A DNA stretch of 64,000 nt from Loxodes magnus. Taxonomy: Eukaryota > Ciliophora > Karyorelictea > Loxodida > Loxodidae. Each line of letters starts with the position of its first letter. Positions within the stretch are counted from its first letter, which is position 1. This document shows, one piece after another, positions 1-64,000 of the stretch. The position numbers and the translations under genes were made by a program. A model generated the notes under the pieces. The model was not told the origin of the DNA, ran no database searches, and saw only the letters and a list, made by a program, of their open reading frames with translations. The stretch spans positions 62,001 to 126,000 of the forward strand of contig CAMPDV010000681.1 in assembly GCA_946699065.1 (NCBI GenBank). The letters run 5' to 3'.

Positions 1-101
1 TTTAAAATCACTGATAAAAATTCCTTTGACATTTACAGACTTTCTATTTTATTTGCTAATTAATAAAAATTAGCAAAACTTAGATAAAAATATTATTTTT
101 A

Positions 102-144
102 TTATAAAGAGCTGCGCACCAACGAGGTGCTACGCGCTCTATAA
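102..144. repeat. GC-rich imperfect hairpin
   Basis: Two 19-nt arms (102-120 and 126-144) pair at 13 of 19 positions around the 5-nt loop AACGA. The core GCGCACC / GGTGCTACGC is strikingly GC-rich in DNA that is otherwise almost all A and T. It lies in the tail of inverted copy C. I found no equivalent in copies A or B. It could be a structured RNA element or a relic of an inserted sequence; no family was recognised. Confidence 0.5.
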
Positions 145-345
145 TCAATCTTATTTATTATTTATTTATAAAAAATTTTAACTTTTTTCCAAACCTTTTA
201 TAAACTTAAAAAAAAACCAAAAAAAATGTTAAAATTCCTATCATAAAAAATAAATTATTTTCTTAAATTTTTATTACTATTACCTATTAGACCTTTTTAA
301 CCTTTTTAGACCATTTTAAATTCTTCATATAATTTTACAAAAATT

Positions 346-385
346 TAGTCCGTTCGAAAAATGTCATATAGTGTAAAACGAAGAG
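346..385 (-). repeat. Conserved tail motif, copy C (single, diverged)
   Basis: On the minus strand this reads as the same motif found three times behind each intact RING-WD40 gene: TTTTACACTATATGACATTT followed by TTCGAACGGACTAAA. The usual GCTCAGCG start is degraded here to CTTCG. It supports the view that the first 3.5 kb is an inverted copy of the same unit. Confidence 0.6.
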
Positions 386-584
386 GAAAAATAAATGTTT
401 AGTTTTTTAAATTTTTACTCTAATAAAAATTAAATTAAATATATGTAAAGAAATTAAAAAAAAATTTACATTTAAAAATAAAACATAATTAAGCAAAATA
501 AAAACAAAATTATAAACACTTTTACATATAAAATAATTTAAAATTTAAAATCTTAAAAAATAAAATCTTAAAAAATAAACTTTT

Positions 585-640
585 ATAGCAGAAATTTTTA
601 TAACAGAAACTTTTATAACAGAAACTTTTATAATTAAAAA
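585..640. repeat. 15-bp tandem repeat, copy C
   Basis: Three to four units of TTTTATAACAGAAAC, which is the reverse complement of the unit GTTTCTGTTATAAAA seen behind genes A (22940-23060) and B (51005-51075). Its position relative to the gene is conserved in all three copies. Confidence 0.6.
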
Positions 641-1064
641 TATTTAAAAACTTTATTAATTATTTTATACTTTACTCTTTACTTTTCTTTTAATTAATAA
701 ATGTTTCATAACTTTCTAAATTATTTTGCTATCATTTTTACACTCTTTATTTATGACCTCCTTAATCTCGTCGCAAAAACTATCTCAATATCTCAAACTA
801 AGTTGAATTGATTATTCTTTACCAATCTTATACTACTTTTAAATTACTTAATCACTTAATTACATAATTAATAGTCCTTTCTAAATTCCTAAATAATTAA
901 CCCATTTTTTTAATGTTTAATTTTATTATTATTTACTACCTTTTCCTTAAATATAATTATATCCCAAAATATAATTATCAAGCATCCCCACATATAATTA
1001 TTAAAAGTTGTAAATATTAAGAAATATAAATACTATTATATAAACATAACTACATATTAACTTA

Positions 1065-1255
1065 TTAATTTAGTAATATTACAATATAGTAGTATAGTAA
1101 TGAAGTAATATAGTAGTAAAGTAGTATATCATATAGTAGTATAATAGTATATCATATTAGTATAGTAGTACATTAGTATAATATTAGTTTAAAATAGTAA
1201 TATAATAAAATAGTAGCATGATAGCATAGTAACATAATAACATAGTAGTATATCA
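1065..1255. repeat. AT-rich simple repeat (TAGTATA-like)
   Basis: This stretch consists of imperfect repeats of TAGTATAGTA and TAGTAATATAG. It occupies the place, just beyond the gene end, where copies A and B carry a TTATACAGT simple repeat. The unit differs, so this is a replacement or independent expansion rather than the same array. Confidence 0.6.
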
Positions 1256-1301
1256 TTATTTCCATTTTTAATATTATTCATTTTATTAATTTATAAGTAA
1301 C

Positions 1302-3474
1302 TCAACTCATAATTCTCTTCTTATTCAACTCACTAAACATTATCAGTTAGGCAATTTCTCAATCTCAATCCATAATCACCATACAAACCATTTCAATCCA
1401 GCTACTTAATTATAAAAATTATTAATTATTAATTACCTATTAACCAGATAGATTAGAATACATTAACCTCTAGATATTTCATCTTCTCAATTCACCAATA
1501 CCATCTCCAGAATAGATTCATCTTCAATCCTATCATATTGCTACCTATCATATTGAAAATCTATTACCACTAAGAGTTAATACACACTAACCAGTTGAGA
1601 AAGACCAGATCTTTATAGTTTTGTCTCGAGATGCTGATACAATATAGTTAGAGTCTAATGAAATAACTACAGATCTAACTGAAGATGAGTGACCTGCTAA
1701 AGTTTTAACACATGGAGAAGTCAGGGAATCTCCAAAAGAACTTTAAAGCTTTTATATCTTAATCGTTGAATCCCCAGGTGTTGATATGATATAGTTAGAA
1801 TCTGGGAAGATAACTACCAAGGTAACAATAGAAATGTGACCTTGCAGAGTTTTGATAAGGGTAGATATTTAATAATTTCAAATCTTAATTGTTTTATCCA
1901 AGAACCAGTGATGATGAAATGAATGTCAGGAGAAAATGTGATTGATTTAATGATTAAGTATGACCATATAGTATTTGAGGATACTCAGTTGTGATATTAG
2001 AAAAATTAGCTTTTCTCAATATACAGTTGATGAACTTTGTATTTCTTAAATTTCATTGATGGAAACTTGAGTTGGTGAAGTCACAATTAGTGAATGTCAT
2101 GTCCGATAAATCTGCTTGAACTAATCTCATGTTAACAAAATTTTATTAAGCAAACTACAAATTCATGTAGTTTAGTATCGTTATCACATTTGATGATACC
2201 TACGATACTTCTTATGATTTTTTTGATAACTCTAACACTTAATTTAATTTATAAGCAAGATTTGTTTTAATCCTTAAGATAATTATAATAAAACTGATGT
2301 TGAAAGTGCTAAGCTTTAGTGATTTAAAGGAGATTACTTCAAAGCTTAAATATCGATATTAGATTGTTATTGTAGTTGGTTTAAGATTTGATTTAACTAA
2401 TTGTACGTAAGGTTATTAAAGTTTATGAAGGCTTGCTTTTTCAAACTAGGTTGTTCTCAAAGTTATTCAATTTATAAGATCTAAACTTAATTTAAAGTTC
2501 TATGATATATTGAAGTAGCTTTTAATCTTTACTTTAAACAATACTAGAAACTTCTTTATTTAATTTAACTGAGATATCTCTTTTTAAATTTGTTACTTAT
2601 GACTTTATTACTTGTCTAAGTTTTAGTGTCTTAAAAAGCATTAACCTTAAAAGAAGAATTAATTCTATTAGTTTTCTTATATTTCTTATTTTTGAAGATC
2701 CAATAATTGGACAAATTTTATTATTGACCTTAACATAAATCTTTTATAACATTTTATTGGCTGAAATAAGATTCTATTAACTACTTGGCTTTTTATTAGG
2801 TCAATAGCTAACCCTATGAACGATCTCTCAGAAAATTGAAGGCATTTAAGAGATATTGCTAAATATTATATCGAAAACTTTAATCATTCAAATTAATATC
2901 AGATTCTTCCTTCATCTCATTGATTTCTCTTAGTATATCTGTGAATTGCTATTAATATTCTTACAATTCTGATTTTGTTGATTTATCTGCTAGCGTTATT
3001 ACTATTATTAAATGTCTAATTACGATAAACGATTCAATAGACTTTTAATTTTATTTATTATTTTTTAATATTATTCTATCAAGATCTTGAATATTCATTA
3101 ATTGCTTACTGACAGATATAATTCTTTTACTAACTAGTCCCATTGATAGTATTCCTTATGGACTATAGCTTATCTTATTTCTAAACTTGTTACTCCTATA
3201 ACCAATCAACTTATTGATTTAACCATATTTAGTCCAATGCTTGTTACTGTTGAGGCAACTAAGGTTATATTGGTTATTGTACCATATATTTTTGTAAATC
3301 CTAAGGACTAATAATAAAGCTTTGGTGGTGATTTCTTCATGTGACCATTCCCGTAAGTTGATATATGGTACTTAGACAGTTGAAACATGAAACGCAGTTG
3401 CAAGGAAGTTACTTGGCTTAAAACTAACCTTAATCGAAAGCATTTCTACAGTTAAGACACTATTACATATCCAT
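1302..3474 (-). pseudogene. Decayed RING-WD40 gene (copy C, inverted)
   Basis: This is a third, minus-strand copy of the RING, Gln-rich, pentapeptide, WD40 gene. The start MDMQQC with CxxC is at 3474-3457, the LPCNC-type RING core follows, and the segment matching the pentapeptide block begins near 2130. Only about four WD blades can be matched (equivalents of blades 1, 4, 6 and 7 of the intact copies); equivalents of blades 2, 3 and 5 are absent. At about 3095-3110 it is one base shorter than copies A and B, which moves the linker out of frame, and further reading-frame disagreements occur downstream. The 5' flank matches the others for only about 100 bp and it lacks the rRNA relic. The tail repeats up to position 1 belong to the same unit. 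It is a host gene relic, not a mobile element. Confidence 0.8.
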
Positions 3475-3599
3475 TTGGAAAAAAATTTGCTTTATTATAT
3501 TGAAACTAATTACAATGAAATAAAAATAAATATATTTAAAATTTAATTATTAAATTTAAAATTTTTAATTATTTCAAATTGATAGTAGAGATCTTCAAA

Positions 3600-6500
3600 A
3601 GGTTTGCTTATAATAATAATGTTGAATTAATGTGATTCTACCATTATTAGGTTTGCCATGCGTCTATTATTAAACTTTAGGTAAAGTTTGACATTGTCTC
3701 TTTTTTAAACGTACATTCTTGATTTTTCTTGATTTTCAGTTATTCTTCCATTAATTCCATTATTGCTTATCCAGTTCAAATCTAGCATTAAGCCTTTTTG
3801 CAATGACATCATTCTTGCTCGAGTTCCATTTTTACTTAATTTTTTATTGTCTTTCTGCTTCTTTGCTGTTTGTGAATCTTTATTTAATTTTCCTCAGATT
3901 TAATTCAATTTTTGTTTTGCTAAATATTCCAACTATTCTTAATGCATTTTTTTCTCTCTAGTTAGTTCCCTGAGTAACTATGTGTGTTCATTGGTACTTG
4001 CTTTGTAGTATTTTCCTATTATTTTTTGTTTAAGTAAAGTTTTGTCTAAATAGCCTCTTCTTCTTATTTATAAAATTCCTTTTTTTGATCATTTATTATT
4101 TGGTTTATTTGCTTTCTTGAAAGCTTTCCTAAAGATTCCGTATTCATTATTCAAATTTGTAGCTTCCTCACACAATATCAAATAGGTCCAGATTTCATTA
4201 AAATTTGAATCCTTAACTATCTCTAAAGTAAATTTATTAAAGTAAGATTTTTCATAGACTTCTGTCATAATCTTCGTAAACATTATTTGTCTTATTTCCC
4301 TTACTAACCTAATCTGCGATTTGCATTTTCAATGGGATGCCTTTCTTTAGAGTTTACGCTGCACCACTAAATTCGTACGTAATCTAAAAATAATAGCATA
4401 TTTCCTATTTTCTATGTATATTATATCTAAGATAATTAGGCAGTCCTTAAATGAAGCTTTCCAATCATTTGTTGCAATAATTAAAATAGGCTCACATGTT
4501 TCCCTTTCGTTCTAAGACTTTTACTCAATTATGAAACTTAATTTACTCCTTTATTTATAATACTATTTTCTTCCATATCAGCTTTTTGGGTAATAATTTC
4601 ATCACTCAGTTATAAAGTTTTCAGTACATTTTTAGAATAAATTTCAAATAAAAATTGTTACTTTTTACTAACCGACACATTCATCTATCTAATATGAGAC
4701 TACGTTTAGGAGTGGCGATATTCTTTAATAATATCATACGTTATCATAGGTAATGTTACAGTTTCACGAATTAGAGTTCATGTTCTATCAATTCATTTTA
4801 CACATAGAAAGGTCAGTCTATTTAAGCTCTCAATGATTTACATTAAGCAATTTCTAATTTATTAAATATGTCATTTACTATTATTTCTTCGATAAATTAT
4901 ATTCACTTCCATGGTTAAATATTTAGTTAATGAGAGCCTTTAAAATCTGTAATGCATTTTAAGGAGTAACGCCTTTTATATTGCTAGCTTGACCAAAATT
5001 CATGCTTACGCTTTCTATATTTCATTAATCTTAATTGTAGATTTTTTTAATAGAAATACTTTCTTGACCTCAGTGTCCTTAAAATTCCTTTACTCTTTCT
5101 ATTGCCATTTCATATATTATTTGCAAAATTTATATTATCTTTATTTTTTTAACATTAACTACATCTGCAATTTTTATATTATTAAGATCACTGTTGTAGC
5201 ATTATCTCTTGTAATTGGCCTGAATTTACCATCATTACAATATCATCTACTTACACTAGTGCTTCCATATATATTTCCTCTGTATATTATGCATATTCTT
5301 TGTTTATAATTATTCCTATTTTATTTTATCTTAGTTAGTTTAGAAGTTTATTGGAATATTGAATAACCTTGGAGATCAAGTGCTACCTAATTTAATTCCT
5401 TTCTCCGTTTAAAACTATTCTGATATTAAATAAATTATTTTAAGCTTAATATCTTCATCCCTGTACAATTCAGTATCTTAATTTCTTACTCAGGTACTTC
5501 AATTTAATTTAGTATCTTTCATATATCTTCTCTTATTATTGAATCAAATGCTTTTTAATATCAATAAATATTACTACTGTCTCTTTATTATTTGCATAAA
5601 TCATTGTAGTTCTTAGATTGAAGATTTTCTATGAACATTATTTACCTAGCTTGAAGTCATATTATAACTCATCGTCACACTCACTCAAATCTGAGTTTAT
5701 TTTGTCCAAATAATCAGAGATCTATGATTTTTACTATACAATTTAAAAGTAAAATCGGCCTATAATTAATAGGGTCTTCCGCTCTGCCTTTTTATGAAAT
5801 AATATAATAAAAAATTCTTTAATTTTGCTTGGCATAATGCCAGATTTATTATTTTTATGTTAATATTGGGGTTAGGCTAACAATCTTATCCCCACCAGCT
5901 CTTATTTTTCCTATTTATATTCTATCAGGATCTACAGCTTTTCATTAGGAGAGCTTTTTAAATAGTACACTAAATTTTCTTTTTGAACTTATATTGTTTA
6001 TATATTCTTATATAAATCTGGTAATCTGCTGCTACAACTTTTATAGAGCTCCTCTCAGCTTTCTTTAAATTCTGCAGATCCATTTCGTTTATTAATGTCC
6101 ATGGTGCACGCTTTCTTTACTTTAATTATTTTTATATTCCCTTTCAAGTTTTTCTTAGGTTTTCTTAATTAATTTAATCAGGAAGATATTTAATTTATTT
6201 TTCACTTTAATATTATTATTAATTTCTTATCATCCTTATCTAATTAGATATTTTACTTATTTCGCCTTCTATTAGAAGTATTTCCTTAGTTTTATAGTTT
6301 TTGCTATATTTAGTATTTTCTCTTTTATTTGTTAAAAGCCATCTATCGCTCTTGGGTTTATTCTGATCATTTGTCATAATATGCTTCGCTATCTAAATTT
6401 TCGAATTAGCTAAGATCTTTTTTCTTGAATCATTCTTTGAATTTCTTGAACCTTTTACTACTTTAATTTTTGGAAGTTTATCCTTTTAATTTATGGGCTT

Positions 6501-8620
6501 TTTCAATATTCTTCCTTTTCTTTTATCTTCTTTATCCTGGCTAATGACTCATATTGGTATCTATAGATAAAATTTTGTGCTGATAATGTTAGCGTGATAT
6601 ATTAATCCGTTAAGAAGTAATTTAATTTGAAATTTCATTTCCTTTATGTTGTGATGAAGATTGGATCTTTCATTCTAAATGATAATATCTCACCAAGTTA
6701 AGTAAGTATTAGCCTGCATTATTCTGCTCTTACTGTAAAAAATGATGTGAATATACGCATTAAAATCCCCTAATATTAAAATTTTTTATTCTTTGCTGTT
6801 AGTTGCTATTGTATTATTATATATTTTCATAAAAGGGTATTAGTTAATCTGAGTCGGATGTTATAGGCGCGTATACGTTTATTAATGCCAGTCAATCATC
6901 AAGCGTTAAACCTATTAATCTTTCCCCCTAAAATAACTCTGTTTGATTGATATACGCTATATCCAATAACTTGGTTTTGCTGTAATTTTATCTTTTCTAT
7001 AAAATGCTACTCTTTTGCTGTGCTTTATACCCAATTTAATTATTGCTCTGAAGCCGTATACGAAATGCATTTCAGCAGTTTGATCCATAAATATTTCTTA
7101 GATCGCCATAATATCTATCTTCTTTTCACATATAATTTGATTAATTCTTCCTTGTTCAATTTTATTCCTCTGGCATTTGCTGCACCTATGTTTAATTCTG
7201 CTTATTTTATTATATTAGTATTTCTTTGTACTTCTCCTTTTCTTAGTTCTCCAGCCTTGCATTTTTAGCTTCCTCTTCTTTAAAAACGTGAAAGCCAAAT
7301 CGGCTTAATGTTTATTATTTTTCCTATAATTATGTCTTAAATTTTATTACACGATACTATCTTTCTTGCCATTATATTTTATTTTTTATCTTTTTTTAGA
7401 CAGCGTTGATTTTATGCTCAGTTACTTCCTGTCATTTTTTCAAGTTTTTTCAGTTTAGCTTTTCCTTGCTTCGTGTTTTACTTTCTGTTTTTATGTGACA
7501 TTGATAATTTTGAATCAGTTTTAATTTTTTTAATTTTATAGTTGAATATCTATTAAATTCTATCTGCTTTAAAATAACTTTAGTATGGCTCAAACTTGCT
7601 GGCTTAGCTAGAAATTCAAAGTGATATTTTATTTGGAGGTTAATCCTCTTCGTTATTCTTCACTTTCTTTTACTTCACTATCTGTTTCTCTTAATAATAA
7701 GGTATTTTATTTCTGATTTGCGAATGCATCAACCTGAATTGTACTTTCTTAGCATTTTTAATTACTTCTTTTAATAATTTTTTTTAGGCATTAATTTGGG
7801 CTATGACCTTTATGGCTACATTTCGTATATTTTCCAATTGATGGATGACTCAAGTAAGAGCTTATATCTCCTTCGCTAACTTATCTGGCTCACTTTCTGC
7901 ATCTTTGATCTTCTTTAATTCTAAATAATTTTTCATTTTCCCATTGGCTTACGCTATACATTTACAGTTCCAATTTCTGTACATACTATTTTCACGTACT
8001 GCTCTAGTTGTGTCTCCACCTGGTTCAAACTTGAATACATGTTAAATATTCAATGAATCTGATATTTCTTGATGTTGTAGATTTTTTCTATATTTCTTTG
8101 CTCTGTTAGTATTACAAAATTTCTGCACTTATATATTTTATTATTCCCGAATTGTATGATTATTTCCTTATTTTTGGATCATATAATACTTATTCCTGTC
8201 TGAAGGATTTTCACACTTTCAATATTTTTACCATGAACGATTTCATCTTCTTACATTTCTGCTAACCTGATACTTTGGTTGCAGTATCTCCCACTGAAAT
8301 AGATAACTCCTAACCTTTTAGCAGTTTTGAGCTGCATATTCTAGTTACCATTTATAGCATTTGCTCGTTATTTTCTTCTTCCATTATAAAGATTTTCACA
8401 GAACTGCTGTTTGAGTTGACGTTCTAAATTACCTACTTTTTTTGATAGATTGCTTATTTTTAAGATTTCAGTCCTCTTTCATTTAATTCCTCCTAGTAAT
8501 TTAAAGTTTTGCGACAGATTCGTTTTTATAAAAATAGTATCAAAGATCTGATTAAACTATAAAGCTCTTTCATACCCTTTTTAAATTTATCAAGCAATCC
8601 TGATCCAGGATTGGCAAGAT
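3600..8620 (-). mobile_element. LINE (APE endonuclease + reverse transcriptase), element a
   Basis: This is a non-LTR retrotransposon read on the minus strand under the Gln/Trp code. The endonuclease motif GDFNAY is at 6753-6770. The RT palm has FIDIKK near 5549-5575, GSTWSPRLFN near 5357-5385 (its Trp is a TGA) and the catalytic VDDIVMM at 5228-5250. Upstream (about 6900-8600) lies a Lys/Gln-rich, coiled-coil-like region that could be ORF1. The 3' end, near 3600-3660, carries a tail (AATAATGGTAGAATCACATT) shared with element c. Reading frames shift between the motif blocks, so it is probably not active. Its 3' end abuts the promoter side of copy C. The boundaries are approximate because no target-site duplication was identified. 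Confidence 0.75.
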
Positions 8621-8639
8621 GCGAAAAGTGGGATTACTA

Positions 8640-9114
8640 CTTGATATAGAGTAATATTGTAATTTGATTTATATATATAATATAATAGTTTTGTAAATAA
8701 AGTATATTAAAGTTTTATTGTCTTAATTTTTATGGTAATTAGATAAAAATAAAAGTTAAAGCATTATAAGTTAAAATATATTAAATTTAGAATAATTAAA
8801 TAAATAACAATATCTTATCTAAAATTATTATACATAAGATATTTAATAAAAATAAAGGTAACATTAGTAAACTAATTTATAAAAAATACTATTTTTACAC
8901 ATATATTTATGTCTGAAAAAATGTAAGAAGATTAAATTAAAAAATAAATGCAATATTTAAATAGTAAAATTTTCCTTTTATATCATATTAAAAAATATAT
9001 TATATAAATAAAGCTATGATATACTAAAATTATAGAATATTAAAATGCTATTATATTTAATTTAATTAAATTAGAAAATAATATAATTAATTAATTCAAA
9101 TTTCATATATTTTT
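8640..9114. other. AT-rich spacer
   Basis: This spacer is nearly pure A/T between two LINEs and contains long A and T runs. Nothing recognisable is present. Confidence 0.5.
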
Positions 9115-11765
9115 ACTATATTTCATATACCTAATAAAAAATCCTTTGCAACTTCCTTCTAAATAAGTTTTATTCAATTTTCTTTAATCATTTTCTTCTT
9201 TGTTTGCTCACTAGAAAAATTATTATTCCAATAATTCTTACACTTGATTGTCATTTTGATCTAAAATTTAAATTCTTCTGCAAAGAAACTTTAATGAAAG
9301 TATTTAATTCTTAAATCAATTTATTAAAGTTATCTTCTAGTAGGGAAGTTAATATTAATGTAATTTTGATTGCAATTTATAGGTTTAATTGAATTGTAAT
9401 TCCTGAAATCATTAAATTCTTCTATTAAATCTTGCAGAGCTTCACACTAAGAAATATGTTAATAGGTATCTTATTCTCCTCAAATGCTAATTTCAGAGTG
9501 TTTTATTTAATAGAGCCTTTATTCAAATAATACTAAAAATTGTAACTAAAGGTACTTAATTTTTTAAATTGATACTATTTCTCAAATCATAGTTTTATTT
9601 AATTTTCATGTTTTTAGTTCTTACTTCTAAAGCAGATATATTCACATTTTTCAGCATTTGTAGTCAATTTAACTCAATCAAATACTTTACATGTGCCCTA
9701 AATTAATTAACTCATATTATCTTTATTAGACAGTAATAAAAATTCATCTGCTTAAGCTTTGGAAGCATATAAATGCTCACAAATTATAAAATCAAATTTT
9801 TTTTAAGCTTTAAATATAAGATTAAAATGCAATACAAGATAATGGTAAGAACTGGATCATGTGAAATTCCTTGTAAAGTTCCATTGCTATAATTAAAATT
9901 TCTAGATAATGTTCCGCCTAAAATAAATCTAACATCTAGATGAGAATAAAACGATTCGAGATAATTTATTAGAGCAAGAGAAAACTTAATTCTTCATAAA
10001 TGTCCAAACAGCAAATCTCTGTTAATGTTATCGTACATTTTTTCTACATCTATAAGAGTAGCTTGAAGATATTTTCCTCTCTCTCATCTTCTGTATAAGT
10101 CAATATTTGATTATTAAGTTCAAACTTGATGTAATGTTTATCTCTTCTTTGAAAATCCTTGCTCTGAAGGATTATGATCTTACTCTCATAAATGTATCCA
10201 AAATTCTTAAGTTATTATTTTATCATATTTTTGAGAATAATATTTATAAGCACACTTGGTCTCCAGTTCTTTCAATTCTCCTTAATCCTTTTTTATAAAC
10301 TGGAATGTTTCTAATTGGTTTGAGCTAGTATGGAATTGTTAGTTTTCTTAACATATAATTCAAAAATTTTAAAAGTATTACATAAAATTCATTACTAGCA
10401 TATTTGAAGAGTTCGGCTTTGATATAATTTGCTTCTGATACTTTATAAATTGCCAATTTCCTGATGGTTTATTTAACTTCTTTTAAATTTGTTAAACTAA
10501 ATTCTTGCTAATAAGGAGCTTTATGTTACAATTCTTTATCTCTTATACATCAATGTTGAATGCTTATTAAAAGCACCACCTTCTCAGTTATTTACAACTT
10601 TAGAAAAAATTTCAGAATCCATATACATATTGTTTCTTATTCTTGGGCTTAGAATTTTTCTTACTTATTAAAACATTTTAGAAGATGATTAGTTTATTAT
10701 TCCTCTATCTTCTTAGGCTTATTTAACCTTGAATTTTCATTTAAAGAATTAATAATCCTGTAAGATAGTTTAGTTATTTAGTAGGCCTAGTAGTAAATAG
10801 CAATTAGGATTAAAAGTTAGCAGAATATACTGATATTAAGTTTCTAAATTTTGTTCTTCTATTAGTTAAAAATAATTTAAGCATCCTTCAAATTTAGCTT
10901 TATATTGAAGTGGTATAGCTAAACTCTAATGGTTATAAGTGTTGAAATAGACTCTAGGAGCAAGAATTGGAGGATTTGTATTGATATTTGAAGTAGTGAA
11001 TTTTAGGAATATTGATCTGTATGAAGTGCAGTGGTTTGTAGAGAAATAGGGGAATTGGTTAATGTTAATGTGATAGTTAGGTATAATATAATAATTGAAA
11101 TAAGTTTTATAGTTTGCTCTACTTCTAAAAATATCAAAACTTTAATCGTTTATTATTTGTAAATCATATTCTTCAATCAATGTTTGTAATCTTTAAGCAT
11201 TATCTTATAAGTTATGTCTATTATTACTTCCATAACCTTATAAAAGAGCATTCAAATCTCCCATTAATATAATAGGATAGTCTCCAACTACATTAAGAAT
11301 AAGATCTAAGTTTGAATATGATTATTCTTTAACTAATATAGGTTTTTCATCTGTTGGCATATAACATGTTGTGAAATAAATATTCTTTATTTTTACTAGT
11401 AGAAACCTATCATCTTATTAAATAAAATCCTCTATTTGTCTCCAATCAACATCTTTAACAATCAACCAAACTCCACCAGCTCTTTCAGTTTCATCACTGT
11501 TTTTATAAAAACTTCTATATCCTTTAATTTATATAGGAGCAAAGTCTTGATGCTGCCAAGTCTCATTGATAGAAAAATTATAAATATTGTAATAATTTGT
11601 AAATTGTTAAATGCTTAATTATTTAGTTCTAATTTCATATTGCAATGCGCTAATTCCAATCTATTTTCACTTACTTCATTAATACAAACTACCATCCATC
11701 CAATGTCTATATGTAAGGGATACCTTTTTCATTTGCTCAATTAATATTTATACTAACCTAATTTA
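9115..11765 (-). mobile_element. LINE of a second family, element b
   Basis: The endonuclease region starts near 11760 on the minus strand with CINEV (11672-11686), then ERAGGVW, then a stretch ending GDYPIILMGDLNAL (GDLNAL at 11245-11262). It reads through several TAA/TAG codons as Gln without a break over more than 100 residues. The RT has DVEKMYDN at 10027-10050 and GTLQGISHDP at 9854-9882. The site expected to be YADD reads AQADEF (9741-9757), so the second catalytic Asp is Glu; this and a frame change nearby suggest decay. The C-terminal part, rich in Lys, Asn and Trp, runs to about 9120. Motif spelling and spacing differ from elements a and c, and the shared 3' tail was not seen, so I treat it as a separate family. 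Confidence 0.75.
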
Positions 11766-12499
11766 TTCTAAACCCTTTACACCATCCTATCATTATCAAA
11801 TTTCCATCATAAAAGCCTTAGGCTAGTGTACTAAATCATATTTAGCATGTAAAAATAATAATTGCAGTGAGAAATTATCTACCATTGTATCGATTTTCCT
11901 AAACCTTTAATTTACTACACTGTGAATGTAATCTATGGAAATGTGTATATCTTTCGAAGCAGAAACTCAGAGTAGCATCTCCTTAGCAATATTTTAAAAC
12001 TTGATTTAGAAAAATGAATGCTATAATAAATTCAAGCATTTGAATCTTTGTCGTAGAAAAGATTCGGATATATAGAAGCTCAAAAATCGAAATTTTTTGA
12101 TAATATAGGGGATTAAGGATAGCTAGTAATTTCAAATGATGTGTATAAGTACAACACAATTAGTAGAACGTAAGAACAGATCTCACAAAATAAATTTCCA
12201 ACTACAAAAAAGTCGATCTGTGGCACCTTATTGAGAAATGTTTCTACATTTTTGGTGGATAAACGATTTCGGGAGAAACCAACGTAATATTATTTTTAGA
12301 TTTAGGATCCAATGTATGATTACTTCTGAACAAAGATTAAGATTTTCCAAGAAAACTCTTTCACTGTAATATTTACGAATAAGGAAATACTCTATACATT
12401 TCATTAGTTATATATTTACATAATTACAATGATAAATAGATTTATTCTTACAATCTGAAAACTTTTTAATTTCTTGAAAAAGTTGAAATATCAAAGAAT

Positions 12500-13660
12500 A
12501 GAGGGATAACAGCTTTAAGCACAGTTGATAATTTTATGGCTATTTACTTAGGATTATTTTGCGGGTTTTACTCTTAAGATGATCTCATATTAATAGATTT
12601 GAAATAATGAAAGGATATTAAAGTCATCAAAGATAGTTAAGAAGATTTTAAGATTGGGATCATGTTTTGACTTATTATAAGTGAATGTTAATGTTTTTTA
12701 TCAGAGTTCTTAAAGGATGTTTCGATATAATTAAAAAGTCAGCAAACTAATTATAAAATTTATGATATTCCTCGATACTGAGTTCTAACTTAACTTTATT
12801 TGAGATGACCTTGTAGCTAAGAACTTACGAAAATGAAAATGGAGAATGTTAATTTTATTCTCATGGTACTTATACAAAATAAAGTAAATAAATAGGATTT
12901 CCTCGTCTACCTGTTTTAAGATGGGATTAGGATATAACTCTCTTACTTCCTTAACTTCTGGAATTCATATATCAAAATATGGTTTATACCAAACTCTTAG
13001 TATTAATTAATAAAATTAGTGAGCATTTCCACAATTGTCCTAACTTATATATCTTGTAATTAAAAGCCTTACCAATATTCCTTCTTTCCAACCAACTATA
13101 AATTATCCTAGCCTTTAAAATTTTTCACGTTTTTATTGTTCTTACTCCGAAAGAACTTTGATAATTTACCATTCTAGCCCATTATAGAATTTTATTCTAT
13201 AAATCGTCAAAATCTTAATCTATTAAGTTAAAATATCTTAAATATCTAGAATTTAATCTTTAATCTAAAGAGATTAAGCATTTCTTACCTTTGAAGAATC
13301 TGAAGTGGTAATTAAGATTATTCTTCTATCTTCTGAGCATAAATATTTACTGCATAGATAAGATTCTGGCTTTTAATGAACTAGTTTGGTGAAGAAGCTG
13401 ATAGTAGATATGCTCAAAAAGAATTTACTAAGAGATAGGCCAACTAAGGAAATGAGGAGAAAATTATACGGTGAAGATCGCTGGATTTACGGATAAAACT
13501 CAATTCTAGTGTCCCATCAAAATTCTCTTATAAGTTCCAGCAAGAAACTCTCATATTTTTAAGTTTATGTCGTAACTAGCCGATACAATTAATTTCTAGT
13601 CACCAGATATCACTACAAATCAAACTCATCCCTAGTTTCCCATCAAAGTTTAGCCTAAAA
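12500..13660 (+). other. Coding-like region of unknown function
   Basis: Reading + strand triplets from about 12522 gives protein-like text (DNFMAIYLGLFCGFYSQDDL, then IDLKQWKDIKVIKDSQEDF). It has balanced residues and few TGA codons. A later part gives HNCPNLYILQLKALPIF, and 13380-13650 gives a further stretch containing KIAGFTDKTQFQCPIK. The frames of these blocks do not agree with one another, so if this was a gene it is broken or interrupted by introns I cannot place. I do not recognise a family. It ends just before the convergent kinase relic. Between 11765 and 12500 I see nothing firm. Confidence 0.3.
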
Positions 13661-13729
13661 GATAAATATTTACCTTTATTTTATTTTTATGCAAGTTAAT
13701 AATTAATAAAGGTTAAGTGAAAGCCTTGA

Positions 13730-14625
13730 TTTCCTTTAATGCAGGAATTCTCAAATTTTCCATTTTAGTTTAATTTTTCATTACTTATGGATCTTATTTT
13801 GGGGCTTATTTTTTAATTTTTTCTAAGCTACTCAATAGTAAGCTTTATACAGTTTCACGACTTGCTCTCTCATTTGAATTTTAAGTCCAAAATTTTTCAA
13901 ATAAAATCTTATAATCCTTAGGAAATTCCTCAGAAATTTTTTCTCTATCTCCAGCTTTTATATCCTCTCTTATAGATAAGTTATCAATTTCTTAATAGGA
14001 CACTTAATTATTTGCAATTTCCCAAAAAATGACTCCAAAAGCAAAAATATCTGGTTATTTCTGTATTTAGGCTTTAAGCACATCAATTCAGGAGCTATCT
14101 GACGAATGTTGCCTATCTAAGTTTTTTATTTGAAAGATTAAGTTTCTATTCTCACTTTCGATAAATTAAAACCTGCTATTTTAGCTCTTAAATTATTGTC
14201 CAGTAATATGTTATTACTCTTAAGATCTCTGTGAATAATATTCTTCTCGATAATACACTCTAGACATATCACGATATCTAAGCTTATGTTATATCGGATT
14301 TTCTATGATAGATATTGCTTATTTTTTATAAGCTAGTATAAATTGTAAGGCAGATATTCCAATACCAAACACAGCAGGTAAGGACAGTACTCATATAAAG
14401 ATACTATTAGGATGATGCATCTTTTAGGTATTGATAGCTCCTATTCCATCTCTTTCTTAACTGCCTAAGATAAACTTTAATTGTAAAACTCTTTATCGCT
14501 ATTAATGTTCTTCCTTCAGTAAAGCTTTTCAAAAAACTCTAAAGCCACCCTTAGCAATCTCATCTATTTTCTAAATGTTAGAAACTTAGATAATATAATC
14601 CTAGCTAATCTACGAAACAGTTGAT
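13730..14625 (-). pseudogene. Protein kinase relic (TKL/receptor-like type)
   Basis: Minus-strand reading gives N-lobe text with AIKSFTIKVYLRQ (the ATP-binding Lys block, about 14460-14490). It continues with IIHRDLKSNNILLDNNLRAK (catalytic loop with HRDLKSNN at 14210-14233) and GNIRQIAPELM (activation segment end). In another frame come PDIFAFGVIFWEIANN and KFWTQNSNERAS, the last being subdomain XI. The metal-binding DFG position reads GFN (about 14166-14178), and there is a one-base frame change between the APE motif and PDIFAFG. A glycine-rich loop is only vaguely present near 14560. The order and spacing match a whole kinase domain of about 290 residues. The altered DFG and the frame break argue for a pseudogene; a pseudokinase with a tiny intron is a less likely alternative. 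Confidence 0.7.
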
Positions 14626-14639
14626 TATAGATAAAAAGA

Positions 14640-15093
14640 TGAAAACTCTTAAATAAGTAAATAAAATTGAATTTATCAAGTACTAAAAAAATGGCACTAT
14701 TGAAATTATAAAATAAAGGTTCTACTATTAATTAAAAAAACATATTATTAATTAATTAAAGAGAATAATATAAAAAGGATTATTTGGTATATTTTATGAG
14801 AAATTAAAATAGTTTTGAAAAGTGTAAAATTTAATTAAGTTTAACAAAATAGAAATAATCTAATTCTCAATTAGTTTTTAACTAAAAAACTGTAATCACA
14901 TAATAAAATAGTAAAGAGATTATAAAATTTTAGAGAATTAACTTATTTATTGCTAAATAACTAGATATCTTATTTATTAGAATGTAAAAATCAGAACTAT
15001 GTAAAAATTAACTATTTTTGCTTAACTGCTAAATTTAACTTATTCTCCAGTTTTATAAAAAAAAATAATATAAAAATTTAAGTTTTTGAGTTA
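14640..15093. other. AT-rich spacer left of duplication A
   Basis: This stretch is A/T-rich DNA without recognisable genes. The rRNA similarity starts abruptly at about 15094. Confidence 0.5.
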
Positions 15094-15231
15094 AGGGATC
15101 CAAGACGATCAGATACCGTACTAGTCTTAACCATAAATAATGCCGACTAGGAATCGGGGAGACCGTATAAATCTCCTCGGCACCTTCCGAGAAATCAAAA
15201 TCTTTGGCTCTGGGGAAATGTGGTCGCAAGA

Positions 15232-15265
<34 letters not shown>

Positions 15266-15866
15266 AAAGAGTGGAACCTGTGGCTTAATTTGATTCAACA
15301 CGGGGAAACTTACCAGGTTCAGACATAGTAAGGATTGGCAGATTGAGAGCTCTTTCTTGATTCTATGGGTGATGGTGCATGGCCGTTCTTATTTGGTGAA
15401 GTGATCTGTCTGGTTAATTCTGATAACGAACGTGACCTCAACTTACTAAATAGACTCTTTCTATCGAGGAAATTGTCTTCTTAGAGGAACTTCCAGCTTT
15501 TAATTGGAGGAAATGTGAGGCAATAACAGGTCTGTGATGCTCTTAAATTTCCTGGGCCGCACGCGCGCTATACTGACGCAGCCAATGAATTCCGAAAAAT
15601 AGCTACTCCGGTAACCTCGTAACTGCGTCGTAGTTGGGATTGATCCTTGCAATTCTTGGTCGTCAACTTGGAATTCCTAGTAAGCGCAAGTCATCAGCTT
15701 GCACTGATTAAGTCCTTGCCCTTTGTACACACCGTCCATCGTTCCTCCGATTTCGAGTAATCAGGTGAACCTCTCGGACTAATGGGAAGTTAAGTGAACC
15801 TTATCACTTAGAGGAAGGAGAAGTCGTAACAAGATATCCGTAGGTGAACCTGCAGATGGATCATTA
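15094..15866 (+). rRNA. 18S rRNA, 3' part only (relic A)
   Basis: The sequence begins at the GATCAGATACCGT block and runs through ACTGAAACTTAAAGGAATTG and the decoding-site region to GGATCATTA. The 5' half of 18S is absent on the left. The nearly universal stretch CACCGCCCGTCGC reads CACCGTCCATCGTTC here, which argues that this copy is not under full rRNA constraint. It is followed by ITS1 (15867-15959). Confidence 0.9.
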
Positions 15867-15959
15867 ATATTAATATCAAACATTACAAAAATCAAATTTA
15901 TTTACAGCTTTATGCTGGTTTTCATTTTATCAAATATATAAACCTAAAAAAAACAAAAT

Positions 15960-16100
15960 CCCCAACAATAGATGCCTAAGCTCTGGCGTCGATGAAGGAC
16001 GCAGCGAAGCACGAAATTCAATGCTAACTGCAGGATTTCGTGAGACATCAGGTTTCCCAACGCAACAGGCACCTTGGGGAAATTCAAGGTATGTTCCTTT
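15960..16100 (+). rRNA. 5.8S rRNA (relic A)
   Basis: The sequence contains the conserved core GATGAAGGACGCAGCGAAGC and the later segment TTTCGTGAGACATCAGG (usual form GAGTCATC, retained in relic B). The 5' end is divergent compared with typical eukaryotes. It is flanked by AT-rich ITS1 and ITS2 (16101-16177). End positions are estimated. Confidence 0.8.
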
Positions 16101-16177
16101 CAGTATAATATAAAATACAAATGTAAGTGAATAAGAATTCTCTTACCAAGTGAAAAAAACTGAGTATATGTATTTGT

Positions 16178-17992
16178 GATTTGAGGGGAGTAAGATAACC
16201 CGCTGAACTTAAGCATATAAATAAGCGGAGGAAAAGAAACTAACAAGGATGACCTTAGTAACAGCGAGTGAAGTGGTCAAAGCCCAATTGTAAATCTTCG
16301 GAATTATCTAAGTTAGGGAGGAATGGTGTAGGTTTGATTGGACCTAAGTGGTCAGGAATGACACGTCATAGAGGGTGATAACCCCGTGAGGTTCAATTAG
16401 ATTGAAAACCAAACTATCTAAGAGTCGGACAGCTTGAGATTGCTGTCCAAAGTGCGAGGTAAACTCCTCGTAAGGCTAAATACGTCCAGAGTTCAATAGT
16501 GCACAAGTACAGTGAGGGAAAAGTGAAAAGTACTTTGGAAAGAGAGTTAAAAGACCTGAAATAGTTGGAGAGGAAGCTGTGCGTCTACAATAAATCTGAG
16601 CAAAGCTTTGAAAAGAAGTATTGCAAGGATATAGTGGACAGATCGCCCCGTCTTGAAACACAGTCCAAGGAATCTAGCTATATCGCGAGTCTGTGCAAGT
16701 AAATGTGTAGGCGAAATGAAAGTGATTGGGCAGGACGAAGCCAGGGAAAATTCTGGTGGAGGTTCGTGTAGGTGCTGACGTGCAAATCGCTCTATGGACC
16801 TGAGTATAGGGGCGAAGACTCATCGAAACATCTATTAGTTGGTTCCCTCTGAAGTTTCCCTCAGGATAGCTGGAACTTTTCGTGGTATCCGGTAAAGCCA
16901 ATGAATAGAGGTTCGAGAGAAGTAACTTCTTCCTCCTATTATCAAACTTTAAATGGGTTCAGTAACGTTTCATAAATGAACGTGACATGACATAAATGTC
17001 CCTAGTGGGACAATCCTGGTAAGCAGAACTGTCGATGAGGCCCAACCTGAAATGGAGTTAAGGCGAAAGAACCCGTCTGCAAGTAAGGGTGTTAGTCCAT
17101 TTAGACAGTAGAATGGTGGCCATGGAAGTCAGAACCCGCTAAGCAGTGTGTAATAACTCACCTACAGAATGGACTAGCCCTGAAAATGGAAGTTGCGAAA
17201 GGCGGGTGCCCATACTCTGCCCTCTGGTGTGGGAGGGCGTAGTATCTGCATGGAGGTAATTCTGTGAAGAGTTATGGAGCAGGTATTAGTGCAGATCTTG
17301 GTGGTAGTAGCAAGTATTCCAATGCCAACTTGGAAGACTGAAGTGGAGAAGGTTTTCATGAGAACCGCACTGGATCATGAGTCACCCGATCCTAACCTTA
17401 CGAGGGAAAGGGAATATGGTTAATATTCCATAGGTACTTACTACATAGTGGTGACACAATATGCTGCAATATGTCGGGGGAGAGTTGTCTTTTCTGTCTA
17501 ACATACATGTGCGCCTGGATCCATTACGGCGAGGAAGGCGTGATTTATGGAAGAGTAGTAAACTGTATGTGTTGTCTGGAGCACCAACTACGATCCATGA
17601 AACTTGTGGCATGTAATATGTAGGAGTATTCATACCTATACCGCAGCAGGTCTCCAAGGTTAACAGCCTCTAGTCAATAGAATAATGTAGGTAAGGGAAG
17701 TCGGCAAATTAGATCTGTAACTTCGGGAGAAGGATTGGCTCTGAGGGCCAGGTAGAAGTCTCCTCTGGAGGGATTGTTTGACTTAATTTTCACGGAAGTG
17801 GGAGCTTGTCGCCATGAACGAAGGTGGTCGGCCCTGCGGCGAATGGCCACCTCAGAACTGGAGCGGCAGGAGGAATCCGACTGTTTAATTAAAACAAAGC
17901 ATTGTGAAGGTGATATGTTAACACAATGTGATTTCTGCCCAGTGTTCTGAAAGTCAAGGTGATGAGATTCAACAAAGCGCGAGTAAACGGCA

Positions 17993-18029
<37 letters not shown>

Positions 18030-18394
18030 TCGTTATCTAATTAGTGACGTGCATGAATGGATTAACAAGATTCCTACTGTCCCTATCTACTACCTAGCGA
18101 AGTCACAGCCAAGGGAACGGACTTGGCATGATCGACGGGGAAAGAAGACTCTGTTGAGTTTTACTCTAGTCTGGAGTGTAGAGTGGCATAGGAAGCGTAG
18201 AATAAGTGGGAAGCCGCGATCTTGAAATATCACTACTAATGTCACTTTACTTATCCTGTCATGCAGTAACTTTCTATTAATGTAACTGGGTGGGAGAAAC
18301 CGTTAGGTGGGGAGTTTGGCCGGGGCGGCACATCTGTTAAAAGATAACACAGGTGTCCTACGGCCAGTTCAGAACGGACAGAAACAGCTCGCAG
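16178..18394 (+). rRNA. 28S rRNA, 3'-truncated (relic A)
   Basis: The sequence starts at the ACCCGCTGAACTTAAGCATA block and includes CTATGACTCTCTTAAGGTAG and the GGGAAAGAAGACTCTGTTGA segment. It stops inside the 3' third at GACAGAAACAGCTCGCAG and then jumps into spacer repeats. The peptidyl-transferase 3' part and the sarcin-ricin loop are missing, so this cannot make a complete LSU rRNA. It retains a 179-bp conserved segment (about 18082-18260) that copy B lacks. No intron sits at the TCTCTTAAGGTAGCC site. Confidence 0.9.
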
Positions 18395-19278
18395 TCGTAC
18401 CTAGTTGTACCGAGTACATGTACCTATTAATATCTAGTTAAAAAGAAGTTGTATCTAATAGTACCTAATCTTACCTAGTAGTACCTAGTTGTACCGAGTA
18501 GTACCTAGTCTTTCCTTTAGTTACTTATCTTTGTATCATCTATCTAGGGTTTTACATCGAGATTCTCATTACTATCTCTGCTGGGGTTTTACTTACTTTA
18601 ACTTACTTTGATTATTAAAGTACATAATTTCAAATTTTTTCAAATTTGAAATAAAAGATGCTAAAGACCCAACTTGAAAAGGTATTGACGCTTGACTATC
18701 TAATGATGATGAAGAAGAGATGAATTTTTAAGTGCTAATCAGTAGAAGAAGGATAGAGATAAAAGAATGAAAAGAGTAGTAAAAAGCATTAATAAGAAGA
18801 TTTCTTGGACTCTAAAGGAAGTGAAAATTTCAAATTAATGAAAATTTGAAAAAAGAGAAAGCAAGAGAAAAAGTTTTGATAGATGAAGAATGGAACGAAG
18901 ATGATGATATTTAAGTATTAAGCACTTTAAATGCTTCCGTTTGAGAAAAGATGATTCAATATAAGTAGATAAAAAGTAGAAAAGAGACTTGTAAGCTTAA
19001 AATGATGTGCTTAATGAATGAGTTATGTGTGACAAAGGCGTGAATCTAAAATTGAGAAATGCATATATAAGAAATGAAGGATGGCTAAGAAGGTAAAAAG
19101 ATCTTGATGCCTATAGTGGTGGTTTAGCGTATATTTTTTAAGACAAGTAGGGGTAAAAGGTGGGCTGTAGTATGGATATTTGAAGGGTAGGTTTATGAAA
19201 CATAAATGAAGGGGGAGGAAAGGAGTATATAGAAAAAGTGGATGGAAATAGAAAAAGTGGATGGAAATAGAAAAGTAT
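18395..19278 (+). other. rDNA intergenic spacer (relic A)
   Basis: The left 130 bp are imperfect short repeats of GTACCTAGTTGTACCGAGTA. Next comes a stretch with AGGGTTTTACATCGAGATTC, then Gly/Glu-codon-like purine-rich DNA up to GTATAAATCTGGTTG, where 18S starts. About 196 bp (18651-18846) are missing from the matching spacer in B, between two AAATTTGA boxes. The rDNA promoter should lie within this spacer, but I could not identify it by sequence. Confidence 0.7.
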
Positions 19279-19390
19279 AAATCTGGTTGATCCTGTCTAA
19301 ATGAGGCAATAAATAACGACACTGGGCTTCATCTCGTCGATTGTAGATTCAGTGTCTCTTACCTAAGGTTACTTTCTCTTTTCGGATTTT
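19279..19390 (+). rRNA. 18S rRNA 5' stub with internal loss (relic A)
   Basis: The canonical 18S start AAATCTGGTTGATCCTG is present and is then joined directly to the later block ATGAGGCAATAAATAACGAC. Compared with copy B, about 347 bp are missing. The loss lies between two ATCCTG boxes (47066 and 47413 in B), one of which remains at 19290-19295. Beyond about 19350 the similarity to 18S fades. Confidence 0.85.
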
Positions 19391-19594
19391 TGATAGGAGA
19401 GCCCATCTTTTATGATTTGGCCCCTATATTTTGGGTATAAACCATCTCTTCTTCCTTATTCCTTAAGAGAAATTAATCTTTATTAGTTTGTATTTTATTA
19501 ATAAATTAAATTTAATAATTAAATTTTAAATATTTTAATTTTTATTTCATTGTAATTAGTTTCTAAATACTAAAACTAATTTTATTTTTTATAA

Positions 19595-22189
19595 ATGGAT
19601 ATGTAACAGTGTCCTAACTGTAGAAATGCTTTCGATTAAGGTTAGTTTTAAGCCAAGCATCTTCCTTGCAACTGTGTTTCATGTTTCAACTGTTTAAATA
19701 CAGTATTCTAGATTACAAGAATGGTATATTGTATAAATCACCAGCAAACTTTTATTATAAGTCCTTAGGATCTACAAAACTACATGGTACAATAACCAAT
19801 ATAACCTTTGTTGTCTCAACAACCTCGTGCATTGGATTAAGTATGGTTAAATCAATAACTCGATTGGTTATAGGAATAATAGAATTAGAAATAAGAGCAG
19901 CTATAGTTTATAAGAAATGCTATCAATGGTGTTAGTTAGTAGTGGAATAATATCTGCTAGTAGGTAATTAAATGAATATTCAAGATCTTGATAGAATAAT
20001 ATTCTTAAAGAGTTAATAGAATTAAGAGTTTACTGAATCGTCTATCGGAACTCAGCATTTAATAATAATAGTAATAGCGCTAGCATATCCACCAGCAGGC
20101 AAATCAGTATTAGCTATATGAATAATAGTAGTAATTTACGGATATCTTAAGAGAAATCAATTTGATAAAGTAAGAATAGAATTTAAATTTGAATGATTAA
20201 GGTTTGCGATATAATATTCAGTATTATCTCTTAAATGCCTTCAATTTTCTGAGAGATCATTCATAGGGTTAGATATTAACTCAGTAAAAAGCCAGTTAGT
20301 TAATAGAATCTTATTTCAGTTAATAAAATGTAATAAGTGGTTTATGTCAAGGTCAATAATAATAATAGTAGTTTCAACAAAAACAATTATAGGATCTTCA
20401 ATAATAAGAAATATAATAAAGCCAATAACTATAGTTCTTATATTAAGACTAAGCCTCCCTAAGACACTAAAGTTAAGACAAATAATAAGTTTAAGAGTAA
20501 CTAATGTAAAAAGACTAATCTCAGTTTAATATATACCAAGAAGTTTCAAGTACTCTATAAAGAAAAGATTAAAAGTTACTTCAACATATTATTGAACTTT
20601 AGTTAGAGTAATAGAACTTTTAAGTTCAATAACTTTAAGAACAACCTAACTTGATAAAATAAGCCTTAGTAGACTTCAATAACTTAACGTTCGAATAGTT
20701 AATTCAAATTCTAGACCAACTAATATAACAATAACAAAGTATTGATATTTAATTTTTGAAGTAACATCCTTTAAATCACTCAAGCTTAACCCTTTAGACC
20801 TAAATCTTATTATAATTATCTAGGGTATCTAACTTATAACTGGTTGATAAATTAAATTAGGTATTATAGTTATCTAGATCATTATAGGAAGTATCGTAGG
20901 TATCATCGAATGTGATAACGATACTTAACTACCTGAATGTTAAGTTTGCATCATAATAAAATTTCTCAAACATGAGATTGGTGCAAGCAGATCTATCGGA
21001 CACAACATTTACTGAATGTGATTTCTCAAATTCAAGTTTCCATCAATGTAATTTAAGGAATACTAAGTTTATCGGTTGTGTATTGAGTAATGCTGATCTT
21101 TCCGATATAGCAACTGAGTATCCTCATGAACTTAATTGTCATTCCTGATGCATCAACTCAATAGCTATCTCTCCAGACAATCATTATATCATCACTGGTT
21201 CAGGTGATGAAACAATTAAGATCTGAGATTATTAAACATCTGCTTTAATCAATACTTTATCCGGACATACTGATTATGTTACCTCGGTAGTAATCTCCTA
21301 TGACTCTAGATATATAGTATCAGGTTCAGGATATTTTGACAAAACAATAAAGATCTGAAATTTCCTTGATGGTACTCTCCTGAGAACTTTAGAAGGACAT
21401 ACTTCTTATATTTCTTCGGTAGTAATCTCCTATGACTCTAGATATATCATATCAGCATCTGATGACAAAACCATAAAGATTTGGAATTTCCCTGATGGTA
21501 CTCTCCTGAGAACTTTAGAGGGACATACTGCTTCTGTTACTTCGGTAGTAATCTCCTATGACTCTAGATATATCATATCAGCATCATGAGATAAAACTAT
21601 TAAGATATGAAAGTTATAAAGTTCATTTTGGGATTTTTTATCTAGTTCCTGTGTTAAAACTTTAGAGGGACATACTTCTTATATTTCTTCGGTAGTAATC
21701 TCCTATGACTCTAGATATATCATATCAGCATCTGATGACAAAACCATAAAGATTTGGAATTTCCCTGATGGTACTCTCCTGAGAACTTTAGAGGGACATA
21801 CTGATCGTATTACCTCGGTAGTAATCTCCTATGACTCTAGATATATCATATCAGCATCTTATGACAAAACCATAAAGATATGGTCTTTTTCAGCTGGTTA
21901 GTGTGTATTAACTTTGAGTGGTCGCAAATATGCAATATGGTCCTTGGCATTATCAAAGGATTCAAGATGGATCTATTCTGGAGATAATTGAGGTAGCTTG
22001 AGAAGATGGAATGTATAGAGGTTGTTAAGTGTTGATGAATCTGTGGGATAGGTAGGTGTCAATTTAGATATTTTAACAATAAAGTAGTTGGATTGGAATA
22101 GTGTATATGCTCCCTATGGAATGAGATTGAGTGATTGTGAAGTAAGCAACATATAGATGAGTGAGTAGGATTTCTAGAGAAGTATGTGA
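19595..22189 (+). CDS. RING, Gln-rich linker, pentapeptide, WD40 protein (copy A)
   Basis: This frame of about 864 codons reads with TAA/TAG as Gln and TGA as Trp. Residues 6-49 form a RING-like zinc site: C6xxC9, C25xC27, C30xxC33, C46xxH49, with LPCNCVSCFNC as its core. Residues 60-455 are a Gln-rich coiled-coil-like linker. Residues 460-512 are a pentapeptide-type block (ADLSDTTFTECDFSNSSF). Residues 515-840 are seven WD40 blades with repeated TIKIW and LEGHT. The start is the first ATG before the RING and is conserved in A, B and C. The end is uncertain: TGA TGA at 22187-22192 is the best stop because the second TGA is also in B. The domain plan suggests a ubiquitin E3 ligase that recognises partners through the propeller. 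This is inference from RING/TRIM and WD40 families; no substrate can be named. Frame and domain spacing are kept relative to copy B. Confidence 0.85.
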
Positions 22190-22264
22190 TGAGATGTTTT
22201 TATTAAATGAATTAACTTATTAAATTAATATATTTATTTAGATTAATGAGCTTAAGTGTTTGAA

Positions 22265-22450
22265 TAATCAATATACTACTATATACAGTTATACTGTTAT
22301 ACAGTTATATTGTTATAATACTAATCTATAATACTATATATAAAATTATACAGTTATACAGTTATACAGTTATACTTATATACAGTTATACAGTTATAAT
22401 ACTAATCTATAATTTTATTATACAGTTATACAGTTATACTCATATATAAA
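22265..22450. repeat. TTATACAGT simple repeat (copy A)
   Basis: This is a 9-bp unit TTATACAGT in imperfect tandem array just after the gene, broken by AATACTAATCTATAATTTTA segments. It is matched in copy B at 50380-50490 with fewer units. Confidence 0.8.
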
Positions 22451-22929
22451 AATAACAATGATATTATACGGTTAAACAGCAATGATAATAAATTTAAGGT
22501 ATACTAAAGTTGAGTTACAACTCTAAGCAATAATGTAGCAATGTAGTTGAATAAATATATTAATAATAATAAAGTATAATGATATAAGTTTTTGTTTAAA
22601 TTGTTGAGGTGTAAGACAAGAGTATGTAATTTGGATTACGATTAAATTTGTGTAAAAGAGGGTGTAAGTATTTACTAAATAAAGAATTGAATGTGTTAAT
22701 GATTTTTTTAAATCTAAAAGAGTAATTGCGTTATTGTTTAAGTATTTTAAAAGGATAATTATTTTAAGAATAGTGGAATGTTTATTTATTATTTTTTTAT
22801 AATAAAGATTGGGAATAGTGTTTTGTGAGAAGAGAGAGGGTTGAATAACTTAAAGAGTATAAAAATTAAAATAAAAAAAGCATTTGAATTTTTAAATATT
22901 TTTTTATTGAAAGAGGAAGAAAGCATATG

Positions 22930-23065
22930 GAAAATTATAAAAGTGATTATTTTTTAAATTATAAAAGTTTTTGTGTATTAAAAGTTTTCTGTTATAAAAG
23001 TTTTATGGTATAAAAGTTTCTGTTATAAAATTTTTTAATATAAAAGTTTTTATATTGTAAAAATT
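22930..23065. repeat. TATAAAAGTTTCTGT tandem repeat (copy A)
   Basis: About six or seven degenerate units of roughly 15-17 bp carry TATAAAAGTTT plus a short variable part. Equivalent arrays lie at 51005-51085 (B) and 585-640 (C, inverted). Confidence 0.65.
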
Positions 23066-23219
23066 TCTGTGCAATATTTAATTTATAAATTTTTTAGGAG
23101 TTTACGGGTGAATTAAATAGAAGGTGTAGTTAAATTTTAATTTTAATTTTAAATTTGTAATTAATTAGTGTGATAAGATTGATATTTGAGTGTAATTTTT
23201 GTGAAAACAAAAAATTTAT

Positions 23220-23270
23220 TTTTTTGCTCAGCGTTTTGCACTATAAGACATTTTTTTGAATGGACTAAAT
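23220..23270 (+). repeat. Conserved tail motif A1
   Basis: GCTCAGCGTTTTGCACTATA followed by AGACATTTTTTTGAATGGAC. This is the first of three copies behind gene A, about 1 kb after the stop. It is preceded by a T-run and stands out by GC content. Confidence 0.7.
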
Positions 23271-23710
23271 TTTTGCAAAATGGGACAAAGGGTGTGAGAG
23301 GGTATAAAAAGTTTAAAAGGTGTTAAAAGATAGAAGTGATAAAATTTTTGAATTAAAGGAATTAAATTTTAAGAAAGGAATTTTAAAATTATTTTAGAAA
23401 AAAGTTTAAATTTTTGATTTTTTTTAATAAAAGGAATATTTTTTTACAGCATTTTGGTTATCTTTTTTATTTTGAATTTAAAAAAGTTTGAAAATTTAAA
23501 AAGGATTTTTTTAGAGAGTTGAACATATTAGTGAAACGGAAAATTTTAATTCAAAAAAATATTTTTAAGAAAAAATTTTAATTTTTTGAATCTGAATAAA
23601 ATTATTTTTCGATATAAATAAGAACAGGGATATATTTTAAAAGTTTTATAAAAAATTTTTTTTTGAATTAATAAATGAATAATAAAATGCCAAAAATTTA
23701 ATTTTGTTTT

Positions 23711-23757
23711 TTTGCTCAGCGTTTTACACTGCAAGACATTTTTCGGATGGACTAAAA
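23711..23757 (+). repeat. Conserved tail motif A2
   Basis: GCTCAGCGTTTTACACTGCA followed by AGACATTTTTCGGATGGACT. It lies 488 bp after A1 (core to core) and has the same T-run in front. Confidence 0.7.
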
Positions 23758-23970
23758 TTTTTTAAAAATTTTGAAATAAGATTGAATTTATAAAAGTGTA
23801 AAAAAATCGGTTAAGTAAAAAATTTTTGATTTTTAAAGGATAAACTTGTAAAGTTGTAGATGGACTTGAATTTGAATGTATTTATACAAAGTAAGGACTG
23901 AGATTTAAAAATTCCAAAAATATTGTAAATGTAAACATAGATAATGTGTAAAAATTTTAATTTTGTTTTT

Positions 23971-24016
23971 TTGCTCAGCGTTTTACACTACAGGAAAATT
24001 CTCGGACGGAATAAAA
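23971..24016 (+). repeat. Conserved tail motif A3
   Basis: GCTCAGCGTTTTACACTACA followed by GGAAAATTCTCGGACGGAAT. It lies 259 bp after A2. The second half is variant compared with A1 and A2, and copy B has the same variant at the same place. Confidence 0.7.
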
Positions 24017-24859
24017 TTTTTTTGAAAAATTTCAAACTAATACTTTAATATCAATTATTTTTTTCAGCATGTTATTTTCGCAGTAATTTAATAGAGAAAT
24101 TTATTAAGTAAAAATATTAAATTAAAAATAAGCTTTTTCCATCTCAGAAGTTTTAAAAAGCCGAAAAAAATTATTTAATAAAAGAAAAACAAAATTTCTT
24201 AAGGCAAATTTATTAAAACTGATTAAATTTTTAAATTGAATTTGAAGAAATAAGAAAGATATGGATTAACTGTAGAAGAAAATTTAAGGCTCTAAATTTT
24301 AGTATGGAAATATGTAAAATTTCTTGATGCTATACAATATCTTTAAATTATTTTTTAACTAATATAATTAAAATAAGTTATGTTCCGTATTATAAACGTT
24401 ACCTTAAATTTTAGAATAAATAAGATATCTAATACTTTATTTATGATTGAAGAGATACTAAAAAAATATTAACAAATTTTAGGTATTAAAAGAATTAATA
24501 ATTATATGACAAACAAAATTATAAATGCTAAGTAAATAATTTAAAAATTACTATATTAAAGTATTAAATTTTTATTCGTCAGCAACTATAATTTTAACAA
24601 ACTAACATTTTTATAATAAAAATTGGATTTTTTTAATTATTTATAGAAAATATGGGAAATTTAAATGAGATATTCAATTAATTCTTAGAAATAAATATTA
24701 GGTTTTAAGTCTAAATCTATTTTATAACTAGTTTATATATATCACTACTATTTATGCTTTATCAATATTTTAACTTTAAAATAAGGTATATATAACTAAT
24801 TAGTTAATTATAAACCTAAATTATTGATTGTTTATAATTAAATAATTATTGAATTTAAT

Positions 24860-26100
24860 TTGAAATAAAATAAACTTTTTAATAAAGAAAATTAATGCTT
24901 TAAATTATCTATTTATTAGCATATCAGCAAATAAAATCAGATTATTTTGCTAATTTTTTATAATTAGAGATTCTGAATTATATTCTGATCTTTTTACATT
25001 AATTTTACTTTTAATACGATTTAAAAAAGCAAATAAGGTTAATAAAGAAGCTTATTTTTTAAAATATCCAAATAATAAGATATAAAAGCAAGAAATTATT
25101 AAATAGTAAATTGGATAAACTAAAAAAGAAAAAGTAGAAAAGATATGATTGTTTAATAAAATCTTATTAGTTTATTAACTCCTTTACATAATCTTTAAAA
25201 TTCATAATTTATTGTTAAATCAACTTAGGGTAAGTGAATTTTAGATTTTGATAAAGTAGAACTTGTGTAGATGGGTTTAAAACCTATCACTTGGCCAGCA
25301 TCTAAATTTCTAATAAATGCTTAATAGACTAAGAATTATTTTAGTTTAAAGTTTTTAATAAACAAGCTTAAATTTCCAGCGAATAAATAAAAATTAAAAA
25401 GTAAGAAAAAAATGATTCCAATATGTATGTTACTTTCAGTGAAATGTCCTAAATTTTTCCAATGGAAATTATAAGTAATTTATAAAAAAAAATTTTACAG
25501 CAAATTAGAAACAAAGTAATCTTTATAAAATCCTTCTTCTACAGAAAAAAATAGTTAAAAATGCTATAATAATATATTTAGATTACTAACTATTCCAAAT
25601 GCTACAAAAAGTTTAATAACCTACAAAGATTTTAAAATGGTATAGTAAATATTTACTTAATTATAGATATATAGCTTTATTAAATTTTATAATTAAAATT
25701 TAAATCTTGCTAATAGGTTTTATGGATATATAAATGAGATAAACATTTTTCATTAGATTAAATAGAATTAATATGTAATTTATTAACTACTCAGTAAATT
25801 TGAACTATCTAGCAAATTAGTGATCTACATAAAATGTTTTGCTGTAAAAATAACTAAAAACTATTTTATTATTTTAAATAATATTTGATAGTATTTACAG
25901 ATAATTACCTTTTATCATCTTTTAATCCTTAGAATTTCTCTAAGCATTATTTTTATTTTAATCATTATATTTGGATATAGATGCTAGATTTTTCATTATT
26001 GACCATATTACAAAAAAATAGAATAAAGCAATAAAAATCCTACAAAGAAGTAATTATGAACTTATATAAGTTATACTGCATTATGAAAGTGTAAATATTA
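24860..26100. other. AT-rich region without recognised genes
   Basis: This region is long A/T runs with no motif that I could assign on either strand. Confidence 0.4.
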
Positions 26101-26119
26101 ATTCTAAATACTCATGAAA

Positions 26120-26880
26120 ATGGAAATTAACAGAACATAAAAAATTAGCAAAGAAAGGAAGGAGATAAGCTTGATTAAAAGTGAAAAAGCAAAAATCAAT
26201 AGAAAATTATCATAGAATCAAGGCAAAAACTACAAGGTAACTAGATTATCATCTCAACAATCGAATAGGAAAATCATCCTGTATTCAAGTAATTTGACAA
26301 AATGAAGAAAACTCTTAGCAAACAGGATGAGGTAATTTCATTCTTTCAAATAAATTAAGAGAACTGATGATGCATCTTGAACAACTTTTCTTAGAAACGA
26401 CATTTTTATGGAAGTAATTTATTCAAAATAAAATCTTAACAGAAGAATAACATTGATGTTAATTCTAGAATAAATAAATAGAGGAATTTCAATGACCATT
26501 GAAGAAATTAAAATTGATATTGATACTTATCAATTAAATTATTAGATAGAAATATAAAGAACTAAGATAGCAAAGAAGAATGTAAAAATTATAGAATTTA
26601 TTTCCAAAATAAAAGCATAAATAGAAAAAAAGTGCTGATACTGCAAATCTTCCTAGCATATAATAAAAGCTGCTTTTGCTATAAATGACTTGACAAGAAG
26701 AATAAAGAGATTGAAGAGAATTAGTAAGACTTTTTATAGCAATAGAATCTAAAAAAAGACTAGATACGAAATAAACCATTGTCAAATGGAGGGAAGTTAT
26801 AACTAAAAAGGTATAAAAAACTTGAAATTACTCTCCATTTATTGATATATTTAATATTACAATTTGATATTATATCTAAG
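26120..26880 (+). other. Coding-like Lys/Gln-rich stretch with CWYC motif
   Basis: Reading from ATG near 26116 under the local code gives a Lys, Ile and Gln-rich chain without an obvious end. It includes KKCWYCKSSQHIIKAAF at about 26620-26675 (its Trp is a TGA). A similar CWYCKSQRIKYG text occurs on the minus strand at about 27495-27535. C-x2-C followed by a basic segment could be half of a zinc ribbon, as in some transposases, but no second pair of ligands was located. With so few stops in this code the open frame itself proves nothing. Confidence 0.25.
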
Positions 26881-27159
26881 CAATAAAAATTCATTCTAGC
26901 AAATGTTCATAAGCAACGAGGGTTGCTCTTTACGACTATGAAGAAAAGTTGAGAAGTTATTGAATATTAAAAAATCTTTAAAAATGTATATAAATAAACC
27001 TCAATTAAATTAAGGAAATATTATTTTTTTGATTAGAACTAATCTATTGAAGTTTCTTAAAGTTATAGTAAATGCTATGATAGTTAATCCATAAGTAAAT
27101 CAATATTACTAAAGGATATAATTGGTACTAAGTATATGAAGAAAAAAAAATTATAATAT

Positions 27160-27892
27160 AGCATAATAGATTAATGATGAGTTTCATTTATTTATTTGAT
27201 TTGCCACAAATCAAAGAGTTTAATTTTATATAAAAATTTTCACCTTAACTTGCTTGGATCTTTATGTCATCATTTGAGATTAATTTTCATGATTTTTTCC
27301 AATAAATCAATTCACAATTATTTACTATTGAATTCATTGACTATTTATTAGAAATAGGGAGCTTATTTGTTAAGTTTAAGTATTTTTTTCTATAAAGTAA
27401 GCCTACGTTTGATCAGTATTTTTTAAATATATATTTCCATTATTTTTCTATTGCTCTCTTTTATTTTTACTAAAATTGGTAACAACTCCGTACTTTATTC
27501 TCTGACTTTTACAATACCAGCATATCATTATTTTCTGATGGGGAATCTCTTATGTTGGAGGTTATTGCTTTATATCCATTGGGTCGTTGAGTTATTAGGA
27601 TTTTTCTGACTTAGAGTTTCTGGAATTTTAAATTCCTTTACGATCTATTCTTTTTATAAAATTCTTCCTTAAATTTGCTACAGAGACAGATTTAGAGATA
27701 ATTCCTATCGTAATATTGATTTTCCAGATTTAAAAAATTCAATAGTGTTGATTAGATCGTAAATTCACTGATAGAGCTTTAATATCCTTTGTTAAATTGT
27801 GATTCTTCATCTAAAGAAGGTAAAGATTGTTGTAATTTCCTGTAACGAGTTATTAGGTTTTTTTGGAGAGGTCTGTTATTCTTAGGTGCCAT
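27160..27892 (-). other. Coding-like stretch with CWYC motif
   Basis: The minus-strand frame from ATG at 27892 starts MAPKNNRPLQKNLITRYRKL and is protein-like for about 60 residues. Further on, a different frame gives EIPHQKIMICWYCKSQRIK with Trp as TGG. Resemblance of the CWYC segment to the one at 26630, in the opposite orientation, suggests two copies of one family, perhaps a decayed transposon. The frame disagreement suggests decay. No family was recognised. Confidence 0.3.
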
Positions 27893-27949
27893 TTGCTATA
27901 ATATAACAATAACAAATTTTATTGATTTCTTGTAATTATGGTAATTATT

Positions 27950-30900
27950 GATTTTAATATTTGATAATGAAGTTGAAGTATTAAAATATCTTATAAATTT
28001 AATAATTAGGAAACTAATTTTTACAAACTATTTAAAGGATATTTTCTTGCATTATTTCTATTATTCAAAATTAATTCTATGGAATATAATATATCCCTCA
28101 ACTAATTCTCAAATTATAGAAATAATTTTATTATATTGAAAGACATACAACTTATCTATATATGTAATATTTGGAGTTGAAATGCAATATGTGATATAGG
28201 GTTATAAATAAATGATTTATTAGTTTGTAATGATATGCTTATGATTAGCAAATTAAATTTATTTTGATTGTCTTAATTAATTTTTATATAGATTAAATCT
28301 TTTTGCTTAAATGCTTCAAAACTAATAATTAGTCGTTTATATAAATTATTGAGGATTACTATTTTATCATCGTAGCAATTAATTTTTTTTGAGAAAAGCG
28401 TCATTAGAAGCACTGCTTAATTAAAAAATAATACATAATTTATAATTTTCCTATAAAACATTCTAAAGAAAAAGTTATATACAGCAACAAAGTGAAATCT
28501 CCATATCTCCATCATAGCTTTAAATATTTTTGTTTTTTCATAAATTTTACTAAAAAGTGTTTAATTTATTCATCTTAAAGTAAAATTTACCTCAGAGTCT
28601 TCTAATAATTATTAGTAATTATTAAAATATTATACTATAAGAGTATGCAAAAAAGTAAACATTTATAACATAAAAAATGTTAAAAATGATAACTAACTTT
28701 CTAAATAATTAATTAACAAACAATTGCTAAAATTTAGCAAAGCGTTAAATTTTAGTTTGTATAATAATAACAATATTCTAAAATATTTAAATAATAAAAT
28801 AAAAAAATATTTTTTGCAGTATTTCCTAAACAAAAATTTTAATTTATTTAAAATATTTAACTGATAACACAGAAATCACTTGTCATTTTATCTGAAAAAT
28901 AAATTGAATAAGCTGCTTTACTGAGATTGCCAATTTTCTATTAAAATATCTTGAATTTGTTTGTTTAATAATATAACTTAGATATAGATTTTATATTTTT
29001 TCTGAATTATCTCTTATTCTTTTTCAGTTATCTTTTTATGCAAACCTAATCATAAGTTTCCCATACATTTTTGTAAATAAATTATTATAAAGTATGATTT
29101 AAAAGGATTAAAATCTTTAAAATTTCTTTCAATCAATAATTTTTTAATTTATTTTTTTTATTTTTTAGTATTAAACTCTTACATTATTTTGAATATTTTA
29201 TTAAAACTTCATTAATTTACTATCTTTCTAATAACATTGAAGAAATTTCAATTTATCTACTACAGCGTCTCTAAAATTTTTTTGATCATATTTATTTTAT
29301 AAATTTGCTATTATTTAAATTATCATAATTTTTTAAATTCTTTATTTTAATCACTTTAAAATATAATTTTTTAATAGTATTTAAAATCACCATTTTAGCA
29401 CTTTATTTTAGAAAATGATTTTCTGAGATAAATTTAATTATTTTTTATCTATATATTTCTTCTTGTCTTTTGTTTATTTTTTTAATATTTTCTAAAAGAT
29501 TATATAAAATATTTCTGTTAAATAAAAGCTCCAAAAAGTTTTATTTTATATCTTAAATAAAATTTTTATTAATCTTAACTTTTTTTAATAAATTTGATAT
29601 AAATCTGATTAATTTTAAATATTGAAATTGTTTAAGAAATTTAATTAAAAATACTTTTAATTTTATTTATTTTTCATAAAAGAGGATTATTTTTTCAATG
29701 GATTAAATAAAATTAAAATAAACAAATTGTGAAAGAAATAATTCAAATACTTTAAGTTTTTGGTGCTGAAATATCTGTTTGATACTATTTATTACTGATA
29801 TCTAAACTTTCTAATAAATATGGTCTAGAAAATCTTGGAAAAAACAAAAGAAAGATATTAATAGCTTAATTTTATAGACTAATAATAGAAAAAATAAAAT
29901 AATTCTATGGAATAAAAAAATAGTAAATATAGGTAAATTTATGAATTATTTTATTATATCAGAAGTAAATAAATAAAGTTTATATTTTTATTTAAATTTA
30001 AAACTAAAATAATTAATTATTTGTAGAACTTTGAATGAAAATAAAAAAAGTTTAAAATTAATAATATTAATTTAAACGTTTGCTTTTATTTTAAAATTTA
30101 ATGCAATATCAAATTTTATAAATTTTGCTTAATTAAAAAATATTTTAAACACTATTTATTTAAATTTCTAAAGTTAAGAGTCAATAAAGCATAAAAATTA
30201 TTAAAAAAGATATGTTTTAATTACTATTTATTTTTTATATTTTTAACTTTTTTATTATTAATTTTATCATTCATAAAAAATGATAGAATGCTTCAAAAAA
30301 AATTTTAAACTACATCCTCAAAAAATGTGAATAGACAGTGACATCTTTTCTTTCTTTCTTTCTTTCTCATCTTTTTATCCTAATCTATCTCAATCTTCAT
30401 TATATCGTAAATTTACTAGCTATGAAGAAAAATAGAAAATTTAGAAAACGGCTAGCAATAATCCCTTACATAAACTCCTCTAAAGTAAGCAAAAAAGCAC
30501 CGATATGGCACAACAGTTGTGACTGGAAAAGCTTTATAAAATTAAATTAATGGTAGAAGAGATATACATTAGAAAATTTACTACAAATTATTTCATGGTT
30601 TGCCTATAAAGAGCAAATCTTTGGAATTTACTAGTAATTAACGTCAAAAATATCTTTGGATCAATAAAAACTAAAGTTTATTTAGAATTACAGTTGAAAC
30701 ATTTATATTATGGTTATAAATAAATGGTTTAATAAAGTGAAAAAGAGCTGCTAGTTGAGACTAAAAAAAATAAGAAGAAATTTCTCTTTTGTAATTCCGA
30801 AGGGCGTCTGGTGAGATATTACAACAAATTTATAGAATATAGGAAATTTTAAGACAATTTAAATTGGAAAGAACTGATAAAATTCTAGCCGAGAATATCC

Positions 30901-32440
30901 AAATAATGGTTTACAGACATTAAAATCTTTAGAAAATACAAGACTTAATGTAATGGCCAACATTTATATATTGGACTAGAGAGATTCCCGGTTAAATCAT
31001 AGCTTGAAAAGAAAATTCAGATATTTAAGAAGCTTGCTTAATTATTTAAAATTAAACATTCATTACTTATGATAATTTATTTTGCAGAAATTAATTAGTA
31101 TAAAATCCTAGATTACTCATTAAAAGTAAGTTCTAAAAAAAAACGAGAAGTTAGCAATCCTCTAATAAAAAATTAATAATTGCTATTTTCAAAAACATTT
31201 TATTTATGTTGTAAAAGATTTGAATAATAAAAAATAATTTCTGAATCTTCTAATAAAAGATTAGATTTGATTTCTCTTATAAAGAATTAAGATTGTTAAA
31301 TATTAGTTCTAAATGATCAAACATTTATCAGTTCTATCATAATAAATTAAATTAAATTATTTCTATCTGATAACTTTTTATTTTTTAATAAATATTATAA
31401 GTAAAATACATATTTTTTTTAATTTTATCATTTTTTAAAGTTCTATATTAGTAAATGTAAATGAATGTAATTACCTATAAGATCTTTTTGTATGAGATAT
31501 ATTTTAGTTTAACAAAAAAAGTTTTTTGTATCTATTTTAAAATATCGAAAAATCTAAAATTTATAATTTGAAAATATAAACTTTTTCTATTATTTAATTT
31601 AGAAAATTATAATCGAAAAAATTTTATTATTAAAATGCTTCTTTATTTAAGCCATATAAATATAAATTTATAATTTTAAATATTTTTAATTAATTTTTAC
31701 TTTATTATTTAATCCATCTGAAAAAAGCTTGATAGTATAAATAAAAAGTAAAAAATACTAAATTAAATAAAAAAATTATTCTAAAAATTTGATCTATATA
31801 TAGAAGAATTATTTCTAATAGAATCTATCTATAGTAAAATTATTTTAGTTGTTAATTTCTATAATATTTTAATATTTTGTATTAAGTATTTAAATTATTT
31901 AATTTTAGCAATTTAGTTTTTATTATTTAGGTGTTTTCTACTACATTTTTATGTTAATGTTCTAAAATGCATTTAGATTTCAACAGTTTAAATGAGTAGA
32001 GGTAAAAATGTATATCTAAGTGTTTTTTAAATCGATAGGTTAAATTATATTTTTAATTTTTTAAGCGTTTCAGTTTAAATTTAGAAATGAATTAAACCGA
32101 ATTAGTTGATGAAGAAAACAGAATGTACAATAAGAATATTAGTATGGTTTAGTAATAGATTATGTAAATTAGTTGGAAAAACTGATTAATTGAGTATATA
32201 AAAAGGTTTCTAAGAATAATTACATTTTTATGCAATTAATTTGTAAGATTGCTACTAAGGTTAAAAAAATATGTTGGCTAAATTAGAAGCAAAATAATAG
32301 TTTTGAAATATTTAACTTTTATTTGATAAAATGAGTAGTTTAAAATATTTTAATTAGAGTTAAACTATATTAAATAGTAATTTATAAGATATGTGCTAAT
32401 TAGGTAATTAACAATTTACACTTTAAAGATTTGATGGTTA
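27950..32440. other. AT-rich region, one weak coding-like patch
   Basis: This region is mostly A/T runs. A weak protein-like patch lies at 30422-31020 on the + strand, starting MKKNRKFRKRLAIIPYINS, with several frame-dependent readings and no recognised motif. A pyrimidine run of TTTC units sits at 30345-30368. Confidence 0.3.
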
Positions 32441-32760
32441 ATGAATATAAACTTTAGTATTTATGTCTATAATTAAATTCTTTGTATTTCTGGCATTGCT
32501 TAGACAAGAGATGAATGATAATTAGTTTAATTTAGTTTAGAATCCAATACTTAAATAGCAATAAACAGGAATTTTGGATTGAAAGTAGAAAAAGGAACTG
32601 GTAAAGTTCTTACGAAATTAAATAATTAGGTTTATGTTCTCCACTAAGAAACATTTTTTAAGATAAATCTGGAAGAAAAAGTAGGTGAAATGATGAATTA
32701 GTATTTGTTGGGTTAGTTGAATTAAAATAGATACTTCTTACATTTAAAGAGATAAATTCT
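32440..32760 (+). other. Coding-like fragment of about 100 codons
   Basis: The + strand frame near 32465-32750 reads CISGIAQTRDEWQLVQFSLE, then KVEKGTGKVLTKLNNQVYVL, then TFFKINLEEKVGEMMNQYLL. Composition and alternation of hydrophobic residues look like a genuine beta-rich protein. In-frame TAA/TAG fall at plausible Gln sites. There is no recognised family, and neither start nor end can be set. Confidence 0.35.
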
Positions 32761-33239
32761 CTTGTTAATGTAATGATGATTAGAATAAATTAGATTATAT
32801 AAACTTCCTTATATAAATTATCTAAATAATTATATAACTTATACCTCTTCAAAAATATCTGAAACACTCTAATTTTATAATTTTCCAAATATTGATCCAT
32901 AGTAGAGCTTTTTATTAGTTTCAGAATTCAGGTTATCAACTTATAAATTAATTTAGGGCAAATCAGCTTTATCATTAAGGGTTAAACATACACTTACTAA
33001 AATTTTCCTTATTTTGCTACTTATAAAATCTTAAATTTAAGGGAAAATAAAGTTAAATTGCATTTCCTGCATATCTCTTTATAGTGTTAAATGATATTTA
33101 TCTAAGTTCTTCATACTATGACTTTAGAAATTCAATTAAAGTTAGTATTAATCTTAATACACTCACTGTATATAAGTATTTTAAATTCCATCATTCATAT
33201 TATCACATTACTATATAAATCCCATTTTGAGTATCTGGG

Positions 33240-34085
33240 TTTTAAAACTTCAAAACTACTAACTTGAAGGTTTTTGTGAAATGAGAATTTAATTGCGTCA
33301 AGAAATCTTATGCTACTTAAATGTTCGCTAGCTTTATGCCATAAATATTATTCTTCTTTATAAATCAAAAAAATAAGCAGTATCTTCAAGAACTTTATCT
33401 TTACTTTCATATTGTCTTAGATCAATAATAGTTTCATAATGCAACTCTGAATATTAGTTCGTTTTAGAATTTTACCTACTTTCTAATTATCTATAAGGAT
33501 TTTTATATGATATACAATAATTCCTTTTCCTTCTTCATTTCTATGTATAGAAAACCAGTTATTAGAAAATACTACATTAGCATAGCAACTATTTCTAACT
33601 TGTGAACAGTTACACAAAATTAAGTTATTTTCTAACGTATTGTATTAAATTCTTCAAAGAATGTTTCTTTATTAACTTCTATTTTTTACTCAAATTCATT
33701 ATCAGCACTACTTGCAGCCGTTCATCAAAACTAAGCATCAAGATTTTCTTAGCTAAATAACTAAGAGTTATTTACTAGTTTTGAAAACATTCTATTTTTA
33801 GTCTCAATTTTAAAGTTTGACTTAATACAGCTGTGCTAATAATAGAATTGCAGTTAATATTTGATATTTAATTAAGCAATCTCTACTATCAACCTTCTTA
33901 CTAATAAACCTGCTATTTAATTTATTCCTAGTTTATTGCTTAAGAAAATACTAAAAAGTCTCTATCATATTATTGCTTATTTACTTCTATAGCTTTACTA
34001 AATAAGTAGATATTATATTCTTCTACCCATTACTTTTATCTTCAAACATTTAGTATATCCTCTAACAATACCAACTACAAACTTA
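33240..34085 (-). other. Coding-like fragment, unknown function
   Basis: Minus-strand reading from ATG near 34060 gives MFEDKSNGQKNIISTYLVKL, then CLIKYQILTAILLLAQLYQ. In two further frames come KIEVNKETFFEEFNTIRQK and RNSCYANVVFSNNWFSIHRN. Each block looks like real protein but the frames differ, so this is a broken gene or one with unplaced introns. The family is not recognised. Confidence 0.3.
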
Positions 34086-34099
34086 TCTTTACAAATATA

Positions 34100-35280
34100 A
34101 TCAACATTTAGATTACCTTTATTCCAACTTTACTAAATTATTATCATCAAATTATTACACATCACTACATTATTACACCACTACATTATCATATTACTAT
34201 ACATCAAATCCCTAAATTTACCATACTATCAAACCTAATTATTACATAACCCTAACTAACTACTATTCTTTATTTCTCTAAAATACACAAAATATACAAA
34301 ATATACAAAATAGAGAACTTTAACTACTCCTACAATAAGTATTCCTTTCTAAATTACTCTGTTAGTTTGCATATGTAAAGGCTGCTAAATTTTTTATGTT
34401 TTAGTACTAATTATCATGCTACAATGCTATATTAGAAGTATTTAGAAAAATTATAGTATCTTATTAATTAGGTGATACTACTAGGTATTACTGGCATTTT
34501 GATGCTTACTTATTGCAAATAAAATAGTAGACTTCAAATCTTTAAGTCCTAAATAGTTAATGAGATAGACTGAGAAAGATTATACTTCTCAAATTAGATG
34601 AAAAAGTAAATGTTTATAGATCTTTAATTTAAGGTATCGTGAGGAAATGATTGTGCTTTTTAGTAATTTCCCTATACTTAGAACTTATTAAAATAACTAC
34701 TTTCCTCTACTATCTTTCTAATATCCTGCAGAAAATTGTATAAATCAATTACTTTATTTACACTAATCAAGAGTTCTAATAAGAAGTTCATATTTAACAA
34801 CAGTTATAATTCAGACAACCATCACCATTCTCACTAAATTTCAAGGAGAATTTCACGTATTTTAAGTTTTAAATTTTCTGAGTGATGAAGAAGAGGAAAG
34901 AATTATAGAGATAGTAGAAAGTATCTTTTATAAGTTATAGATTTGAAATAAATAGTACTTTAATATTGTAATTACAGTATATCTAGAATAAATCTAGTCT
35001 TATAACTAATCCTAGTATTTTATTTAAAATATATCAATTAGTATTATATCAAAATGCTAAACTAAGATACTATATAACTATCATTTTAAATCATATACAA
35101 ACCTTAAATATTTCCACATATACTTATAATACCATAATATAATACCCACAGTGCCAGTTACTAGAGGTAAATAGCCAATATTTACTCACTATTTAATAAC
35201 CATAGTAAGATAATCCAAATTATCAAATTTAATTATAGTAATCCTTATATTTAAACTGTCACTTCCCCTCTATTATAATA
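34100..35280. other. AT-rich region without recognised genes
   Basis: The left part (34130-34330) is C-containing simple sequence with repeated CATTATCACAC-like words and AAATATACAAAATA. No motif could be assigned in the remainder. Confidence 0.35.
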
Positions 35281-35289
35281 AGTAACCAA

Positions 35290-36900
35290 ATTAAAAAAAA
35301 ATAACTACTGTGTGAGGTTTCAAAAGATATCTAATTAGCAATTCAATGTTAAGTTCATAATCTCTAGATTGTATGTTATAATGGAGGAACGCGTTATTTA
35401 TAAGATGTATCTTAAGGTTTCAACCAGATTGTCTAATAAATTTAAAGATTAATGAGGATTAGCCTTACTTTAAATGTATTTATAAGAAAATTAAATTACT
35501 TTGAAACTCTTCTATGATCAAAAAGTCTCTACTAAGATTTCTTATAATGAACTAAAATATGGATTTTATGAATGCTAAATTAGCAGGGAGTTGAAAATGG
35601 ATATTGCTACTGAGTGTCAGCTATTACTAAATTTGGTTAGTGTATTGTGAGCAGTTATGATTATAAGTTATTGCTAGAAGCCATGAAAAATGCTACTAAT
35701 TAATACGATATGAACTTATACTGTAGCTATAACGAGTTATATGATTGTCCTTAGAAGCCCATAGCGTTAGCGATAATAAAAATACAAAGATGTTTTTGAG
35801 CTGTAAGTAATAGAATCTTTATCTCTTGCTTTAATAATTTTTTTATGATGCTCAGTTTCAGACAGCATAATATTTAAAGAGCGTTTGATAGTTTCTGAAC
35901 TTTTATTGCCAGAAGAGTTCCTGAAGCAGAAGAATGTAAATATTGAAAGAATCATAAAAAGATTTCTTATCAATAGGAGTGTCTCAAAGTATAGATTAAA
36001 GTAACTAATATTATACTAGCAGCGTTTTTAATGGAATTATCGTTCTTGTGATTACAGGAATATGAACCACTTCTTATATCTACAATTTTTTTTAAAATTC
36101 AAATAAATACAGAATTCCTTGAAAACTTCCTTGAATCTAAAACCACGATATAATAAGAATGGATATATTGTAGATGAAGATAAAAGCAAAAAAGAAAAAT
36201 TCAATAGTTAATATTAGATAAAGTTTCATCTCATGAAGTATGTAGAATGAATGAGTGTTAAGATCTAAAAGAAATATCGAATGATAATTAAGAAAATGAT
36301 CTAGAGTTAATAAAAGTTTGGCTCAAATGAATATAAATTATTCTTACTATAAGTTAGGAAAAGAATAGGATATTAATATTCTTTTTTTTAATTACTAGCA
36401 GACTTTTGCTTCAGAATAGTAGTTATTATAGTCAGCAAAAAAATAATTAGCTCTCTTTTAATATGGATTTGATATATACAATTGATACGATAGAGGAGGT
36501 AAAATAAACTTAAGATACCAATAAAAAAAATAGTAGAGATTTATAAAACTTATTCGGAATATCCATTGAAATTCAAAAATGCAATTGACTCAGAGGAAAT
36601 ATCTCCTTTATTGTGATCTAAATTTAATATCTAATGAGTATCTATTAATATAGAGAAGATATATTTTAGTTAACGAATAATAAAATGATAATTATTTTGA
36701 TTATAGAGCATTAATCTCATTTAATTGAACTAAGCTTAATTGGTTTTGTATAATAGCTTAGTGATTGAAATGACTTAGTTAAACAATGAAATTAGTATTT
36801 ATAGAGATAAAATGATTAGTGATAGAAAAGATAATAGAAATAGGAAATATTGATGTATATTAAATAATAATAGAGTTATAATAGAATTACTAAGATTAAC
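35290..36900 (+). other. Coding-like region, possible Cys-rich membrane protein
   Basis: The + strand gives KVSTKISYNELKYGFYECQ near 35520-35580. After a frame change come GYCYWVSAITKFGQCIVSSY and NLYCSYNELYDCPQKPIA (to about 35770). Next is RRVPEAEECKYWKNHKK, followed by a hydrophobic run VTNIILAAFLMELSFLWLQ (about 36005-36060) that could span a membrane. A polar region with DKVSSHEVCRMNECQDLKEI follows. The order suggests a Cys-rich outer domain, one membrane segment and a polar tail. At least one frame change lies near 35595. No family was recognised. Confidence 0.3.
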
Positions 36901-36949
36901 TGTATATTAGTTAATAATTAGTATTTTTATAAGAATTTAGCTAAATTAT

Positions 36950-37795
36950 CCTATATGATAGACTTAAAGCCTCTAAATTTAGGTAATTTGAGTATAAATA
37001 TAAAATTGAATGTTTTTTGTGAATTTTAATCTGTTTGATTGGGAAAAGAGAATAAGAGAAATGGTTGAAGTAATATATATAAAAGTTAAAAGCACTAAAC
37101 TAGGTTGTTGATTTGAATCTTTTTTCTATTTAATTTGATTAATAAAATTTTCTTATTTAGATTTAATTTTTTATCTATTTACTAAAAATATCTCCAAAAT
37201 GTTTATAATTCCAAATTAAATAGTAAATCACATTTAATAAGTTAAACATAATTCCAATATAAATATTCATTTTATTAATAGCTCTCTTAAAGTAAGTATT
37301 ATTTAAAATCATTCTATTTTATGCATACTCAAAATCATAAGTAAAAATAGATTATGCTTTAAAATCTTATATATACCCAAAAAATTTTAGATACATATTA
37401 TAAACAAAAAAATAATAAAATATAAGATACAAAAAACATTTCAAATTATTATAGAATACATTTAAATCATTAACATTAACTATCATTCTCAAATTACTTT
37501 ATATTCATCTTCCTCAAATATTTACACTCTATTACTAATACAAAACATACCAAAATACTATCAATACTATCAATATCATTAACTACTTTTAACTATTCCA
37601 AATCTTATCTTCAAAAACATTATCCCATATAATTCAATTATTATTACTATTTAACTTACAACATTATGCCTTATAACCTACACTCAACAAAACAAAAACA
37701 TTCCTAATAATACATTTAATCATCAACACTATAACATACAACAAAACCATAACCACAAAATTAACACTTATATTCAATCAAAAATAACTAGACAT
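36950..37795. other. AT-rich region left of LINE c
   Basis: No coding or RNA signal is recognised. From 37440 the + strand becomes C-containing simple sequence (CTATCAATACTATCAATATC), unlike the surroundings. This could be the 5' untranslated part of the LINE. Confidence 0.3.
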
Positions 37796-37799
37796 ACAT

Positions 37800-40700
37800 A
37801 AATATAGGGGTTAACCAGTTGTAATTAGAATAAGAAAAACTAAATCTACAAACATCAATATAAGAGGATTAAGACCTTACAAAATATTATTACTTCAATT
37901 CATCCAAGAAAATAAGATACACATTATGTCCAAATAAGAGATTCATGTACCTCAAATTTAAGACATCCTATATCTTTACGGATTCAGAGCTACCATAAAA
38001 GCAGGCATTTATCTAGTAAAGTGTGGCGTTTTACGTTAGAGATAAACGAATTAAAAGAGTAAAAAAATGAAGTGGATGGACTTAACTAAGCAGAAATATA
38101 TTAGAGTTGCAGATAATTAGTTTAAGCCTTGATAGTAGATTAGCGATAATTAGCATTTACGCACTCACATCCTAAGATAAAACAGAACTGGGTATTTTCT
38201 ATGATGGCGTAAGATATTTTGTTCATATAGCAAACGATTTAGAGCTTTAAATACTAATTATGGGGGATTTTAATGCTCATATGCCAAAATCTTTACCAAA
38301 TAAACAAAATGTAGTAGGACGATACCTATCAAATTTTATGCAAAGAGTTTAATCTGACATGAAAAGACCCAGATTAAGATCCAACATATATCACGGTAAT
38401 AAGGGAGAGGTAGATTCAAGATTGACTACTATCTAACAGACCAATTCATTACGCACAAGATAATATAATCTAAATTCTATCAAAGCAGGATATTAGGAAA
38501 TCATTAACCTGGCAGACTAATATTATGTATAGTAAAAAAATAGTGATTAAGTAAAGTAAAAAAAGATCAGTTTTAAAAAACTTCAATAAATATTGGTATA
38601 AGAAAATTTCTAGAAATGAGTTGAAGATATGGAAATAAGCAAATTCTCTCATCAAAATTGTGAAAAATTCTATGACAAATTATAAGAATAAATTTAATAA
38701 GGCGCAGCTCTAATATGTGGACATACTACTTCTATGCCGAAACAACTAAGAAAATAATTCAAAAATAATGTCATAAAAGTAAAATGATTAATAAGATAAG
38801 CCAGATATAATACGAGAGATCAAAATAAGATAGGAATATAGACAAGGTATGAAAAAGATTATAGAAATCAATTTAATATTCTCCTAGATCCAGTAAAGGG
38901 AACCTAAGCAATATATGAAAGAATATGCAGAGATTATATAAAAGAGGAAAAATAGCATGTTGAATACTAATAAATTAAGAAGACATCCAACTCTTCAAGG
39001 CAAGTTGAGAAAATCTCTATAAGAATAGAAATAATAATCTACTAAATCAATTTAGAAATAAATAACCAATAGAAATCAAAATGGTAGAAATTGAATAATG
39101 TATAAGAAATCTATCACAATGAAAAGCAACAGGATCAGATCAAATAAAATCAAGTACAATAAATTCCGGAGGGTAAAAATTAATAAAGGTGATGACTCAG
39201 ATAATAAAAAAATATTAGAATCAGGAAATATTCCTAGAAGAACAAAAGAATCATATATTAAACTTATTCATAAAAAAAATAAACACAGCTAACCCGATGA
39301 ATTGAAGACCTATTTCCCTTATTAATAATATCCTAAATATTATAAATCTATGGATATTCGAATAACTAAATCTTATCTAATTAGACTTTACGATGAATTA
39401 TAATACAGTTTTAACCCTAATAAATCTTACGCTCAACATATTTTTCAACCTCAGAACTATCTAGGAGCATCTTTATAAAAACAATAAAGAAGCATTTTTT
39501 ATTTTTATTGGTATAATGAAAGTTTTTAAATCAGTTATAAGGAAGATATATGACAAAGCTTGAAATAGGAGTATCAGAATAATTAATAAAACTTCTTGCT
39601 GAAATATACAGAGAAGAAGACATTAAATTGAGAATAAATTACCTCTTTTCGGATAAGTTTATTACAGAAAAGGAAGCCAAATAAGACTGCACATGTTTTA
39701 CCAGTATCTTCAATATTATAATAAATATACTTCTAAACAAACTAAAAGAAAATCATATTGGAGTAGCAATAGAACTAAAAACAGAATATTATACAATGCA
39801 AAGATATTGTGGTGCAATAGCCTATGCTGATGACATAGCTTACATAGTTTAGCCAGACTAAGTACAAAAAAAGATTGAAGATTAGACACATGAGCTGAAA
39901 GTTACATCTTGTCAATAGCTGACAAAAAAATGACTATTATGAAATGGAAATAATATGACACTCTAAACGACAATAAATTAATTGATATGGAAATATAAAG
40001 TTTAAATATTTTTAAGTATCTAGGTCACGGAATATAAGAGGAAATATTACACTAAAAACATCTAGAGTTTAGGATTACTGAATGTTAAAAGACATAAGGA
40101 TGAATCCTTTATTAAATCACATTATAAGAAGGCTTTACACCATATAATGCGCAAATGATACTAAAAGCTTTATCTAAATTTTCGGATATGGAAGTTAATG
40201 TATTCCATTCATTGAAGAAACTATAGGTAAAAATAATAGAAAATAGAAAAAATTTGACGTAGATCCCTTAGAGTGATAATAGATGGATCTTTCTGCAAAT
40301 AAAACGAAAATATTAAGATGCGAATTACAGTTTACTAAAATTTAATTCTATTTATGATAACAGATGTAATATTCAGATACAAACTACTATTAAATTTCGA
40401 ATCAACAGTAGACGGTTGAATGTATCTGCTAAAAAACAACATCCTATTTGAAATTTAATCTTTAAAAGTTCTGATAAACTGCAATCAATGGGTGAATTAT
40501 AGTTTAGGAAGAATGAAATGAAAAAAGATCAAATTAATATTAAATGAAGCTATAAAATTTCACATCAATGTAGAAGTAATAAACCGCATACAGGATATTA
40601 CGACAAGTTTCATGTATAGAAGTTAATGAATGGAATCATTTATTATAGGCCCACCCAATTTAAGATACAACAAACACAGAAAATAGGAAATTTGTTATTT

Positions 40701-41515
40701 GTTTAGATTTAGAGCCAAATACAGTAGGCCGCATAGACTTTAAAGTTAAGAACTTTTTAGAAAATGATATATTTAGACTATGCTCAAATGGCGTAGAAAA
40801 TTAATTTCACATAATTGAGATATGTGGAAAATACTAACAAGAAAGAGATATATTAGCATAAAAACTAAAGACAATAGAACTTAGAAAAAACAAACAAATA
40901 TAATGCTAATTAAATTAATCTTAATCAAAATTGTCTGGGGAAATTACGAGTTTGAAAGCTGAAGTAAATCATTATAGAAAGAACAAAAATCTTAATAGGT
41001 TCAAAGATTTTATCGAAAGTTTGCTAAAGAAAGTAAAATGGGATATATAAATAAAACCCTCACTTTCCATAGAAAAATAAGTTAGAATTAATGAGTCAGT
41101 TCAAGTTAGCATATCTGAATATACAAAGTATTTGTTAACAAGAAAAAACTAAAAGTAGAAAAAAGTAAATGAGACTAATTTGACACTAAGTTGGAATATG
41201 ATCTAAGAAAGGTAAAAAAAAGTTCACGGATGAAATAAAAACAAGGAAGATAAAAAAGACTACAATAGGTAATAATAAATATGCAACTACTTCAGAAAGA
41301 TTTATTAGTAGAAATAGATCCTTAATTATCGAATTAGTAAGTACTAGATAGTTGGAAGAGGAGATAGAAGAAGCATATGATCATCAAGAAGGCCAGGTAA
41401 AACTAAAAACATTTTTAGACTATTATTAACAGTAAAATTTGGTTTCTTCTTCTGAATTTTGGTGTACATAATAATGGTGGAATCACGTTATTTATATTTA
41501 TAGATTTAATTTTTT
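37800..41515 (+). mobile_element. LINE (APE endonuclease + reverse transcriptase), element c
   Basis: The endonuclease begins near 37835 (TNINIRGLRPYKILLLQFIQ in one frame), with GDFNAH at 38263-38280. The RT finger/palm shows LSQWKATGSDQI (39120-39146, Trp as TGA) and SGNIPRRTKESYIKLIHKK (about 39220-39280). The catalytic YADD in AIAYADDIAYIV is at 39823-39834, and FKYLGH follows near 40010. A basic C-terminal part runs to about 41400. The 3' tail AATAATGGTGGAATCACGTT (41471-41490) matches element a, so the two are one family in opposite orientations. Frame changes between blocks suggest it is inactive. No poly-A tail or target duplication was set with certainty. Confidence 0.8.
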
Positions 41516-41559
41516 TTAATAATAAAGTATAAATGAGGTATATCTTCCGGTTAGAAGTT

Positions 41560-42230
41560 TAAAAAGATCTTAAAGTTTATGGAGTTTCTTTTTTCTAATA
41601 GAACTCAAGCTCCTATCTCATTTTTTCCTTCAGATCTTTCGATTCCTCGATGGAAAGAAAATTATTGCCTTATGTCAGATCGATCTTCAGATTGCTCTTA
41701 TTTTTTCTCTTGCTGCGGAAATTTTAGTCATAGGTACCATCAATTTTTGCAAATACTGTATAATTTTCTTATTCCCTTTGGTTTTATTTATGTTTTTTCA
41801 TTTATTTCTCTATTTACATTGAAATATAATTAATCTATTAGGATTTTGTAGGAATTATTGTAATTTTCTTTTAATATATTTACTTATTTAATCTTGCTTC
41901 ACCCTGTTTTTTTCATCTTATTCTTGAAAAATTCAGATCTCATTTTCTATTATTTGAAGACTATCTCTTAGTATTCTTTTTCCTGTGATGTTTATAATGT
42001 CCGCCATAGTAAGGCTCTTTATCTCCAATGAAATCTTCAAATTCTTCTTTTTATTTAGATCTTCTTACAATGTTTGGATTCTTATTATCAGTGTTTATAA
42101 TAAGTCTTGCATATAAATTGGATCCATTATTTTTTATAGTTTTCTCGTTCAAGCTGTTCCAATTTGTTTTAACATTAAAGTGCTTTAATCCTTATTATTA
42201 AATTAGCTAAAATTTATTTAATTTCTTTGG
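41560..42230 (-). other. Coding-like fragment abutting the rRNA junction
   Basis: Minus-strand reading from the rRNA edge gives ALQCQNKLEQLERENYKK, then RRSKQKEEFEDFIGDKEPYY with GGHYKHHRKKN. Further on comes VFAKIDGTYDQNFRSKRKN with SIEESKDLKEKMRQELEF. These are low-TGA, protein-like blocks rich in Lys and Glu, perhaps coiled coil. Frames differ between blocks. The fragment runs straight into the broken 18S edge at about 42237, so it may be a gene cut when the rDNA piece arrived. The family is not recognised. Confidence 0.35.
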
Positions 42231-42237
42231 CGGGCCC

Positions 42238-43073
42238 TTTACCTTGAGGAAACTAGAGTGTTTAAGGCAGGCTCCTGTCTGAATACCGCAGCTGGAATAA
42301 AACTCGTGGTTATTTTTTGCGAGACTATCTACTATCTTTAATAGGGACAGTTGGAGGCATTGGTACTCAGTAGTCAGAGGTGAAATTCTTGGATTTACTG
42401 AAAACCAACTACTACGAAAGCATTTGACAAGGATGCTTTCATTAATCAAGAACGAAAGTAAAGGGATCCTAGACGATCAGATACCGTCCTAGTCTTAACC
42501 ATAAATTATGTCGACTAAGGAATCGGGGAGACCGTATAAATCTCCTCGGCACCTTCCGAGAAATCAAAGTCTTTGGATTCTTGAGAGAGTATGGTCGCAA
42601 GACTGAAACTTAAAGGAATTTACGGAAGGGCACCACAAGGAGTGGAACCTGCGGCTTAATTTGACTCAACACGGGGAAACTTACCAAGTTCAGACATAGT
42701 AAGGATTGACAGATTGAGAGTTCTTTCTTGATTCTATGGGTGGTACATGGCCGTTCTTAGTTGGTGGAGTGATCTGTCTGGTTAATTCTGATAACGAACG
42801 GCACCTCAACCTGCTAAATAGACTCTTTCTATCCGAGGAAGTTGTCTTCTTAGAGGGACTTCCAGCTTTTAGTTGGAGGAAGTGTGAGGCAATAACAGGT
42901 CTGTGATGCCCTTAGATGTCCTGTGCCGCACGCGCGCTACAATGTACTAACCAATGAGTTTCTAAGTATAGCTACTCCGGCAACCTCGTAACTGCGTCGT
43001 AGTTGGGATTGGTCCTTGCTATTCTTGGTCATCAACTAGGAATTCCTAGTAAGCGCAAGTCATCAGCTTGCAC

Positions 43074-43105
<32 letters not shown>

Positions 43106-43235
43106 TGTCGCTCCTACCGATTTCGAGTGATCAGGTGAACCTCTCGGACTAATGGGAAGTTAAGTGAACCTTATCACTTAGAGGAAGGAGAAGTCGGAAC
43201 AAGATATCCGTAGGTGACCTGCAGATGGATCATTA
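42238..43235 (+). rRNA. 18S rRNA, 3' part (relic B)
   Basis: The sequence begins inside 18S at TTACCTTGAGGAAACTAGAG and ends at GGATCATTA. About the first 40% of the molecule is missing. Normally invariant sites are altered: CACCGCCTGTCGC, AAGTCGGAAC, and GTAGGTGACC with one A missing. This argues for a relic. ITS1 follows (43236-43334). Confidence 0.9.
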
Positions 43236-43334
43236 TCATTAATATTAATATAAAACATTACAAAAATCAAATCTATTTACAGCTTTATGCTGCTTTTCAT
43301 TTTATCAAATATATAAACCTAAACAAAACAAAAA

Positions 43335-43475
43335 CCCCAACAATAGATGCCTAAGCTCTGGCGTCGATGAAGGACGCAGCGAAGCACGAAATTCAATGCG
43401 AATTGCAGGATTTCGTGAGTCATCAGGTTTCCCAACGCAACAAGCACCTTGGGGAAACTCAAGGTATGTTCCTTT
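43335..43475 (+). rRNA. 5.8S rRNA (relic B)
   Basis: The core GATGAAGGACGCAGCGAAGC and AATGCGAATTGCAGGATTTC are present, closer to the general eukaryote form than in relic A. ITS2 runs from 43476 to 43550. End positions are estimated. Confidence 0.8.
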
Positions 43476-43550
43476 CAGTATCATATAAAATACAAATGTA
43501 AGTGAATAAGAATTCTCTTACCAAGTGAAAAAACTGAGTATATGTATTTG

Positions 43551-44211
43551 TGATTTGAGGGGAGCAAAATAACCCGCTGAACTTAAGCATATCAATAAGC
43601 GGAGTAAAAGAAACTAACAAGGGTGGCCTTAGTAACGGATAATGAAGCGGTCAAAGCCCACTTGTAAATCTTCGGAATTATCAAAGTTAGGGAGGAATGG
43701 TGTTGGATTGATTGACCAAATTGGTCAGGAATGACACGTCATAGAGGGTGATAACCCCGTGAGGTTCAATTAGATTAAAAACCAAACTATCTAAGAGTCG
43801 GACAGCTTGGGATTGCTGTCCAAAGTGCGAGGTAAACTCCTCGTAAGGTTAAATACGTCCAGAGGCCGATAGTACACAAGTACCGTGAGGGAAAAGTGAA
43901 AAGTACTTTGGAAAGAGAGTTAAAAGACCTGAAATAGTTGGAGAGGAAGCTGTGCGTCTACAATAAATCTGAGTAAAGCTTTGAAAAGAAGTATTGCAAG
44001 GATATAGTGGACAGACATCCTGTCTTGAAACACAGTCCAAGGAGTCTAGCTATATCGCGAGTCTGTACATGAAAATGTGTAGGTGAAATGAAAGTGCTTG
44101 GGCAGGACGAAGCCAGGGGAAATTCTGGTGGAGGTTCGTGTAGGTGCTGATGTGCAAATCGCTCTGTAGACCTAAGTATAGGGGCGAAGACTCATCGAAC
44201 CATCTACTAGT

Positions 44212-44246
<35 letters not shown>

Positions 44247-45292
44247 ACTTTTCGTGGTATCCGGTAAAGTCAATTAATAGAGGTTCGGGAGGAGTCACTC
44301 CTTCCTCCTATTATCAAACTTTAAATGGGTTCAGTAACGTTTCATAAATGAACGTGACATGACAAAATGTCCCTAGTGGGCCAATCCTGGTAAGCAGAAC
44401 TGGCAATGAGGGCCCAACCTGAAACGGAGTTAAGGCGAAAGAACCCGTCTGCAAGAAAAGTCGTTAATCAATTTAGACAGTAGGACGGAAGTCATGGAAG
44501 TCAGAACCCGCTAAGGAGTGTGTAACAACTCACCTACAGAATGGACTAGCCCTGAAAATGGAAGTCGCGAAAGGCTGGTACCCATACTCTGCCCTCTGGT
44601 GTAGGAGGGTGTAGTATTTACATGGAGGTAATTCTGTGAAGAGCTATGGAGTATGTATTAGTGCAGATCTTGGTGGTATTAGAAAGTATTCCAATACCAA
44701 CTTGGAAGACTGAAGTGGAGAAGGTTTTCATGAGAACCGCACTGGATCATGAGTCACCCGATCCTAACCTTACGAGGAAAAGGGAATATGGTTAATATTC
44801 CATAGGTACTTACTACATAGTGGTGACACAATATGCTGTAATATGTCGGGGGAGAGTTGTCTTTTCTGATAGCATACATGCGCGCCTGGATCCATTACGG
44901 CGAGGGAGGCGTGATGTATGGAAGAGTAGTAAACTGCATGTGTTGTCTGGAGCACCAACTACGATCCATGAAACTTGAGGCATATAATATGTAGGAGTAT
45001 TTGTTCCTGTACCGCAGCAGGACTCCAAGGTTAGCAGCCTCTAGTCAATATGATAATGTAGGCAAGGGAAGTCGGCAAATTAGATCTGTAACTTCGGGAG
45101 AAAGATTGGCTCTGAGGACCAGGCAGAAATCTCCACTGGAGGGATTGTGTAACTTAATTTTCACGGAAGTGGGAGTTTTGTCGCCATGACCGAAGGTGGT
45201 CGGCCCTGCGGCGAATGGCCACCTCAGAACTGGAGTGGCAGGAGGAATCCGACTGTTTAATTAAAACAAAGCATTGCGAAGGTGATATGTTA

Positions 45293-45323
<31 letters not shown>

Positions 45324-46045
45324 AGTCAAGGTGATGAGATTCAACGAAGCGCGAGTAAACGGCAGGAGTAACTATGACTCTCTTAAGGTAACCAAATGTC
45401 TTCGTCATCTAATTAGTGATGTGCATGAATGGATTAACGAGATTCCTACTGTCATTCAGTATCTTTCTAGCAATGTAACTGAGTGAGATAAACCGCCAGG
45501 TGGGGAGTTTGGCTGGGGCGGCACATCTGTTAAAAGATAACACAGGTGTCCTACGGCCTGCTCAGAGTGGACAGAAACCGCTCACAGACCAAAAGGGGAA
45601 AAGCTGGCATCATTTAACGTCTCATTGTCAGGATAAACTGGGAAATCATGGCCTATCGATCCTTTTACGAATTTTAAGCAAGAGGTGTCAGAAAAAATAC
45701 CACAGGGATAACTGGCTTGTGGCAGCCAAGTGTTCATAGCGACGTTGCTTTTTGATTCTTCAATGTCGGCTCTTCCTATCATTATGAAGCAGAATTCACA
45801 AGTGTCGGATTGTTCACCCGTCAAAAGGGAACGTGAGCTGGGTTTAGACCATCGTGAGACAGGTTATTTTTACCCTACTGATCACTGCGTCGCCACAGTA
45901 GTCCAACTCAGTACGAGAGGAACCGTTGGTCCAGATCTCTGGTATCGTCATTGGTTGAGCAGCCCGTGTGGCTACGCTACCATCTGCATAGATTATGACT
46001 GAACACCTCTAAATCAGAATCTAATCTGGGAGCGACGCCTTCTAT
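43551..46045 (+). rRNA. 28S rRNA with internal loss (relic B)
   Basis: The sequence runs from ACCCGCTGAACTTAAGCATA to the 3' end around CCTCTAAATCAGAATC. The sarcin-ricin loop AGTACGAGAGGAACC (45911-45925) and CCACAGGGATAACTGGC are kept. A conserved stretch of 179 bp is missing at CTGTC (45449-45453), where copy A still has it. Losing this core makes a working LSU rRNA very unlikely. Confidence 0.9.
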
Positions 46046-47054
46046 CTACTTATGAAAACAATACTTTTTATATCCTCAAGCCCTCCCCATGTCTGTTAAC
46101 AGAATAAGAATGGTTCATCACATACAAGTAGATAGGATCCTTTGTAGACCACTAAGTATTGGCCTGGTGTTGTACGCATGAGAGTAAGCTTGCCTTACAA
46201 TCTGATGAGACTATTCCAAAGTCACTTGATCTATCTCTTCTTTTCTCTCTGCTGGGACTTTACTCACTTAAATACCTAGTAGTACCTAAAAGTAAGACCT
46301 AATAATACCTAGTTATAATGAGAAGTAGTACCTAAAAGTACCTAATACTACCTAGTTATAACGAGAAGTAGTACCTAGTCGTACCTAGTTGTACCGAGTA
46401 GTTGTAGCTATTAATGCCTATTTATACAAGAAGTTTTATCTAATAGTATCAAATAGTATCACTTAATACCTAGTATTACCTTGTCATACCTATTAGTACC
46501 TAGTCGTACCTTTAGTTACTTATCTTTGTATCATCTATCTAGGGTTTTACATCAAGATTCTCATTACTATCTCTACTGGGGTTTTACTTAATTTAACTTA
46601 TTTTGATTATTAAAGTACAAAATTTCACATTTTTGAAAATTTGATAAAAGAGAAAGCAAAAGAAAAAGTTTTGATAGATGAAGAATGGAACGAAGATGAT
46701 GATACTTAAGTATTAAGCACTTTAAGTGCTTCCGTTTGAGAAAAGAAGATTCAATATAAGTAGATAAAAATTAGAAAAGAGACTTGTAAGCTTAAATGAT
46801 GTGCTTAATGAATGAGTTATGTGTGGCAAAGGCGTGAATCAAAAAATTGAGAAATGCATATATAAGAAATGAAGGATGGCTAAGAAGGTAAGAAGATCTT
46901 GATATCTATAGTGGTGGCTTAGCGTATATTTTTTAAGACAAGTAGGGGTAAAAGGTGGGCTGTAGTATGGATATTTGAAGGGTAGTGTTATGAAACATAA
47001 ATGAAGGGGAAGGAAAGGAGTATATAGAAAAAGTGGATGGAAATAGAAAAGTAT
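46046..47054 (+). other. rDNA intergenic spacer (relic B)
   Basis: The first part (46046-46260) is unique and contains CTCTGCTGGGACTTTACTCA, a near-repeat of CTCTACTGGGGTTTTACTTA at about 46572. The stretch 46265-46515 is an array of degenerate TACCTAG / GTACCTAGTAGTACC units. The last 400 bp lead to the 18S start; a direct repeat of AAAAAGTGGATGGAAATAGA seen twice in A is single here. No promoter was assigned. Confidence 0.7.
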
Positions 47055-47490
47055 AAATCTGGTTGATCCTGCCAGTAGTCATTTGCTTGTCTCAAAGACT
47101 AAGCCATGCATGTTTAAGCATTTACTCGTGGAACTGTGAATGGCTCATTAAACAGTGATAGTTTATTTGATGGTGTGCTAGATAACTGTAGTAATTATAG
47201 AATACATGCAAGATGTTTATTAGATATTTAGTTTGTGCAGGAATTATAATACACAAGGACCATGAAGCATGGCAGGTCATTCAAGTTTCTGCCCTATCAG
47301 TTTTCGATGGTATTGGACTAACATGGCAGTGATGGGTAACGAAGAATTAGGGTTTAATTCCGGAGCCTGAGAGACCACATCTAAGGAAGGCAGTAGGCGC
47401 GTAAATTACCCAATCCTGAATGAGACAATAAATAACGACACTGGGCTTCGTCTCGATGATTGGAGATTCAGTATCTCTTACCTAAAGTTA
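47055..47490 (+). rRNA. 18S rRNA 5' fragment (relic B)
   Basis: The sequence starts AAATCTGGTTGATCCTGCCA and includes CAAAGACTAAGCCATGCATG. It continues through the ACCCAATCCTGAATGAGACA block and then loses similarity. It belongs to the rDNA unit that would follow in a tandem array, cut after about 400 bp. The RING-WD40 ATG lies 230 bp further on. Confidence 0.9.
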
Positions 47491-47717
47491 TTTTCTCTTT
47501 TCGGATTTTTGATAGGAGAGTGCCCCATCTTTTATGATTTGGCCCCCTTTTTTTTGGTTATTAACCATCTCTTTTTCCTCATTTTTAAAGAGAAATTAAT
47601 CTTTAATAGTTTGTATTTTATTAATAAATTAAATTTAATAATTAAATTTTAAATATTTTAATTTTTATTTCATTGTAATTAGTTTCTAAATACTAAAACT
47701 AATTTTATTTTTTATAA

Positions 47718-50309
47718 ATGGATATGTAACAGTGTCCTAACTGTAGAAATGCTTTCGATTAAGGTTAGTTTTAAGCCAAGCATCTTCCTTGCAACTGCGT
47801 TTCATGTTTCAACTGTTTAAATACAGTATTCTAGATTACGTAATTGATAGTTTGCACGAATCACTAGCAAACTTTTAATATCAGACCTTAGGATCTACAA
47901 AACTATATGGTACAATAACCAATATAGCCGTAATTGCCTCAACAACCTTGTGCATTGAACTAAGTATGGTTAAATCAATAACTCGATTGGTTATAGGAAT
48001 AATAGAATTAGAAATAAGAGCAGCTATAGTTTATAAGAAAAGTTATCAATGGTATTAGTTAGTAGTGGAATAATATCTGCTAGTAAGTAATTAAATGAAT
48101 ATTCAAGATCTTGATAGAATAATATACTTAAAGAGTGAATAAGATTAAGAATTTACTGAATCGATTATCGGAACTCAATATTCAATAATAATAGTAATAG
48201 CGCTAGCATATCCACCAGCAGCAGGCAAATCAGTATTAGCTATAAGAATAATAGTAGTAATTTACGGATATCTTAAGAGAAATTAATGTGATAAAGTAAG
48301 AGTCAAATTTAAATTTGAGTGATTAAGGTTTGCGATACAATATTCAGTATTATCTCTTAAATGTCTTCAATTTTCTGAGAGATCATTCATAGGGTTAGAT
48401 ATTGACTCAGTAAAAAGCTTGTTAGTTAATAGAATCTTATTTCAGTTAATAAAATGTAATAAGTGGTTTATGTCAAGGTCAATAATAATAAAAGTAGTTT
48501 CAACAATAACAAGTTTATGATCTCCAATAATAAGGTATATAACAAAATCAATAATTATAATACTTATATTAAGACTAAGCCTCCCTAAGACACTAAAGCT
48601 AAAACAAGTAATAAGTTTAAGAGTAACTAATATAAAAAGACTAATCTCAGTTTAAAATATACCAAGAAGTTTCAAATTCTGCTTTAAGTAAGGATTAACA
48701 GTTACTTCAACATATTATTGAACTTTAGTTAGAGTAATAGAACTTTTAAGTTCAATAGCTTTAAGAGCAGCCAAACTTGATAAAATAAGCCTTAGTGAAA
48801 TTCAATAACTTAACATTCGAATAGTTAAATCAAATCTTAGATCAACTAATACAATAACAAAGTATTGATATTTAGTTTTTGAAATAGCATCCTTTAAATC
48901 ACTCAAGCTTAACCCTTTAGACATCGGTTTTATTATAGTTATCTAGGGTATCTAATTAATAACTGGCTGATAAATTAAATAAGGTGTTAGAGTTATCTAG
49001 AACATCATAGGAAGTATCGTAGGTATCATCGAATGTGATAACGATACTTAACTACCTGAATGTTAAGTTTGCATCATAATAAAATTTCTCCAACATGAGA
49101 TTGTTGCAAGCAGATCTATCGGACATGACATTTACTGAATGTGATTTCTCAAATTCAAGTTTCCATCAATGTAATTTAAGGAATACTAAGTTTATCGGTT
49201 GTGTATTGAGTAATGCTGATCTTTCCAATATAGCAACTGAGTATCCTCATGAACTTAAAGGTCATTTCGACTGCATCAGATCAATAGCTATCTCTCCTGA
49301 CAATCAATATATCATCACTGGTTCAAATGATGAAACGATTAAGATCTGAGATTATTAAACATCTGCCTTAATCAATACTTTATCCGGACATACTTCTCAT
49401 GTTAACTCAGTAGTAATCTCCTCTGATTCTAGATATATCATATCAGCATCATCTGACAGAACCATAAAGATCTGAAATTTCTCTGATGGTACTCTCCTGA
49501 GAACTTTAGAGGGACATGCTTCTACTGTTACCTCGGTAGTAATCTCCAATGACTCTAGATATATCATATCAGCATCATGAGACACAACCATAAAGATCTG
49601 AAACTTCCCTGATGGTAATCTCCTGAGAACTTTAGTGGGACATACTTCTTTTATTTCTTCGGTAGTAATCTCCTATGACTCTAGATATATCATATCAGCA
49701 TCTGATGACAAAACTATTAAGATATGAAAGTTATAAAGTTCATTTTGGGATTTTTTATCTAGTTCCTGTGTTAAAACTTTATCCGGACATACTTCTTTTA
49801 TTTACTCGGTAGTAATCTCCAATGACTCTAGATATATCATATCAGCCTCTGATGACACAACCATAAAGATCTGAAATTTCCCTGATGGTACTCTCCTGAG
49901 AACTTTAGAGGGACATACTTCTGATGTTACTTCGGTATTAATCTCCTATGACTCTAGTTATGTAGTATCAGCATCTTATGACAAAACCATAAAGATATGA
50001 TCTTTTTCAGCTGGTTAGTGTGTATTAACTTTGAGTGGTCACAAAAATTGAATATATTCCTTGGCATTATCAAAGGATTCGAGATGGATCTATTCTGGAG
50101 ATTGTTTTGGTAGCTTGAGAAGATGGAATGTATAGAGGTTGTTAAGTGTTGATTAATCTGTGGGATAGGTAGGTGTCAATTTAGATATTTTAATAATAAA
50201 GTAGTTGGATTGGAATAGTGTATATGCTTCCTATGGAATGAGATTGAGTGATTGTGAAATAAGCAAAATATAGATGAGTGAGTAGGACTTGAAGAGAAGT
50301 ATGAGATGA
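47718..50309 (+). CDS. RING, Gln-rich linker, pentapeptide, WD40 protein (copy B)
   Basis: This is the paralogue of 19595-22189, about 863 codons, with the same plan. It has the RING-like site C6xxC9, C25xC27, C30xxC33, C46xxH49 (VCTNH in place of YCINH), a Gln-rich linker and a pentapeptide block starting at residue 460. Seven WD40 blades follow. The linker has one codon inserted and one removed relative to A, so the pentapeptide start falls at the same residue number. Codon swaps confirm the code: TGA at 49998-50000 faces TGG at 21881-21883 (KIWSF), and CAA near 48190 faces TAA in A. Blades 2-6 share long identical stretches. The best stop is the TGA at 50307-50309, shared with A. Both copies stay in frame, which suggests both are expressed. 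E3-ligase activity is inferred from the RING. Confidence 0.85.
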
Positions 50310-50379
50310 GATGTTTTTATTAAATTAATATATTTATTTAGACTAATGAATTTAAGTATTTGAATAATCAATATACTAC

Positions 50380-50490
50380 TATATGGTTATACTGTTATAC
50401 TACTAATCTACTATACAGTTATACAGTTATAATACAAATCTATAATTTTATTATACAGTTATACAGTTATACCTATATACAGTTATACTC
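50380..50490. repeat. TTATACAGT simple repeat (copy B)
   Basis: Shorter counterpart of 22265-22450: a few TTATACAGT units interrupted by AATCTATAATTTTATTATAC. Confidence 0.75.
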
Positions 50491-51004
50491 ATATATAAAA
50501 CTATATTACAATGATATTATACGGTTAAAAAGCAATGATAAAATATTAAATGTATAGTAAAGTTGAGTTACGACTCTAAGCATTAAAGTAGGAAAATAAC
50601 AAAGTGTCAATGTAGTTGAATAAATATATTAATAATAAATTATAATTATGTAAGTTTCTGTTTAAATTGTTGAGGTGTAAGATAAGTTTGGATTATGATT
50701 AAATTTGTGTAAAAGAGGGTATAAGTATGTACTAAATAAAGAATTGAATGTGTTTTTTAAAATCTGAAAGAGTAATTGCGTTATTAGTTAAGTATTTTAA
50801 AAGGATAATTATTTTAAGAATAGTGGAATGTTTATTATTTTTTTATAATAAAGATTGGGAATAGTGTTTTGTGAGAAGAGAGAGGGTTGAATAAATTAAA
50901 GAGTATAAAAATTAAAATAAAAAAAGCATTTGAATTTTTAAATATTTTTTTATTGAAAGAGGAAGAAAGCATATGGAAAATTATAAAAGTGATTATTTTT
51001 TAAA

Positions 51005-51085
51005 TTATAAAAAGTTTTCTGTTATAAAAGTTTCTGTTATAAAAGTTTTATGGTAAAAAAGTTTTTCTGTTGTAAAAATTTCTGT
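51005..51085. repeat. TATAAAAGTTTCTGT tandem repeat (copy B)
   Basis: Four to five degenerate units, counterpart of 22930-23065. The unit number differs, as expected for slippage. Confidence 0.65.
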
Positions 51086-51246
51086 GCAATATTTAATTTA
51101 TAAATTTTTTAGGAGTTTACGGATGAATTACTTAGAAGGCTTAGTTAATTTAATTTTTAATTTAATTTTGTATTAAAATTTGTAATTATTAGTGTGATAA
51201 GATTGATATTTGATGTAAATTTTTGTGAAAATAAAAATTTTGTTTT

Positions 51247-51293
51247 TTTGCTCAGCGTTTTGCACTGCAAGACATTTTTTTGAATGGACTAAA
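51247..51293 (+). repeat. Conserved tail motif B1
   Basis: GCTCAGCGTTTTGCACTGCA, counterpart of A1, with the same T-run in front. Confidence 0.7.
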
Positions 51294-51726
51294 TTTTTGC
51301 AAAATGGGACAAAGGATGTGAGAGGGTATAAAAAGTTTAAAAGGTGTTAAAAGATAGAAGTAATAACATTTTTGAATTAAAGGAATTAAATTTTAAGAAA
51401 GGAATTTTAAAATTATTTTAGAAAAAAGTTTAAAAATTTGATTTTTTTAAATAAAAGGAATATTTTTTTACAACGTTTTGGTTATTTTTTTATTTTGAAT
51501 TTAAAAAAAATTTGAAAATTTAAAAAGGATTTTTTTTGAGAGTTGAACATATTAGTGAAAGGGAAAATTTTAATTCAAAAAAATATTTTTAAGAAAAAAT
51601 TTTAATTTTTGAATCTCAATAAAATATTTTTCGATATAAATAAGAACAGGGATATATTTTAAAAGTTTTAATTTTTTTATAAATTAATAAATGTATAATA
51701 AAATGCCAAAAATTTAATTTTGTTTT

Positions 51727-51772
51727 TTTGCTCAGCGTTTTACACTGCAAGACATTTTTCGGACGGACTAAA
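51727..51772 (+). repeat. Conserved tail motif B2
   Basis: GCTCAGCGTTTTACACTGCA then AGACATTTTTCGGACGGACT; 480 bp after B1. This is the most regular copy and serves as consensus. Confidence 0.7.
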
Positions 51773-51986
51773 ATTTTTTAAAAATTTTGAAATAAGATTG
51801 AATTTATAAAAGTGTAAAAAAATCGGTTAAGTAAAAATTTTTTGATTTTTAAAGGATAAGCTGGTAAAGTTGTAGATGGACTTAAATTTGAATGCATTTA
51901 TACAAAGTAAGGACTTAGATTTTAAAACTCCAAAAATATTGTGAATGTAAACATAGATAAATGTGTAAAAATTTTAATTTTGTTTT

Positions 51987-52031
51987 TTTGCTCAGCGTTT
52001 TACACTACAGGAAAATTGTTGGACGGAATAA
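51987..52031 (+). repeat. Conserved tail motif B3
   Basis: GCTCAGCGTTTTACACTACA then GGAAAATTGTTGGACGGAAT; 260 bp after B2. It has the same variant second half as A3. Confidence 0.7.
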
Positions 52032-52859
52032 ATTTTTTTGCAAAATTTCAAACTAATAATTTAATATCAATTATTTTTTTCAGTATGTTATTTTCGCAGT
52101 AATTTAATAGAGAAATTTATTAAGTAAAAATATTAAATAAACTTTTTCTATCTCAGAAGTTTTAAAACGCCAAAAAAAATTATTTAATAAAAGAAAAAGC
52201 AAAATATCTTAAGGCAAATTAATGATTGATTATAATATTTAAATAGTATTTGAATAAAATAAGAAAGATAGTAACTGTATAAATTGAAGAGTCTAAATAG
52301 TTGAAGTATGGAAAGTAGTAAAATTAGTTGATACTAAAGAATATGTTTTAAATAATAGTTTAACTAATATATTTAAAATAAGTAATATTTTTGATTAAAT
52401 ATAAATGATAATGGTATAGGTTATTTTGAGAATAAATAAGATATTTAATACTTTATTTATGATTGAAGAGATATTAAAAAACATTGATTGATTAAAAAAT
52501 GAAATAATGATATGAGAAACAAAATGAAATGGTAAGTAAGTAATTAAAAAATGAGTATATTAAAGTATTAAATACTGATTCATAATAAAATTTTAAGAAA
52601 TTAAGATTTTTATAATAAAAATAGTAGTTTTTTAAATGATTTATAGCATGAGAAATTTAAATAAGATATTCAATTAATTCTTAGAAATAAATATAAAATT
52701 TTAAGTTTAAATCTATTTTATAACTAGTTTATATATATCACTACTATTTATGTTTTATCAATATTTGAAGTTTAAAATAAAGCCTATGCAACTAATTAGT
52801 TAATTATAAACCTAAATTATTGATTGTTTATAATTAAATAATAATGAAATTAATTTTAA

Positions 52860-53955
52860 GTAAAATAAATTTGTAAGCTTTAAAATGTAACTAAAAGATT
52901 GCTCAATTAATTATATAAATCTAAATAAATATATTACTATTAACTATGAAATAAAACTAATAAATAAAAAGTATTTTTTAATAATGAAGGTAAAAGAATG
53001 TTTTAAATGATTAATAATAAGCTATAAAATATCTTATCTAATAATTTAACTTTCTAGTTTAAAAATTAATTTCATTTTAAGGATAATAATTAGTATGCTT
53101 ATTATTAAAAAAATAGTATACATTTTTATATTTTAGCATTTACAATATTTGAGTAACAAGTTAATAAAAAAGAATTAATTACATTTTTTAAAGAAATATT
53201 AATTATTAATAAAGCTATTCTAAAAAGTACTACTTTTATTACATTTTATTATTACTAAACATAATTTTAGTCTTAATATCAGAAATATAGTCAGATTAGT
53301 AATAACCTAAACTTTTTCCTAAATACCTTTCAAATTAAATTCACTTCCACAAAGTCATAACTTTTATTTCAGTTCATATAATTAACAGATTTATGGGATA
53401 CAAATTATGACCAAATCATTATTTCTACCCAATTTCCTTTTGAGAACTATAAAACCAAAAAATTAAATAAACATTTTATTAAAAACCAAATTTACCTTAT
53501 ATAGACATGCCACTGCACATATATTCAGATAACAACATCAAAGATTTTAGAAATCTCCAGAAAATAACTATATTAAACTTAGCAAATGTATAAGAAAGAA
53601 ATAATATCAATCTTTTGCTTGAGAATTCATTAAAAAATTATATTTAAATTAACTTATCATATGAATCAGATACTTCATTATCTCCTTAAAGTTATGTATC
53701 CTTCGTTTCATCTTCCAACTCTTACCCGTTGCTTCTTGTGCTTTCTTGTTTTTCTTTTGTATTCTAATTAATTATTTATGCTTTTTCCTACAAATAAAAT
53801 TCTTTTTTTAGTAGATTTATACGAAAATTTTTTGTATAAGTTCAAAAAATTTTACTAAATATATAAGAGACAAAATAAAACATTATTTCTATAATACAGC
53901 TACTAAAAGTTTAAGAGAATGGCTAAAATATATGATAAGCTGTTTAATAATATTT
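52860..53955. other. AT-rich region right of duplication B
   Basis: The left two thirds show no recognisable feature. From about 53530 the + strand becomes mildly protein-like (RNLQKITILNLANVQER) and may be the upstream part of the LINE fragment that follows. Confidence 0.3.
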
Positions 53956-53959
53956 ACCA

Positions 53960-54335
53960 ATTTCCACTAATTATTTACTCTAAGTTGAAAAAATAATTTA
54001 GACAATGAATTTTAGTATATATAAACTTAGAACATAATCCTATAATTTTCGAAAAGATCTCTAAGATTGTCATTATCCTATTGATAATCCCTAATGTATA
54101 TGTGGAGAGTATTATACATTCGAGCACATTTTTAAATATATATGTTGATCTAATATAAGAATTGACTATTTTAAAAGATTGGAAATTATAACTAAAGACG
54201 CTTATATTATATTATTAAGGACTTATAAACTCCTTTCGGAAGTCTTATTTGGGATATTTAGATTTACAAATAAAAATATTTCACATGAAACTTATATTAA
54301 GAAGGCTAGAATCATTAGAAATGGAAAAAACAAAA
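53960..54335 (+). mobile_element. LINE 3' fragment (C-terminal zinc motif), element d
   Basis: The + strand frame reads CHYPIDNPQCICGEYYTFEH, then IFKYICWSN. This gives C-x-C-x7-H-x5-C at 54095-54145, the C-terminal zinc motif typical of LINE-type reverse transcriptases. It is followed by RLEIITKDAYIILLRTYKLL. No palm motifs remain upstream, so this is a truncated 3' piece, as 5'-truncated LINE insertions usually are. Which of elements a-c it belongs to is unclear. Confidence 0.55.
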
Positions 54336-54921
54336 AGTAAGAAATAAAAGATGATACTATAGCATGAGTAATTAAAAATTGATGAGATCAAGATTATGTT
54401 TACAAAGCATTAAAAATGTTAAAAAGCTTTACAAATATTTACTAAAGTCTATAATTGAAGAAAGTAATTCTTACAGTTATAAATGTAAAAAAACTCTTTT
54501 AATTTAAAAATTTTAGTTAAAACATTTGAATTTATTAAAATAATAAACTTTCTAAAAATATTTAAAATCAATCAAAGAACTTTTAACCACTATTTGGAAA
54601 CAAAATTTAATTATTTGATATAATATACTTTTGAATATAATTATTCCCATCTAATAATTTTAGTTTTTTAATTAAAAAAATAAAATTTTTATACATTTAT
54701 TTTCCTAAATTTCTTTACAAATTTTAATATTAGCCTTTAAACTAAATTTTAATGTTTATTTAACTAACTTCAATCTATTTTTTTTAATTTAGAATGTAAA
54801 ATATTTCTTTTTTAAGGTTTATTAAAGTCTTTTTATTACTGCTTTATAGATCTATTATAGACTGTTCTATAATTAAAAGTTTATTTTTGAAATTATAAGC
54901 TAAAAATTGTATTTAGACGAT

Positions 54922-54926
54922 AAAAA
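54922..54926 (-). terminator. Pol III terminator of the tRNA-Lys-like gene
   Basis: A run of five T on the minus strand, 2 nt beyond the acceptor end, is the usual RNA polymerase III stop. Confidence 0.6.
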
Positions 54927-54927
54927 C

Positions 54928-54999
54928 GCCGACTAAGGGACTTGAACCCTTGATCACCAGCTTAAAAGGGTGGCGCTCTACCGACTGAGCTAAAGCTTA
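54928..54999 (-). tRNA. tRNA-Lys (TTT)-like, mismatched acceptor
   Basis: The 72-nt cloverleaf has D stem GCTC/GAGC with AGTCGGTA loop, anticodon loop CTTTTAA (anticodon TTT) and T arm AAGGG-TTCAAGT-CCCTT. The 3' acceptor strand AGTCGGC does not pair with the 5' strand TAAGCTT, and the anticodon stem CCACC/GCTGG has a C-C mismatch at pair 30:40. A and B boxes are good and a T5 terminator follows, so it may be transcribed. The unpaired acceptor suggests a pseudogene or a 5' end replaced by a local rearrangement. Confidence 0.7.
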
Positions 55000-55066
55000 T
55001 TTATTATTATATGACTTATTTAAAAATAACTAATATCTTTATAGTTTATTTATCATTTACTTTCAT

Positions 55067-55071
55067 AAAAA
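55067..55071 (-). terminator. Pol III terminator of the tRNA-Ala gene
   Basis: A run of five T on the minus strand lies immediately after the discriminator base. Confidence 0.6.
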
Positions 55072-55144
55072 TGGAGAACACGGGTATCGATCCCGTTGCC
55101 TCTCGTATGCGAAAGGAGCGCTCTAGCATTTGAGCTAGATCCCC
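55072..55144 (-). tRNA. tRNA-Ala (CGC)
   Basis: The 73-nt cloverleaf has acceptor GGGGATC with GTTCTCC (one T-T mismatch and one G-T pair) and D stem GCTC/GAGC. The anticodon loop is TTCGCAT (anticodon CGC), the variable loop AGGCA, the T arm ACGGG-ATCGATA-CCCGT and the discriminator A. The sequence closely follows the general eukaryotic tRNA-Ala. The anticodon stem CTCCT/ACGAG has a C-C mismatch at pair 30:40, the same position as in the neighbouring Lys gene. It lies 72 bp from that gene on the same strand. Confidence 0.8.
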
Positions 55145-55149
55145 TTTTA

Positions 55150-58100
55150 ATTATAGCCTCACCGTTTTCTTAAATATTAAAAATTAGTTTCTAAGTTATC
55201 TAAGAATTCTTATAGTTTATATTTTAATGAACTCAAATACATTTCCATTTTTTATCCCTTATTTATATAAAATAATTTATATAGAACCAACAACTTTAAA
55301 GCAATATTAAAGTTATCCTAATAGACTAATTATAATCATTTATTTATGGAATTAATGTTTGTTTTAAAAAATGTAGATTTGAATTATTTTGTGATAATAC
55401 ATTAATAAAATTAAAAGAACTTTCCTGAAATATTTTAAGCTTTTTCATTTATCTTATATATTATATAGAAAATATTTTACTAGTTAAGTTACTATTCTGA
55501 AAAGCCTTCTCATATTATGATGTAAATTATCTTTGAAGTAATTATAAAATTTGATTAAAGTAATATTTAAGAAGCATTTAAAGTTTCTAATATTTAGCAT
55601 TTCTTAATTTATTCCTTTAATTAAAGTTGTATAAATAGAGACAATTAACATTATTATTATTTTCCTATTTTTACATTCAAAAAATATCAATTATTATATA
55701 TTCATATGCCTAAATTCCTTTATTACATTCTCATATCACCAGAGAAAACTACAACATCTTACCCTTTTACTAATCCATTTTTAATCCTATTTATTCTTAA
55801 CACTAACAAAACTTACCAAATTAAGAAATTAATTCTGCAATAGACATATGAAATGGATTCTCAGCATATGCTTCTCTAAAATATATGTAATAGGTAAACT
55901 AATAACTATCAGTACAGCTACACTCACTTAAAGAATGAATTTAATGCCTTAAAGCTAGCATTAATATGCTAAAACAAGAAAATTAAAACAGAAAATCTGA
56001 AACTAGGGACCATCTTCAGCTTAAGAACTCGATTTGAGAATACTGTAGACAGAGGAAAAATTAAACTAATTTGGTGAAAGCCTTTTTTTGAATAATCTAC
56101 CTCATAATTATTATATGATGTTAACTAGCAATGCAGCTAGTAAAAAAATGGAGAAAAGATAAATATTATATGCTGCTCTGTAAAATGCATGAATATTTCA
56201 TAGTAATTTCTAGAAATTTTAAATAAGAAAAAAGTTAAAAATAAGAAACTATAAAAGGAATGAGAAAAATTAAATAATCTGTAAATTACTCCAGAGGGTA
56301 AGATTTATAGACTTGAAATAATGTACAAATTCGATTATCAAATCAAATGTGTGAAGGTAAAAGACTCAAACTCTAATAAAAATTTGGCAATTAATATGAT
56401 CTAAATCAAATATCTATGGAGAAAAGAATAATAGATGATGCGCTATCATGATTCATAAGACAGAGAAAGATTATGAAGGTTGCAATATACTGTACTTAAA
56501 AATTAGAAAAGAGATTGATAGAAGTATAATTAATAATGATTATAAGTTATATAATAATTATATATATAAAAGTAAATAAAAGAATTAGTAAACTAAAAGT
56601 TAAATTCCTAATTAAAGATATTTGATTATATTGCATATTAAAAATAGTTAAAGCATTATAGTTATCTTAATCTTTAAAATAGGATTTAAAAATAAATAGG
56701 TTAAAGTAAAATATTGATCTAAAAGATATTAATTTAGATTTATAAAATAAACTGAAGAATCCTTTAGTAGAATTTGAAAGTTTGTATAGAATATTCCCTA
56801 AACTAAAATGCATATAACTTTAGGTATTTTGTTTGTTGATTATAAAATATTTTTGGTCTCCAGTTTGTATAATAAATTTGATGTTGGTAAAGAAGTAGTG
56901 AGTTAAAGGACTTTTGATTGATATAAATATTGTTTTGATGTATTGTATAAGTTATTAAAAATGAATGTAAAAATAGGAAATATGAAATTGATAATATGGT
57001 AATAATGGGCTAATTTAATAATATGGTAGTATGGGAGACATAAGGGAGAATAATAAATTTTAGGTTAATGAAATATCTTATACTATTTCTTTATACTTAT
57101 GTTTTATTTATTTAGTTATTTTAATTACTGTGTAAGAATTAGTTAATTAATCTTAAATGCTTATATTTTCTTATTTATATTTAGAAGTGTTAAATGAGAA
57201 ACCTTACTAACTTACAACAAGTTTATATATACTAGAATAATTAAGCACTTTATAAATTAATATATAGATATTATATAAAGTACATTGCTAAAAAGGTAGA
57301 TTAAAGTAGTCTATTTGTGCTTTTAATAATTTACAAATTAAGTTAAATGCTAAAATTTAGATTCTTTGAAATAATTTAATTTAGATTAGAACTTTAAATA
57401 TAAACTAAAGAGTAAAGAGTAAATTTATTCTATTTATAAAGAAATTAATGTTACTCCTTTAAAACTAAAGCTTAATTATAATGTTATTTATAAACAAAAT
57501 TAATAACCTATTGCCATTCTAAATAGAAGTTTATTAAATAACTTAAGGAATAATTAGTGTGTTCTAATTACTTCAATTAATTAAAATGATTACTCAAGTA
57601 GCCTCAATTAAAAATAAGAATATCTATACTATTCTTTTAAATATTAAACATATAAACTATTATCTTTAGAACTAAAAAAGAAATTTCTTTTTTAACTAAA
57701 AAGTAAAAAAGATAATTAAAATGAGATATTTGATTATAAATAATATTAAATAATTAAACATACTTAAAGCTTTATTTTTACTTTTATTATTAAAATAATT
57801 AATTAATTTAATTCCTTTAAATCCAAATATTTATTAATCATATATTTATTTATACATAAGCTAGTTTATTATATAATCTATATTATCATATTTATTACCA
57901 ACTATTTATTTACTAATTAATCTTAACTTTATATAACCAACCTGGGAATATGCTTAATCATTTTATCTAATTTACTTTCAAATTTCCTCTAACAACTTTC
58001 TATTTTTTCGAGTCTTAAGATTTTTTCTTTTTACATAAAAGATATTTGAATGTTTATTTTAGCTTGCCAATAGAAAGATTGCTTAGCTTCTATATGATTT

Positions 58101-58785
58101 TTACTTAGCAACCCCTATTTTTAGATATAGTTAGTGTTTATCTATTATGCATGGTAGCTAATATTTGAAGGTTGTTTTAATATTTGATTGAGACTAATGT
58201 TAGGTAGATTTGTAAATGAATTGCAAAATAATGAAAGGTTTGATTGAATTGATTATTTAAGCTATAAGACATTATCTAAATCCTAATTGATAATTAGCTG
58301 TTTAAAATTAGCAAAATATTAGTATACTTAAATTATCTTACTCTATTTGTTTTAGCAATACTTAATACTAAACTAATATAACTTTTTATATCATTATATA
58401 AGCTTCTGATTACTAACTCTAATATTTCCTTGCTTATTTCAAAAGTATGAAAAGATTATTAGATCTATTAATTAAACTATTTTATATATAGTATCTATAT
58501 CATATACTTAAGATATTAGATTGCTAATCTTTAGTTTAGTTATATTACTATTCAAACCTATACTATATATTCTTAAAATTAGTATACATATATGTATATT
58601 ATACCAAACTATAAACCTTTAAAAACTAACTTTCAATTACAAATATCTAAAAATTAGACTCTAAAAATTATGCTAATTAACTATTAAATTACGCTTATAC
58701 TTACTTAGATCAACCTTCATTATCAACTAATTACAACCAATCAATCTACCAACCAACCATTTATGCTTTATTCGTGAAAATTCCT
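55150..58785. other. AT-rich region without recognised genes
   Basis: No protein motif or RNA gene is recognised. Weak Lys/Glu-rich coding-like text occurs at 56290-56520 on the + strand. Otherwise the sequence is A/T runs. Confidence 0.35.
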
Positions 58786-58789
58786 TCTT

Positions 58790-59990
58790 TTGCTAGTTTA
58801 TAAATATATCAAGAAGCGCTTTCATTTATTTCACGGAGCTACTCAACTAATTCCATTATGATTGGTGCTAAATATATTTATGGAACTTCTTTTGGTAGTC
58901 TGAAGAAGTATAAAGAAGCGTTTAATTGTTTTAATATAACCATCATATCAGGGTATGCTTTTGCTTATTTTAAAAATAAATTAACTAATCGAAGAAATCA
59001 TGAAGAAGCGATAGATTGCTATAATATTGTTATTTAACTTATCCAATATTAATGCTTATTTCAAGGGACTTCTCTTAATAATCTAGATAAATATGAACAA
59101 GGAAAAAACTGCTATGAAGAGCTATCCAAATAGAATTTAATTATGCTTCATCTTATATTCATAAAGCAAATTCTCTTTTGAACTAAGTAAATATAAACAA
59201 CCATAGTATCAGCAAAGCAACTCCATCCTAACCATTTTCCTACATATAATGGAAAAGGAAACGCTATTAGTTTAAATATATCCTAGCAACTACTAAATTC
59301 TTATGACAAATCAACTAGATCCTAATTATTTTCCTGCTACAGTGCAAAAACAAACATATAGGTAAACAAGAACAAATTCATTCTTATGATCAAACTATTT
59401 CAAATTATCCAAAACTCCAGCTTAAAAGGGAAAACCTAACACTCCTATGTAAGCTAAAAAGGTCTTAGTTTTGCTTTCAAAAAACTATTTAACTCCATCC
59501 TAATTTTATTGATGTTTATAATAATAAAAGAAACGTCCTCAAAGCTTTGCCAATATGCAGAACAATATAATACTTTATCAAAGCTATTTAAATAGCTTCA
59601 AATTATATTAAAACTTATTAGAGCAAAAGTAAATTCTATAGTCTTCAGAAATATGAACAAACAAATCCTTACTATCAAACATTTATTTAACTAGATCCAA
59701 AATCAACTCGACCTTACAACGGAAAACTATTTTTTACACATTAGGAAAATACCAAGAAGCAAATTATTGCTTAGCAAAGTTAAACAATTTGATCCTTATT
59801 TTGTTGATATTTATACTTATTTAGGAAAATATTTAGCAATTTTTAAGAAATATAAAGAAGCAATAGATTCTTTAATGAAGCCATTTAACTTCATCCTTAT
59901 AAATAATCTAATTACATTAAATTTATCACATATAAACTACCAAAACCAGTTCTTACTACAGATCAAGATATTTATTTCAATTCTTAACTA
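58790..59990 (+). pseudogene. TPR-repeat gene relic
   Basis: About eleven tetratricopeptide units of the usual 34-residue period can be followed on the + strand. Examples are IYQEALSF (58805), KKYKEAFNCF (58905), NHEEAIDCYN (58995), KYEQGKNCYEE (59085), EFNYASSYIHKANSLLN (59130), QLDPNYFPA (59310) and YTYLGKYLAIFKKYKEAIDS (59812). The pieces lie in different frames: one base is missing near 59115 and other changes follow at about 59200-59300 and 59700. The gene is therefore broken, or less likely has very short introns. TPR arrays bind protein partners. Neither start nor other domains could be seen; the last piece ends near 59990. Confidence 0.65.
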
Positions 59991-59999
59991 GAATAAGTG

Positions 60000-62900
60000 C
60001 TATTTATTTTTCCAAAGAAACGTAAATCATTAATTTCATAAAACTAAAATTATGAACCTCTTTTAATCAAACTAAGTATAAATCTTCTTTATCATAGATA
60101 TTTCCTTTAAATAGTGCTACTTCAGCTATTTATTTAATTAATCTAATATTTAGAACTTCTATATCTTATTCAATCCTTTACTAAAACCTACTTACTTTTT
60201 ATTTAACCTTTATATTCAAACATCAAAATACTAATAGGAAGTCTAAATTATTTATTACATTCAAATTAATTCTCAACTACAATAACCCTAAACATTCTTT
60301 ATCAGTTTATATATTTTTAAAAAGAAACTCTTAAGCTTATAAAAAGTTAATTATCTTCCTTCTAATCTTATGGTAATTAAATACTTTATAACTAAATTTC
60401 TGAGAATAAACTATAAACAAGAAAAAGCATTTTTCGTAACTAAAATACTTTTTTAAAGTAAATTATGCATAAAAGATAAACTAACTTTAGGAAGATCTAA
60501 CATAAAATTTTATTGATGATTTAATAGCAAATAGTTATAAAAATAATAAAATGAATAATGAAACAATGGAAAAGAAAATTGTTTTGATAATTACAAAATA
60601 TTATACTTTGGTAGCAATAGAAACATTTTAAAGTTGATAAATAAACTATAGTGTTTTATTAATTTTATTAATATATAAATGTAAATAATATAGAGTATAT
60701 AGTAATATAGCCTTGATTAGAAGTTTATATATATAGTAATAAATATATTTTTAATATAATTTAATTATAATTATTTTATCTTTATTAAGTAGTCATTAAA
60801 TATCTAATTTTACTAAAATTCTCTACTATTTTACTTTTACTTTTATAGTCAGAATCTCTAGAGCAGTCTTAAATTAACTAATTAATTAGTTAATTTATTA
60901 TAAGATTATAAGCTATACTTTCTTAAAATTAAGAGATATATACTTCAATAATCCTCCTTTAGATGAAATATAACTAACTAATTTTAGTTTGTGTAATAAA
61001 ATTATATTTAAGATCTGCTTTTGTTTAGAAGATATTCTATATAATAAATGATTTCTGAACATCACTCTTTTTAGATTTTTAAACCAACATGAGTCAAGAT
61101 AAATAAATACAATTTACATAATATCAAAACTCTAATTAACCTTATTTAATAAATATCTTCCTTTATTTATCATTTTTTACTTCAAAAGTCTCATATCATT
61201 TATTCAAATGGAAACTAGAAATGAATAAAAAGATGACAGCATATGTAAAGTTAACTTAGTATTTAAATAAATAAATTAATTATTATTTACTAATAACTTA
61301 TGACCAAATATACTTAGCTAACTATTAACTTATAAACAATAATCGGAAATATATTCACAAATTAACATTTTTCTCAGGAATTTACTAAATAAAAGACTAT
61401 TACTATTTGGAAAAAGTACATTAAGATCTTAGTTTCAATACAATAAAACAAAGTTATCAGACTAAACAAAAGATTTATCTTTCACCCAATAAAATCATAA
61501 TTCTTCTAAAGTTTTTTTATTTGCTTATTTACTTTAGTTTTTCTTTTAATTATAGTTTTCTTAAATAAATTCTTGTGTGTAGCATCTGATACGAAGGATA
61601 TGCCCTTTATATCCATTAACAGACTGTTTAGAATAAATATCATGTATGAAACTTTGTCTACATATGCATTTAAAGTTAAAGACAAGATTTTCAAGGGAAT
61701 ACTTGAAATGGGGAGGAATATATCGAAGAAGTTTTTTAAAATTAAATTTTTTTAAAAAATAATTGCGTGCTTTTGTGGTACTATGTGCTCTAAAATATAA
61801 TTTTTTTTACCAGTATATACTTAAATTTTAAATTAATACTCTCCCTGCTTTATTCAAGATATCATATATTAGTATCTAAATAAATGAAAAATTTATTCAA
61901 ATAAGCTAAAAAAAATAAATATTTACTAAATTTATAATTAAGATTAAAAGATTTTAGCTTTATTTAATAAATATAGCTTTTTAATTTTTACTACTCTTTT
62001 TCTTTTTGATCTAAGATTGTTCTTCCCATTTTATTTGATTTTTTGCATTCTAATTTTATTAGACTTACTTTTGTGATTAGATTTATTACTTAAAATATTT
62101 ATTGCTTTCTTTTAAATTGCCACTTTTTAAATTTAAAATACTCAATTACGTTTCCAATAAATTTTATTTTGTAAATTAAACTCAAACTATTTAGAAATTT
62201 TTCAGTTTAATATTCTGCTTATTATATTTAATTTTTATCTCTTGCATGATTTATTCAATAATTTTCAAATCTCACTTTGATTTTTTTAAATTAAATAAAA
62301 TATTATTTTGATTTTTAATTTTAAAACCTTGATTAGAAAATAAGCAAATCAGAAACTTAAAAGTCTTAACTGACCTTTTATTTAATAATTCTTCTTACAT
62401 TTTTAAATTATTTCTAATAATAGTTTTTGAAAATTATATCTAACTATGATTTATTTATTTCTTTTAATTTCACTTAATTAAGATTAAAAAACAATTCTTA
62501 TTTATCATAATGAAATTAATCTTTAGCTTTTTATATTAGAAACTATTTAAAAATAAAATAAAATAGTTTCAATATTTAGTAGCATTGGGATTAATTTGTA
62601 ATACTTATAATCTTAGTTATAATTATTATTGCATTTTTTATTATTAAAATTTTCAATTTTCAATCAACTATTTTCCATTTTCTTTAGCATTACTTTTTTC
62701 AATAATATGACTTGTACCTTAACCACATTTATTCATTCAATTCTTTTAAAGTATAATCTTTCTCGTAAAAAAATTTAAAGTAGCTTCTTTAAAATAATGG
62801 AATAAATTATGCTTTTGAATTATTAATTTTAGGAATTAGTTTTAGAATTTATTGGATATATAGTTTTAGTTTTATAGAATTAATTTATTTTTATGCTTAT

Positions 62901-63150
62901 TTTGAAAACTAAATGATTTCATAGTCCAAATTAATATTTTATAGTATTTAAATTTAAAATATTTATAACTTTATTTTATTATTTTTGCTAGTTTTTATCA
63001 TCATTTCTGTAGATTCACATTAAACTGTAGTGTCCTTTTTTTATTGGGATTTAATTTCTTAACCATTTTTTATGTAGAAAGTTATTACTCTCTTCCATTT
63101 AGTCAATAATAAATATAATATAAGGCAGATTTATATAATCGATGGAATAA
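60000..63150. other. AT-rich region, little recognisable
   Basis: Only 61567-61755 stands out. On the + strand it reads CVASDTKDMPFISINRLFRI and continues to MGRNISKKFFKIK with better codon composition than its surroundings; no family was recognised. The rest is A/T runs. Confidence 0.3.
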
Positions 63151-63159
63151 CGAATAACT

Positions 63160-63830
63160 AGCATGTAATACAATTAAAATAGCAAATATAAAAGATGGAA
63201 AAACTAGAAAACATGCAAGAAATCTGATTGAATAACTAGACCTATAATTTCCTTCTATGAAAGGATTCTTTAATAAGATTTAATCATAAATAGTAATTAA
63301 AATGGAAGAGATTGAAAAATAATTCAATGAAGTTCCTCGAATATTTTAATTCCAATTTTTTTAGTTTTAAATGCAAATAAACGAACTGTAAGAAAAGTAA
63401 GAATAATAGAAAGTAGTAGTTTAAAAAGCTTTAGATTGGTAATCAAGTATTCCTATTTAAATTGAATCTCAATATCTATACAAATAAGATAAATTTCTAT
63501 CTTAGAAAAAAATCCGTTGCTACTTATGCTAAAAGAATCACTGCTGAAAAAATGTTGAAAGCAAACAGAAATTGAAAGAAATAATAAGCAACAAACATTA
63601 GAAGAATTATTCTGCATTTGACTAACAAGAACAGGATAAATATGGAAAAAATTATATAATTCAAGAATCAATGATTAGAATAACAATTGGAGAAGAAACC
63701 AGAAGAACAAATGGATTTTTGGGGGAGACAAAGATGTCGGACTAATGAAGTCCTATGACATTCTGTAGTTTAGGAGAGAGCAGGAGCAAATAAAAGTTAA
63801 CCGTGAAACTCTTCTCTAAGATTACAAACT
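63160..63830 (+). other. Coding-like Glu/Gln-rich stretch
   Basis: The + strand text includes MEKLENMQEI near 63195 and further Glu/Gln/Lys-rich coiled-coil-like segments. It ends with a less AT-rich part, MDFWGRQRCRTNEVL at 63711-63755. Frames cannot be joined with certainty and no family was recognised. The last 130 bases of the window show only pyrimidine-rich TTCCTCTT repeats (63880-63920). Confidence 0.25.
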
Positions 63831-64000
63831 CAATTTAATTCATTTTTATGCATTATCAAGATTTACCGTATAATCACCTCTTCCTCTTACTCTTCCTCTT
63901 TTTCTTCTATTTCTGTTTTTATTTTTGAAGAATTAAGTTCATACATTTTTTCAATTTTTTTGTTATCTAAATTCTTTAAATTTTTATCTAATCATTGAAT

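Follow-up and report, generated by a model that had tools for sequence, protein, structure and literature searches.

Stop codons read as glutamine and tryptophan in a WD40 gene family and other genes of the karyorelict ciliate Loxodes magnus

Introduction

In karyorelict ciliates, including Loxodes, UAA and UAG have been published as codons for glutamine and UGA as a codon for either tryptophan or stop, and for L. magnus itself UGA is given as the only stop in the sections of PMC11441545 that treat the code. The same sections report, genome-wide for karyorelicts, that coding UGA and UAA are depleted shortly ahead of the stop, where UAG is spared; nearness to the poly(A) tail is proposed to set termination in this code. 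The code of L. magnus, which is NCBI table 27 (Loxodes, Parduczia), is thus already known, and its assignment is not new here. In Condylostoma magnum (table 28) the three codons likewise have sense meanings, but all three also terminate, as far as the cited part of PMC4967479 describes them. The published model, based on Condylostoma ribosome profiling, is one in which eRF1 competes with tRNA at the 3′ end of the transcript. A tRNATrp(CCA) with an anticodon stem of only 4 bp has been reported for Condylostoma and also for Amoebophrya sp. ex Karlodinium veneficum, a syndinean dinoflagellate and an independent case, in which the three stops are likewise reported to be reassigned to sense. In other systems such a short-stem tRNATrp has been shown to raise readthrough of UGA.

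The genes described here agree with table 27 in reading UAA and UAG as glutamine and UGA as tryptophan, with UGA as the only stop seen and coding UGA and UAA, but not UAG, lacking shortly ahead of it, and no difference from the karyorelict code was found. Every end seen is UGA, which sets them apart from Condylostoma, whereas the 4-bp tRNATrp(CCA) is common to L. magnus, Condylostoma and Amoebophrya. We regard it as almost certain that L. magnus uses UAA and UAG for glutamine and UGA both for tryptophan inside genes and as its sole stop, as in table 27 karyorelicts. Raw genome sequence, without transcripts, thereby confirms a case already in print in which stop codons do not simply stop, and the same genome contains the two kinds of tRNA that the proposed mechanism calls for.

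Results

The window, the whole 64,000-nucleotide stretch of DNA that was analysed, holds two WD40 genes on its forward strand, gene A (19595-22192) and gene B (47718-50309), both of which comprise a zinc-finger-like N-terminus, a glutamine-rich middle, pentapeptide repeats and seven WD40 blades, in that order. A codon-bias segment search retrieved these two genes only; a listing of open reading frames under table 27 was uninformative, since no codon is a stop in that table and such a listing is meaningless. A third copy, C (1131-3569, reverse strand), is diverged and frame-broken. When read under table 27, copy A has 58 TAA, 40 TAG and 9 TGA, the final two TGA forming a tandem end (22187-22192), and copy B has 56 TAA, 38 TAG and 10 TGA, the final one (50307-50309) being its end. 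The two copies carry the same stop codon at 84 columns and differ at 32 further columns in which at least one copy has a stop codon. Ten of these differences are swaps within TAA, TAG, CAA and CAG, as the earlier note had proposed for TAA/TAG and CAA/CAG, and three are TGA/TGG, but the other 19 are non-synonymous under table 27 and count against the assignment. The same note had placed TGA at the blade tryptophan of a KI-W-D motif in both copies and had seen TGG in one copy facing TGA in the other; these positions proved exact. The former codon (21224-21226 in A, 49347-49349 in B) is TGA in 21 of the 21 copies counted, and the latter column, with TGG in A (21881-21883) and TGA in B (49998-50000), is TGG in 16 and TGA in 5 of the 21. 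A TAA/CAA swap that had been put at about 20059 and 48190 is real but lies elsewhere, with TAA at 20060 in A and CAA at 48183 in B.

These genes belong to a repetitive family found in at least 40 places, and a single frame of 2589-2598 nt, holding dozens of TAA and TAG and several TGA as had been noticed for A and B, is retained in 21 of 22 copies; copy C and the copy L026 are frame-broken. In the four copies inspected besides L026, columns of the nucleotide alignment that look out of frame are short runs of gaps and not stretches in a shifted frame. In the Pfam WD40 search, the score is 250.9 bits when TGA is translated as tryptophan, 236.4 with tyrosine, the runner-up, and 211.1 when TGA is masked. 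Given the retained frame and the difference between 250.9 and 211.1 bits, the in-frame stop codons of the family are more than chance occurrences. TAA shares columns with TAG (26), CAA (16) and GAA (6), and TGA shares columns with TGG (7) and CGA (2). TAA and TGA, which are also one transition apart, have no column in common. Other column-mates of TGA count against tryptophan (TTA 6, AGA 3, TCA 2, GGA 1, TGT 1), mostly in hypervariable columns. Of the conserved columns that hold TGA ahead of the gene end, three are invariant and seven pair it solely with TGG; the exceptions are confined to variable or mostly gapped columns, so that there are zero cases in this family of a conserved TGA column not aligning with tryptophan, a pattern that had been named beforehand as refuting the reading. 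Outside the hypervariable columns, among the residues tried, pN/pS is lowest with TAA and TAG as glutamine and TGA as tryptophan, at 0.40.

Genes outside the WD40 family show a similar usage. In papain-type proteases, the column of the catalytic glutamine in the oxyanion hole has a glutamine codon in 26 of 28 stretches, and in 22 this codon is TAA or TAG. Thirty-one of the 50 protease TGA codons fall within 9 tryptophan-majority columns (of 301), whereas 19 lie outside them, or 9 of 35 once 6 visibly degenerate copies are left out; 172 of 234 TAA/TAG codons lie outside the 8 glutamine-majority columns. Internal UGA is lacking in eRF1, so this gene backs the glutamine assignment of UAA and UAG only; human glutamine stands opposite 8 of 18 aligned TAA/TAG codons of its paralogue L030. 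The protease codons outside the majority columns count against the assignment, as does the only TGA of Pelota, which is opposite asparagine.

Could these genes instead be pseudogenes, derived from a gene written in the standard code or with UAR = Gln, whose in-frame stops arose by decay through C-to-T and G-to-A transitions? The repetitive family adjoins broken rDNA, copies C and L026 have lost their frame, and some protease copies with TGA off the tryptophan columns look degenerate, all of which would fit. However, decay would not be expected to leave the frame intact in nearly all copies or pN/pS at 0.40, and among shared columns TAA/TGA is absent and TGA/CGA rare, although these transitions should arise just as readily. 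In addition, eRF1 shares the use of UAA and UAG, and the well-conserved proteases share that of both UAR and UGA, which makes the pseudogene explanation very improbable. A Blastocrithidia-like code, in which UAR would be glutamate and UGA tryptophan, is a still weaker contender, and the least probable of the alternatives considered here. Glutamate does come second for UAR in eRF1 domain 2, tied with lysine at 142.8 bits, but glutamine scores higher there (147.3 bits), TAA columns shared with CAA or TAG outnumber those shared with GAA, and both the oxyanion-hole glutamine and the tRNA described below point to glutamine. In eRF1 domain 1 alone, glutamine (52.9 bits) is slightly lower than lysine (54.0) and histidine (53.7). 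The assignment of glutamine to UAA and UAG and of tryptophan to internal UGA is supported by the WD40 family, the proteases and the tRNAs.

The ends of genes bear on whether UAA and UAG also terminate. All 21 WD40 copies have TGA in the end column, directly behind which copy B shows a gap of 19 columns and a fall in G+C. In both eRF1 paralogues, too, TGA follows where homology stops. Neither UAA nor UAG was seen as a stop in this small sample of 21 WD40 ends and two eRF1 paralogues. In the 21 WD40 copies, TAA comes no closer to the end than 50 codons and internal TGA no closer than 66, while TAG is found at a distance of 4-8 codons, although this depletion is seen in one family of related genes whose copies are not independent. 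Under a Condylostoma-type code (table 28), each of the three codons would be both stop and sense. Sense use of all three cannot by itself decide against such a code, but the uniform TGA ends, TAG close to the end in every copy and the cited statement on UGA as the only L. magnus stop (PMC11441545, in the sections referred to above) do, and we consider table 28 less probable even than the pseudogene explanation. The suggestion of the earlier note that TGA terminates as in Condylostoma and karyorelicts thus stands in its karyorelict form and fails in its Condylostoma form.

Matching tRNAs, which the earlier note had called for, were sought in the genome. At least about 180 genes encode a tRNA with a UUA anticodon, whose D arm resembles the glutamine type; no CUA tRNA was seen in the genome with the pattern used. 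Among the matches listed for tRNATrp(CCA), the top of the anticodon stem is unpaired, leaving 4 bp, in 96 of 100, and the remaining 4 have a full 5-bp stem. In the window, ARAGORN and Rfam gave no tRNA relevant to the code. An abundant family, GGTAGCATCAATGACTCCA, was considered as a tRNA and not accepted after 7 copies had been examined.

The window also contains rRNA gene pieces, all on the forward strand. In front of gene A lies a unit of SSU, 5.8S and broken LSU rRNA (14819-18315). In front of gene B, an SSU match without the 5′ domain, with similarity from about model position 605 (42096-43235), precedes 5.8S and LSU rRNA (43332-46234), and the 5′ part of an SSU gene (model 4-605; 47059-47509) stands just upstream of the gene. 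LINEs had been said to use TGA alike, and the motifs are present, LSQ-TGA-KATG at 39111 (forward) in a frame-broken LINE remnant (36801-40800, forward) and GST-TGA-SPRLF at 5387 (reverse) in a frame-broken stretch (4000-7600, reverse) whose three frames gave no Pfam match, but the surrounding frames look broken. RVT_1 was absent from the Pfam results on the LINE frames, where Exo_endo_phos_2, below threshold (E 7e-4), was the sole match. Decayed as they are, the LINE copies are poor witnesses and lend weak support to the code.

Discussion

The observation that all three stop codons serve as sense codons is confirmed at the level of DNA, and the interpretation placed on it is supported with two corrections, namely that the gene ends are of karyorelict type and that the LINE copies are decayed. 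A tRNA of the glutamine type with a UUA anticodon would decode both UAA and UAG, the latter presumably by wobble, and internal UGA would be read as tryptophan, most likely by the tRNATrp(CCA) that has lost the top pair of its anticodon stem. With UGA as the only stop, eRF1 would outcompete the tRNA near the 3′ end, which would account for coding UGA and UAA being missing shortly upstream of the end.

The side finding of the WD40 family matters more than confirmation of the code. Three positions in each blade are hypervariable and coincide with known binding hotspots of the top face (R1-2, R1, D-1). As choosing columns by codon count biases the ratio upward, pN/pS was re-measured at fixed offsets; the 12 such columns of blades 3, 5, 6 and 7 gave pN 0.566 and pS 0.212, compared with pN 0.060 and pS 0.107 in the remainder of these blades, values that are pairwise counts rather than a site-model test and not blind, since the hypervariable columns of all blades had already been seen. 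These values suggest positive selection at the top-face positions. AlphaFold2, run on two sequences, gave pLDDT above 85 over most of the WD40 part of gene B and low confidence elsewhere, including the RING-like start. When the N-terminal 505 residues were searched against Pfam and PDB, pentapeptide repeats and a RING below threshold came up, but neither NACHT nor HET; zf-RING_2 scores 14.1-14.5 bits (E 0.04-0.06) on the first 71 residues, below the curated cut-off of 27.3.

We found no published account of a zinc-finger-like/pentapeptide/WD40 gene family adjoining rDNA. The evidence leaves evenly balanced, in our judgment, the reading that this is a diversified ciliate WD40 recognition family with positively selected hotspots, co-amplified with interrupted rRNA units, parallel to the HNWD receptors of Podospora and carrying UGA-encoded tryptophan on its binding face. 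If expressed, the family would provide a ciliate with a repertoire of variable recognition proteins, diversified at the positions that fungi use for self/non-self discrimination, and its copy number could follow rDNA-like amplification. The HNWD allorecognition genes (het-d, het-e, het-r) have NACHT/STAND and HET domains, in place of which we find the RING-like zinc-finger start and pentapeptide repeats, and unlike them the L. magnus genes form a multigene family adjoining rDNA. As here, their near-identical WD40 repeats show excess amino-acid replacement at a small number of positions on the top face; HNWD codons 7, 9, 25 and 27 (spacing 2, 16, 2) correspond to offsets -25, -23, -7 and -5 from the blade tryptophan, of which -5 is the weakest in L. 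magnus.

Stop codons as sense codons in a WD40 gene family

The earlier note held that all three stop codons are used as sense codons in this DNA, and this is right: 21 of 22 WD40 copies stay in frame with them, and papain-type proteases and eRF1 point the same way. The main points of its interpretation hold, and this code has been published before for L. magnus. The in-frame TAA, TAG and TGA codons of the two paralogous WD40 genes lie where they were quoted. Gene A opens with the ATG at 19595 and closes with two TGA codons in tandem (22187-22192); gene B opens with the ATG at 47718 and closes with the TGA at 50307-50309. The TAA/CAA swap placed at about 48190 is real, its exact coordinate being 48183. 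The genome that we searched holds 705,730,643 bases in 7843 contigs, and PMC11441545 describes the macronuclear assembly as 706 Mbp, with MIC and MAC similar. Using 1 kb of gene A as DNA query, 40 places were scored among 2187 first-look candidates, at 90-100% identity, two of them being A and B; 20 of the other 38 were taken as 10 kb loci, giving 22 copies for analysis. In 21 of these one frame stays open over 2589-2598 nt, ATG to end TGA, each copy having 53-63 TAA, 34-43 TAG and 4-10 TGA, the end codon counted in. In the remaining copy (locus L026) the frame is shifted for the first two thirds of the gene, and no codon count includes it.

In the codon alignment of the 21 copies, made with stop codons masked, columns with TAA are shared with TAG (26), CAA (16) and TGA (0), columns with TAG with TAA (26), CAG (7) and TGG (3), and columns with TGA with TGG (7), CGA (2) and TAA (0). 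Since TAA/TGA and TGA/CGA are single transitions too, mutation alone does not explain this exchange pattern; the columns are not independent events, because the copies are related. TAA also meets AAA (9), TAT (9), GAA (6), TCA (6) and TTA (4), and TGA meets TTA (6), AGA (3) and TCA (2), a spread typical of sites that vary freely. With the hypervariable columns set aside, 845 columns remain; in these, pN/pS was 0.398 for the 21 copies and, with TAA and TAG read as Gln and TGA as Trp, 0.388 for the first 12; every alternative residue tried (nine for TAA, nine for TAG, seven for TGA) raised it. The Pfam WD40 score of gene B was 250.9 bits with TGA read as Trp, 236.4 as Tyr, 217.0 as Arg, 212.2 as Leu, 211.1 when masked, 209.7 as Gly, 208.5 as Cys and 208.0 as Ser.

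The LINEs were also said to show this usage. The two peptides cited are present, but the frames around them change several times; in the LINE frames searched against Pfam, a single endonuclease match fell below threshold (E 7e-4) and no reverse transcriptase turned up, and these copies neither help nor hurt the case for the code.

The code in independent genes

Two eRF1 paralogues, L030 and L031, close to each other in sequence, lie 35 kb apart on contig C196. Aligned TAA/TAG codons stand opposite Gln of human eRF1 at 8 of 18 places in the former and 8 of 19 in the latter, and TGA is absent inside both genes and follows the homologous stretch in each. Among seven residues tried, Gln scored highest in domain 2 (147.3 bits; runner-up 142.8) and domain 3 (105.8; runner-up 103.8), and in domain 1 (52.9) it fell below Lys (54.0) and His (53.7). 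NIKS is kept, preceded by LTDAHGRA-TAA/TAG where human eRF1 has LADEFGTASNIKS, and the YxCxxxF stretch reads FFLCENTF versus human YLCDNKF; both regions presumably have functional meaning. In Pelota, 3 of 16 aligned TAA/TAG are opposite Gln and the sole TGA is opposite Asn.

Papain-type proteases (PF00112; 154 matches in the genome) served as a second test of TGA. We read 28 stretches, eight supplied with the search and 20 picked mostly for containing TGA; L051-L056, six of the 28, hardly differ from one another. TGA falls in nine Trp-majority columns of 301 in 31 of 50 cases, or in 26 of 35 without six visibly degenerate copies, while 62 of 234 TAA/TAG fall in eight Gln-majority columns and 172 outside them. 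One column, which we take to be the oxyanion-hole Gln, has TAA in 18 stretches, TAG in four, CAA in three, CAG in one and another codon in two. The active site of one protease (L062) reads IKD-TAA-G-TAA-CGSC-TGA-AF.

Candidate decoding tRNAs

Among the anticodons that the earlier note proposed to look for (TTA, CTA and TCA), TTA was found, and CTA and TCA were absent among the matches listed. A Gln-type tRNA pattern (loop YTYTARA, up to two mismatches) gave 249+246 matches against 65+69 for its reversed control; all places among the matches listed carry TTA, and ARAGORN folded all three loci fetched (L043-L045) as tRNAs with this anticodon. The CUA version, with up to one mismatch, gave 105+83 matches (control 1+0), and those listed all prove to be UUA genes that differ from the pattern at one position, which puts the number of UUA genes at about 180 at least; no CUA tRNA was among them, though the pattern could miss one with another D arm. 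Given UUA genes throughout and none for CUA among the matches listed, UAG is probably read by wobble. A tandem array of UUA genes, spaced about 275 bases apart, occupies about 232600-237600 of contig C214.

With a tRNA-Trp pattern and up to three mismatches allowed, 56+72 places matched (control 0+0); the 100 listed all have anticodon CCA and none UCA. In four of these the top of the anticodon stem can pair (three on contig C110, one on C67). The remaining 96 belong to arrays on C67 and C148 and have A-C or T-C at this position, leaving a 4-bp stem. The tandem arrays lie at about 482301-491373 of C67 and about 155442-168720 of C148, spaced about 190 and 241 bases. ARAGORN left the stem top unpaired in L048 (C67), drew 5 bp in L032, L033 and L050 (C110), and found no tRNA in the shortened stretch L049 (C148). 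According to PMC13092985, a 4-bp-stem tRNA-Trp(CCA) is reported for Loxodes and increases UGA readthrough in other systems. Within the window, two Rfam tRNA matches lie on the reverse strand, at 54927-54996 (anticodon TTT, by eye) and 55072-55144 (anticodon CGC), the latter being the only one that ARAGORN accepts, with relaxed settings.

Gene ends and termination

The end column is TGA in all 21 WD40 copies, in tandem in seven. Measured upstream from the first end TGA, and with one gene family being one sample, the nearest TAA lies 50-191 codons away and the nearest internal TGA 66-194, and a TAG stands 4-8 codons upstream in 21 of 21. A matching pattern is published for L. magnus: UGA and UAA are depleted for about 20 codons ahead of a UGA stop, and UAG is not; the same source gives a median 3'-UTR of 41 bp (PMC11441545). 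The model of termination by tail proximity derives from Condylostoma and Parduczia (PMC4967479). Right after the TGA, a gap of 19 alignment columns, not a multiple of three, sets copy B apart from other copies, and the G+C of B drops from 0.33 to 0.10.

Hypervariable blade positions and rRNA surroundings

Our literature search found no description of this family: WD40 has no occurrence in the PMC11441545 text, and the family may be listed in the published supplements, which lay outside the search. A WD40 family that displays the code merits closer study. Its domain has seven blades. With the first blade excluded, the median position of a blade has one amino acid among the 21 copies. Relative to the blade Trp, offsets -25, -23 and -7 average 6.8, 5.8 and 8.8 amino acids, followed by -26, -17 and -5 (4.7, 4.3 and 4.0); whichever one of blades 2-7 is dropped, the remaining blades give the same three. 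At the 12 columns with these offsets in blades 3, 5, 6 and 7, pN is 0.566 and pS 0.212, against 0.060 and 0.107 in the rest of those blades, the offsets having been fixed after the variable columns had been seen. Offsets -25 and -23 flank a conserved Ile/Val at -24, and -7 precedes the conserved Asp in blades 1-6. Judged from sequence, these offsets would correspond to D-1, R1-2 and R1, the hotspots of the WD40 top face defined in PMC3419727. Repeat codons 7, 9, 25 and 27 of Podospora hnwd, under positive selection according to PMC2873952, have the spacing of -25, -23, -7 and -5. In the 23 columns with at least six codons, G-ending codons make up 2 of 482, versus 3054 of 17643 elsewhere, and TGA is present and TGG absent.

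According to PMC11441545, the L. magnus genome contains many retrotransposons, and its rRNA genes, in the hundreds, are arrayed head to tail. Rfam was run on 12 of the 20 fetched loci, and in every one of them an LSU rRNA gene stands in front of the WD40 gene. The SSU gene adjoining the family is interrupted near model position 605, its pieces in the window lying at 42096-43235 and 47059-47509. The rest of the gene lies ahead of 5.8S, and the 5' part (model 4-605) comes directly before the WD40 gene in copy B, in nine of the 20 fetched loci (L010-L012, L015, L017, L019, L022, L024 and L027) and in all three further loci (L079-L081) picked from a genome SSU search that scored the best 40 of 446 candidates.
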